Below, in pieces: positions 1 to 39,061 of a DNA stretch of 39,061 nt. The DNA comes from Paludibacteraceae bacterium (GTDB taxonomy: Bacteria; Bacteroidota; Bacteroidia; Bacteroidales; Paludibacteraceae): assembly GCA_017483945.1 (NCBI GenBank), contig JAFUUE010000043.1, positions 1 to 39,061 on the forward strand, read 5' to 3'. Below the pieces are notes generated by a model. That model worked only from the letters and a program-made list of their open reading frames with translations, had not been told where the DNA came from and searched no databases. The stretch's first letter is position 1; each line of letters begins with the position of its first letter. A program made the translations under genes and the position numbers.

Positions 1-43
1 ATTGGAAGAATTAAATATGCGCTGGGGTAATTCCGCCAACGGG

Positions 44-71
44 TTAATTATTATTTATTACTTATTACTTC
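44..71. repeat. 7-bp tandem repeat, four units
   Basis: Four consecutive T/A-rich heptamers, TTAATTA, TTATTTA, TTACTTA and TTACTTC, lie in the intergenic left edge of the window. They directly precede a longer array with an 11-bp period. I see no convincing gene in positions 1-183: the only open frame has low-complexity composition and runs through both repeat arrays. Confidence 0.7.
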
Positions 72-83
72 CCCCTTCCCTCT

Positions 84-160
84 CCGTACCGTTCCCGACG
101 GATCCCCGACGGATCTCCGACGGATCTCCGTACCGGAGCCGACGGTCGGCCGACGGTCGA
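84..160 (-). repeat. 11-bp phased tandem array, seven units (locus A)
   Basis: Seven exactly 11-bp units run without a break: CCGTACCGTTC, CCGACGGATCC, CCGACGGATCT twice, CCGTACCGGAG, CCGACGGTCGG and CCGACGGTCGA. Every unit starts with CCG, so the phase is kept even where the sequence diverges. The array lies beyond the terminator of the minus-strand peptidase gene. The gene it might precede would be left of the window. It is the same kind of structure as the arrays near 6411, 16771, 22159, 29485 and 34504. Confidence 0.85.
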
Positions 161-183
161 GGGGAGCGGGCCGCCCCGGCATA

Positions 184-216
184 AAAAAAGAACTTGCTCC
201 TCGCAAGTTCTTTTTT
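184..216. terminator. Rho-independent terminator after the C1B peptidase gene
   Basis: A perfect 14-bp inverted repeat (184-197 pairs with 203-216) surrounds a 5-nt loop. It has a core of GAACTTGC/GCAAGTTC and an A-run/T-run at its ends, so it could work in both directions. It lies about 20 nt past the stop codon of the minus-strand gene that ends at 239. Confidence 0.9.
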
Positions 217-238
217 ACTCTCTGTCCGGTTGCCCGCC

Positions 239-1474
239 TTATTTAATACCGAGCTTCCGCCGGATATCCTTCGGGATGGCGTCTTTGTGTACCAGGATGT
301 CGTTCGTCTTGTATGCCATGAACGCGCGCGAGATGTACCAGATGCCGTGGTAGTCGGAGCGCACTGTCCCCCACGAGTTCTTCACCATGTAGTACTCCTT
401 GCCGTTCTGGTCTTTGGCGATGCCGAATATCTGCATGCCGTGGTCGTCCGTGTTCTCCCAGTTGTCGAAGGCGTCCTGACGCATCTGCTGTGTCACCTCC
501 ATCTCGGGCAACGGCTTCTTCGTCAGTTCCTCTTTCTTCTCGCTGGCGCTCAGTCCCAGCCAGTGCGCCATGTCGCTGCCCGTCAGGTCGGCGCCCTTGT
601 CTGCGTCGGGCATCACTCCGATACCCTTGCGCGTGAAGCCGTCTTCGCTCACGTCCGCGCCCCAGGCCATCGTGTAGCCCTTCGCCAGCGCGTTGTCGAT
701 GATGGCCATCAGGTCCTCTAACGGCACGTTATACATCCGGTCCATGCGCCAGTTGTCGGGCACCTCCAGCGCAAAACGGCTGTAGAACGGGTGGTGCGTG
801 TAGCTGGTGATGCTCACATAGTCCTCCGCATGCAGACCCAACGACCGTACCCACTCCTGCGGAGTGTAGGTCTTGCCCTCGTACTCGAATGTCTCCGGGC
901 AAACGCCTAAATACTGGTCATAGACCGCCTGCAGACCCTGGCGCCATACGGGGCTCAGACGCTTCAGACCGCTCTTGGTCAGCGCATCTACGTAATGGCG
1001 TGTGATAGCGTCTAACTCGCCGTGGACAGGCAGTGTGTCCGCCTTCGTCCAACCGTAGCGGATACCCGGCATGGCCGCCTGGGGCACCAGACCGTAGTTC
1101 TCCATGCAGTATATCACGTCGTAGGCGCTGCCGCCCGCGGCCATCCGTACGTCCCCGTACATGCGTACACAGTACTCCGCGCGGTCGAGCATCGTCTTAC
1201 TCACTACGTACATCTCGCTCATATCCACCTGCTTGCCCTTGTTCAGGCGCATCACCTCGCTCTCCAGAAAACCGAGCGTGCTGAATGCCCAGCAGGTTCC
1301 GCTGCGGTGCTGGTCCTTGACCGGCGTGATGCCCACGCTGTCCACTGTCGTGAATACGAAGCCCTCGATGCTGTCCGTCGCCGCGCTGTCCGCTGCGGCT
1401 GTCAGGGTGTCCGGGGCTATAGTGTCCGTCCCTAATGAGAACAGACACGCGAATAGAATACTTGTCAGTTGCAT
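239..1474 (-). CDS. C1B-family cysteine peptidase (bleomycin hydrolase/aminopeptidase C type)
   Basis: A papain-fold cysteine peptidase of 411 residues. The catalytic Cys61 lies in QHRSGTCWAFS, with Gln55 as the oxyanion residue. His345 lies in DDHGMQI and Asn366 in KNSWG, giving the C1B triad. The long insertion between Cys and His is typical of bleomycin-hydrolase-type enzymes rather than papain. A short hydrophobic N-terminus followed by an Ala/Thr/Asp-rich linker suggests export to the periplasm, unlike cytoplasmic PepC; this is inferred. It is the last gene of a minus-strand run after prfB, YtxH and a holin-X-like gene (18-nt gap) and is followed by a strong terminator. The substrate cannot be told from the sequence. 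Confidence 0.9.
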   Translation of the reverse strand: MQLTSILFACLFSLGTDTIAPDTLTAAADSAATDSIEGFVFTTVDSVGITPVKDQHRSGTCWAFSTLGFLESEVMRLNKGKQVDMSEMYVVSKTMLDRAEYCVRMYGDVRMAAGGSAYDVIYCMENYGLVPQAAMPGIRYGWTKADTLPVHGELDAITRHYVDALTKSGLKRLSPVWRQGLQAVYDQYLGVCPETFEYEGKTYTPQEWVRSLGLHAEDYVSITSYTHHPFYSRFALEVPDNWRMDRMYNVPLEDLMAIIDNALAKGYTMAWGADVSEDGFTRKGIGVMPDADKGADLTGSDMAHWLGLSASEKKEELTKKPLPEMEVTQQMRQDAFDNWENTDDHGMQIFGIAKDQNGKEYYMVKNSWGTVRSDYHGIWYISRAFMAYKTNDILVHKDAIPKDIRRKLGIK

Positions 1475-1492
1475 AGTTCTCTCTTTTGTTTG

Positions 1493-2056
1493 TTATCTGC
1501 GCTTGCGCAGCACACGCTGCACGAAGGGCAGTATGGTAATGATGAAACGCACTATCTGCGGCAGTCGCCCTATCCACGTGAATAGGGTGGACGGAGTGCT
1601 GAGCTCCTGCTGTATGTTGTTGACGTCCTGACGGATAGCGCCTTCGGAATCCAGACTCTGTTGCTCCAGTTGCTCTTGCTTGACCGGCAGCTTCTCCGGC
1701 GTCATGTCGGGCACCTCCAGTATGATAGCGCACAGCGCTGTCACGAACGGACGTATTATCAGTGCCTTACGGAAGACAATGAGCGTCACGATGAGCAGCA
1801 CATACACGCCCCCGACGATGCAATAGCCGAGTGCCGGGTGCATATAGGCTCCCAGCCAGCCCGCTAACGCGATGCCGAAGAACACCAACCCGACCAGCAC
1901 CAGCAGACCCACGCACAGACTCATCACGACCAGACCCAGCACACGGGCCACCTTGTCTGCCACAATCAACTTAGCCTGCTCTCCGCGCAGACTAAGCCAT
2001 TGTTGCACGTCGTTCAGCAGTCGCGAATACTGCTGTTCGGTTCGTACGCTGTCCAT
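1493..2056 (-). CDS. Holin-X-like (phage holin family) membrane protein
   Basis: A 187-residue protein with a soluble N-terminus (about 1-35) and two closely spaced hydrophobic helices (about 38-70 and 75-95). The C-terminal half is charged and ends in a second hydrophobic patch and RKRR. This matches the widespread 'phage holin family/Holin-X' envelope proteins in Bacteroidota, which despite the name are usually chromosomal genes of unknown role. The start is 6 nt downstream of the YtxH stop, so the two are probably co-translated. YtxH/holin-X pairs are a recurrent arrangement, and a shared role in envelope stress is a guess. No phage genes are nearby. Confidence 0.75.
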   Translation of the reverse strand: MDSVRTEQQYSRLLNDVQQWLSLRGEQAKLIVADKVARVLGLVVMSLCVGLLVLVGLVFFGIALAGWLGAYMHPALGYCIVGGVYVLLIVTLIVFRKALIIRPFVTALCAIILEVPDMTPEKLPVKQEQLEQQSLDSEGAIRQDVNNIQQELSTPSTLFTWIGRLPQIVRFIITILPFVQRVLRKRR

Positions 2057-2062
2057 GGAGCA

Positions 2063-2341
2063 TCAGGCCTCTGCGGCGGCTTTCTTGCCACGCAACTCGT
2101 CCACAACGGCAGCGACCGCGGCTTTTAACTCCTCCTTGTTGAACTTCTCCTGCAGTTGGTCCGTCACTTTCTTGACCAGTACGTCCAACTCCTCTTTGGT
2201 CATCGGCACGCCTTTCTCGCGGGCGTAGTCCTCAATCTGCTTGCGGGTCTCCTCGCCGCTCTGCGGGGCGAACAGTAACGCAATAGCTGCACCGGCAGCT
2301 ACACCGCCGATGAATGCAAATAAACTCTTGACACTTGACAT
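2063..2341 (-). CDS. YtxH domain-containing small membrane protein
   Basis: A 92-residue protein with one N-terminal transmembrane segment (about residues 7-25, rich in Gly and Ala), followed by the LLFAPQSGEETRK signature of YtxH proteins. The rest is a charged, probably helical tail ending in a Lys/Ala-rich stretch. YtxH proteins are often linked to general stress responses (B. subtilis YtxH is a stress protein), but no biochemical role is established. It lies 66 nt after prfB and 6 nt before the holin-X-like gene. The prfB gap holds a palindrome but no recognisable promoter, so read-through from prfB is likely. Confidence 0.85.
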   Translation of the reverse strand: MSSVKSLFAFIGGVAAGAAIALLFAPQSGEETRKQIEDYAREKGVPMTKEELDVLVKKVTDQLQEKFNKEELKAAVAAVVDELRGKKAAAEA

Positions 2342-2378
2342 AATCGTTTGGCTTTTAAGTTATATGATTATCAGGATT

Positions 2379-2392
2379 TATAGAGCTCTATA
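2379..2392. repeat. 14-bp perfect palindrome in the prfB-YtxH gap
   Basis: TATAGAGCTCTATA is a perfect palindrome. Flanking AGGA and TCCT can extend it into a longer imperfect hairpin. It lies between the prfB stop and the YtxH start. No T-run follows on the minus strand, so it is not a classical terminator. It could be a regulator site or an mRNA processing hairpin. Confidence 0.5.
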
Positions 2393-2407
2393 GCTCCTGT
2401 CTCTCTC

Positions 2408-3514
2408 TTAATCGGGGAACTCCATCAGGTAGGCCTTGATGAAGCCGTCGATGTCGCCGTCCATCACCGCACCGACATTGCTGGTCTGGTAGTTGGTGCG
2501 ATGGTCCTTCACGCGCCGGTCGTCGAAGACATAACTGCGGATCTGGCTGCCCCATTCTATCTTCTTCTTCCCCGCTTCCACCTTGGCTTGCGCCTGACGG
2601 CGCTTCTCCAACTCCAGTTCATACAACTGGCTGCGCAGATGCCGCAGGGCGTTCTCCCGGTTCTTGGGCTGGTCGCGCGTCTCGGTGTTCTCGATGACTA
2701 TCTCGTCCGGCTGCCCCGTCAGCGGGTTCACGAACTTATAGTGCAACCGCACGCCGGACTCGACCTTGTTGACGTTCTGGCCGCCTGCGCCGGAGGAGCG
2801 GAAGGTGTCCCAACTCAGACCTGCAGGATTGACCTCTATCTCGATGGAGTCGTCGATGAGGGGCACCACGAACACACTCGCGAAACTGGTCATGCGCTTC
2901 CCTTGCGCGTTATAGGGGCTTACGCGCACGAGACGGTGTACCCCGTTCTCGCTCTTCAGGTAGCCGTAGGCCATGTCCCCCTCGATGTTGAAGGTCACGG
3001 TCTTGATACCGGCCTCGTCGCCCTCCTGGAAGTTGCTGACGGTGATTTTATAGTCGTGCTTCTCGCAGTAGCGCTGGTACATGCGCATGAGCATCTCCGC
3101 CCAGTCTTGCGCCTCTGTTCCGCCTGCGCCTGCCACAATCTTGAGCACGGCAGGCATCTGGTCCTCCTCGTGGCTCAGCATGTTCTTCATCTCCAGGTCC
3201 TCGACCTGCTGCATCGCATGCGCGTAGGCCGCATCCACCTCCTCCTCGCTGACCAGTTCGTCCTTGTGGAAATCCCAGGCCAATTGCAGTTCATCACACG
3301 CGGAGCGCACGCCCTCGTAGCCTTCTATCCAGCGGCGTATGCCTTTCACCTTGCGCATCTGCGCCTCGGCGGCCTTCGCATCGTCCCAGAAACCGGGTGC
3401 CTGGGTGCGTATCTCCTCCTCTTCTAACTGCATGCGTTTCTCGTCGATAGCGAGGTATTGCTTGAGTTTCTCCGCACGCGTTTGTACGTCTTTGAGTTGT
3501 TCTATTGTAATCAT
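2408..3514 (-). CDS. prfB: Peptide chain release factor 2
   Basis: Class I release factor that reads UGA and UAA and triggers peptide release on the ribosome. The 368-residue protein has the catalytic GGQ at residues 244-246 in SSGAGGQNVNK. The stop-codon recognition tripeptide is SPY at 199-201, where E. coli RF2 has SPF; I recall SPY as usual in Bacteroidetes. The gene is one uninterrupted frame. The region after codon 20, where many bacteria carry the programmed +1 frameshift with an in-frame UGA, reads straight through (CAA TAC CTC GCT ATC GAC). Autoregulation by frameshifting is therefore absent. The start at 3514 lies only about 12 nt from the predicted transcription start. Confidence 0.97.
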   Translation of the reverse strand: MITIEQLKDVQTRAEKLKQYLAIDEKRMQLEEEEIRTQAPGFWDDAKAAEAQMRKVKGIRRWIEGYEGVRSACDELQLAWDFHKDELVSEEEVDAAYAHAMQQVEDLEMKNMLSHEEDQMPAVLKIVAGAGGTEAQDWAEMLMRMYQRYCEKHDYKITVSNFQEGDEAGIKTVTFNIEGDMAYGYLKSENGVHRLVRVSPYNAQGKRMTSFASVFVVPLIDDSIEIEVNPAGLSWDTFRSSGAGGQNVNKVESGVRLHYKFVNPLTGQPDEIVIENTETRDQPKNRENALRHLRSQLYELELEKRRQAQAKVEAGKKKIEWGSQIRSYVFDDRRVKDHRTNYQTSNVGAVMDGDIDGFIKAYLMEFPD

Positions 3515-3532
3515 CTAAATTCTATTTTCGTG

Positions 3533-3564
3533 CAAAAGTACAATTTTTTTTGCACATATACAAA
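3533..3564 (-). promoter_or_regulatory. Bacteroidota-type promoter of prfB
   Basis: On the minus strand the -33 element TTTG (3561-3564) is followed by exactly 20 bp and the -7 element TACTTTTG (3533-3540, matching TAnnTTTG). Transcription should start near 3526, leaving a leader of about 12 nt. It is interleaved with the plus-strand promoter at 3549-3580: each promoter's -33 box lies inside the other's spacer. Confidence 0.85.
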
Positions 3565-3580
3565 TTTTTTAGTAACTTTG
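3549..3580 (+). promoter_or_regulatory. Bacteroidota-type promoter of the DUF349-ftsE operon
   Basis: TTTG (3549-3552), a 20-bp spacer and TAACTTTG (3573-3580) match the -33/-7 consensus of the primary sigma factor in this phylum. Transcription should start near 3587, 17 nt before the ATG at 3604. This rules out the longer in-frame start at 3550. Confidence 0.85.
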
Positions 3581-3603
3581 CGGTCGAAATATGTTCACAT
3601 AGT

Positions 3604-5115
3604 ATGGAAAACGAGAAACAAGCGCTCATCGATGAGCTGAAAGGTCTGCTTGAGCAGAACGTGTCTGAAACGAAAGAACAGGTAGAGGCTGTCAAGAATA
3701 AGTTCTACCGCCTTTGCCATGAGCAGCAGGCGGCCGAGCCGGAGTCTGAGGCTGCAGAAGAGCCCGCAGAAGGGGCTGCAGAGGTTGTTGCCGAGGAGCC
3801 GCAACAGGAAGAGACTGCCGCTCAGCCCGATGAACTGGAGCAGAAGTTCCGTGAACTGCTGGCCGAGTACAAGCAGAAGCGTGCCGAACTGGCTGCCAAG
3901 CAAGAGGCCGAGCAGCAGCAGAACCTGCTGCGCAAGCAGAATATATTGGACCAGATGCGTACGATGGCGCAGGCAGAGACGGCCGATGTGATGGGCAACC
4001 TGCAGAAGATGCGTGACTTGCAGGCCGAGTGGAAGACTATCGGGGCCGTGCCGGCTCCCCATGCCCAGGAGGTGTGGAAGCAGTATAACCTGTATCAGGA
4101 GCAGTTCTATGACCTGGTGAAGATAAACATCGAGTTACGCGACCTGGACTTCAAGAAGAACTTGGAGATGAAGACCCTGCTGTGCGAGGCGGCGGAGAAG
4201 CTGGCGGATAACCCGAACATCGTGGAGGCCAACCGTGCGCTGCAGCAGTTGCACGAGGAGTGGGCCGAGATAGGCCCTGTGGCGCGCGACCTGCGTGAGC
4301 AGTTGTGGAATCGCTTCAAGGAGGCGAGTACCGTCATCAACAAGCGTCATCAGGCGTATTTCGACGAGTTGCATGCGCGTGAGGCGGAGAATCTGGAGAA
4401 GAAACAGGCGCTCATCGAGCGTCTCAATGAGATAGACATCGAGTCACTCAAGAGCAATAAGGCATGGGAAGAGGCTTCGGAGAAGGTGCTGGCTATCCAG
4501 ACCGAGTGGCGCACCATCGGGTTCGCTCCCAAGAAGCAGAACCAGGCTATCTACGACACCTACCGCCGTGCGTGCGAGGCGTTCTTCAAGGCCAAGAGTG
4601 CGTTCTATAAGTCGATGCGCGACGAACTGAACGCTAACCTGGCCCGCAAGCGCGAACTGGTGCGCAAGGTGCAGGAGTTGCAGGGCAGCACGGAGTGGCG
4701 CGAGACGACCGATGCCGTGATTGCGTTGCAGAAAGAGTGGAAAGAGATAGGTCCGGTGCCCCGTAAGTACAGCGATGAGGTGTGGAAGCAGTTCACCGAG
4801 GCGTGTGACGCCTTCTTCAATGCCAAGCGTGAGGCGGGCAAGGCGGAGCGCGAGGCCTTTCAACAGCGTCGCCAGGACGCCCGTGAGCGCTGGAGCAAAC
4901 GCGTGGAAGGCATGGGCGACAAGCAGAAACTGATGCGCATGTACGAGAACCTGCAGCAGGAGATTAAGACGGCCGAGAACAACATCCTGTTCTTCTCCGG
5001 CAAGTCGAAGACCGCGAACAAACTGGTGACCGACATGCAGAAGAAGATAGACACGCTCAAGCAACAGCTCGCCGAGTTGGAGCAGAAACTGACCGAAGAA
5101 GAGTCCGCAGAGTAA
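3604..5115 (+). CDS. DUF349 repeat protein (coiled coil)
   Basis: A largely helical, highly charged 503-residue protein. An N-terminal Glu/Ala/Gln-rich coiled coil (to about residue 110) is followed by four DUF349 repeats of about 75 residues. Each is marked by a version of LQxEWxxIGxVP: EWKTIGAVP, EWAEIGPVA, EWRTIGFAP and EWKEIGPVP. The C-terminus is another coiled coil. No catalytic motif is visible. The function of DUF349 is not established; a structural or scaffold role is an inference. I chose the ATG at 3604 because an upstream in-frame ATG (3550) lies inside the promoter. The stop overlaps the ftsE-like start by one base (TAATG), so translation is probably coupled. Confidence 0.92.
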   Translation: MENEKQALIDELKGLLEQNVSETKEQVEAVKNKFYRLCHEQQAAEPESEAAEEPAEGAAEVVAEEPQQEETAAQPDELEQKFRELLAEYKQKRAELAAKQEAEQQQNLLRKQNILDQMRTMAQAETADVMGNLQKMRDLQAEWKTIGAVPAPHAQEVWKQYNLYQEQFYDLVKINIELRDLDFKKNLEMKTLLCEAAEKLADNPNIVEANRALQQLHEEWAEIGPVARDLREQLWNRFKEASTVINKRHQAYFDELHAREAENLEKKQALIERLNEIDIESLKSNKAWEEASEKVLAIQTEWRTIGFAPKKQNQAIYDTYRRACEAFFKAKSAFYKSMRDELNANLARKRELVRKVQELQGSTEWRETTDAVIALQKEWKEIGPVPRKYSDEVWKQFTEACDAFFNAKREAGKAEREAFQQRRQDARERWSKRVEGMGDKQKLMRMYENLQQEIKTAENNILFFSGKSKTANKLVTDMQKKIDTLKQQLAELEQKLTEEESAE

Positions 5116-5780
5116 TGGCATCGCTTATTCAATATCAGGGCGTAGAGATTCGTCAGGCGGAGCATGTGGTGCTCCGTGACGTGAACCTGACGATAGAGCA
5201 GGGAGAACAGGTCTATCTGTTGGGGCGCGTAGGCAGCGGCAAGAGCAGTTTCCTCAAGACGCTCTATGGTGCATTGCCTGTGTCCGCAGGGACGGCTACT
5301 ATACTGGACTATGACCTGAACAGCCTGCGCCGCCGTCAGTTGCCGCAACTGCGTCGCCGTCTGGGCATTGTCTTCCAGGACTATCAGTTGCTGACGGACC
5401 GCACGGTCGAGGAGAACCTGCTCTTTGTGCTTCGTGCGACAGGTTGGAAAGACAAGCGTGTGATGGCGCAGCATATAGAAGAAGTGCTGCGTCAGGTCGG
5501 AATGGAGACCAAGGCGTACAAGATGCCGCATCAACTGAGCGGTGGTGAGCAGCAACGTGTCGTGATTGCGCGTGCCTTGCTCAACTCGCCGGAGCTGATA
5601 CTGGCCGACGAGCCGACCGGCAATCTGGACCCGGAGACGGGGCGGGAGATTATGGAACTGCTGTACGCCATCTCGCAGGCCGGTATCACAGTGCTCATTT
5701 CGACGCATAACCACTCGTGGCCGGAGTCGTTCCCCGGCAGGCGGCTGGTGTTCGCAAACGATACAATAACAGAAGGATAG
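5115..5780 (+). CDS. ftsE: FtsE-like ABC transporter ATP-binding protein
   Basis: An ABC ATPase of 221 residues. It has Walker A GRVGSGKS (37-44), Q-loop Gln88 in VFQDYQLL, signature LSGGEQQ (141-147), Walker [13 protein letters not shown] (from 161) and H-loop His198. The pattern and size are those of FtsE, the partner of FtsX that controls peptidoglycan hydrolases at the division site; LolD-type ATPases look similar. No membrane partner lies next to it, so it would have to work with an FtsX encoded elsewhere. It is the second gene of the DUF349 operon and its stop codon lies inside the terminator stem. Confidence 0.82.
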
Positions 5781-5797
5781 GCGGTGCCTATCCTTCT
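5771..5797 (+). terminator. Rho-independent terminator after ftsE
   Basis: A perfect 12-bp stem (5771-5782 with 5786-5797) with a 3-nt loop (GGT) is followed by TGTTTCTTT. The ftsE stop codon (5778-5780) is part of the stem. It also faces the convergent hpt gene ending at 5843. Confidence 0.88.
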
Positions 5798-5842
5798 TGT
5801 TTCTTTGGGGGCGTAGGTCTCGGTTACTGCCGTAGAACTATG

Positions 5843-6388
5843 CTACTTATTTTGTTTTAGGGTATAGATGGCGTCGAGGTTACGGCATAGGCCGTCGAGG
5901 TCGAGTCCGTAGCCGATGCAGAAGTGCTTGGGCACCTCGAAGCCGATATAGTCCGGGCGGGCATCTTCGCGTTGCAGGGCGTCGGGCTTAAAGAGCAGGG
6001 AGGCCACGCGTACGGAGGTGGCGCCGTTCTCTTCGAGCTTGTGCTTGAAGTAGTGCATGGTGTTACCAGTGTCCACAATGTCTTCCACGACAATGACATC
6101 GCGGTGATAGACATCTTCGCTCAGTCCGATGAGTTCGGTGATTTGTCCGGTGGTGGCGGTGCCTTCGTAGGAGCGCAGGCGTACGAAGGTGATGCGGCAG
6201 TCGAGGCTGACCTGTCGCATGAGGTCTGCGGCGAAGACGAACGCGCCGTTGAGGACGCAGATGAAGAGCGGCTGCCGCCCTTCGTAGTCGTGGTTGATGC
6301 GTTGTGCCAAGTGTGTGACGGCCTCTTGTATTTGTGCGGGTGTGAATCTTTCCTCGAAAGTCATCCCCTGATGTGTGATGGTTCGCAT
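5843..6388 (-). CDS. hpt: Hypoxanthine phosphoribosyltransferase
   Basis: Purine salvage enzyme that joins hypoxanthine or guanine to PRPP to give IMP or GMP. The 181-residue length is normal. The PRPP-binding loop lies at about residues 99-111 (VVEDIVDTGNTM). RLRSYEGT (about 70-77) is the flexible catalytic loop, and KPDALQ and the DYIGFEVP stretch match the base-binding end. It is the last gene of the long minus-strand operon, separated from rsgA by 103 nt that contain an 11-bp tandem array ending 22 nt before the ATG. The other end faces the ftsE terminator. Confidence 0.95.
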   Translation of the reverse strand: MRTITHQGMTFEERFTPAQIQEAVTHLAQRINHDYEGRQPLFICVLNGAFVFAADLMRQVSLDCRITFVRLRSYEGTATTGQITELIGLSEDVYHRDVIVVEDIVDTGNTMHYFKHKLEENGATSVRVASLLFKPDALQREDARPDYIGFEVPKHFCIGYGLDLDGLCRNLDAIYTLKQNK

Positions 6389-6410
6389 AATATGGTGTTG
6401 TTTTGTTAGC

Positions 6411-6487
6411 GTCAGGTAACGGTCAGGTAACGGTCAGGTAACGGACAATGTCTAGGATTGGTACGGGGTTGGTTCGGGTTGGGGTTG
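6411..6487 (-). repeat. 11-bp phased tandem array, seven units (locus B)
   Basis: Read in the coding direction (minus strand), seven 11-mers fill the rsgA-hpt gap: CAACCCCAACC, CGAACCAACCC, CGTACCAATCC, TAGACATTGTC and CGTTACCTGAC three times. The perfect copies are nearest hpt and end 22 nt before its ATG. The degenerate copies run up to a few bases from the rsgA stop codon. Confidence 0.88.
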
Positions 6488-6491
6488 GGGG

Positions 6492-7430
6492 TTAGCGGTA
6501 TTTGGCTTCGTTGCAGTCGCCGAGCATGCTGAGGTAGCTGTCCATTCGCGAAGCGGCGATGTCCCCCCGGCATGCGGCTTGGAAGACCTCGCATCCGGGT
6601 TCGCCCGTATGGAGGCAGTTGCTGTAGCGGCAGTCGCGTCCGATTCGGAATATCTCCCGGAAGTAATGGCTGACCTCCTCGCGCTCCATCCTGACGGCTC
6701 CGAATCCCTTGATGCCGGGTGTGTCGATAATCCACGTGCCTTCTTCCAAGAAGGGATACATCTCGCTGAAGGTGGTGGTGTGCATGCCTTTGTGGTGTGC
6801 GGCCGATATCTGTCCTGTGCGTGTGACTTCCCGTCCGAGCAGTGCGTTGAGGAGCGTGGACTTGCCCACGCCGGAGTTGCCGCTGAGCAGGGTGATACGT
6901 CCGCGCAGTTGGTCGAGCAGGGGTAGCGCCGCCGGGTCGTCGATACGGTTGGCACAGATGGCGTAGGTGGGGTAGCCGAGCGACTCGTAGAGGGTTCGCA
7001 GGTCGCTGAGTTGCGCCTGTTGCTCGGGTGTGGTGAGCAGGTCTATCTTGTTGAATACCAGTATAGCCGGTACGCGGTATGCCTCGGCGGTGGCGAGGAA
7101 TCGGTCGATGAAGGTGGTGCTGGTCTCGGGGTTGCGCAGGGTGACGAGGAGGATGGCCCGGTCGAGGTTGGCGGCGAGGATATGTGTCTCCTTGCTGAGG
7201 TTGGTAGAGCGTCGGACGATATAGTTGCGCCGGTCGTCAATGTCTGCAATCCATGTTGTGCCGTCGGGCTGTGTCTCCACGGTGACGCGGTCTCCGACGG
7301 CGATGGGGTTGGTGGAGCGTATGCCCCGTATGCGGAAATTCCCCTTGATGTGGCACTCGCGTGTCAGTCCCTCGTCGGTGAAGACGGTGCAGCTGCTGCC
7401 GGTAGTACGTATGACCAGTCCTTTGTCCAT
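6492..7430 (-). CDS. rsgA: Ribosome small-subunit-dependent GTPase A
   Basis: Circularly permuted GTPase that helps late maturation of the 30S subunit. After an OB-fold domain (about 1-75), the G motifs come in permuted order: G4 NKID (127-130), G1 GNSGVGKST (184-192) and G3 DTPG (236-239). The C-terminal zinc knuckle is C267, C272, H274 and C280. The 312-residue length is normal. It follows the BamA-like gene by 15 nt within the operon. Confidence 0.96.
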   Translation of the reverse strand: MDKGLVIRTTGSSCTVFTDEGLTRECHIKGNFRIRGIRSTNPIAVGDRVTVETQPDGTTWIADIDDRRNYIVRRSTNLSKETHILAANLDRAILLVTLRNPETSTTFIDRFLATAEAYRVPAILVFNKIDLLTTPEQQAQLSDLRTLYESLGYPTYAICANRIDDPAALPLLDQLRGRITLLSGNSGVGKSTLLNALLGREVTRTGQISAAHHKGMHTTTFSEMYPFLEEGTWIIDTPGIKGFGAVRMEREEVSHYFREIFRIGRDCRYSNCLHTGEPGCEVFQAACRGDIAASRMDSYLSMLGDCNEAKYR

Positions 7431-7445
7431 GTGCGTTATGTTATA

Positions 7446-8591
7446 CTAAAAAGCCTCTGTGGCAGACAGATAGAACGACCAACTGTCCATGTTGTTCCAT
7501 CGGTTGTCGTAGTTGTTTCGGGCGATGTCGAAGCGTAAATTCACTTTGGCCCGGTTGATACTCATGCGCAGTCCGAGTCCGTATCCCACTTTGGGCATGG
7601 TCCATTGCCAGTCGGCGGTGTCATAGACATCCCCTATTCCGGCGAAGACGCAGGCTCTGAGGAAGTTCCACAGGGGGATGCGCAACTCGCCCTGCAGGGC
7701 CATCATGGCGTTGTCTCGGAACATGTTGCGTCGCACTCCCCGAATCAGGTCTTGTCCTCCGAGCGTGGGCAGCAGTTGGAACGGCAGTTCGGAGCTGTTT
7801 CCCAATGCCCAATCGGTGCGGAACTGCCATGCGAAGATGAATCCTCGTCCGAGGGCGAGGTACTGCCGGAGGTCGGCGTGGAGGGCCGTGAGTCGGCAGT
7901 CGTCTCCGAGGGCGGGCTCGTAGTGGAGGAGGGAGGCCTTGAAGAGCATTCCCCGGGTGGGGTAGAAGAGTATGTCCCGCGTGTCGTATTGTACGACCGC
8001 CCCCAGTCCCCACATGCGTGTGGTAGTCAGTATGTTCGCGTCCGTCGGTGTGGCACGCAGGCTGTCCGTCTGCTCATGGAGGAAGTGGAATGCCGGTCCG
8101 AGCCACCAATGGTGCGGGAGTCCGGCGAGCGCCTCGACCTGTGCGACTCCCCGTCGCGAGAGGTAGCCTATGCCGGGTCGTCCGTCGGGTGAGGTGAGGG
8201 TGTTGCCGCGTCCGTAGTAGATATCGGGATAGTAGCGGTATCCGCCGTTGAAGCGCACCATCCAGTGTTTGCCCGTGTGGGGGAGCGTGTCGGTCTGCGA
8301 GCCGAAATAGAGTACTCCCCCGCCGTGGACGAACCACTGGCGGTTGAGCGACCATGCTCCGCCGACATTGACTATGGAGGGTTTGGCTTGCGGCATGGTG
8401 CGGAACCATCCTTGTGCGGCCGCTCCGAACTCCCATCCTGTCTCGGGTGAGTGGCTGATGACCGGCATAGCCATGACGGGTATGTTCATCAGGCTATCCA
8501 GAGGCGGGACGGCGGCTTGCATGAGGACACACCGTACGAGGAGCCATGCGAGGAGCCCCCACCGACCGATTCGTTCCGACCAAGGCCTCAT
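7446..8591 (-). CDS. BamA/TamA-family outer membrane beta-barrel protein, without POTRA domains
   Basis: A 381-residue exported barrel protein. A hydrophobic N-terminus ending near QAA is followed almost at once by amphipathic beta strands of an Omp85-type barrel. GGQDLIRGVRRN (about residue 278) corresponds to the conserved IRG motif in loop 6 of BamA/TamA barrels. The protein ends in aromatic Phe, a typical barrel-insertion signal. There is no room for POTRA domains, so it resembles short surface-antigen (D15) proteins such as patatin-associated barrels, not BamA itself. Its substrate is unknown. It lies between frr and rsgA with gaps of 12 and 15 nt. Confidence 0.82.
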   Translation of the reverse strand: MRPWSERIGRWGLLAWLLVRCVLMQAAVPPLDSLMNIPVMAMPVISHSPETGWEFGAAAQGWFRTMPQAKPSIVNVGGAWSLNRQWFVHGGGVLYFGSQTDTLPHTGKHWMVRFNGGYRYYPDIYYGRGNTLTSPDGRPGIGYLSRRGVAQVEALAGLPHHWWLGPAFHFLHEQTDSLRATPTDANILTTTRMWGLGAVVQYDTRDILFYPTRGMLFKASLLHYEPALGDDCRLTALHADLRQYLALGRGFIFAWQFRTDWALGNSSELPFQLLPTLGGQDLIRGVRRNMFRDNAMMALQGELRIPLWNFLRACVFAGIGDVYDTADWQWTMPKVGYGLGLRMSINRAKVNLRFDIARNNYDNRWNNMDSWSFYLSATEAF

Positions 8592-8603
8592 CCGACAGCC
8601 GTA

Positions 8604-9164
8604 TTAGACGGTCATGATTTCCTTCTCCTTGGCGGCGTAGAGTGCGTCTATCTTGGCGATATACTTGTCGTGGGTCTTTTGCATGTCGGCCTCGGCGTCT
8701 TTCTGAACGTCCTCGGAGAGTCCTTTCTTGACCAGTTTCTTGAACTCCTCGATGGCATCGCGTCTGGCGTTACGCACGGAGACCTTGGCACTCTCTGCCT
8801 CTCCCTTGCACTGTTTGGCGAGTTCCTTGCGTCGTTCCTCGGTGAGTGGCGGGAGTGTGAGTCGTATGACTTCGCCGTTGTTGCTCGGTGCGAGTCCGAT
8901 GTTGGAGTTGATGATAGCGCGTTCAATCTCGGCAATCATCTTCTTCTCCCAAGGTTGGATAGCAATCGTGCGCGCATCGGGTGTGGTGATGGTAGCGACG
9001 TTGGCGAGAGGGGAAGGTGAGCCGTAGTAGTCCACCCGTATAGCGTCAAGGATACGCGGTGTGGCTTTCCCGGCACGTATATGTGCCAGAGCGTCATCGA
9101 GGTGGTTGATGGCCGAGAGCATCTGCTCTTCAGCGGCCTGTTGGTAGAGTTCTAGTTCTTCCAT
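8604..9164 (-). CDS. frr: Ribosome recycling factor
   Basis: RRF works with EF-G to split the post-termination ribosome. The 186-residue length matches the family. The characteristic early segment HIRAGKATP (about 28-36), the central [14 protein letters not shown], and the C-terminal pattern of a three-helix bundle are all present. It starts 4 nt after the pyrH stop, the classical pyrH-frr pair, so the two are probably translationally coupled. Confidence 0.97.
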
Positions 9165-9168
9165 AATA

Positions 9169-9873
9169 TTAGGGTTTTACGAGAGTGCCGATGGCCTCTC
9201 CGTTAATAACTTTCTCTAAGTTGCCAAGGATGTCCATGTTGAAGACATAGATAGGCATGCCGTTCTCTTTGCACATGACGGTGGCGGTGAGGTCCATGAC
9301 CTTGAGTCCGCGTCGGATGACCTCGTCGTATGTTATCTCGTTGAACTTGGTGGCCGTTGTGTCTTTCTCGGGGTCGGCGGTGTAGATGCCGTCCACTCGT
9401 GTACCTTTGAGCATGATGTCGGCTCTAACCTCGAGTGCCCGCAGGGACGAGCCAGTGTCGGTGGTGAAATAGGGTGCACCTGTTCCTCCGGCGAGAATGA
9501 CGACATTGCCTTTGTCGAGGAGGCGTTGTGCTTTAGCCGGGCTGTAGAAGTCCCCAATCGGTTCCATCCGTATGGATGTGAGTACGCGTACGGGTTGTCC
9601 GATAGCCTCGAGTGCGGACGAGAGGGCGAGTGCGTTGATGACCGTGGCGAGCATGCCCATCTGGTCGCCTTTGACCCGGTCGAATCCTTTTTTAGCTCCG
9701 CTGAGGCCTCGGAAGATGTTTCCTCCTCCGATGACGATAGCGACCTGTACGCCTCGGGCAGCAATGGCTTTGACCTGTTCGGCATATTGGCTGAGTCGTT
9801 CGGTGTCAATGCCTTGCTTGCTCTCTCCCGCAAGACTCTCTCCGGATAGTTTGAGAAGAATACGTTTGTACAT
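9169..9873 (-). CDS. pyrH: Uridylate kinase (UMP kinase)
   Basis: Phosphorylates UMP to UDP in pyrimidine synthesis; the bacterial enzyme is a hexamer of the amino acid kinase fold. The start [14 protein letters not shown], the glycine-rich [10 protein letters not shown], the [13 protein letters not shown] nucleotide-binding stretch and the C-terminal [15 protein letters not shown] are all diagnostic. The 234 residues are the usual length. It follows the hexapeptide-repeat protein by 12 nt and is coupled to frr. Confidence 0.97.
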
Positions 9874-9885
9874 GTTGTAGTAGGA

Positions 9886-10416
9886 TTAGTTTTCAGTGTA
9901 CCAACTCGCATACATGGCATAGTTGTTGGCGATGGTGCGGTTAATCTCTTCTGTTTGTGCAGGGTCTGCCTTCTTGATGAACTTGGCGGGAACTCCTCCC
10001 CATATCTCATAGGGTCCGATTTGTGTCCCCTTGAGGACGAGTGCTCCGGCCGCAACGATGGCTCCTTCTCCCACGTGGGCGCCGTCGAGGAGCGTGCTTC
10101 CCATGCCGATGAGTGCATAGTCGTCCACGTCAGCCCCGTGTATGGTTACGTTATGTCCGACGGATACGTAGTCGCCGAGCGTGATGGTGGATTTGCGGTA
10201 GAGTGTGTGCAGCACGGCGCCGTCCTGGATATTACAATGCTTGCCGATGGTGATAGTGTTCACGTCTCCGCGTAGCACTGCGTTGAACCAGAGGCTGGTT
10301 CCTTCCCCCACGGTCACGTCGCCGACGACGGTGGCGTTTTCCGCCATGAAGACGTCGTCGGCAATGTGTGGGGTGAGGATTTCTCCGTTACGGTTGATGG
10401 ACTTGATAAGTGCCAT
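9886..10416 (-). CDS. Gamma-carbonic-anhydrase-like hexapeptide-repeat protein
   Basis: A 176-residue left-handed beta-helix protein of the YrdA/gamma-carbonic anhydrase family. The imperfect hexapeptide turns run from about residue 25 to 130 (for example TVGEGTSLWFNAVLRGD). Possible metal-binding histidines lie in VLHTLYR, SVGHNVTIHGAD and nearby. Activity cannot be assumed, because many YrdA-like proteins are inactive. I chose the ATG at 10416: the in-frame upstream extension to 10629 would be out-of-frame translation of tpiA and has no family similarity. The gap to tpiA (40 nt) contains short GATGTAC repeats. Confidence 0.88.
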   Translation of the reverse strand: MALIKSINRNGEILTPHIADDVFMAENATVVGDVTVGEGTSLWFNAVLRGDVNTITIGKHCNIQDGAVLHTLYRKSTITLGDYVSVGHNVTIHGADVDDYALIGMGSTLLDGAHVGEGAIVAAGALVLKGTQIGPYEIWGGVPAKFIKKADPAQTEEINRTIANNYAMYASWYTEN

Positions 10417-10420
10417 GGAT

Positions 10421-10449
10421 GATGTACAATTTACGGATGTACGATGTAC
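10421..10449. repeat. Short GATGTAC direct repeats in the tpiA gap
   Basis: GATGTAC occurs three times (starting at 10421, 10436 and 10443) within about 30 nt between the tpiA stop and the start of the next gene. The spacing is irregular (15 and 7 nt), unlike the strict 11-bp arrays elsewhere. Confidence 0.5.
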
Positions 10450-10456
10450 GAAGCGC

Positions 10457-11206
10457 TTACCGTGCAGCGATGATGGCGAGGAATTTCTCGGCAACGAGAG
10501 CCGCGCCACCGATGAGTCCTCCGTCGATGTCGGGGCATGCGAAGAGCTCGGCAGCGTTCTTCTCGTTACAGCTACCGCCGTAGAGGATGGTGGTGTCTTC
10601 GGCAGCCTCTTTGCCATACTTTTGGGCAACGAGAGTACGGATATATGCGTGAATCTCTTGTGCCTGTTCGGGAGTGGCGGTCAGTCCGGTTCCGATAGCC
10701 CAAACGGGCTCGTATGCGAGTGTGATGTTCTTCCATTCCTCGGCGGTCAGAGAGAAGACGGAGCCTTCGAGTTGCGCTTTTACGACCTCGTTCTGCTTGC
10801 CGGCTTCGCGCTCTTCTTTGACTTCTCCGATACAGAAGATGACTTTCAGCCCGTTAGCGAGAGCCAGTCGCACTTTCTCGGCCAGAGTGTCGTAGCTCTC
10901 GGCATAGTACTGGCGCCGCTCGGAGTGGCCGAGGATGACATATTCAGCTCCGGTGGAGCGTACCATTTCGGCACTGACTTCGCCGGTGTATGCTCCCTTC
11001 TCATGGTCTGCGCAGTTCTCGGCAGCCACTTTGATAGGTGAGTCTTGGAGCAGTTGTGCCACGGTAGCCAGATGGATAAAGGGTGTGCCGATAACTACGG
11101 CGCACTTCGGATCCTTGACGGCTTGTTTAAGTTCGGTAGCGAGGGCTACACCTTCCTGCAGGTTCTTGTTCATTTTCCAGTTGCCTGCAACCATTTTTGT
11201 TCTCAT
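10457..11206 (-). CDS. tpiA: Triose-phosphate isomerase
   Basis: Glycolytic TIM-barrel enzyme that interconverts dihydroxyacetone phosphate and glyceraldehyde 3-phosphate. The catalytic residues are visible: Lys11 in GNWKMN, His94 in LGHSERR and Glu166 in [11 protein letters not shown] (with the mobile loop 6). The phosphate-binding end shows ILYGGS. The 249 residues are normal. It lies after the BT_3928-family gene in the operon. Confidence 0.98.
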
Positions 11207-11235
11207 ATCAATTCGTTATTAGTTTGTTAGTATTG

Positions 11236-12378
11236 TTATTTGTTTCGGATATTATACTTATCAATGATGGTCCCGTTCTCCAGGACGATAGCTCCGGGAT
11301 TAGCCCTCACGATTGTTTTTAGCGTGACGGGGTCGCACGTGCAGAAATACTGCGCCGGGTTGTTGAAGGGCGGTTTGACTCCCATCTCGTTGCAGATGTC
11401 GAAGCAGAAGGACTCTATATCCTCCTCGCCGCTGCCGGTGAGGATGTAGAAAGGTTGTTGCCGGTCTTGGCATGTCCGGTAGATGTCAGCAACCCGGTCC
11501 ATGAGGTCGTTGTCCGTCTTGTTGAGGTCGTACATGATGACCAGAGTCACGGGTGTCTCGCTATAGAGGATGTCTTCGGTGATGTCCTCGAAATCCATGG
11601 TCAGGATTTCGAAGTCGTGTATGGGAGGCTCGTATCCCTTGACGACGAGCACGCTTTTCTGGTCCTCAAAGACCCATAAGGGGTCGTTCTTGGGATAGTC
11701 TTGCAGCGTGAACTCCTGCACCTTGCCGGTCTCGGTATTGCGGTAGAGGAGGGTGACGCTATACTGCGGTTGCGGCGCATCGTCGGGTATCTCCATGAGC
11801 TCGGGGATGTTATTGCCTATCTTATAGGGTCGGAAATCCAGCAGCGGGAGGTGGAGCCGTGTCCAAGTCATCAGTGCCAGAACGATGAGCAGGGCACCGC
11901 CGGCTATACGCAGTTCGCTCTTGAGGTGGAAAGAAGCGGGGATATTCCGATGCAGGCACAGGAGCAGGACGGAGAGAGAGATAAGGACGACATTCTTCCA
12001 GAAGGTCTGCCAGTTAGTGAGGACCAGTGCATCTCCAAAGCATCCGCAGTCGCTGACGGGGTTACGTAACGCGATATAGAGCGTGAGCGGGGTCATGACG
12101 CAATAGAAGAGGAGCGTGAGTCGTGAGGTCAGTCCTGTGCGTACGTTGAGGAGCATGCACACACCCAACACGAACTCCAGGGCGATGAGCGTCCATGCGG
12201 CATATTCGGCCAAGGGGAGCAACAGGGTGAACAATCCGCCGAAGGCCTTCAGATAGTCTTCTATCTTATAGGTTGTTCCGAGCGGGTCAATAGCCTTGAC
12301 CAGTCCGGAGAAGATGAATGTGAGTGCCAACAGGGTGCGGGCGCATGAAGCGATGATGTGCAGTGTCTTACTTTTCAT
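11236..12378 (-). CDS. BT_3928-family membrane protein (DoxX-like)
   Basis: A 380-residue protein whose N-terminal half has several transmembrane helices of the DoxX/MauE type. It includes LTFIFSGLVKAIDPLGTTYK and the cysteine pair in SDCGCFGD. The C-terminal half is soluble and may be thioredoxin-like but lacks a clear CxxC. The family is named after a Bacteroides thetaiotaomicron gene and is of unknown function. The ATG at 12378 gives the conserved start; it lies inside the end of the DUF1599 gene (11-nt overlap). The order DUF1599, BT_3928-like, tpiA is, from memory, conserved in Bacteroidales. Confidence 0.85.
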   Translation of the reverse strand: MKSKTLHIIASCARTLLALTFIFSGLVKAIDPLGTTYKIEDYLKAFGGLFTLLLPLAEYAAWTLIALEFVLGVCMLLNVRTGLTSRLTLLFYCVMTPLTLYIALRNPVSDCGCFGDALVLTNWQTFWKNVVLISLSVLLLCLHRNIPASFHLKSELRIAGGALLIVLALMTWTRLHLPLLDFRPYKIGNNIPELMEIPDDAPQPQYSVTLLYRNTETGKVQEFTLQDYPKNDPLWVFEDQKSVLVVKGYEPPIHDFEILTMDFEDITEDILYSETPVTLVIMYDLNKTDNDLMDRVADIYRTCQDRQQPFYILTGSGEEDIESFCFDICNEMGVKPPFNNPAQYFCTCDPVTLKTIVRANPGAIVLENGTIIDKYNIRNK

Positions 12379-12901
12379 AGTGAATGAGGTCGAATATAGC
12401 ATAGTTGATAATGTCGAAATAGTTGCCCTCCACTCCTTCGGAGGCCAGGGTTTTGCCGTTATTGGCCAGGATGGTTTTGATACGGATAATCTTGGCCAAT
12501 ATCATGTCCACGATACCTTCCCGGCTCATTTCCCGCCATGCTTCTCCATAGTCGTGGTTTTTCCGGTTCATCAGTTCGCGTGCTTCGTTGAGCACCTCGT
12601 CATAGAGTGCGGCGGCTTCGTCGTTGGTGATGTCCACGGCATCGGCATAGCCTTTGCGAGTCTGGATGATGGCCGTGATGCCATAGTTGACGATGGCGCG
12701 GAGGTTGCCTTCTATATCATCGCCGACGAGGCTGATGCCTGTCTCCTGCCGCTGGCGGATGTTGCATGCTTTGATATAGAGTTGGTCGGTGATGCCGTGC
12801 AGGCGGAAGATACGCCATGATGCGCCATAGTCCTGCATCTTGTCGATGAAGATGCTACGGCATCGTGCCGTTACGCGGTTGTATTCTTCGTTGGTGCTCA
12901 T
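12368..12901 (-). CDS. DUF1599 domain-containing protein
   Basis: A 177-residue protein with two similar halves, each with a DYGxxW motif: [10 protein letters not shown] near residue 22 and [10 protein letters not shown] near residue 114. These are hallmarks of DUF1599 nucleotide-modifying-like proteins with an unknown reaction. Its start overlaps the hisS stop by 4 bases (ATGA) and its end overlaps the next start, so translation of the three genes is probably coupled. Confidence 0.9.
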
Positions 12902-14208
12902 AGGATGTTGTTTTTCAGTTGGTCGATAGCGACTTCCCTTTGTTGGCCGGAGGTCATGTCCTTGAGCATGACTGTGCCGTGTTCCATCTCGTTACCGCCG
13001 ACGATAGCTACGTAGGGTATATGTTTCTGGTCGGCATAGGCCATCTGCCGTTTCATCTTGACGGGTTCGGGGTAAATCTCGGTGCGTATGCCATCGCGGC
13101 GCAGGGCCGTGGCGATGCGGAGGGCATAGCGGAGTTCGTCTTGTCCGAAGGTGACGAAGAGCACCTGTGTGCCAGCGGCGGCCTTGTCGGGATAGAGCGA
13201 TAACTCGGTCAGGACGTCGTAGATACGGTCGGCTCCGAAGCTGATGCCCACGCCGCTCACATCGGGTAGTCCGAAGATGCCGGTGAGATTGTCGTAGCGT
13301 CCTCCTCCGGTGATGCTACCCATTTGGACGTCCAGCGCTTTGACCTCGAAGATGGCGCCGGTGTAGTAATTGAGTCCGCGTGCGAGGGTGAGGTCGAGCA
13401 TGATGTCGAGTCGGACGCCGGTGGTGTCACAGAGGTCGAGAATCTGCTCTGTCTCGCTGATGCCGAGCAGTCCTGTGGGGCTGGAGGCGAGGATGGAGCG
13501 CAGGTCGGTGAGTTTGTCGCGGTTGGTGCCGCTGAGGTTCAATATGGGTTGTAAGCGGTCAATGGCCTCCGCGCTTAGTCCGCGTTCCGCCAGTTCGGCG
13601 TTGACGGCTTCGGCACCAATCTTGTCCAACTTGTCGATAGCGACCGTGATGTCCGTGAGCCGGTCGGCTGCGCCGACCACTTCGGCGATGCCGGCGAGTA
13701 TCTTGCGATTGTTGAGATGCAGGCAGACGCGGATGCCTAACCGGCGATAGACTTCTTCAACGATTTGTATGAGTTCGAGTTCGCAAGTGAGGGCGGCGGT
13801 GCCGATGACGTCCACGTCGCACTGATAGAACTCGCGGTAGCGTCCCTTCTGCGGTCTGTCGGCGCGCCAAACGGGCTGTATCTGATAGCGTTTGAAGGGG
13901 AACTGTATCTCATCTTTGTGCTGGACGACGAAGCGGGCAAAGGGGACTGTCAGGTCGTAGCGCAGTCCTTTCTCGGGAGCGAGGGCTGCTTTCTCGCCAC
14001 TGTTCTGCACGCGGAAGAGGAGTTTATCACCCTCCTCGCCGTACTTGCCCATGAGGGTGCTGATATTCTCCATGGCGGGTGTCTCTATCTGGTTGAAGCC
14101 ATAGAGAGCGAACACGCTACGGATAGTGTCAAAGATATAGTTGCGCCGCGCCATCTCGAGGGGTGAGAAGTCGCGTGTGCCTTTAGGGATGCTTGGTTTC
14201 TGTGCCAT
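12898..14208 (-). CDS. hisS: Histidyl-tRNA synthetase
   Basis: Class II aminoacyl-tRNA synthetase that charges tRNA-His. Motif 1 lies in [14 protein letters not shown], motif 2 in [19 protein letters not shown], and the histidine-specific loop in [15 protein letters not shown] with GGGRYDNL after it. The C-terminal anticodon-binding domain starts near residue 345. With the start at 14208 ([10 protein letters not shown]) it has 436 residues, the normal length; an in-frame ATG at 14232 lies in a repeat and adds no conserved sequence. It follows waaA by 27 nt. Confidence 0.97.
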
Positions 14209-14218
14209 ATTACGATAG

Positions 14219-14246
14219 TATTCAAGATTCAATATTTAAGATTCAA
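14219..14246. repeat. 14-bp tandem repeat, two units, over the waaA stop
   Basis: TATTCAAGATTCAA (14219-14232) and TATTTAAGATTCAA (14233-14246) are adjacent and differ at one base. The second copy includes the waaA stop codon (14236-14238). The unit is made of two similar halves and resembles the 7-bp repeats at 44-71. It fills the gap before hisS. Confidence 0.75.
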
Positions 14247-15435
14247 AATTTAGTTCGCGGAAGATGCGGTCGGTGGCGCCCAGTTCGCCGTTCACGTAGT
14301 CGTGTGCGTTACGGCCCAACTCCGTGTGGCGGAGGAGCGCTTCGTCCAAGGCGGTCTCGAGTTCTTCGTAGGAGCGGATGCTGAGTCCTGCTCCTCCGTC
14401 GATGAGTCCTTTGGCCTCGCGGAAGTGGCGGTAGTGGGGTCCAAAGATGACGGGTCTTCCCCAGACGGCAGCCTCGATGGTGTTGTGAATGCCGACCCCG
14501 AATCCTCCTCCGACATAGGCGACGCGGCCGTACTGATAGAGCGAGGAGAGCATGCCCATCCGGTCCACGACGAGCGTGCGTGTGGCTTGGAGGTTGAGGC
14601 GTGTAGCCTGACTGAAGAGCACCATTTTGCCCTCGAAGAGGCGGAAGATATAATCCAGATGGGAGCGGTGTATCTCGTGCGGGACGAGGATAAGCCGTAC
14701 CTCGGGGTGTGTCTGCACATAGCGCGCCAGCAGGCGCTCGTCTGCGGGCCATGTGCTTCCGGCGACGATGACTTGCGGGCAGTTTTGTGTGAAGAACTCC
14801 GCTTCGGGCACCTGCTTAGCCTTCTGCGCTATCTCCGCCACGCGGTCAAAGCGTGTATCCCCCACGACGGAGACGTGCGTAATGCCGTGTTTGCAGAGGA
14901 GTTGCTTCGACTCTTCATCTTGTACGAAGAGGTGGGTGAAGCAACGGAGCAGGCGGAGGTAGGGTCTGCCCCAGATGCGGAAGAACAGTTGCCGCGGTTG
15001 GAAGATGGAGGAGACACTGTATGTCGGTATGCCTCTCTTAGCCAAAGCGCGCAGGTATGCGGGCCAGAACTCGTACTTGATGAAGAAGGCCATTCGGGGG
15101 TGCGCGGTGTCCAGCAGGCGTCGTGCGTTGCGTCTTGTGGCGAAGGGCAGGTAGATGACCAGGTCGGCGGGGCTGTTGTCCTTGCGCATCTCGTAGCCGG
15201 ATGGGGAGAAGAAGGTCAGCAGGACGGGCCACTGCGGGTGCGCGGCACGTATCTGTTTGATGAGCGGATAGGCCTGTTCATACTCGCCTGCGGAGGCGAC
15301 ATGGAACCAGACGACGTCTCTGAGTCCGCTGCGGCGCAGTTCTTCTAAGGCTCGGGCCTGACCGCGAACGAGCAGTCGGGCCTTCTTGTGTCCGAAGAAG
15401 GCAGCTATGCGCAGTATGAGGAAATAGAATATCAT
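14236..15435 (-). CDS. waaA: 3-deoxy-D-manno-octulosonic acid (Kdo) transferase
   Basis: Inner-membrane glycosyltransferase that adds Kdo to lipid A precursors, the first step of lipopolysaccharide core synthesis. An N-terminal membrane anchor (MIFYFLILRIAAFFG) is followed by a GT-B fold. The signatures are ASAGEYEQAYPL, FFIKYEFWPAYL and VAGSTWPADE in the first domain, and YVGGGFGVGIHNTIEAAVWG in the nucleotide-sugar-binding domain. I chose the ATG at 15435 (399 residues) because the predicted transcription start near 15489 excludes the longer frame to 15498. It is the first gene of the large operon that runs to hpt. Confidence 0.94.
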   Translation of the reverse strand: MIFYFLILRIAAFFGHKKARLLVRGQARALEELRRSGLRDVVWFHVASAGEYEQAYPLIKQIRAAHPQWPVLLTFFSPSGYEMRKDNSPADLVIYLPFATRRNARRLLDTAHPRMAFFIKYEFWPAYLRALAKRGIPTYSVSSIFQPRQLFFRIWGRPYLRLLRCFTHLFVQDEESKQLLCKHGITHVSVVGDTRFDRVAEIAQKAKQVPEAEFFTQNCPQVIVAGSTWPADERLLARYVQTHPEVRLILVPHEIHRSHLDYIFRLFEGKMVLFSQATRLNLQATRTLVVDRMGMLSSLYQYGRVAYVGGGFGVGIHNTIEAAVWGRPVIFGPHYRHFREAKGLIDGGAGLSIRSYEELETALDEALLRHTELGRNAHDYVNGELGATDRIFRELNFES

Positions 15436-15495
15436 GTCAGGTGTTTGTTGCGTTGTTGTCAGCGGTTTACGATATGTGCCGCATAATATAGGGCA

Positions 15496-15527
15496 CAAAG
15501 TTATAAAAAATATCCGACATACACAAG
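15496..15527 (-). promoter_or_regulatory. Bacteroidota-type promoter of the waaA operon
   Basis: On the minus strand CTTG (15524-15527), 20 bp, then TAACTTTG (15496-15503) fits the -33/-7 consensus. Transcription should start near 15489 and leave a leader of about 54 nt before the ATG at 15435. Confidence 0.85.
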
Positions 15528-15581
15528 TGGAAATGATTTTTTTTCAGAAAACTCAGCATATAATAAGGGATATGCAAAGAA

Positions 15582-15607
15582 AAAGGATTAGCGTGTGCTA
15601 ATCCTTT
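15582..15607 (-). terminator. Terminator of the tRNA-Val transcript
   Basis: An 11-bp stem, AAAGGATTAGC with GCTAATCCTTT, with a 4-nt loop, is followed on the minus strand by further T residues (TTTCTTTG). It lies about 50 nt past the 3' end of the second tRNA gene and also insulates the waaA promoter. Confidence 0.85.
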
Positions 15608-15654
15608 CTGTGGGCTGAATGAGTTGGTTGTGACCAATCTTTCGCCGCTTGAAG

Positions 15655-15729
15655 TGGGCGTTTACGGATTCGAACCGCAGACCCTCTGCTTGTAGGGCAG
15701 ACGCTCTAAACCAGCTGAGCTAAACGCCC
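15655..15729 (-). tRNA. tRNA-Val (UAC), downstream copy, with C33
   Basis: A complete cloverleaf is visible. Acceptor GGGCGTT pairs with AACGCCC, the D arm is GCTC/GAGC, the anticodon stem TCTGC/GCAGA and the T arm TGCGG/CCGTA with loop TTCGAAT. The anticodon loop is CCTACAA, so the anticodon is UAC (Val), with A35, C36 and discriminator A73 as expected for valine. Position 33 is C rather than the near-universal U. CCA is not encoded. It is identical to the copy at 15812-15886. Confidence 0.93.
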
Positions 15730-15739
15730 GAATTCCTCG

Positions 15740-15776
15740 GGATGGGATGTGGTGGTGGAGGTGGAGTATCCCATCC
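15740..15776 (-). other. Hairpin in the spacer between the two tRNA-Val genes
   Basis: On the minus strand GGATGGGAT pairs with ATCCCATCC (9 bp) around a pyrimidine/CCACC-rich loop of 19 nt. There is no T-run. It probably helps separate or process the two tRNAs from the common transcript; this is inference. Confidence 0.55.
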
Positions 15777-15811
15777 TTCGGAAAAGAGTGTGAGTAATAT
15801 GGGTAAAAGAG

Positions 15812-15886
15812 TGGGCGTTTACGGATTCGAACCGCAGACCCTCTGCTTGTAGGGCAGACGCTCTAAACCAGCTGAGCTAAACGCCC
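15812..15886 (-). tRNA. tRNA-Val (UAC), promoter-proximal copy, with C33
   Basis: All 74 bases from GGGCG to CGCCC are identical to those of the other copy, including the C at position 33 in the anticodon loop CCTACAA. The discriminator base is A. The 82-nt spacers and the flanks are unrelated. A Bacteroidota promoter lies about 55 nt upstream. Confidence 0.93.
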
Positions 15887-15948
15887 GGATTACTCACGTT
15901 GTGTAAGATCGTGTGCTTCTGTATCCGTGTTGGGGGCAAAAGCGAGTG

Positions 15949-15980
15949 CAAAGGTACTGCTTTTTTTTTATATACGCAAA
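15949..15980 (-). promoter_or_regulatory. Bacteroidota-type promoter of the tRNA-Val pair
   Basis: TTTG (15977-15980 on the minus strand), exactly 20 bp, then TACCTTTG (15949-15956) matches the consensus. A- and T-rich tracts upstream (15981-16015) could act as an UP-like element. The predicted start is near 15942. Confidence 0.85.
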
Positions 15981-16046
15981 TAAAAGTGCATTTTTTTTTG
16001 CTTTTTTTTGTTTGCAAGGGTGCGGAGGAGCTCTTTTTCAGCGTGT

Positions 16047-16745
16047 TTATTGGGCGGCGGGTGTGTCGTCGGAGAAGGTGTGTTTCTTCCGGAGGCGCCA
16101 TTGCCACCATGGTTGCGTGGTCCATCGTTGGACGATGAGGCATACGACGGCGACGGAGAAGAGAGCAACGAGCGTACCTGCGAGGACATCGAGCGTGAAG
16201 TGCATGCTCAGGTAGATACGGCTGTATCCTCCGAGCGCAGCGAGGAGTGCGCAGCAGACGCCGAGGGCGGAGGCGAGGGCGGGTGATTTGGGAAGTGAGT
16301 CGGTGAGGATGAGGGCAATGATGAAATAGAAGACGAAGAAAGCGGAGGTATGTCCGGAGGGGAAGGAGAAGTGGTAGGCATAGCGGACGCCATCGACGAG
16401 GTTGAGTTGGACGTCCGGCATGTTCAGCGCGAACCAGCGGAGCGGTCTGGGTGCGTTGACGATGTGCTTGATGAGTTGTGTGAGGATAGAGGAGACGGTC
16501 AGTGTGGCAGCGGCGGTGACGGCCCATCCGGCCTTGAAGAGGATGAGGGATAGACATAGGACATAGGGCGCCCATGTGATGAAGTGGGTATAGCGGGCAA
16601 AGAAGACGTCTGCCCAAGGTGTGTGGCAGGTGTTGAGCAGCAGATGGAGTTCGCCCTTGGGGTAGATAAGCAGGAGTGCGGTCAGTACGCAGGCGAAGAG
16701 CAGAGCCGCGATGAAGAAGGCTGCATTGCGCGTGATGAGTTTCAT
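16047..16745 (-). CDS. PAP2-family phosphatase
   Basis: A 232-residue integral membrane phosphatase with about six helices. The three motifs of the PAP2/acid phosphatase superfamily are present: KHIVNAPRP (about residue 94), FPSGHTS (about 128) and SRIYLSMHFTLD (about 175), with the catalytic His in the last. Such enzymes remove phosphate from lipids such as undecaprenyl diphosphate, phosphatidylglycerol phosphate or lipid A; the substrate is not visible. It follows the T9SS gene cluster across a 234-nt gap with an 11-bp array and a structured element, and may be the end of that transcript. Confidence 0.9.
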   Translation of the reverse strand: MKLITRNAAFFIAALLFACVLTALLLIYPKGELHLLLNTCHTPWADVFFARYTHFITWAPYVLCLSLILFKAGWAVTAAATLTVSSILTQLIKHIVNAPRPLRWFALNMPDVQLNLVDGVRYAYHFSFPSGHTSAFFVFYFIIALILTDSLPKSPALASALGVCCALLAALGGYSRIYLSMHFTLDVLAGTLVALFSVAVVCLIVQRWTTQPWWQWRLRKKHTFSDDTPAAQ

Positions 16746-16770
16746 GATTGTACAAGTGTGGTGGTAGGGT

Positions 16771-16836
16771 TATCTATCGTATATCTATCGTGTATCTATC
16801 GTATATCTATCGTGTTTGATACGGGTTCGGGACTGA
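16771..16836 (-). repeat. 11-bp phased tandem array, six units (locus C)
   Basis: In coding direction (minus strand) the units are TCAGTCCCGAA, CCCGTATCAAA, CACGATAGATA, TACGATAGATA, CACGATAGATA and TACGATAGATA. The nearly perfect units end 25 nt before the ATG of the PAP2 gene. The same unit occurs at 34504-34569, 18 kb away and on the other strand, also just before a start codon. Confidence 0.9.
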
Positions 16837-16843
16837 TGCGGTA

Positions 16844-16954
16844 TGCGCCTGTAGGCGCAATCGCGGGCGAGCCAATAAGGAGTTCTATGTCTGCTTCGCA
16901 GACTCGCGCGGCGCACTTACTCCTTCGAATGTTCACGAACATTCTCGGTGCGCC
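16844..16954 (-). ncRNA. Structured multi-hairpin intergenic element, possible non-coding RNA
   Basis: A compact GC-rich element between the last T9SS gene and the PAP2 gene. Helices on either strand are TGCGCC/GGCGCA (16844-16849 with 16854-16859), GTCTGC/GCAGAC (16889-16894 with 16898-16903), and GAATGTT/AACATTC (16927-16933 with 16938-16944). GGCGCAC/GTGCGCC (16910-16916 with 16948-16954) encloses the last hairpin. AAGGAGT/ACTCCTT (16877-16883 with 16919-16925) is an alternative long-range helix that would compete with the enclosing stem. No coding signal is convincing. It may be a dispersed repeat or a regulatory RNA; the family is unknown to me. Confidence 0.5.
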
Positions 16955-16979
16955 TTAATCGCTTCACGTCCCAGGTGGG

Positions 16980-19364
16980 TCAGGGGCCGACGATGATGCG
17001 GAATGTGCGCGTGGGGAGGGCGGGTGCGGAGACGGAGAGCAGGTAGATGCCGGGCGTGGCGGGCAGGGCGATTTCGCCTCCGGGTCGGGGGATGTCGGTG
17101 GTGGACAGGAGGATGCCGGTCGGAGTGTACCAACGGGCTTGTGAGGGGGCGGATGTGTTGATGAAGATGGTTGTACCGCAGGTGCCGTAGGAGGGTACGA
17201 GAGCGGCGTCCTCGGGCGCAAAGAGCGGCAGCGAGGGTCCGTCGGTGAAGCGTGTGGGGCATGTGCAGACGGTGCGTTCGTCGGGCGAGTCGGCGTTGAG
17301 GACAAAGCAAGCGTGGTAGGTGTCGTCCGGTGCGGATAGGCCCTGCATATTAAGGACGGTGTTGGTGGCGCCGTAGATGGGGGCATCGTTGCGATACCAC
17401 TGCACGTCGGAGACGGTGCGTCCGTCGAGGGCCTCGGCAGAGAGTCCGAGCACGTCGGTGTATCGCTGGAGGAGGACATGCTCAGAGGGGTAACGGAGGG
17501 AGAAGAGAAGGGTGGTGTCAAGGGAGCCGCACTCGGCGAAGAGTGTGACGCGGATGCCGTAGTCTTCGCCTCCAGTGGCGGCAGGGGGTATGGACAGACG
17601 GAGGGCGTTGTCCTCGAGCGTGAGGTCATCGTCGGAGAAGCCTGCGCGCAGAGCCAAGTCGTTGAATGCGAGGAGGAAGCTGTCGCGTGTGAAGGGTGTA
17701 TGGCTGCCGTCGGTGAAGAAGAGGCGTACGGCCCGCCGGTCGGTCTGCTCGGGGCAGGGGTCGAGCGTGACGGAGTCGATATGGAGGCGGAAGCGGCCGA
17801 TGGAGACGGGGTATCGGAGGGTGTCGCAGTGGAGGTCCGAGCTGCAGTCGGTGGGCAGTGTGCTCCATATATAGGCCGTGGCGTGGTAGGTGCCGGGGGC
17901 GGTATAGGTATGGGGGTTGTGTAGCGATGTGGTGGTGACGGGGGCGGTGCCGTCTCCGGCGTCCCATGTGATAGAGCGGACGGGGTAGTTCGTCCGGCAG
18001 AGGATGTCGGTCGGTCCGGCGTGGCACTGCATCTGCGGTGGCGCGGGTGTGGGTATGCCATTGACGAGCATGGCGCGTGTGCGTGGCTCAGGCTGCATGC
18101 CCGCGGAGAAGGCGTAGGACAGGGCGGGCGAGTGGCCATAGACGGTGGCGCAGAAAGTGCTATCGGCAGAGATGTGGAAAGCGCCGACGCTGTCGAGGTT
18201 CATTCGTGCGAAGGACCACTCGGACGTGCCGTAGATAGGAGCGAAGGCGCGGTAGATGAGGCTGTCATTGCATCGGACGGAGCGCACATGGCGCGTGTGT
18301 GTGACGATGTTGACATAGTGGTGGCAGCCGTCGAAGAAGGTGGGTACGGTGAGTTCAGGTACGGCGCTATAGAGGGGGGCGATGCGTGTGAGAGCGGGTG
18401 CTCCGGTGGGGTTGAGCGGGCGGTCGTAGTCTCCGCTGAGAGTGTACTGCCAGACGGCGACGGGGCATGAGGCGACGAGGTAGCATGCTTCGGTGCGGAA
18501 ATCGGCGCCTTCGTCGCCGAACTCGGCCCGCCAGGTGCGTGTGGGGTTGGTCCGGAAGTCGAAGACATGGACGGTGTCGCCGTTGAGGAGGAGGGCGGTA
18601 GAGTCGTAGAGGGCCTGTACGAGGAGAGAGTCGCGGTAGCGTTCGGCGGTAGCGACAGCCACATATTCGCGTCCCCAGATGTCCGTAGGTACGGCCTGCT
18701 CGAGGAAGATATTGGCATGTGTGGCAGTGCGGGGGCGTCGGACGAGGTCAGAGGCGACGAAGAGTGCGAAGGGTGTGCCGTCGTCGGTGAGGATGTCGGC
18801 ATTGAAGGGCGCGTGTGTGGGGTCGGGCATGTACCAAACCTGTCCGCGGCGGAGGGGCGGTGTGACTTGGTCGGGGGCGTTACCGTAGCGGATGACGGTG
18901 TTGTCGTAGAGGGCGAGTAGCGTGTGGCTGCCGGTGGGGAGTGCGCGGTAGTGGTTGCCGAGCGAGGAGACTGGGAGGACGGCGGTGGCCTCGTGGGCAG
19001 TGGCGTCCTCGGAGCGGAGCGCGGCGTAGAGAGAGACGGGTGCGGAGGATGTCACATAGAGCGCGCGCGTCATGGCAGAGTCGGGTCGGAGGAGTGAGCA
19101 GACACCCGCGGGGACGGAGACATGCCCGGTGGTGCGGGCGGTGAGGGTGGTGGCGAAGCGTGCGTCGGCGGAGCGGATAGAGACAGTGACGGGGAGTGTG
19201 TCGGCGGGCACGACCGTGAGCGTGAGCGAGGGGTAGTGGCAGCAGGTGTCGGGGTAGGGGAATGTAACCCAAAACTCCGAACCCACTGTGTTTTGGGCTC
19301 GGAGATTGGTTAGGAAAGCGGCGAGTAATGCCGTCAAGAGTACTATGTTAGGTGTACGGGTCAA
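16980..19364 (-). CDS. T9SS-secreted IgGFc-binding-like/PKD protein (paralog 3)
   Basis: A 794-residue exported protein. A signal peptide (to about residue 23, ending NLRAQ) is followed by GSEFWVTFPY, then an IgGFc-binding-protein-like beta domain with the shared QAVPTDIWGR motif near residue 225. A PKD-like domain (ITWDAGDG, about 468) and an Ig-like part with QRYTDVLGL and VQWYRND follow. The C-terminus (about 730-794, ending FRIIVGP) looks like a type A T9SS sorting domain. Start: no ATG precedes the signal peptide. The only fitting start is TTG (19362-19364), directly after the TAG of paralog 2, so translation is probably coupled. It is very GC-rich by eye. Confidence 0.83.
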   Translation of the reverse strand: MTRTPNIVLLTALLAAFLTNLRAQNTVGSEFWVTFPYPDTCCHYPSLTLTVVPADTLPVTVSIRSADARFATTLTARTTGHVSVPAGVCSLLRPDSAMTRALYVTSSAPVSLYAALRSEDATAHEATAVLPVSSLGNHYRALPTGSHTLLALYDNTVIRYGNAPDQVTPPLRRGQVWYMPDPTHAPFNADILTDDGTPFALFVASDLVRRPRTATHANIFLEQAVPTDIWGREYVAVATAERYRDSLLVQALYDSTALLLNGDTVHVFDFRTNPTRTWRAEFGDEGADFRTEACYLVASCPVAVWQYTLSGDYDRPLNPTGAPALTRIAPLYSAVPELTVPTFFDGCHHYVNIVTHTRHVRSVRCNDSLIYRAFAPIYGTSEWSFARMNLDSVGAFHISADSTFCATVYGHSPALSYAFSAGMQPEPRTRAMLVNGIPTPAPPQMQCHAGPTDILCRTNYPVRSITWDAGDGTAPVTTTSLHNPHTYTAPGTYHATAYIWSTLPTDCSSDLHCDTLRYPVSIGRFRLHIDSVTLDPCPEQTDRRAVRLFFTDGSHTPFTRDSFLLAFNDLALRAGFSDDDLTLEDNALRLSIPPAATGGEDYGIRVTLFAECGSLDTTLLFSLRYPSEHVLLQRYTDVLGLSAEALDGRTVSDVQWYRNDAPIYGATNTVLNMQGLSAPDDTYHACFVLNADSPDERTVCTCPTRFTDGPSLPLFAPEDAALVPSYGTCGTTIFINTSAPSQARWYTPTGILLSTTDIPRPGGEIALPATPGIYLLSVSAPALPTRTFRIIVGP

Positions 19365-22130
19365 CTATTGTACATGATTGCCATAAATGTCATATTCGTT
19401 GTCCCCGACGATGATGCGCATGTGTTGGTTGCGAATCACTTTCTGCGCAGCGGGCTGCGGTGCGAGTGTTGTCGCGGACTCGGGAATGGTGTAGGGGCAG
19501 GACATGATAGTGGTGCCGTCGGCGCGTGTGAGTAGTACGCTATAGACATCGCCCGGTGTGAAGGGGTCGGTGGTGTGGTAGATAGATGTTGTTGCGTCCT
19601 GAATGCGTTCACCGTTGAGATACCACTGGTAGTCAGTGAAGACATATCCTCCGTTGTATGCGGGTTTATAGACAGCGAGGACGTTGCCGAACTTGAACTT
19701 GAAGACCGAGGCGGGGTAGTATATCTGGAAGTTGATGGGCAAGCGGAGTGTGTCTCCCTTGTTGGCATCGACGACCATGATATAGGCGGTGTAGTTGTCG
19801 GGGGGGAGTCCATTGCGCGGCATGCTGAAGTAGTCTTTGCTGCGGATGAGTCCGACGCTGTCGCCGGCAGCGGTGAGCAGCCATGCGTCTCCCATGTCTC
19901 CCTTGGTGACCTTATAGGGGATGTCCAAGTATGCGGAGGTGTTGCACGAGTCCACGGGGGCGGTGACGGACATGACGAGTGTGGTGATGATGTGTATGTT
20001 ATAGTGGACGACGCTGTCGCAGCCATCGTCGTTAGTCAGTGTGAATACGGCATCAGGGTTGCTGGAGGTGTAGGTGGTTTTTAGATGTGTGAGTGTGTCT
20101 TTATAGAGTGTAAGTATGTCCTCGGCGATGGTGTCCACGTAGGTGTCGGGTGACTTGGCACCGACGAAGATGTCGTAGATGACGACGGAGTCGCAGTCGT
20201 AGGTGACGGGGTCGGAGACAAACTCGCCCGGGGTGTCATATACTTTGCCTTGGAACTCCTCACCTTGGCATAATGCTACGTTCGTTCTACGACTAATCGG
20301 TCGTTGTATGCGGAAAGAGAAGTGGAGTGTATCGGCTGGGAGTCCTTCATCGGAGCAGGCTTTGCGTCCGTGCACCATAGCGACGAGGTCGTACCATCCG
20401 GGAGAGTCGTAGGTGTGAGTAACTTGGGCGGGGCCATTCTGTAGCGTGATACCATCGCCGAAATCCCAATCCACGAACTCAATAATGTCTTGTCCTACTT
20501 GGGCATTGAAGTTGAGAGTAGAATCAAGGCAGAAGGGTTGCTCTTCGCGGTAGCCGTCTGTGAAGTAGGTTCCATCGATGTCGATGGCTCGTTTGACTGT
20601 AGCAGAACCGACAGAGTAGGCGTAGGATTCATTTGTTCCATGTCCATATACGTGGGCGATAAAGCCCTCCTCGGAATTGGTCAAATGGAAAACGCTTTCA
20701 TAAATGTCTTTTCCGGTAACGGGGTCGCTGATAGAGTTTATTTCATCATCAGTAAGTTCTTTAATAACGTAGGAGTAGGCAGGGTTATTCGGAACAGGGA
20801 CAAATGTGAGAGGGATATTTGGGCGGAGATTGGATGATAGTTTAGTGGAGTCTATGGCAGCAGTCGGGCATATAATATTGATGTTATGTTTAGTAGTTTT
20901 GTCTGTATGACAGGTTCCGAAAGTAATGGAGCGTATGCTTTGCTGAATCGGGGCTATCCATGTGACAGAGGGGTCTCCCTTTTTGTCAGCCATTGTGGAG
21001 TTATCTCCTTTGTATGAACTACCTGTGTCGTAGTTATATACAGCACAAGGGCAGGATGTTTCGAGGTAGAGAGCGTCTGTTTGGAAAAGTTGGTTAGCGT
21101 CTAACTTATGTAATAATTTGTTTGCGTTTTTCGTTGCAGGATTATTGAGGTGGAGCTCAATGTAGTAGGTCTCGCCTCGATCGATGTAAGCCGTTTGTCT
21201 TCCAATCTTGATTTCTGTGCCGTTTTCCATAGCGGTAATACCGAAGATATTACCATCCTTATTCATAGAACGGGTGAGGACGAACTGGGTTCCCCAGTAG
21301 TCAACGGGCATAGCCTGTTCGTATAGACAATCACGTGCACCAATTCCGGCAGGGATGCGGGTGCATGAATTACCTAAAAAGACGGCTATCTTCTTATTGT
21401 TTTGGGCCAGGATATGTGTGCCGTTTAGTAGTTGCCCGTCTTTCCCTATGAGATAATAGACTTGGCCACGATTGAGAGTAACGGTGTATGGTGTATTTGC
21501 CGGTTTATTATCTTGTGTGGCAGAAGTGGGAGTTATTTGGACCTGTGTATTATCTTCCGTGGCGAGGATCGTGGCCATTGATAGAGCCGGTGTCGCGAAG
21601 CTAACGCCGTCATCATTCATTTCCGGCCAGATGTCTTGGAAGATGTATTCGCTTTGCAGGGTGGCAGTCGGCAGGATATTGGTAGCATCCATGTCGAAAT
21701 CTACACGCAGAATGCTAAATACAGAGATGTCTTCTGTGCTGGACACATGTACACCATAATCCTTGATTTGTCCAGCATACGTAGGGACATCGGATGTCTT
21801 GCGCAGTTGTGCAGGGTACCAATTAGCAATCGGTATGCCTTTGAATTCATACCATTCGTTATCTGCAGTGGTTGTATAGGTTATTACACTTGTGCCTGCT
21901 GTAACCGTGATAACTGTTCCTTTGGTCGGTGCTGATACTGCAATATATGGTTCCGCTGTTTTGTAATACGAATCACCTTCGTCTCCATCAGGTGGTGTGA
22001 CGGCGAAGGTGAGTGCGACCCAGAATTCCCGTCCCTCGGTGGATGCTTGTGCATGGGCACGTTGGGGGATGAGGGTGGTGAGCACAAGGAAGGAGAGTGC
22101 CAGAAGGGTTAGTTTAGATGTTGTTTTCAT
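19365..22130 (-). CDS. T9SS-secreted IgGFc-binding-like/PKD protein (paralog 2)
   Basis: A 921-residue exported protein with a signal peptide ending ...RAHAQ, then REFWVALTFA at the mature start. An IgGFc-binding-like domain follows, with QAMPVDYWGT near residue 275 and ETSCPCAVYNYD. A PKD domain with DWDFGDG lies near 550, then further Ig-like parts with YQWYLNGE. The C-terminus is a short T9SS-type tail (KVIRNQHMRIIVGDNEYDI...), unlike the longer sorting domains of its two paralogs but like that of the endonuclease ending at 27260. The part for residues 1-545 is clearly more AT-rich by eye than the rest. Such proteins are probably adhesive surface proteins. Confidence 0.83.
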   Translation of the reverse strand: MKTTSKLTLLALSFLVLTTLIPQRAHAQASTEGREFWVALTFAVTPPDGDEGDSYYKTAEPYIAVSAPTKGTVITVTAGTSVITYTTTADNEWYEFKGIPIANWYPAQLRKTSDVPTYAGQIKDYGVHVSSTEDISVFSILRVDFDMDATNILPTATLQSEYIFQDIWPEMNDDGVSFATPALSMATILATEDNTQVQITPTSATQDNKPANTPYTVTLNRGQVYYLIGKDGQLLNGTHILAQNNKKIAVFLGNSCTRIPAGIGARDCLYEQAMPVDYWGTQFVLTRSMNKDGNIFGITAMENGTEIKIGRQTAYIDRGETYYIELHLNNPATKNANKLLHKLDANQLFQTDALYLETSCPCAVYNYDTGSSYKGDNSTMADKKGDPSVTWIAPIQQSIRSITFGTCHTDKTTKHNINIICPTAAIDSTKLSSNLRPNIPLTFVPVPNNPAYSYVIKELTDDEINSISDPVTGKDIYESVFHLTNSEEGFIAHVYGHGTNESYAYSVGSATVKRAIDIDGTYFTDGYREEQPFCLDSTLNFNAQVGQDIIEFVDWDFGDGITLQNGPAQVTHTYDSPGWYDLVAMVHGRKACSDEGLPADTLHFSFRIQRPISRRTNVALCQGEEFQGKVYDTPGEFVSDPVTYDCDSVVIYDIFVGAKSPDTYVDTIAEDILTLYKDTLTHLKTTYTSSNPDAVFTLTNDDGCDSVVHYNIHIITTLVMSVTAPVDSCNTSAYLDIPYKVTKGDMGDAWLLTAAGDSVGLIRSKDYFSMPRNGLPPDNYTAYIMVVDANKGDTLRLPINFQIYYPASVFKFKFGNVLAVYKPAYNGGYVFTDYQWYLNGERIQDATTSIYHTTDPFTPGDVYSVLLTRADGTTIMSCPYTIPESATTLAPQPAAQKVIRNQHMRIIVGDNEYDIYGNHVQ

Positions 22131-22158
22131 ACAGTATTTATTCGATGAAAGTAGTGTT

Positions 22159-22213
22159 CGTTTACGTCTCGTTTACGTCTCGTTGTCGTGTTTGGTACGG
22201 GATTGGTACGGGT
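22159..22213 (-). repeat. 11-bp phased tandem array, five units (locus D)
   Basis: In coding direction the units are ACCCGTACCAA, TCCCGTACCAA, ACACGACAACG, AGACGTAAACG and AGACGTAAACG. The two identical units end 28 nt before the ATG of paralog 2. The upstream units share CGTACCAA with locus B and almost match CGTATCAA of locus C. Confidence 0.88.
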
Positions 22214-22236
22214 TCGACAGGGGAGCGTCACGGTTT

Positions 22237-24450
22237 TTACAGGATTTCGATCTCGACTCGTCTGTTGTTTTGTCGTCCCTCTTCGGTATCGTTGGTGTCG
22301 ATAGGTTGGGACTCACCGCGTCCTTCGGCCTCGATTCGGTCGGGGTTGATGCCTCGTTCGATGAGGTCGTCACGTACGGCGTTGGCACGTCCCTCGGAGA
22401 GTTGCTGGTTAGCCTCGTCGCGTCCGACGTTATCGGTATGTCCGATGATACGTATGCGCACGTCGGGTGTGCGGTCGAGGTAGTCGTAGAGTTCGGCGAG
22501 TGACTCCTCGGAGGTGTCGAGGATGCGTGTCTTGTTGGTGGCGAAGAAGAGGTTCTTCATGATGAAGATTTCACCTTTCTTGACGGGGATGAGTCGTACG
22601 AGCATGCTGTCGCCGATGTTGGTGACGGGTGCGTCGTAGGTCTCGTAGCCGATTTGTTCGATATGTAGGTCATACTCGAGGGAGTCGGAGAGCATTCGCC
22701 GTGCTATACCGGTAGCGGCGGGTGTGGGGAGTGTGTAGCGTACGCGCTTGGTGCCGCGCTGGCGGAGGAAGACACGTGAGGCGAGAGGTTTGTCGGTGTC
22801 GGCGTTGCTGACCCGTACTCGGAAGACAGGGCGCGGGGTGAGCAGGACGGGGAGGTTGACGGTGGAGCCTACCTCGCTGATAGCGAAGTCCACGGTGTCG
22901 GGGTAGTAGTTCTCGCGTGCGACGATGACGCGGTAGTTTCCGACGATGAGGTCGTCGATATGTACGCCCACTTTGCGTCCGATATTCTTAGGCTTCATGA
23001 CGACTTGTGCTCCGTCGGCGGTGACAATCTGGACGGTGGCGTCGGTGAGTGAGTCGCCGGTGAGTCGGTCGTAGATGCGTATATTACCGTCGGAAGGCGG
23101 CGGGAGGATGGTCTTGTCGGGCAGTTCGAAGTCGATAGCGAAGCGGAGTCCGACGAAGAGGTTATTGAGTGCGGAGCCGTTGCCGAGCGCCAGGACGGAG
23201 TTGGTGGATGTGGGGTGAATCTGATTGTCCACGAAGTTGAAGGGCAGTGCTCCGGACATGTTATTGACATTGAGCACTCCGTACTCGGCGAAGGCGGCGA
23301 GTCGGTAGTGGATATAGCGGCTGTCGTAGCCGGAGGGTTGGCCTTTGGATTTGGCGTTTCTCTTGGCGGGCTGTGCTTCTTCGGGCTTGGGCTGTGTGAA
23401 TCGGTCGAAGTCCATGCCTATCTCGGCTGCGACGCGGACCTCGGGTTGGTTGAAGATGAGCTTGTTATCCGCGGGTGCGGGAATGTCGTGTATGCCCATT
23501 CCGTAGGGGTTGATGTAGGCGTCGTCCACGACGGTGATGTCGTAGAGTCCGCGTGTGGAGTAGTTGCCGAGGAGGTTATATCCGACTCGTGCGCCGAGCA
23601 TGAAGTAGTAGGAGTCGAACTGTGCGCCGAACATGAGGGGGAGGGTGAGTTGTCCGATGTTGCGTGTCTCGGCCATGGCGTCGGTGACGTACTGCCAAGT
23701 CTCGGGGTAAGTAGTGGAGCGGCGATTGAGTTGGAAGGCATAGGAAGAGAGGGAGTTGAGGTAGTCAAACCCGATTCCTGTCTCGAAGCGGAAGGCTCCG
23801 TAGCCGAGGCGATAGCCGACCTGGAAGGCGGCCCCATATCCGCCGGTGAGCGACTTGTTCATGAGGGGGAAGGTCTCGCCGGTGAGGGTATTGCCATAGG
23901 CGCCGAGATTGTCGAACATGGCAGCGTATCCTGCGCGCGCACTCAGGTTAATATAGTGTTTCGCCTGCGTGTGAGGTTTGCCGGCCTCGGCGTCGGAGCG
24001 GAGTGCTTCCTGCTTGAGGTACGCCTGTTTCCACTTGTCGCGGTCCTGGTAGTAGCGCTCCTGTTCGAGCCGTTGCTGCTCCTGGACGCGTTCGCGTTCG
24101 GCCTGCCGTTTGGCGGTCTCTTTGCGTCGTTCGGCGGAAGCTTTATCGCGCTCGGCTTTCTGTTTGTCGCGTTCGCGTTGTTGCTGTGCTTTCTGCTTGT
24201 CTCGTTCGCGCTGTTGCTGGTTCTTCTGCTTGTCTCGCTCGCGTTGCTGTTGTGCTTTTTGTTTGTCGCGTGCGCGCTGTTGTTTAGCTTTCTCGGCGGC
24301 TTTTTTCTTGCGTTCAGCCTCTTTCTTCTTGTCTGCGGCAGACATTTCTTTCTTGGCGGGTGTGGCTTTCTTGGCCGTCTGAGCGCCGGCGTTGATGGTG
24401 AATGTGAGCATCAACGTGAAGATGAGTAGTTTATGCAGTAGTGCTTTCAT
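22237..24450 (-). CDS. OmpA-family protein with coiled-coil repeats and an outer-membrane barrel
   Basis: A 737-residue envelope protein with several parts. A signal peptide (1-23) is followed by a highly charged helical stretch (about 30-150) with four 11-residue repeats of QQQRERDKQKA (56-99). A beta-barrel-like region (about 165-470) starts HYINLSARAGY. Two beta-sandwich, carboxypeptidase-regulatory-like domains (about 480-625) come next, then an OmpA peptidoglycan-binding domain (about 633-737) with GHTDNVG and LSEGRANAV. It should sit in the outer membrane and hold peptidoglycan. Being inside a cluster of T9SS cargo genes, it may anchor or present the secreted paralogs, by analogy with other T9SS loci; this is inference. 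Confidence 0.85.
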   Translation of the reverse strand: MKALLHKLLIFTLMLTFTINAGAQTAKKATPAKKEMSAADKKKEAERKKKAAEKAKQQRARDKQKAQQQRERDKQKNQQQRERDKQKAQQQRERDKQKAERDKASAERRKETAKRQAERERVQEQQRLEQERYYQDRDKWKQAYLKQEALRSDAEAGKPHTQAKHYINLSARAGYAAMFDNLGAYGNTLTGETFPLMNKSLTGGYGAAFQVGYRLGYGAFRFETGIGFDYLNSLSSYAFQLNRRSTTYPETWQYVTDAMAETRNIGQLTLPLMFGAQFDSYYFMLGARVGYNLLGNYSTRGLYDITVVDDAYINPYGMGIHDIPAPADNKLIFNQPEVRVAAEIGMDFDRFTQPKPEEAQPAKRNAKSKGQPSGYDSRYIHYRLAAFAEYGVLNVNNMSGALPFNFVDNQIHPTSTNSVLALGNGSALNNLFVGLRFAIDFELPDKTILPPPSDGNIRIYDRLTGDSLTDATVQIVTADGAQVVMKPKNIGRKVGVHIDDLIVGNYRVIVARENYYPDTVDFAISEVGSTVNLPVLLTPRPVFRVRVSNADTDKPLASRVFLRQRGTKRVRYTLPTPAATGIARRMLSDSLEYDLHIEQIGYETYDAPVTNIGDSMLVRLIPVKKGEIFIMKNLFFATNKTRILDTSEESLAELYDYLDRTPDVRIRIIGHTDNVGRDEANQQLSEGRANAVRDDLIERGINPDRIEAEGRGESQPIDTNDTEEGRQNNRRVEIEIL
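24154..24285 (-). repeat. 33-bp tandem repeat, four units, inside the OmpA gene
   Basis: Four in-frame 33-bp units encode KQQRARDKQKA, QQQRERDKQKN, QQQRERDKQKA and QQQRERDKQKA (residues 56-99). Eleven residues is a hendecad, the period of a right-handed or near-straight coiled coil. Copy number could change without shifting the frame. Confidence 0.9.
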
Positions 24451-24468
24451 AGGTAGAGTCCTCCGAGA

Positions 24469-27141
24469 TTAATAGACGATGAATTTGAAGTTACGTACTT
24501 GTTTGCCCGTAGTGACGCGCAGGATGAACAATCCCGCTTCGCCGGGTGCGCTGATGATGGCTCCTCCGTCGGGTAGGTTGTCGGTGGTGAGGAGGGTGCC
24601 GTCCATGCGGAGCCATTCGGCGGTGGCGGTGCCGGAGGTCAGTCCGGCCTTCTTATAGTCGGCATTGACGAAGACGTTGCCTCCCTTAGGCGCGGAGGTC
24701 TGTACGGGTGTGCCTCCCACGACATCGCCGAAGGTATAGCCGTCGGTATTGTTTTTGAAGCGTTTGGGGCAGGAGCATGTGCTCAGTTCGTCGGGCGTGC
24801 CCTTGTTGATGATATAGCAGACGTAGTACTCGCCCTCGGTGTCGGGTTGTCCGTGGAGGTTGAGTGTGGAGTTGTTCTCGCCTTCGAGGAGGACGCTATC
24901 GCGGTACCAGCGGAAGTCGGAGTAGGTCTTGTCCGGGTCGGAGAAATAGGTGTTGTTGAGTCCGAGTACGTCGGTGTAGCGTTGCACCATGACATCTTCG
25001 GCATCGAAGCTGACCATGAATCGGAGTACGGTGTCCACATCGATGCACTTGTCAGTGATGGCGAGGTGTATGCCGTAGGGCTTGTTGGCCTCGACATCGG
25101 CGGGGATGGCGATGCGGAAGTAGTTGTCCGTCTGGTTGATGACGAGGTCGCGGTTGCGGAATCCTGCGGCGATGGTGGCCGCGTCGAACTCGAGTGTAGT
25201 GTTGTCGCCCTCGAGGTTGATGCCGGCTTCGTTGTTATAGAAGACGCGGAAGAACATCTCCTCGTCATCTTTCTTACAGGGGATAGACTCCATGTCCGTT
25301 ATCTCAAACTTGTAGTCACCGATGATGACTTTGAGGGGGATAGAGTCGATGAGGGATTGTCCGACGCATACGTTGGAGGATGTACGTTCGATGAGGACGT
25401 AGGCATTGTAGGTGCCGGCGATGGGGTAGTGGTGTACGATGGAGTCGGTGTTGGAGTTGTCAGTCTGTCCGTCGCCGAAGCCCCATGTGATGCTCTCGTA
25501 GTCGTAGTTGAGGTGGCATACGAAGGTGACTTTCTCTTTCTCGCAGATGGGTTCGCTCTCGATGTCCGGGGAGTAGGTGACGCCGTTGATGGTGACGCCT
25601 TGGGTGAGGACCTTGGTGGAGCCTCCGGCGGAGTAGCCGTATGACTCTTTGTCGCCATAGCCATAGACATGTGCGATGAAGCCGCTGTCAGCCTTGAGCG
25701 TATGGGAGGCGTAAGAGATATTCTTCCGTGCGTACCAATAGAGGCTGTCGCTGCCATCAACGGGGTGGAAATCGGCGCTGATGTCCTGTCCGTCAAGGCG
25801 CATGGTGCGGACGTTCGCCGAGTCGGTTACGACGTTGAAGTAGTGCGTGTTGCTGCTGCCATAGGTGGCAAAGGTGATTTCGTTGATGATTTGTTCGATA
25901 GGGTTGACCCACAGCATGGCGGGGTCTCCATTGGCGGATGCGTCATACTGGTTGCTGACCATGAACAGGTGTACGGCGGCGGGGCAACTTGTCTCGATGA
26001 AGCAGCTTTGTCCGATGACAAGCGGGTCGGGGAGCGTGACATTTTTCTTGTCTTTGTCCTTGCTGGTGAAGCTTGTTCCGGGGTCGCCTATTTCGAAGGT
26101 GAAGGTGCGTGAGGGGTTGTTTGCGAAATCGAACGTATAGACGGAGTCACCGTTGATTCGCACCTCGGTGTTGTCGTTGGTAGCCATGACGCGTATGATG
26201 TCGCGGTGGCGTGTCATGGAGGCCGTGATGGCGAACGTGTTTCCCCAATAGGCGGTAGGCATGGCTTGTGAGAAGAGGTGGTCTCGGTCGCGTATGCCGT
26301 TGGGGAGGTTGGTGTGCGGTGCGCCTTGGAAGACGGCAATCTTCTTGCTGTCCCGAGCCTTCACCAGGGTGCCGCTCAGGTCGGCTGCAGCTCCGCTACT
26401 ATTGCCGGTCCAGATGTAATAGACCTGTCCTTTCATCAGTACGGGTGTGGTACATTTGACGCCCGGAGTGAAATTCAGGTAGAGTGAGTCGTTGGCTGTC
26501 AGTACGTAGCCGTTGTCCTTTTTCGTCTTGACATCGTTGAACTTCTTTGTCATGACGGTGGGGTAGTAGTCCACGGTGACGTTATCTTCGGCCGCAATGA
26601 TGGCGAAGTGGGTACCTTGGGGCTTGTTCTCATGGTCAGAAGGCGGATAGGACTGTATCAGGTACTCGCTGTGCAGTGAGGCCGTGGGCAGCACATTGGT
26701 GGCATCGAAGGATTTCTCTCTGTGGTTGCTGGCGAAGAGGGAGATGGGGGCCGTGGAGGTGACGTGTATGGCACAGGTGTCCACCACATCGGGGTAGAAG
26801 GTGTAGCAAGTCACTGATGCTTTCTTGTTGTCGGTGCGGGTACGGGCTTGTGCATCGGCTCGTCCTGTGTAGAACGAGACTTCCTCGATGTCTCCGGCAT
26901 CCAGATGCGTGCTTTTGCTTTCTCCAGTATAGGGGTTGAGGAATGTCACGTCGCACTCATAGCGTGATGATACGGTCAGGGCTAATGTGACAGCTTTGTC
27001 GCTATTATCACTGACATCGTTCTGGTCAGCGCGGAGGAAGGTAACCCAGAAGTCTTTGCCCTCGGTGGTTTGTGCAGAGAGGGATGCGGGGAGGAGCGCC
27101 AGCAGTATGAGCGCGGCTCCGACTAACAGTTGCTTTTTCAT
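24469..27141 (-). CDS. T9SS-secreted IgGFc-binding-like/PKD protein (paralog 1)
   Basis: An exported protein of 890 residues (from 27141) with a signal peptide ending PASLSAQ and then GKDFWVTFLRA. The IgGFc-binding-like domain carries QAMPTAYWGN near residue 295 and FIETSCPAAVHLF. The PKD domain shows TWGFGDG near 554. An Ig-like part with VQRYTDVLGLNN and FRWYRD follows, and the last 80 residues form a type A T9SS sorting domain ending NFKFIVY. The ATG at 27141 fits the signal peptide. ATGs at 27156 and 27180 are also in frame, and the -7 box at 27182-27189 makes 27180 unlikely. This is the first gene of the surface operon. Confidence 0.85.
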   Translation of the reverse strand: MKKQLLVGAALILLALLPASLSAQTTEGKDFWVTFLRADQNDVSDNSDKAVTLALTVSSRYECDVTFLNPYTGESKSTHLDAGDIEEVSFYTGRADAQARTRTDNKKASVTCYTFYPDVVDTCAIHVTSTAPISLFASNHREKSFDATNVLPTASLHSEYLIQSYPPSDHENKPQGTHFAIIAAEDNVTVDYYPTVMTKKFNDVKTKKDNGYVLTANDSLYLNFTPGVKCTTPVLMKGQVYYIWTGNSSGAAADLSGTLVKARDSKKIAVFQGAPHTNLPNGIRDRDHLFSQAMPTAYWGNTFAITASMTRHRDIIRVMATNDNTEVRINGDSVYTFDFANNPSRTFTFEIGDPGTSFTSKDKDKKNVTLPDPLVIGQSCFIETSCPAAVHLFMVSNQYDASANGDPAMLWVNPIEQIINEITFATYGSSNTHYFNVVTDSANVRTMRLDGQDISADFHPVDGSDSLYWYARKNISYASHTLKADSGFIAHVYGYGDKESYGYSAGGSTKVLTQGVTINGVTYSPDIESEPICEKEKVTFVCHLNYDYESITWGFGDGQTDNSNTDSIVHHYPIAGTYNAYVLIERTSSNVCVGQSLIDSIPLKVIIGDYKFEITDMESIPCKKDDEEMFFRVFYNNEAGINLEGDNTTLEFDAATIAAGFRNRDLVINQTDNYFRIAIPADVEANKPYGIHLAITDKCIDVDTVLRFMVSFDAEDVMVQRYTDVLGLNNTYFSDPDKTYSDFRWYRDSVLLEGENNSTLNLHGQPDTEGEYYVCYIINKGTPDELSTCSCPKRFKNNTDGYTFGDVVGGTPVQTSAPKGGNVFVNADYKKAGLTSGTATAEWLRMDGTLLTTDNLPDGGAIISAPGEAGLFILRVTTGKQVRNFKFIVY

Positions 27142-27181
27142 GTTATTGTTGGTCATATGTATTTGCATAATTTTACGCATG

Positions 27182-27189
27182 CAAAATTA
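27182..27189 (-). promoter_or_regulatory. Probable -7 element of the T9SS surface operon
   Basis: TAATTTTG on the minus strand matches TAnnTTTG. At 20 bp upstream there is no good TTTG, so only the -7 half is convincing. The implied start near 27175 supports translation from 27156 or 27141. Confidence 0.5.
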
Positions 27190-27239
27190 CTGCTTTTCTA
27201 TCACGTGTTTTTGCATATATTGGCGGAAGATGTGTAAAA

Positions 27240-27264
27240 ATTGACGGATAGCACGAGTGTCAAT
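27240..27264 (-). terminator. Possible weak terminator after the endonuclease gene
   Basis: On the minus strand ATTGAC pairs with GTCAAT across a 13-nt loop and is followed by TTTTAC. The stem includes the stop codon of the endonuclease gene. The stem is short, so read-through into the surface operon is possible. Confidence 0.4.
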
Positions 27265-28732
27265 ATTTTATGCCCAATATGGTGTATTGTTCTGTGCCGC
27301 GGCGGATGATGAGTCGTCCGTTTTGGAGTATTTTGTGTGCGGCAGTGGCGGTGTCGGGCTGCGGCGGGATACCGGTAGTGAGGGGGCGGCAGCACAGGAG
27401 GTAGAGTTCCTGGATGCAGGCTCTTCGGGAGGTGCTGCCTCCGACGGAGGCGATGCGGATGGTCTGTGTGCCGGCGGGGACGGGTATGGAGTAGCGCACT
27501 TCGTGGCGGGTCTCATCGGCGACGGTGACGGCGATGGTGGTGTCGAGGCGGTTGTCGAGATAGATGTCCAGTTGCATGGAGGTGGCGCTGTTGTAGGGCG
27601 AAGCGCGGAAGATGAGGTAGGCGTCTTCGGAGAGCGTGCCGGTGAAGGTTATCTCGCCGTCTGTGGAGCTTGTGCCCATGGTGATGGAGGCGTTGCCGTT
27701 GGACTGTATGCCCTTGTTAGCGTTGCCCCGGAAGGTGCCCTGCACGGCATTGACGAGGGCCGCGGTGATGGCGGGCAGGTTGATGAGTGTGTCTGCGAGG
27801 CAGGGAGGCGTCTCGGCCGGAATCTCATCGTCGGCGCAGGTTGCGGGGAACGACGGGGGCGTGAGCGAGGCGAGACGGACGCTTTGTCCCCGGCGGTCGC
27901 CCCATATATATTCGACCAGTTCGGGGTAGTCAATGAAGGGGTTGCGGTTGCCCTGGATGTCGAAGATGACGCTTGCGCGGCATCGTTCCTTGTCGCTGAC
28001 AGGGTCGGCCCGGTGCCAATCGAGCAGCACTCGGGTGATGGCGGCGGAGAACTTGAGATAGGTGGTGTCGCTGATGTATTGGGGGTAGGCTGTCCAGCCG
28101 ATATCCTCGTAAGCGGTAGCCATGTAGAAATAGGTGCGTGCGAAATCGCCGCGATACTCCTCCGCGGGTTCATAGCATATATAGCCGTAGGGTGACTTCT
28201 TAGCCGACGCCATGCGGAACGAGCCGTTGTCGAATTTGTCGGCCGTGGTGACATGTCCGGGAGGGTAGTTGCTCTTCTGGCTGTTCGCCCGCTGGTCGGA
28301 GGGGTTGAGGTTATAGAGGTCTTTGTAGGCGTCATTGACGGCACCTCCCCACCATGACTTGGGCAGGCAGTGCTCGATATTGAGCGAGCAGCCGGAGTCT
28401 CCCAAGCGGTTGGGATAGTAGCGGTTGCAGTTTGAGTACATATCCCATACGCCGTTTCGAGTGCCGGGCTTATGGTCGGTGAGGGGTAGAGCCTGCCATG
28501 TGCCGTAGGCTTTGAGGTCACCTTTCTGCCACTCGGGCGGGTTGTTGGTGGAGTGGTAGGTGGTGACGCCGTAGTCGTAACGCACGCCGCCACTGCACAG
28601 GGTGTGCAGTGCGGACTTGAGCACCGAGTCGCTCTTGCCTTCGATGGCGGCATAGTAGTCGGTCGGCAGTTGGCCCCACGAGGGGATGAAGGGGCAGAGG
28701 ATGAGCAGCAGGCTCAGGCAGTGTCGTCTCAT
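27260..28732 (-). CDS. Secreted endonuclease I family protein with a T9SS-type C-terminus
   Basis: A 490-residue exported nuclease (endonuclease I/EndA, beta-beta-alpha metal family). After a signal peptide (MRRHCLSLLLILCPFIPSWGQ), the catalytic region has NIEHCLPKSWWGG (about residue 118), LYNLNPSDQRAN and RGDFARTYFYMATAYED (about 195), typical of this family. A beta-sandwich domain (about 320-450) follows. The last 27 residues (HKILQNGRLIIRRGTEQYTI...) match the short T9SS tail of paralog 2. It should cut DNA or RNA outside the cell, for nutrition or defence. The ATG at 28732 was chosen over 28771 because the signal peptide starts there. It is 10 nt after pssA. Confidence 0.88.
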   Translation of the reverse strand: MRRHCLSLLLILCPFIPSWGQLPTDYYAAIEGKSDSVLKSALHTLCSGGVRYDYGVTTYHSTNNPPEWQKGDLKAYGTWQALPLTDHKPGTRNGVWDMYSNCNRYYPNRLGDSGCSLNIEHCLPKSWWGGAVNDAYKDLYNLNPSDQRANSQKSNYPPGHVTTADKFDNGSFRMASAKKSPYGYICYEPAEEYRGDFARTYFYMATAYEDIGWTAYPQYISDTTYLKFSAAITRVLLDWHRADPVSDKERCRASVIFDIQGNRNPFIDYPELVEYIWGDRRGQSVRLASLTPPSFPATCADDEIPAETPPCLADTLINLPAITAALVNAVQGTFRGNANKGIQSNGNASITMGTSSTDGEITFTGTLSEDAYLIFRASPYNSATSMQLDIYLDNRLDTTIAVTVADETRHEVRYSIPVPAGTQTIRIASVGGSTSRRACIQELYLLCCRPLTTGIPPQPDTATAAHKILQNGRLIIRRGTEQYTILGIKY

Positions 28733-28742
28733 GATGGTGATG

Positions 28743-29453
28743 TTAAGCGCGTTTGCGGACGATATTGTCAATCAGGTTGATAAGCACGTACCAGACGATG
28801 CATGCGGCACCGGCGGCCAGTGCGAAGGGGAGCATGCGGAAGCGGATGGCTTCGATGAGGCAGCATGCGATGAGCACGAGGCAGCCGATGAGGAAGAGGT
28901 AGCGTGTGCTGTTGTTACGCCACGTGAAGTCGTGGAACTTGAGCGAGAAAAAGGGTATCTCGCTGATGAGCAGCCAGCAACTGAGGAGGCTGAGGGCGAG
29001 TATCACCCAGGGCATCCAGACGGGGCGGGTGATGGCATAGGGCATGCAGCATAAGGAGCACCAGAAGAGTGCGTTAGCCGGTGTGGCGAGACCGATGAAA
29101 GAGGTGGTCTGTCGCTCGTCGATGTTGAACTTGGCGAGTCGCAGGGCAGAGAAGGCCGCCATGAGCAGTGCGATGAGGCACCACCACCCGAGGACGGGGC
29201 GCAGGTAGCAGGTGAGGACCATGGCGGGTGCGAGGCCGAAGGTGATGTCGTCGGCGAGTGAGTCGAGTTGTATGCCAAGTGGTCCGCTGACGCCCAGTGC
29301 GCGGGCTGTCAGGCCGTCGAAGAAGTCGAAGAACGCACCGGCGCATACGAGTGCGAAGGCCCAGTCAAAGGCGTTCTGGGTGGCCATGAAGACAGCGAGT
29401 GCTCCGCAGAGGAGGTTGCACGAGGTGATGATGTTAGGAATATGACGTTTCAT
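28743..29453 (-). CDS. pssA: CDP-diacylglycerol-serine O-phosphatidyltransferase
   Basis: Membrane enzyme that makes phosphatidylserine, the precursor of phosphatidylethanolamine. The CDP-alcohol phosphotransferase motif reads DFFDGLTARALG...GIQLDSLADD (about residues 42-67), matching DG(x)2AR(x)8G(x)3D(x)3D. About seven hydrophobic helices and 236 residues are normal. It follows the MFS gene in the same transcript. Confidence 0.95.
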   Translation of the reverse strand: MKRHIPNIITSCNLLCGALAVFMATQNAFDWAFALVCAGAFFDFFDGLTARALGVSGPLGIQLDSLADDITFGLAPAMVLTCYLRPVLGWWCLIALLMAAFSALRLAKFNIDERQTTSFIGLATPANALFWCSLCCMPYAITRPVWMPWVILALSLLSCWLLISEIPFFSLKFHDFTWRNNSTRYLFLIGCLVLIACCLIEAIRFRMLPFALAAGAACIVWYVLINLIDNIVRKRA

Positions 29454-29478
29454 GTTGCGTGTAATGTGTTGTTTTATA

Positions 29479-29490
29479 GGGTAATTACCC
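29479..29490. repeat. GGGTAATTACCC palindrome before pssA
   Basis: A perfect 12-bp palindrome lies 26 nt before the pssA start codon and 2 nt past the stop codon of the MFS gene. It could be a regulator site; no T-run supports a terminator. Confidence 0.5.
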
Positions 29491-29528
29491 GGTCAGGTCT
29501 GTTCCAGGTCTGTTCCAGGTCCGTTAGC
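29485..29528 (-). repeat. 11-bp phased tandem array running into the MFS gene (locus E)
   Basis: In coding direction GCTAACGGACC, TGGAACAGACC, TGGAACAGACC and the degenerate TGACCGGGTAA follow each other. The array lies across the stop codon (29493-29495) of the MFS transporter, so it encodes the last residues (NGPGTDLEQT). Because 11 is not a multiple of 3, gain or loss of one unit would change the C-terminus. Confidence 0.8.
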
Positions 29529-30854
29529 CGCCTTGGTTTTGAGCCGTTTACGGAGGAGGATTGTGACGGCGATGCTGAGTGCGCAGCAGGCGATGACGAG
29601 CCAGAAGAAGCTCGTATAGCCCAGTGCCTCCTGGATATAGCCGGCGGCCATGCCGGGGAGCATCATGCCCAGCGCCATGAAGCCGGTGCATAGGGCATAA
29701 TGCGACGTCTGGCGTTCGCCCCGTGAGAAGTGCATGAGGTAGAGCATGTAGGCCGTGAAGCCAAAGCCGTAGCCGAACTGCTCAAAGGTGATGGCGGCGG
29801 CGACCCAGCCGGTCTGTGCCGGTTGTGCAAGGCTCATCCATAGATAGACCGCGTCGGGGAGTGTGATGGCGAGCACCATGGGTATCAGCGAGCGGCGCAG
29901 ACCGTACCGGGAGGCGTAGAACCCGCCGAGCAGACCTCCTGCCGTCAGTCCCGCCACGCCCAGCACACCATACAGCCACCCCACATCGGCGGTGCTCAAT
30001 CCCAGTCCGCCATGCTCCACCGACCCCACGAAGAACGGGTTCAGCATCTTCACCAGAAAAGCCTCCGGCAGGCGGTATAAGAGCATGAAACACAGGGCTA
30101 ACAGGATACCGTCCTTGCGGAAGAAGGAGACGAATGTCTCGCCGAAATCCCGCAGGATGTCGGTGGCGCGGCGTTGTTCGGTGGCGGCGGGTTGCTCTTT
30201 TCGCGGCAGTGTCAGCAGGTGCCAGACGGTCAGTGCAGCGAACAAGAGCGAGGCGCACAGCAACGTGCGCTGCCATGCTGCGGGAATATCCCCTGTCTGC
30301 TCCTCCCAACGGCCTGCCAGCCAGATGAGTACGCCCTGGCCGAAGATGGAAGAGAGGCGGTAGAACAGGCTGCGGACACCTACGTAGAACGACTGGGAGC
30401 GGGTGTCCAGCGCCAGCATGTAGTAGCCGTCCGCTGCGATGTCGTGCGTCGCACCGGCAAAAGCGCTCAACCAGAACAAGATAAGCATCCCGCGGAAGAG
30501 CCCGATGCCGGTTGCTCCGGCGCCAATCGTCTCTGCCGGCGGGTGGGGGAGCGTCAGGGTCATGCCTACAAAAGCCGCCGTGAGCAGCACCTGCATCGCC
30601 AGCACCCACCAGCGTTTTGTGCGGATGATGTCCACGAAGGGACTCCACAAGGGTTTGATGACCCACGGCAGGTATAAGAGGCTGGTATAGAGCGCCATCA
30701 CGCCGTTAGGCACCCCCATGCGCGTAAGCATCATGACACTCACGTTGTTGACGATGAAATACGGCACCCCCTCTGCGAAATAGAGGGTCGGCACCCATAG
30801 CCATGCACGTGAGTCTATGTGATTGGGTAGTGTATGTGTCTCGTTGTCTGTCAT
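29493..30854 (-). CDS. MFS transporter of the PAT/AmpG type
   Basis: A 453-residue protein with about 12 hydrophobic helices. The first part (YFAEGVPYFIVNNVSVMMLTRMGV and the loop PLWSPFVDIIRTKRWWV) and AGATHDIAADGYYML fit the peptide/acetyl-CoA (PAT) branch that includes AmpG, the muropeptide importer. A role in cell-wall recycling is a reasonable guess, not a proof. A second sign of the family is the central loop after about residue 225. The last 10 residues are encoded by an 11-bp array and look unrelated to the family. It starts 14 nt after hpf. Confidence 0.8.
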   Translation of the reverse strand: MTDNETHTLPNHIDSRAWLWVPTLYFAEGVPYFIVNNVSVMMLTRMGVPNGVMALYTSLLYLPWVIKPLWSPFVDIIRTKRWWVLAMQVLLTAAFVGMTLTLPHPPAETIGAGATGIGLFRGMLILFWLSAFAGATHDIAADGYYMLALDTRSQSFYVGVRSLFYRLSSIFGQGVLIWLAGRWEEQTGDIPAAWQRTLLCASLLFAALTVWHLLTLPRKEQPAATEQRRATDILRDFGETFVSFFRKDGILLALCFMLLYRLPEAFLVKMLNPFFVGSVEHGGLGLSTADVGWLYGVLGVAGLTAGGLLGGFYASRYGLRRSLIPMVLAITLPDAVYLWMSLAQPAQTGWVAAAITFEQFGYGFGFTAYMLYLMHFSRGERQTSHYALCTGFMALGMMLPGMAAGYIQEALGYTSFFWLVIACCALSIAVTILLRKRLKTKAANGPGTDLEQT

Positions 30855-30868
30855 ATACAGGTAGCCGA

Positions 30869-31162
30869 CTACCCGCGCTCTTTCAGGCGCTCAATCTGCT
30901 TGTCCAGCGCCTCCAGGCAAAGGTCGATGCCTTGTTCGAACGTGTCGCAGGTCTTCTCGGCAAACATCTCGGGGCCGTTGCCCGTGATGCGTATTTGGGT
31001 TTGTTTGTTGAGGTTCGTCTCGGGTTTGACCACGGTCAGGCGCAGGCTCATCGCCGCACCTTCGTTGTTCAACAGCCGTTCATAACGATGGGTCTTCTTG
31101 TCGATGTACTTCTCGAGATGCTCTGCAATCTCGAAGTTCACTGCATTGATGGTTAGTTTCAT
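30869..31162 (-). CDS. hpf: Ribosome hibernation-promoting factor, HPF/YfiA family
   Basis: Short-form hibernation factor of 97 residues that binds the 30S subunit and silences it in stationary phase. The N-terminus MKLTINAVNFEIAEHLEKYIDKK and the central ITGNGPEMFAEKT match the beta-alpha-beta-beta-beta-alpha fold of the family. The long C-terminal dimerisation domain of long HPF is absent. It is 11 nt after the recombinase gene, a pairing also seen in other Bacteroidales as I recall. Confidence 0.92.
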   Translation of the reverse strand: MKLTINAVNFEIAEHLEKYIDKKTHRYERLLNNEGAAMSLRLTVVKPETNLNKQTQIRITGNGPEMFAEKTCDTFEQGIDLCLEALDKQIERLKERG

Positions 31163-31173
31163 GGTCTTGAGTA

Positions 31174-32157
31174 TTAGTGTTTTACAGTTGATTCCGACGG
31201 GGCGGTTGCCCGGTCGTGGTTATTGCGTTGGACGCCAGCAGCCCGCGGGTGGGCGTGGTTATAAACGTCGCGTATCTGCTCGAAGGTGGTGTGCGTATAT
31301 ACCTGAGTAGCAGCCAGTGAGGCGTGCCCCATCAGGGTCTGTATCGTTCGTATGTCGGCCCCGTGGTCGAGCATGGTGGTCGCGAAAGTGTGCCGCAGCA
31401 CGTGCGGCGAATGTTTGCGCAACGTGGACACCTCTCCCATGCGCGCACGTACGATGCTATATAGGGTGTATTTGCTCATGGCCTCCGCCTCCCCCTGTTT
31501 GTTGAGGCGCAACAGCAGCCGTCGGTCCGCGACTGCCGCCGATTGGGCGAACGGATGGTCCTGCAGCCACTCGGTGCGGGCCTGCAGGTAGTCGCTCAAC
31601 TGATGCAAGAGTTTGTCCCCCAGCGGCACGATACGCTCCTTGCGGCGCTTGCCGAAGATGCGTATCTGCTTGAGTGAGAAGTCTATATCGCTTATCTCCA
31701 GGCCGAGCATCTCCGCCTGGCGCATGCCGGTCTGGTAGAGCAACTCCAGTATGAGGTTGTCGCGTATGGACTCGTAGTCGTCCGCACTCGCCTCCTGCGC
31801 AAGGGCCTCGCGCATCTCCGACTCGCGGAAGAAGACGGGGAGAGGCTTGTCCACCTTGGGTGCTATCACCAACCGGGTCACGTCCCTCTTTACCAGTCCC
31901 TTACGGAGCAGGTAACGGTAGAACGAATGCAGGGCCGAGAGGCGGCGGCGTACCGTCCGCGGAGACTCCTGACGCTCCTCCAGCATGTCCATCATCCATG
32001 TCCGCACGTCGTCTTCGCCCACTTGGTCGGGCTCTAACTCCTCCGGCTTCTGAGCCAGGAACGCGCAGAAATGCTGCAAATCCTCGCCGTAGGACGTGAC
32101 GGTCCGTGGGGAGTACTTACGTTCGACACGCAGATATGTCAGGAAATCATTAATCAT
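31174..32157 (-). CDS. Tyrosine recombinase, XerC/XerD type
   Basis: Site-specific recombinase of 327 residues. The N-terminal SAM-like core-binding domain (1-95) is followed by the catalytic domain with Arg146 (GMRQAEML), Lys170 in FGKRRKER, His252-x-x-Arg255 (HVLRHTFAT), His278 (LMGHASLA) and the nucleophile Tyr287 (TQVYTH). This order and size fit chromosome-dimer resolvases rather than phage integrases. The protein has about 20 extra residues after the usual HPRA end, which look unstructured. It sits between a nucleoside kinase and hpf in a housekeeping operon. Confidence 0.92.
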   Translation of the reverse strand: MINDFLTYLRVERKYSPRTVTSYGEDLQHFCAFLAQKPEELEPDQVGEDDVRTWMMDMLEERQESPRTVRRRLSALHSFYRYLLRKGLVKRDVTRLVIAPKVDKPLPVFFRESEMREALAQEASADDYESIRDNLILELLYQTGMRQAEMLGLEISDIDFSLKQIRIFGKRRKERIVPLGDKLLHQLSDYLQARTEWLQDHPFAQSAAVADRRLLLRLNKQGEAEAMSKYTLYSIVRARMGEVSTLRKHSPHVLRHTFATTMLDHGADIRTIQTLMGHASLAATQVYTHTTFEQIRDVYNHAHPRAAGVQRNNHDRATAPSESTVKH

Positions 32158-32175
32158 CCCTTGTCCTGTCTGATG

Positions 32176-32826
32176 CTATTCTATCTCTTTCCCCACCTCG
32201 TCCGACGGACTGAACGGGAACAGGCCGAACAGCTCGGCGTCTATCATGTCGGTTATCTGGCGGAAGTCCTCCGGGTTGTTGCCGAACTTGATGCGGTCGC
32301 CGTCCACAATAATCAGCCGTCCCTTGTAACTGCTTATCCAATCTTCGTATAAGTCGTTGAGCCCCTGCAGGTAATCGATGCGCATCGATGCCTCGTAGGC
32401 ACGTCCGCGCTTCTGTATCTGGGCCACAAGGTTCGGGATGGAGGACCGGATATAAATCATCAGGTCCGGCATCTTCACCAGCGACATCATCAGGTTGAAC
32501 AGGTCCGGGTAGTTGTCAAAGTCGCGGTCGGACATGAATCCCTGGCGGTGCAGGTTGGGCGCAAAGATGCGGGCAACCTCGTATTTCGTACGGTCCTGGA
32601 TGATATAGGCATCCGACTTCGATATCTCCACAATGTCCTGGAAACGCTTGTTCAGGAAATAAACCTGCAGATTGAACGACCAGCGGCTCATGTCTGCGTA
32701 GAAATCCTCCAGATACGGATTATAGTCCACGCTCTCGAAGCGCGGAGTCCAGCCGTAGTGCTTGGCCAGCATGTTGGTCAGTGTGGTCTTACCACAACCG
32801 ATGTTGCCTGCAATAGCGATATGCAT
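32176..32826 (-). CDS. Deoxynucleoside kinase (second of a tandem pair)
   Basis: Nucleotide salvage kinase of 216 residues, phosphorylating deoxynucleosides. The P-loop is GNIGCGKTT (7-15). RFESVDYNPYLEDFY and IIQDRTKYE are the nucleoside-binding and catalytic stretches, and KRGRAYE is the lid. The family motif DRS reads DRT here. It is clearly related to the protein encoded just upstream. The two may have different base preference or form a heterodimer, as the deoxyadenosine/deoxyguanosine kinases of Lactobacillus do; this is inference. The gap to the upstream gene (27 nt) has AATC/TC-type repeats. Confidence 0.93.
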   Translation of the reverse strand: MHIAIAGNIGCGKTTLTNMLAKHYGWTPRFESVDYNPYLEDFYADMSRWSFNLQVYFLNKRFQDIVEISKSDAYIIQDRTKYEVARIFAPNLHRQGFMSDRDFDNYPDLFNLMMSLVKMPDLMIYIRSSIPNLVAQIQKRGRAYEASMRIDYLQGLNDLYEDWISSYKGRLIIVDGDRIKFGNNPEDFRQITDMIDAELFGLFPFSPSDEVGKEIE

Positions 32827-32853
32827 ATTCTTGAATCTTTAGTCTTCCAATCC

Positions 32854-33489
32854 TCAAATCTCCCAGTTCTCCTTGCTGAACAGTCCGAACAACTCGGCGT
32901 CTATGCGGTTGACGACCGAATGGAAATCCTCCGGGCGGTTCTCAAAGTCGAGGTTGTCCGAGTCTATCACCAGTACGCGTCCCTTGTATTTGTTGTAGAT
33001 GAAGTCCTCGTACCGCTCGTTCAGGCCGCGGAGGTAGTCGAGCTGCATCGTCTGCTCATAGTCCCGTCCGCGCTTCTGTATCTGGGCAATCAGAGCCGGC
33101 ACCGACTTGCGGAGGTATATCATCAGGTCCGGCAGTTTCATCAGACGCTGCATGTGACCGAACAACTCCATGTAGGTCGTGTAGTCGCGCTCCGACAGGT
33201 TGCCCGCCATGTAGTTGTTCGTTACGAACACATACACGCCCTCGAAGATGCTACGGTCCTGGATGATAGTATGTTTCGTGTCGTTCACGGCCAGCATGTC
33301 CCGAAAGCGCTCTTTCAGGAAATAGGTCTCCAATGCAAAAGACCAGCGGGGGATGTCCGAGTAGTAGTCCTCCAGGTACGGATTGAACGTCACGCTCTCG
33401 AAACGTGGCTCCCAACCGTAATAGCGCGCCAACATCTTTGTCAGCGTCGTCTTACCGGCACCAATATTACCCGCTATAGCGATATACAT
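32854..33489 (-). CDS. Deoxynucleoside kinase (first of a tandem pair)
   Basis: A 212-residue deoxynucleoside kinase with P-loop GNIGAGKTT (7-15), RFESVTFNPYLEDYY, the DRS motif in IIQDRSIFEG, and KRGRDYE as the lid. It has the canonical DRS while its neighbour has DRT. The ATG at 33489 was chosen because the promoter at 33509-33540 excludes the longer frame to 33552, and because MYIAIAGNIG aligns with the start of the second copy. It is the first gene of the operon that leads to the endonuclease. Its stop is TGA. Confidence 0.93.
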   Translation of the reverse strand: MYIAIAGNIGAGKTTLTKMLARYYGWEPRFESVTFNPYLEDYYSDIPRWSFALETYFLKERFRDMLAVNDTKHTIIQDRSIFEGVYVFVTNNYMAGNLSERDYTTYMELFGHMQRLMKLPDLMIYLRKSVPALIAQIQKRGRDYEQTMQLDYLRGLNERYEDFIYNKYKGRVLVIDSDNLDFENRPEDFHSVVNRIDAELFGLFSKENWEI

Positions 33490-33508
33490 GGTCTTTCTTA
33501 TCTGGCGA

Positions 33509-33540
33509 CAAAGGTACAAAAAAAAATGCATATATGCAAG
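33509..33540 (-). promoter_or_regulatory. Bacteroidota-type promoter of the dNK operon
   Basis: On the minus strand CTTG (33537-33540), 20 bp, then TACCTTTG (33509-33516). The start is predicted near 33502, so the leader before ATG 33489 would be about 13 nt. Confidence 0.83.
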
Positions 33541-33628
33541 ACTCGGATGCATCTTTTTTTGCGGGCATAGCGTTTTTTAAGATTTGATTGCCTTTTGTAT
33601 AGAAAATGCGGTCTTTTTGGATATGTCG

Positions 33629-33660
33629 CTTGCGATGTTAGGAAATATATTGTACCTTTG
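33629..33660 (+). promoter_or_regulatory. Bacteroidota-type promoter of the ZIP gene
   Basis: CTTG (33629-33632), exactly 20 bp, then TACCTTTG (33653-33660) on the plus strand. The predicted start near 33667 gives a 40-nt leader before the ATG at 33707 and excludes the in-frame ATGs at 33584 and 33623. The promoters of this gene and the dNK operon face away from each other, about 90 bp apart. Confidence 0.83.
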
Positions 33661-33706
33661 TTTGAAAACGATATATTTTAGGCAAAATCACTCGAATATT
33701 CCCGTT

Positions 33707-34489
33707 ATGAACTACACGATTCTTATTGGTCTTCTTATCCCGCTTTTGGGCACGATGCTCGGCTCGGCGTTTGTCTTCTTCATGAAAAAGGAGATGCCCG
33801 ACCGCCTGCAGAAAGCCCTGCTGGGATTTGCATCGGGGGTGATGGTGGCGGCGAGCATCTGGTCGCTGCTCATTCCCGCTATCGACGCAGAAGCCGGCAA
33901 AGGCGCGTGGGCTGTACTGCCTGCCTCGGTCGGTTTTCTGCTCGGTATAGTTTTTCTGCTGGCTATCGACGAACTGACACCGCACTTGCACATTGGTTCT
34001 GAAAACCCCGAAGGACCCCGCAGCAAACTCTCCCGCACAGCCATGCTTGCCCTCGCGGTGACCATCCATAATCTGCCCGAAGGAATGGCGGTGGGTGTGG
34101 TGCTTGCCGGTGCCGGAGAAGGTGTAGCCGGCATCTCCATGAGTGCCGCGATAGCCGTCTCGCTCGGTATAGCCATCCAGAACATCCCCGAAGGGGCTAT
34201 CATCTCCATGCCCATGCGTGCGGCAGGCAACAGCCGCCGGCGCTCGTTCCTCATCGGCTCGCTCTCCGGCGTCGTCGAACCCATCGGCGGACTGCTCGTC
34301 ATTCTCCTTGCCGCATGGCTCACGCCTGTCTTGCCCTACCTGCTCGCCTTCGCCGCAGGCGCAATGATGTACGTGGTCGTCGAGGAACTGATCCCCGAAG
34401 CCTCGCAAGGCACGCACTCCAACCTCTCCACCATCGGCTTCGCTATTGGCTTTGTGCTGATGATGGTGATGGATGTGGTGTTGGGATAA
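33707..34489 (+). CDS. zupT: ZIP-family divalent metal transporter
   Basis: A 260-residue membrane protein of about eight helices. The two metal-site helices are diagnostic: HNLPEGMAVGV (about residue 124) and IQNIPEGAIISMPM (about 161). A metal-binding loop with HLHIG lies between helices 3 and 4. It probably imports zinc or other divalent metal ions into the cytoplasm. The start at 33707 is supported by the promoter position. It lies 99 nt before the HD gene, with an 11-bp array in the gap. Confidence 0.93.
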   Translation: MNYTILIGLLIPLLGTMLGSAFVFFMKKEMPDRLQKALLGFASGVMVAASIWSLLIPAIDAEAGKGAWAVLPASVGFLLGIVFLLAIDELTPHLHIGSENPEGPRSKLSRTAMLALAVTIHNLPEGMAVGVVLAGAGEGVAGISMSAAIAVSLGIAIQNIPEGAIISMPMRAAGNSRRRSFLIGSLSGVVEPIGGLLVILLAAWLTPVLPYLLAFAAGAMMYVVVEELIPEASQGTHSNLSTIGFAIGFVLMMVMDVVLG

Positions 34490-34503
34490 ACGACTCTGAA
34501 TCC

Positions 34504-34569
34504 GCTATCAAACACGATAGATACACGATAGATATACGATAGATACACGATAGATACACGATAGATAAC
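34504..34569 (+). repeat. 11-bp phased tandem array, six units (locus F)
   Basis: GCTATCAAACA, CGATAGATACA, CGATAGATATA, CGATAGATACA, CGATAGATACA and CGATAGATAAC in a row, ending 19 nt before the ATG of the HD gene. The unit and the leading ATCAAACA match locus C (16771-16836), which also precedes a start codon. Confidence 0.9.
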
Positions 34570-34588
34570 GAAGTAACAGCATAGAGTT

Positions 34589-35209
34589 ATGATACCCGAA
34601 TCACTTAAGCAGTACATCGAACAGACGATTTTGCCACAGTATGATGCCTTTGACGGCGGACACCAGCGCGACCACGCGCAGACGGTGATAGGCGAGAGTC
34701 TGAAGCTGGCGCGTGAGCATGGAGCCGACGAACAGATGGCGTACACGATTGCCGCCTATCATGACCTCGGTCTGCGCTACGACCGCGACACGCATCATAT
34801 CCATTCGGGCAAGATCCTGCTGGCGGACGAGCGGCTGAGAGAATGGTTTACGGAAGAACAGTTGCTTGTCATGCGTGACGCGGTGGAGGATCATCGCGCG
34901 AGTTCCAAGAACCCGCCGCGCACTATCTATGGCGCGATAGTGGCGGAAGCGGATAGGCAGATTGACCCGGAGACAGTTATCCGGCGAACGATGGCATATA
35001 GCAAAAAACTTCTGCCCGAAGCAAGTTTTGAGACGCTTTATCAGCGAAGTTACGAACATCTGCTGGAGAAATACGCCGAAGGCGGATACATGCGCCTGTG
35101 GCTCAACAGCGAACGCAATGTGCTGGGGCTTAAGAACCTGCGTGCCATCATCCGCGACGAGGCGCGTCTTCGCCAGCTATGCCGAGAGTGGTACGACAAA
35201 AATAAATGA
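34589..35209 (+). CDS. HD domain phosphohydrolase-like protein
   Basis: A 206-residue soluble protein with the HD superfamily metal motif: HQRDHAQTV, then YHDLGLRYDRDTHHIHSG (catalytic HD) and later VEDHRASSK. These proteins usually hydrolyse nucleotides or phosphate esters, but the substrate cannot be told from the sequence. It starts 19 nt after an 11-bp array and is followed by a short repeat-rich gap before the flavin reductase gene. Confidence 0.87.
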   Translation: MIPESLKQYIEQTILPQYDAFDGGHQRDHAQTVIGESLKLAREHGADEQMAYTIAAYHDLGLRYDRDTHHIHSGKILLADERLREWFTEEQLLVMRDAVEDHRASSKNPPRTIYGAIVAEADRQIDPETVIRRTMAYSKKLLPEASFETLYQRSYEHLLEKYAEGGYMRLWLNSERNVLGLKNLRAIIRDEARLRQLCREWYDKNK

Positions 35210-35260
35210 TTACATGCTAAATGACCAAATAAATGATACATGGTAAATAATCAAATGGTA
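35206..35260 (+). repeat. ATG-rich degenerate repeats in the HD-flavin reductase gap
   Basis: Copies of AAATGA, TACATG, AAATGG and AAATAA follow each other irregularly over the HD stop codon and the 59-nt gap. The spacing is partly 7 nt. This is a degenerate, AT-rich relative of the other intergenic repeats; it could also offer false start codons. Confidence 0.4.
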
Positions 35261-35268
35261 ACTGAAAT

Positions 35269-35784
35269 ATGACGAAACGAAAGATTGACATCTGCGAATA
35301 CACAGAACAGATTATCAAGGCGATGCGGCCGGGTATCCTGCTGACGACCAAAGTGGGCGACAAAGTGAACTCAATGGTTATCGGCTGGGGCACTATCGGC
35401 GTGGAATGGGAGAAACCTATCTTCGTGGCATATGTGCGCACATGCCGTTTCACGCATGAGATGCTACAGGGCAACGGCGAGTTCACCATCAATGTGCCGG
35501 TGGGCGATTTCCCGCGCAAGGCATTGGGTTTGCTCGGCAGCAAGTCCGGCAGAGATATGGATAAGATAGCCGCGTCGGGCGTGACGCTCGTGGAGCCGAA
35601 TGTCATCTCAGTGCCGGGGATCAAGGAGTTTCCGCTGACGCTGGAGTGCCGCGTGCTATACAGCCAGCAACAGGAGAACCAACAGATCGGCGGCGAGATC
35701 AAACGCCGTTTCTACACCATGGAAACTGCTAACCACACCGCTTTCTACGCCGAAATAGTGGATGCGTATATTATTGAAGACTAA
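35269..35784 (+). CDS. Flavin reductase family protein
   Basis: A 171-residue FMN-binding split-barrel protein. RPGILLTTKVGDKVNSMVIGWG (about residues 20-41) and RTCRFTHEML with FTINVP (about 60-85) are the FMN-binding parts of the family, which transfers electrons from NAD(P)H to flavin or acts as a flavoprotein with an unknown partner. It ends NHTAFYAEIVDAYIIED. A nearly identical coding tail appears again at 37037-37087, after the Fic gene. Confidence 0.9.
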   Translation: MTKRKIDICEYTEQIIKAMRPGILLTTKVGDKVNSMVIGWGTIGVEWEKPIFVAYVRTCRFTHEMLQGNGEFTINVPVGDFPRKALGLLGSKSGRDMDKIAASGVTLVEPNVISVPGIKEFPLTLECRVLYSQQQENQQIGGEIKRRFYTMETANHTAFYAEIVDAYIIED

Positions 35785-35814
35785 GAAGAAAAAGAGCGAA
35801 ATCTTTGCAAATTA

Positions 35815-35846
35815 TTTGCATATATCAATAAAAAGCTGTAAATTTG
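35815..35846 (+). promoter_or_regulatory. Bacteroidota-type promoter of the Fic gene
   Basis: TTTG (35815-35818), a 20-bp spacer and TAAATTTG (35839-35846) match the consensus. The predicted start near 35853 leaves a leader of about 87 nt. Confidence 0.85.
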
Positions 35847-35916
35847 CCGCAGATTTGCGGAGAATACGACTGTTATTCACCGCATAGATACTGAAATTAG
35901 GCGTTCTTTTCAACGC
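35847..35916 (+). other. Leader hairpins before the Fic gene
   Basis: Two small hairpins lie between the promoter and the Fic start: CCGCA/TGCGG (35847-35851 with 35856-35860) and GCGTT/AACGC (35901-35905 with 35912-35916). The first overlaps the predicted transcription start, the second lies 24 nt before the ATG. A role in regulation is possible, but the stems are only 5 bp. Confidence 0.4.
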
Positions 35917-35939
35917 AAAGAGACATATAAAGATACACG

Positions 35940-37061
35940 ATGACAACCTATTTATGGCAAGACGAACGTTTTCCGCATTTTGAATGGAGAACAGACGAGT
36001 TACTCACTCCGCTGGGTGAGGTTCATACGTTGCAGGGACAGTTGTTAGGCAGAATGGCGGCACTTGGCTTTGACGGTTTGGCACAACAAGTAGAATCCAT
36101 CACCAGTGAGATCATCGGTTCTTCACAGATAGAAGGTGTAACGCTCAATGCAGACAGTGTACGCAGCAGTGTCGCGCGTCGCTTGGGCTTGGAGACGGCA
36201 GGCTCCGAACGAACGGACCACTATACGGAAGGAGTGGTTAACTCGCTGATGGAAGCCACGCAGGCTTTCGCCTTGCCATTAACGGAAGAGCGCATGTTCG
36301 GATGGCACGCAGCCTATTTTCCTACCGGGTATAGCGACGGGTACAAGATAACAGTAGCCAATTGGCGTATAGGGGAAGCTCCGATGCAAGTGGTTAGTGG
36401 ACCGATGGGCAAAGAGAAAGTGCATTTTGTCGCCCCGCCGAGCAAGGACGTACCGGAAATGATGCGCAGGTTCATCGACTGGTGTAATACGGATGACAAG
36501 ACCGACGCTATTCTTCGTGCCGCTATTGCGCATCTGTGGTTTGTCACTATCCATCCTTTCGATGACGGCAACGGGCGCATGGCACGCACCATCACAGAAA
36601 TGATGCTGGCGCGCGCCGATGGCAGCAGCCAACGTTTCTATAGCCTGTCCTCTGAACTCATGCGGCAGCGTAAGAGTTATTATGAGGTCTTGGAGCAAGC
36701 GCAGAAGGGCACAACGGATATCACGGCGTGGTTGCTGTGGTTTGTGGAGGCTCTCCGCAATGCCCTGACATATTCGTTACAAACAAGTGAGCGGGTCCTG
36801 CAAAAAGCGCGTTTCTGGGAACTGCACCGCGACACTGAAGTCAATGAACGGCAGCGCAAAATCATCAACCGCCTATGGGACGGATTTGAAGGGGCACTGA
36901 CGACACAGAAGTATGCCAAAATCAATCATTGTTCGCAAGACACCGCCCTGCGTGATATCCAGACACTGATAGTTAAAGGTATTCTCCGCAAAGCAGACGA
37001 GGGAGGCAGGTCCACCCATTACGAACTTTGTACCCCAACACCGCCTTCTACGCTGAAATAG
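35940..37061 (+). CDS. Fic family protein (DUF4172, class II)
   Basis: Fic proteins usually transfer AMP to target proteins. This 373-residue protein starts with a DUF4172 helical domain (1-80). The inhibitory motif SSQIEG (61-66), fitting (S/T)xxxE(G/N), is N-terminal, making it a class II, self-inhibited Fic. The catalytic loop HPFDDGNGR is at 205-213 with His205. The C-terminal 60 residues look like a winged helix (KIINRLWDG to HYEL). No partner antitoxin gene is seen. The last residues (TPPSTLK) are read out of frame from a relic of a flavin reductase gene, so the natural end may have been altered. Confidence 0.93.
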   Translation: MTTYLWQDERFPHFEWRTDELLTPLGEVHTLQGQLLGRMAALGFDGLAQQVESITSEIIGSSQIEGVTLNADSVRSSVARRLGLETAGSERTDHYTEGVVNSLMEATQAFALPLTEERMFGWHAAYFPTGYSDGYKITVANWRIGEAPMQVVSGPMGKEKVHFVAPPSKDVPEMMRRFIDWCNTDDKTDAILRAAIAHLWFVTIHPFDDGNGRMARTITEMMLARADGSSQRFYSLSSELMRQRKSYYEVLEQAQKGTTDITAWLLWFVEALRNALTYSLQTSERVLQKARFWELHRDTEVNERQRKIINRLWDGFEGALTTQKYAKINHCSQDTALRDIQTLIVKGILRKADEGGRSTHYELCTPTPPSTLK

Positions 37062-37087
37062 TGGATGCGTATATCATAGAAGAATAA
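37037..37087 (+). pseudogene. Relic: last 17 codons of a diverged flavin reductase gene
   Basis: In one frame this segment reads NTAFYAEIVDAYIIEE and stop, against HTAFYAEIVDAYIIED and stop at 35734-35784 (45 of 51 bases identical). Five of the six differences are in third codon positions. The identity ends at the stop codon on one side and a few bases before the first codon on the other. The Fic stop codon (37059-37061) lies within it. Confidence 0.88.
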
Positions 37088-37114
37088 AGAAATGAAGAAA
37101 ACCACGCTATATTT

Positions 37115-38230
37115 ATGAAACGCCTATTTATATTACACATCATCCTTCTGGCTACGTTGGCATGTTTGGCGGAAACCGATTGGCAGACTTCCTTTTTGGA
37201 GAAGTACGACCTGTCTTATACCATCATACATCCCGATTCTATACCAACAGATGGTGTCTATTCATGGTGGACGGATTCGGCAAAACAAAATTGGCTCAGT
37301 TATGGTAATACGCCTATGCAGGATTATTGGGCTTATAGACCTGAACCTCTTGGTTATCGTGGAGATAATTACCGACGTTTCGAAATCCACCTTGATTCTA
37401 TTTACAAATCCTTCCAAGATAAGTATTTTGTACACGGTAAAATTCGTTGCCATGACACCGTTCTGACGATTAATGGTCGCATTATGATAGATTCGGTCGT
37501 GCCGTTTACTGACCCTCTTTATGATTTAACAAAATACTATAAAGTTACCGGATTTGGTCGCATCCATGCACACTATAGTTTTAGTGCCTATGAATGTCCG
37601 TTCCCTGTAGGCCGATTGTTTGGCAAGGCTACCTATGATTACCTCATTCACAACGACAGCGTCTTTTATGATGCTATAGAGCTTGTAGCCGACGGCTATT
37701 ACAACAACCAATATACCGGAAAATGGGTTTATTTGAACTCAGACGATACACTCACCTGCAATTGGGGCGATTTTCGTATTCCTCAATCCGAAGGTCTTGA
37801 TATCGGCGCAGGCTTGTTTAGCCCGGTAGATGAGTATCGTGACAATGGATGGCGTTCGTACGTAAACGGCACTGACAGCGCATGGTGGAAAGAGTCTATT
37901 GATTGTGAGCACTATTCTGATGTGTGGAAAAATCCGGAATATCCTGGAGGAAATGAAGCTCTATTGAAATGGCTTAGCGAGAATGTGCATTACCCGGTAA
38001 GCCCATGTAATCCTCCTGAGGGGAGGGTTATAGTGCAGTTCCTTGTGAGAAAAGATGGCTCTATTTCTGAAGCAGAGATTGTGAGAAGTTCCGGCTATGA
38101 TTTTTTTGATAAGGAAGCGCTTAGGGTCATCCTCTCCATGCCGAACTGGATTCCCGGAACGTGCAACGGAGAGCCTATTGGTATGCGTTATGTCATTCCT
38201 ATTAATTATAAATTCACTCACAACGATTAA
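37115..38230 (+). CDS. Exported protein with a TonB C-terminal domain
   Basis: A 371-residue protein with a signal peptide (about 1-19, ...LATLACLAE) and no transmembrane anchor. Most of the sequence (20-275) is rich in Tyr, Trp and Asp and unfamiliar to me. The last 95 residues are a TonB C-terminal (energy transducer) domain: NPEYPGGNEALLKWLSENV, GRVIVQFLVRKDGS, VRSSGYDFFDKEALRVI and PGTCNGEPIGMRYVIPI. TonB normally needs an inner-membrane helix, so this is not a working TonB. In Bacteroidales this fold often occurs in envelope proteins of unclear role. It is AT-richer than the rest of the window. Its start follows the Fic relic by 27 nt. Confidence 0.8.
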   Translation: MKRLFILHIILLATLACLAETDWQTSFLEKYDLSYTIIHPDSIPTDGVYSWWTDSAKQNWLSYGNTPMQDYWAYRPEPLGYRGDNYRRFEIHLDSIYKSFQDKYFVHGKIRCHDTVLTINGRIMIDSVVPFTDPLYDLTKYYKVTGFGRIHAHYSFSAYECPFPVGRLFGKATYDYLIHNDSVFYDAIELVADGYYNNQYTGKWVYLNSDDTLTCNWGDFRIPQSEGLDIGAGLFSPVDEYRDNGWRSYVNGTDSAWWKESIDCEHYSDVWKNPEYPGGNEALLKWLSENVHYPVSPCNPPEGRVIVQFLVRKDGSISEAEIVRSSGYDFFDKEALRVILSMPNWIPGTCNGEPIGMRYVIPINYKFTHND

Positions 38231-38262
38231 TGTAAAAACTGAAATATAAAAATGGTTAATCA

Positions 38263-39045
38263 ATGAAACATCTCTATTGCATTTTACTTGTCGCTGCTGT
38301 ATTAGCAGGCTGCACGAATAACCCTCTCTCTGTACGAGCGCATCGTATAAGCGAACCCATGGAATACGAAGAGTGCCCGGATACATTAGTTGTTACCTGT
38401 AAAAGGAATAAACTTCATATAGATCGTTTGCATTATGTCACAAGTACGCATCGTGATTTTCTTCCTGTGTATCAATTAAAAGGCGATACACTGCTTATAT
38501 CTGACTCTTCAAATTATTTTTGTTTCTGCCTAAGTGAATTCCAAATGGAATATAAGGTTCGTGACCTGCCTTTTGGAAGGTATTTGTTGGTATGTGGACT
38601 TGACCATATAGAACAAATGGATAGTTTTTATATGGATTTTCCACCGACCTATATTGATTTCCAACCGGATATGCAGCCTGTATATATACCGGATATGCTA
38701 CCTGTTTACGTCACAGAGCAAGAAGAGGATGAACCTCTAATGTTCCAACCCATGCCGGAATTTCCGGGAGGGATAAGTGCCTTGCAAACGTTTCTGAAAG
38801 AGAACATCCGATATCCGGAGCAGGCTCGCAAAGATAGTATTCAGGGACATGTCATTTGCCGGTTTGATGTTCAGGTAGATGGCTCCATTACTGGTATTGA
38901 AGTTGCCCGTTCTTCGGGAAGTTCGCTTCTTGACGAAGAGGCGGTCCGAGTACTCTCTACTATGCCACAATGGGAGTGGGAAAGAGAGCCTTCGGAAGAA
39001 GCTGTTGTTCGGTTTATGCAGCTCGTTAACTTTAAACTGGAATAA
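38263..39045 (+). CDS. Lipoprotein with a TonB C-terminal domain
   Basis: A 260-residue protein with a lipoprotein signal peptide: the lipobox LAGC puts Cys at residue 18. The central part (19-160) is unrecognised and holds near-repeats of PDMxPVYI. The C-terminus (about 163-260) is a TonB-C domain: MPEFPGGISALQTFLKENI, GHVICRFDVQVDGS, ARSSGSSLLDEEAVRVL. This domain is clearly related to the one in the preceding gene, so the two are paralogs in the C-terminal part. It starts 32 nt after the first, probably on one transcript, and a terminator-like hairpin follows. Confidence 0.82.
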   Translation: MKHLYCILLVAAVLAGCTNNPLSVRAHRISEPMEYEECPDTLVVTCKRNKLHIDRLHYVTSTHRDFLPVYQLKGDTLLISDSSNYFCFCLSEFQMEYKVRDLPFGRYLLVCGLDHIEQMDSFYMDFPPTYIDFQPDMQPVYIPDMLPVYVTEQEEDEPLMFQPMPEFPGGISALQTFLKENIRYPEQARKDSIQGHVICRFDVQVDGSITGIEVARSSGSSLLDEEAVRVLSTMPQWEWEREPSEEAVVRFMQLVNFKLE

Positions 39046-39060
39046 TATACGTATTCCAGT
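39036..39060 (+). terminator. Terminator-like hairpin at the window end
   Basis: ACTGGAATA (39036-39044) pairs with TATTCCAGT (39052-39060) around a 7-nt loop, a perfect 9-bp stem starting inside the last codons of the lipoprotein gene. The window stops one base later, so a T-run cannot be seen. Confidence 0.6.
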
Positions 39061-39061
39061 C

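Follow-up and report, generated by a model that had tools for sequence, protein, structure and literature searches.

Given the recurrence of short tandem arrays in a 39,061-nucleotide stretch of a Paludibacteraceae genome (contig JAFUUE010000043.1, the whole of which is called the window here), we asked whether such arrays exceed chance, how they are distributed and what they may be for. Arrays with an 11-bp step were present at all six sites singled out by the first-pass annotation (Table 1). Its description of them as intergenic needs one exception, as the array at 29485-29528 overlaps the 3' end of an upstream open frame (29493-30854) and is therefore not strictly intergenic. The family K unit type also occurs in the leaders of two small-protein genes (L373 and L375). 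In Rfam, two tRNAs of the window reached the gathering threshold, and a further match close to the 16771 array was at chance level.

Table 1. Tandem arrays at the six sites of the window, with strand and neighbouring genes.
Site	Array	Position	Strand	Context
84-160	Family B, CCGACGGATC[CT] x3 (CCGACGGATCY)	94-132	+	Followed by spacer; B-spacer-C composite found again at other loci of the genome
84-160	Family C, CGACGGTCGGC x2	136-161	+	Spacer keeps 11-bp register with family B
6411-6487	Family A, TCAGGTAACGG x3, flush (CCGTTACCTGA in sense)	6408-6448	-	5' of phosphoribosyltransferase gene 5843-6388 (Pfam PF00156)
6411-6487	GGTACGG-type units x2, degenerate	6458-6480	-	Upstream of family A array
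16771-16836	Family G, ACGATAGATAY (sense) x4	16767-16818	-	ATG of PAP2 gene 16047-16745 (PF01569) 24 nt further; remainder of stretch degenerate
22159-22213	Family K, ACGAGACGTAA (sense), ~2.5 units	22158-22189	-	5' of IgGFc-binding-domain gene 19365-22130 (PF17517)
22159-22213	GGTACGG-type units, ~2	22187-22216	-	Upstream of family K array
29485-29528	Family D, CAGGTCTGTTC x3, flush (AACRGACCTGR in sense)	29491-29528	-	5' of CDP-alcohol phosphatidyltransferase gene 28743-29453 (PF01066)
34504-34569	Family G, ACGATAGATAY x5	34508-34572	+	ATG of HD-domain gene 34589-35209 (PF01966) 20 nt further

The 11-bp step extended well beyond the window. In 640 kb of the same genome, 76 segments were periodic at lag 11 and 20 at lag 10, whereas lags 5-9, 12 and 13 gave 0-8 segments each, and one order-3 Markov copy yielded 0 segments at every lag from 5 to 24. 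An absence of excess at lag 11 elsewhere in the genome, named by the first-pass annotation as speaking against its reading, was thus not observed. Across 999 kb, half of the ~2 Mb genome, we detected 132 segments at 11 bp and 32 at 10 bp (0-18 segments for each comparison period of 6-9, 12 and 13 bp). This confirms that 11-bp arrays exceed chance, as tandem units in the 5-11 nt range. Arrays standing apart from the gene family described below extrapolate to a few hundred places.

The claim that each locus carries a different unit did not survive. The 16771 and 34504 arrays share one unit, ACGATAGATAY (family G), and 62 of 94 arrays had a unit identical to one elsewhere, as against 0-2 of 94 in five shuffles. 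Linkage at one mismatch gave a dozen unit clusters with at least two arrays, most families keeping a CG at one phase, as had been noticed. Within a family, arrays mostly agreed in their whole number of units, ended flush and sat in mostly unique flanks; for example, three units were present in 12 of the 19 family A arrays with at least two units. Family G is widespread in the genus, with 3 (the threshold) to 14 units per array, and 7 of the 100 other congeneric genomes examined had matches to the B-C composite, chiefly to its C part. A dispersed element adjoining the 16771 array was considered as an array carrier and rejected, being a REP-like repeat in its own right; a count by eye put an array immediately at the head of 5 of its 61 copies.

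Placement relative to genes was less regular than the window suggests. The short gaps of the window agree with arrays ending 19-42 nt before an ATG, but this did not hold over 640 kb, where arrays in co-directional gaps lay 3 to 951 nt before the start codon and intergenic regions of every kind held arrays, including 7 convergent and 13 divergent positions. Random placement relative to start codons, named at the outset as an observation that would speak against the first reading, largely applied to stand-alone arrays (18 opposite to the gene and 13 in the same orientation, p = 0.47, no overall bias). It did not apply to the ACGATAGATAY family, which was in the same sense as the gene at 19 of 22 distinct co-directional loci and opposite at 3. 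Only 6 of 132 stand-alone arrays were associated with a promoter box.

In places, the spacing between arrays was also constrained. One superfamily forms a dyad element: of 13 divergent pairs, 10 had their inverted arms separated by exactly 37 bp, although three of these ten pairs sit in stretches already examined earlier, so that only the 2 of 5 pairs in later stretches are an independent check. The arms were conserved (83% and 87%), whereas the 37-bp spacer had drifted to 47% with constant length and a retained dyad core, a pattern that fits a site read in phase by a protein. Among CCGACGG composites (the family B/C superfamily), the 11-bp register was held across separate arrays in 4 of 5 gaps. 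A single register running through whole intergenic regions was rejected, CAGG families keeping it in only 1 of 9 gaps.

The unit of the 16771 and 34504 arrays, which is widespread in the genus, pointed us to small basic proteins of an uncharacterised family. Among 31 family members selected by protein profile (mainly the best scorer from each of 30 genomes, and thus a part of all matches), 28 had an 11-bp array within 320 nt upstream, counting one (L356) whose array sits at the far edge of that stretch and scoring the three members without an array as misses. The background was 10 of 287 genes in 20 congeners and 8 of the 59 long ORFs located at the family members' own loci (Fisher test of 28/31 against 10/287, 1.7e-28, with members treated as independent, though many are orthologues). 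Without the six members from genomes that gave a profile seed or one of the seven first-found genes, the linkage was 22 of 25, and in a more distant set it was 7 of 12, two of the seven sharing one array and one of the misses having just 22 nt of upstream sequence. In the window's own genome, 4 of 6 member loci passed the array test (10- or 11-bp) compared with 62 of 502 genes (p = 0.003); here the C80 locus counts as a miss, the second small gene there having been taken instead of the scored one, upstream of which, at 137-163 nt, Tandem Repeats Finder reported an 11-bp unit in 2.5 copies. The array families most common in this genome (A, D, E, F, B and C) yielded no cognate gene.

Unit sequence differed among the arrays of family members (ACGATAGATAY, ACGGAGGATAY, ACGAATTATTG, ACGTAAACGAS and CGCACTATTGC), with the length of 11 bp kept. 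A TAnnTTTG box preceded 16 of the 28 gene-linked arrays (127 of 2,320 background windows contained one) and 12 had none within 75 nt, giving the order promoter, array, gene in about half of the linked cases. The encoded proteins are about 100-170 amino acids long, and all 35 family sequences, near-duplicates included, had a pI of 9.4-11.2, compared with a median of 6.1 (32% above 9) for 68 other proteins of 80-180 amino acids. Of 61 genomes of the genus, 58 contained the family; a second and different profile gave no match in 148 other genomes drawn from the order. Searches of Pfam, NCBIfam, PHROGs, PDB sequences and viral contigs returned no relative of the tested proteins above cut-off.

Our tentative preference, held at somewhat less than even confidence, is that the arrays are clustered candidate binding sites for these small basic proteins, known so far from this genus of uncultured gut bacteria alone. 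Each unit of 11 bp (or 10 bp), about one helical turn, would offer one site, and the array just upstream of most family genes, often directly after the promoter and in the presumed transcribed leader, would allow the bound protein to regulate its own gene. Stand-alone arrays of the same kinds would then be bound by these proteins or by relatives of them. From these sequence relationships we infer that a protein binds the array and that DNA rather than RNA is the target; unit and protein would co-diverge, the sequence of the unit changing among members while its length stays. The earlier suggestion of a protein binding each turn in phase gains indirect support from the linkage between similarly built arrays and small basic proteins, and the earlier interpretation as a whole is partly supported. 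Several observations speak against binding sites: the linkage is lower in the more distant set, the commonest array families of this genome have yielded no cognate gene, 12 of 28 linked arrays have no promoter box within 75 nt, stand-alone arrays have neither promoter association nor overall orientation bias, unlike ordinary operators, and the range of unit number in family G is also expected from tandem-repeat turnover.

An alternative that we regard as unlikely, though less so than those below, is a small mobile system. Gene and array together would be its autonomous unit, with the basic protein assisting in moving or copying arrays, and stand-alone arrays would be non-autonomous copies, in the way that REP sequences relate to the RAYT transposase. 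The multi-copy gene family (1-19 matches per genome having a match) is consistent with mobility, as are the dispersal of same-family arrays with sharp ends, the composite elements with mostly conserved caps in one genome (G032), and the presence or absence of unit families from congener to congener. The two-unit pattern of family A likewise had 94 matches in its own genome and 0 in 294 further genomes from the order, a set with a single listed congener. Yet no transposase or recombinase family matched the tested proteins above cut-off (Pfam, NCBIfam and PHROGs), no viral relative was found, the proteins are small for a transposase, and inspection of family A ends by eye revealed no target duplication. 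Spreading by reverse transcription was rejected separately, with no PF00078 match in the window's own genome (~89% complete).

Regulation through an RNA leader, in which the protein would bind repeated units in the mRNA and control translation, DNA not being the target, appears improbable. Eleven nucleotides make one turn of A-form RNA, and the sense orientation of ACGATAGATAY fits. The RNA leader raised by the first-pass annotation also gains some footing from the 10 of 28 gene-linked arrays that begin 17-22 nt after the TAnnTTTG box, a distance that would place the array inside the transcript. However, stand-alone arrays occur in all orientations and in convergent regions, and a hairpin formed by paired arms was rejected after eight elements were folded (z from -3.7 to +1.1), there being no consistent structure and folding no better than shuffles in four. 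Similarly doubtful are neutral long simple-sequence repeats that slippage would create and recombination would spread, their link to a gene family being hitch-hiking. A scattering of bacteria is known to carry 5-11-nt repeats (Mrazek et al. 2007, cited from the summary in PMC4679880), and congeners carry 7- and 8-bp arrays too. Nonetheless, simple slippage, also proposed at first, appears a poor fit to identical units at many loci, to integer copy numbers with flush ends and unique flanks, to a 37-bp arm spacing that outlasts spacer drift, and to the 28/31 linkage. Location differs as well, 11-mers being intergenic in 21 of 21 cases in congeners and named relatives and in 83 of 88 in the window's own genome, whereas 45 of 91 7-mers of the congeners and named relatives lay within coding sequence. 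Response regulators of the OmpR/PhoB type bind direct repeats of 10-11 bp, and their operators would share the period and head-to-tail layout. With one PF00486 match in the window's own genome (~89% complete), against a dozen clusters and 132 arrays in half the genome, this reading is nearly refuted and barely credible.

If the proteins do bind the arrays, the genus would hold many natural protein-code pairs in which specificity has changed and architecture has stayed fixed. Recognition rules would then be readable from sequence and directly testable, some of what lies between the genes of these gut bacteria would be explained, and a protein family without a known domain would gain a handle. 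The array-protein link suggests a protein-and-target-site system for which we found no description; among the papers listed by our literature search, which was largely outside subscription journals and preprints, none was seen to report 11-bp arrays in Bacteroidales. It is conceivable, though we hold this with more doubt than the binding sites themselves, that this is a lineage-specific recognition system unlike any described, in which fast-diversifying small basic proteins each read their own 10- or 11-bp tandem code in their own leader and at many other intergenic sites, protein and code co-diverging between species, be it as a chromosome address system or a selfish protein-array pair.

Among known systems, REP sequences are short imperfect palindromes flanking a Y1/HUH transposase (RAYT) gene, and resemble the arrays as dispersed short intergenic sequences with a gene flanked by them. 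The arrays differ in being direct repeats, and the tested linked proteins have no Y1 domain above cut-off. A separate REP/RAYT-like pair exists in the window's own genome, where repeats of another, palindromic kind flank the sole Y1_Tnp match. Pho box and OmpR-type sites have in common with the arrays direct repeats of 11 or 10 bp, which are occupied head to tail, but only that single regulator match is available to read them. Long simple-sequence repeats, tandem units of 5-11 nt beyond chance in scattered bacterial genomes, are alike in their excess and in a unit length reaching 11 nt (Mrazek et al. 2007, in the summary given by PMC4679880), whereas the arrays here have recurrent units at many loci, mostly fixed copy number, flush ends, 37-bp-spaced dyads and a linked protein family. 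The TAACTGA heptamers of Beggiatoaceae, cyanobacteria and some Bacteroidetes are short direct repeats mostly close 5' of starts and proposed as regulator sites (MacGregor 2015, PMC4679880), but have a single 7-bp unit and no linked small-protein family mentioned in the parts of that account consulted, compared with many units of 11 or 10 bp and small basic proteins here. BrickBuilt of Porphyromonas gingivalis, a MITE/minisatellite, is likewise intergenic, dispersed and built of tandem repeats in a member of the Bacteroidales, but its unit is 23 bp within a MITE with small inverted ends, and the abstract of PMC4596501 mentions no linked protein. An autoregulated nucleic-acid-binding protein with a tandem operator would likewise have its array linked to the gene of a basic protein, a linkage seen here both in the main set and in the distant one.

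The window is the entire contig C52 of a 2.0-Mb genome bin (93 contigs, about 89% complete), and its 11-bp periodicity extends well beyond it. All six arrays reported in the first-pass annotation were found with their 11-bp step, and they are intergenic as described except for one that overlaps the end of an upstream open frame. Counting segments in which the sequence matches itself n bp away, we detected 76 at lag 11 and 20 at lag 10 in 640,101 bp (the window plus 40 stretches of the same genome), against 0–8 at each of lags 5–9, 12 and 13, while one order-3 Markov copy of this sample gave no segments across lags 5–24. The anticipated excess at lag 11 is therefore present in the part of the genome sampled. 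Half of the genome (999,000 bp) gave 132 lag-11, 32 lag-10 and 18 lag-7 segments, and 6 or fewer at lags 6, 8, 9, 12 and 13. At a slightly looser threshold, 83 of 88 lag-11 arrays were intergenic, yet 85% of the 640-kb sample was called coding (gene calls were made by our own simple model). The closest named relatives by PyrH comparison were for the most part Bacteroidales bins from rumen and gut, and several were Paludibacteraceae. In congeners and named relatives, 7-bp tandem arrays were numerous and some 8-bp ones occurred (loci L139-L158, L059-L088); 45 of 91 of the 7-bp arrays lay inside called genes, unlike the 11-bp arrays.

The units had been described as different at each locus, which does not hold across the genome: an identical 11-bp unit occurred elsewhere for 62 of 94 arrays, compared with 2, 0, 0, 0 and 0 in five composition shuffles. 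Family A arrays are flush with unit boundaries at both ends and have mostly unique flanks; among the 19 with at least two units, 12 had three, 5 had two, and one each had four and five, and lone family A units were not above chance (7 versus 13.6 for shuffled units). The two-unit A pattern (at most 2 mismatches) matched 94 places in the genome, each overlapping place within an array being counted. It had no match in the 294 other genomes of the order that were searched, of which just one is listed as a congener. Of 100 other genomes in the genus, 7 had matches to the composite of families B and C, one of them (G364) at nine places. A separate GC-rich palindromic intergenic repeat is dispersed through the genome (61 occurrences of its head sequence in 640 kb; longer form about 140 bp), and inverted copies lie on both sides of the sole Y1_Tnp (RAYT-like) match; the genome thus has a REP/RAYT-like system as well.

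Units, loci and coordinates of the arrays and of neighboring features
Feature	Location	Sequence	Observation
Family A unit		TCAGGTAACGG	
Family B unit		CCGACGGATCY	
Family C unit		CGACCGTCGGY	
Family D unit		YCAGSTCTGTT	
Family E unit		TCAGGTTCGGG	
Family F unit		CCAGSWTCGTT	
Family G unit		ACGATAGATAY	
Family I unit		CAATCACGCGA	
Family N unit		AGTAGGTKATT	
Window array	29491-29528		overlaps end of upstream open frame
Window array	22158-22189	ACGTAAACGAG type	as in leaders of L373 and L375
Module	window 6404-6490; L051 9456-9569; L166 13801-13900	close to ACAATGTCTAGGATTGGTACGG	adjoins family A or GGTACGG units
Module	C28	ACAATGTCTAGGATTGGTACGG-like	upstream of small-protein gene
Palindromic repeat	window 16843-16984 (minus strand); L222 1-1800	head CCTGGGACG	
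Three large genes	window 16980-19364, 19365-22130, 24469-27180		products alike by eye; IgGFc-binding domain in the one tested
Family G caps	genome G032, L327-L342	left about TCGGGTTAAAC, right about ACAGGGCCATTATCGGG	arrays of 8-14 units; caps mostly conserved, flanks beyond unique
Small-protein cluster, one relative	L072 15755-17750 (minus strand)	ACCACATCGCG	four members/fragments adjoin; single array before first
Own small-protein locus	C8	family I	four units upstream
Own small-protein locus	C2		11-bp array upstream
Own small-protein locus	C36		10-bp array upstream
Own small-protein locus	C24	about TTCAAACAAC	10-bp array upstream

Family G led to a family of uncharacterized small basic proteins. 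Of 101 genomes in the genus, our own among them, 56 had family G matches (maximum 202 per genome); the reversed pattern gave 0–5 matches per genome, a level surpassed by 34 genomes with six or more. We read the gene downstream of the G arrays in 14 other genomes, and in 7 of them it encoded one and the same small protein; in a further genome (G010) a different 11-bp array precedes the gene for a distant homolog. A seven-sequence profile picked up members in 58 of the 61 genomes searched within the genus, our own among them (1–19 matches each). The proteins (35 sequences, including near-duplicates) have 101–140 aa and a pI of 9.4–11.2; 32% of 68 other congener proteins of 80–180 aa exceed pI 9. 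For the members tested, searches against Pfam, NCBIfam and PHROG returned nothing above cut-off, the best PDB sequence match had an E value of 4.4, and no relative was found encoded on the viral contigs searched. A wider profile, run on our genome and 148 others drawn from the order, had no matches in the 148 and, with own members included in the profile, five at E 4e-20 or less and one at 0.009 in our genome; provisionally, the family is genus-restricted.

An 11-bp array lay within 320 nt upstream of 28 of 31 members (the loci of the best profile match kept in 30 genomes); for long ORFs at these loci the count was 8 of 59. Background rates were 10/287 genes in 20 congeners, 14/460 in 30 named relatives and 49/502 in our genome. 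Fisher tests gave 1.7e-28 for 28/31 and 5e-24 for 23/26 with five members dropped, although the effective sample is below 31 because many members are orthologous; a recount without all six members from genomes that contributed a profile seed or any of the seven first-found genes gave 22/25. More distant members (iterated profile, loci in hand, E below 1e-9) had an upstream 11-bp array in 7 of 12 cases, two of the seven sharing one array; of the others, one is preceded by a 10-bp array and another by just 22 nt of upstream sequence. The linked units vary (ACGATAGATAY, ACGGAGGATAY, ACGAATTATTG, ACGTAAACGAS, CGATAACGACA, CGCACTATTGC) and their length is always 11 bp; unit and protein may have diverged together. 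Two of the 28 linked arrays (L352, L367) carry ACGATAGATAY in antisense. In our own genome, 4 of 6 small-protein loci had an upstream 10- or 11-bp array versus 62 of 502 genes (lag test, p = 0.003). The gene-linked C24 unit is similar to stand-alone 10-bp arrays of this genome, a likeness suggesting that arrays of the two periods, 10 and 11 bp, belong together.

In the 640 kb, 52 arrays sat between co-directional genes, 13 between divergent and 7 between convergent ones; another 5 were inside called genes and 11 close to the end of a stretch. The proposed distance of 19–42 nt between array and ATG stands within the window, where gaps are short; it fails in the 640-kb sample for most families, as co-directional gaps to the downstream start spread from 3 to 951 nt. 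The CAGG families showed no orientation bias relative to flanking genes (18 opposite, 13 same, p = 0.47). Family G differs from other families in orientation and placement: four of its six arrays in our genome are same-sense and lie 8–47 nt before an open frame (one of the remaining two is cut by a stretch end, and the other is degenerate with no ATG within 90 nt). Co-directional G loci in other genomes were 20 same-sense versus 3 opposite, or 19 versus 3 (p = 0.0009) once a doubly fetched locus was counted once, with G032 alone supplying 7 of the 19 same-sense loci and each of the three opposite ones; a further 3 were convergent, 3 divergent and 2 unplaced.

A TAnnTTTG box, the -7 element of Bacteroidetes promoters, occurred within 75 nt before 16 of the 28 gene-linked arrays (ten at 17–22 nt), compared with 127 of 2,320 background windows. 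With the box read as a -7 element, the array would begin within the transcript, about a dozen nucleotides into the predicted RNA. Arrays of our genome overall showed no clear excess of the box (either side, 6/132 versus 214/12,287 windows per strand), and one of the six box-bearing arrays is the gene-linked array of C8.

We counted 78 runs of the CAGG families in 999 kb (zero in the reversed sequence). They included 13 pairs of divergent neighbors within 150 bp, and 10 of these pairs were spaced exactly 37 bp apart, the others being spaced 48 (37 plus one unit), 27 and 15 bp. The 37-bp rule was first met in 8 of 10 pairs; later stretches gave five pairs, three already seen and two new. Across the ten dyad elements, identity is 83% and 87% in the two arms and 47% in the spacer, for which shuffling gives 26%, with an inverted core kept in the spacer (A at 8, CTGA at 14-17, CAGG at 22-25, T at 30). 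By eye, the arms belong to different families in all ten, so no perfect hairpin is possible, and RNA folding of eight elements gave no consistent structure. Conserved arms and a fixed spacer length give the element the look of a protein-bound site, as far as its sequence can suggest.

With gene linkage and array geometry established, the arrays are perhaps best read as binding sites, in which each 11-bp unit would be a single site for the small basic protein, on DNA or possibly RNA, and three or more in-phase units would allow cooperative binding. An array in the leader would then permit autoregulation of the small-protein gene, and stand-alone arrays would be additional targets. Counting against this are the commonest families of our genome, which have no known partner gene, the drop in linkage to 7/12 in distant members, and the size of family G arrays, from 3 units (the threshold) up to 14. 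Among the rivals, a mobile or selfish pair is the strongest; here the small protein would help the arrays to spread. An origin of the arrays by neutral slippage fits badly with the number of copies per array, the fixed 37-bp spacing and the linkage to small-protein genes.

We know of no described family that pairs dispersed 10/11-bp arrays with small basic proteins having such arrays before their genes, and full-text literature searching, whose coverage excluded most subscription journals, showed no report of the pair among the papers listed. Mechanistically, the pair may turn out to be a repressor of unusual type that acts through tandem operators. By description, the arrays themselves fall under long simple-sequence repeats, which are already known and are summarized in PMC4679880.
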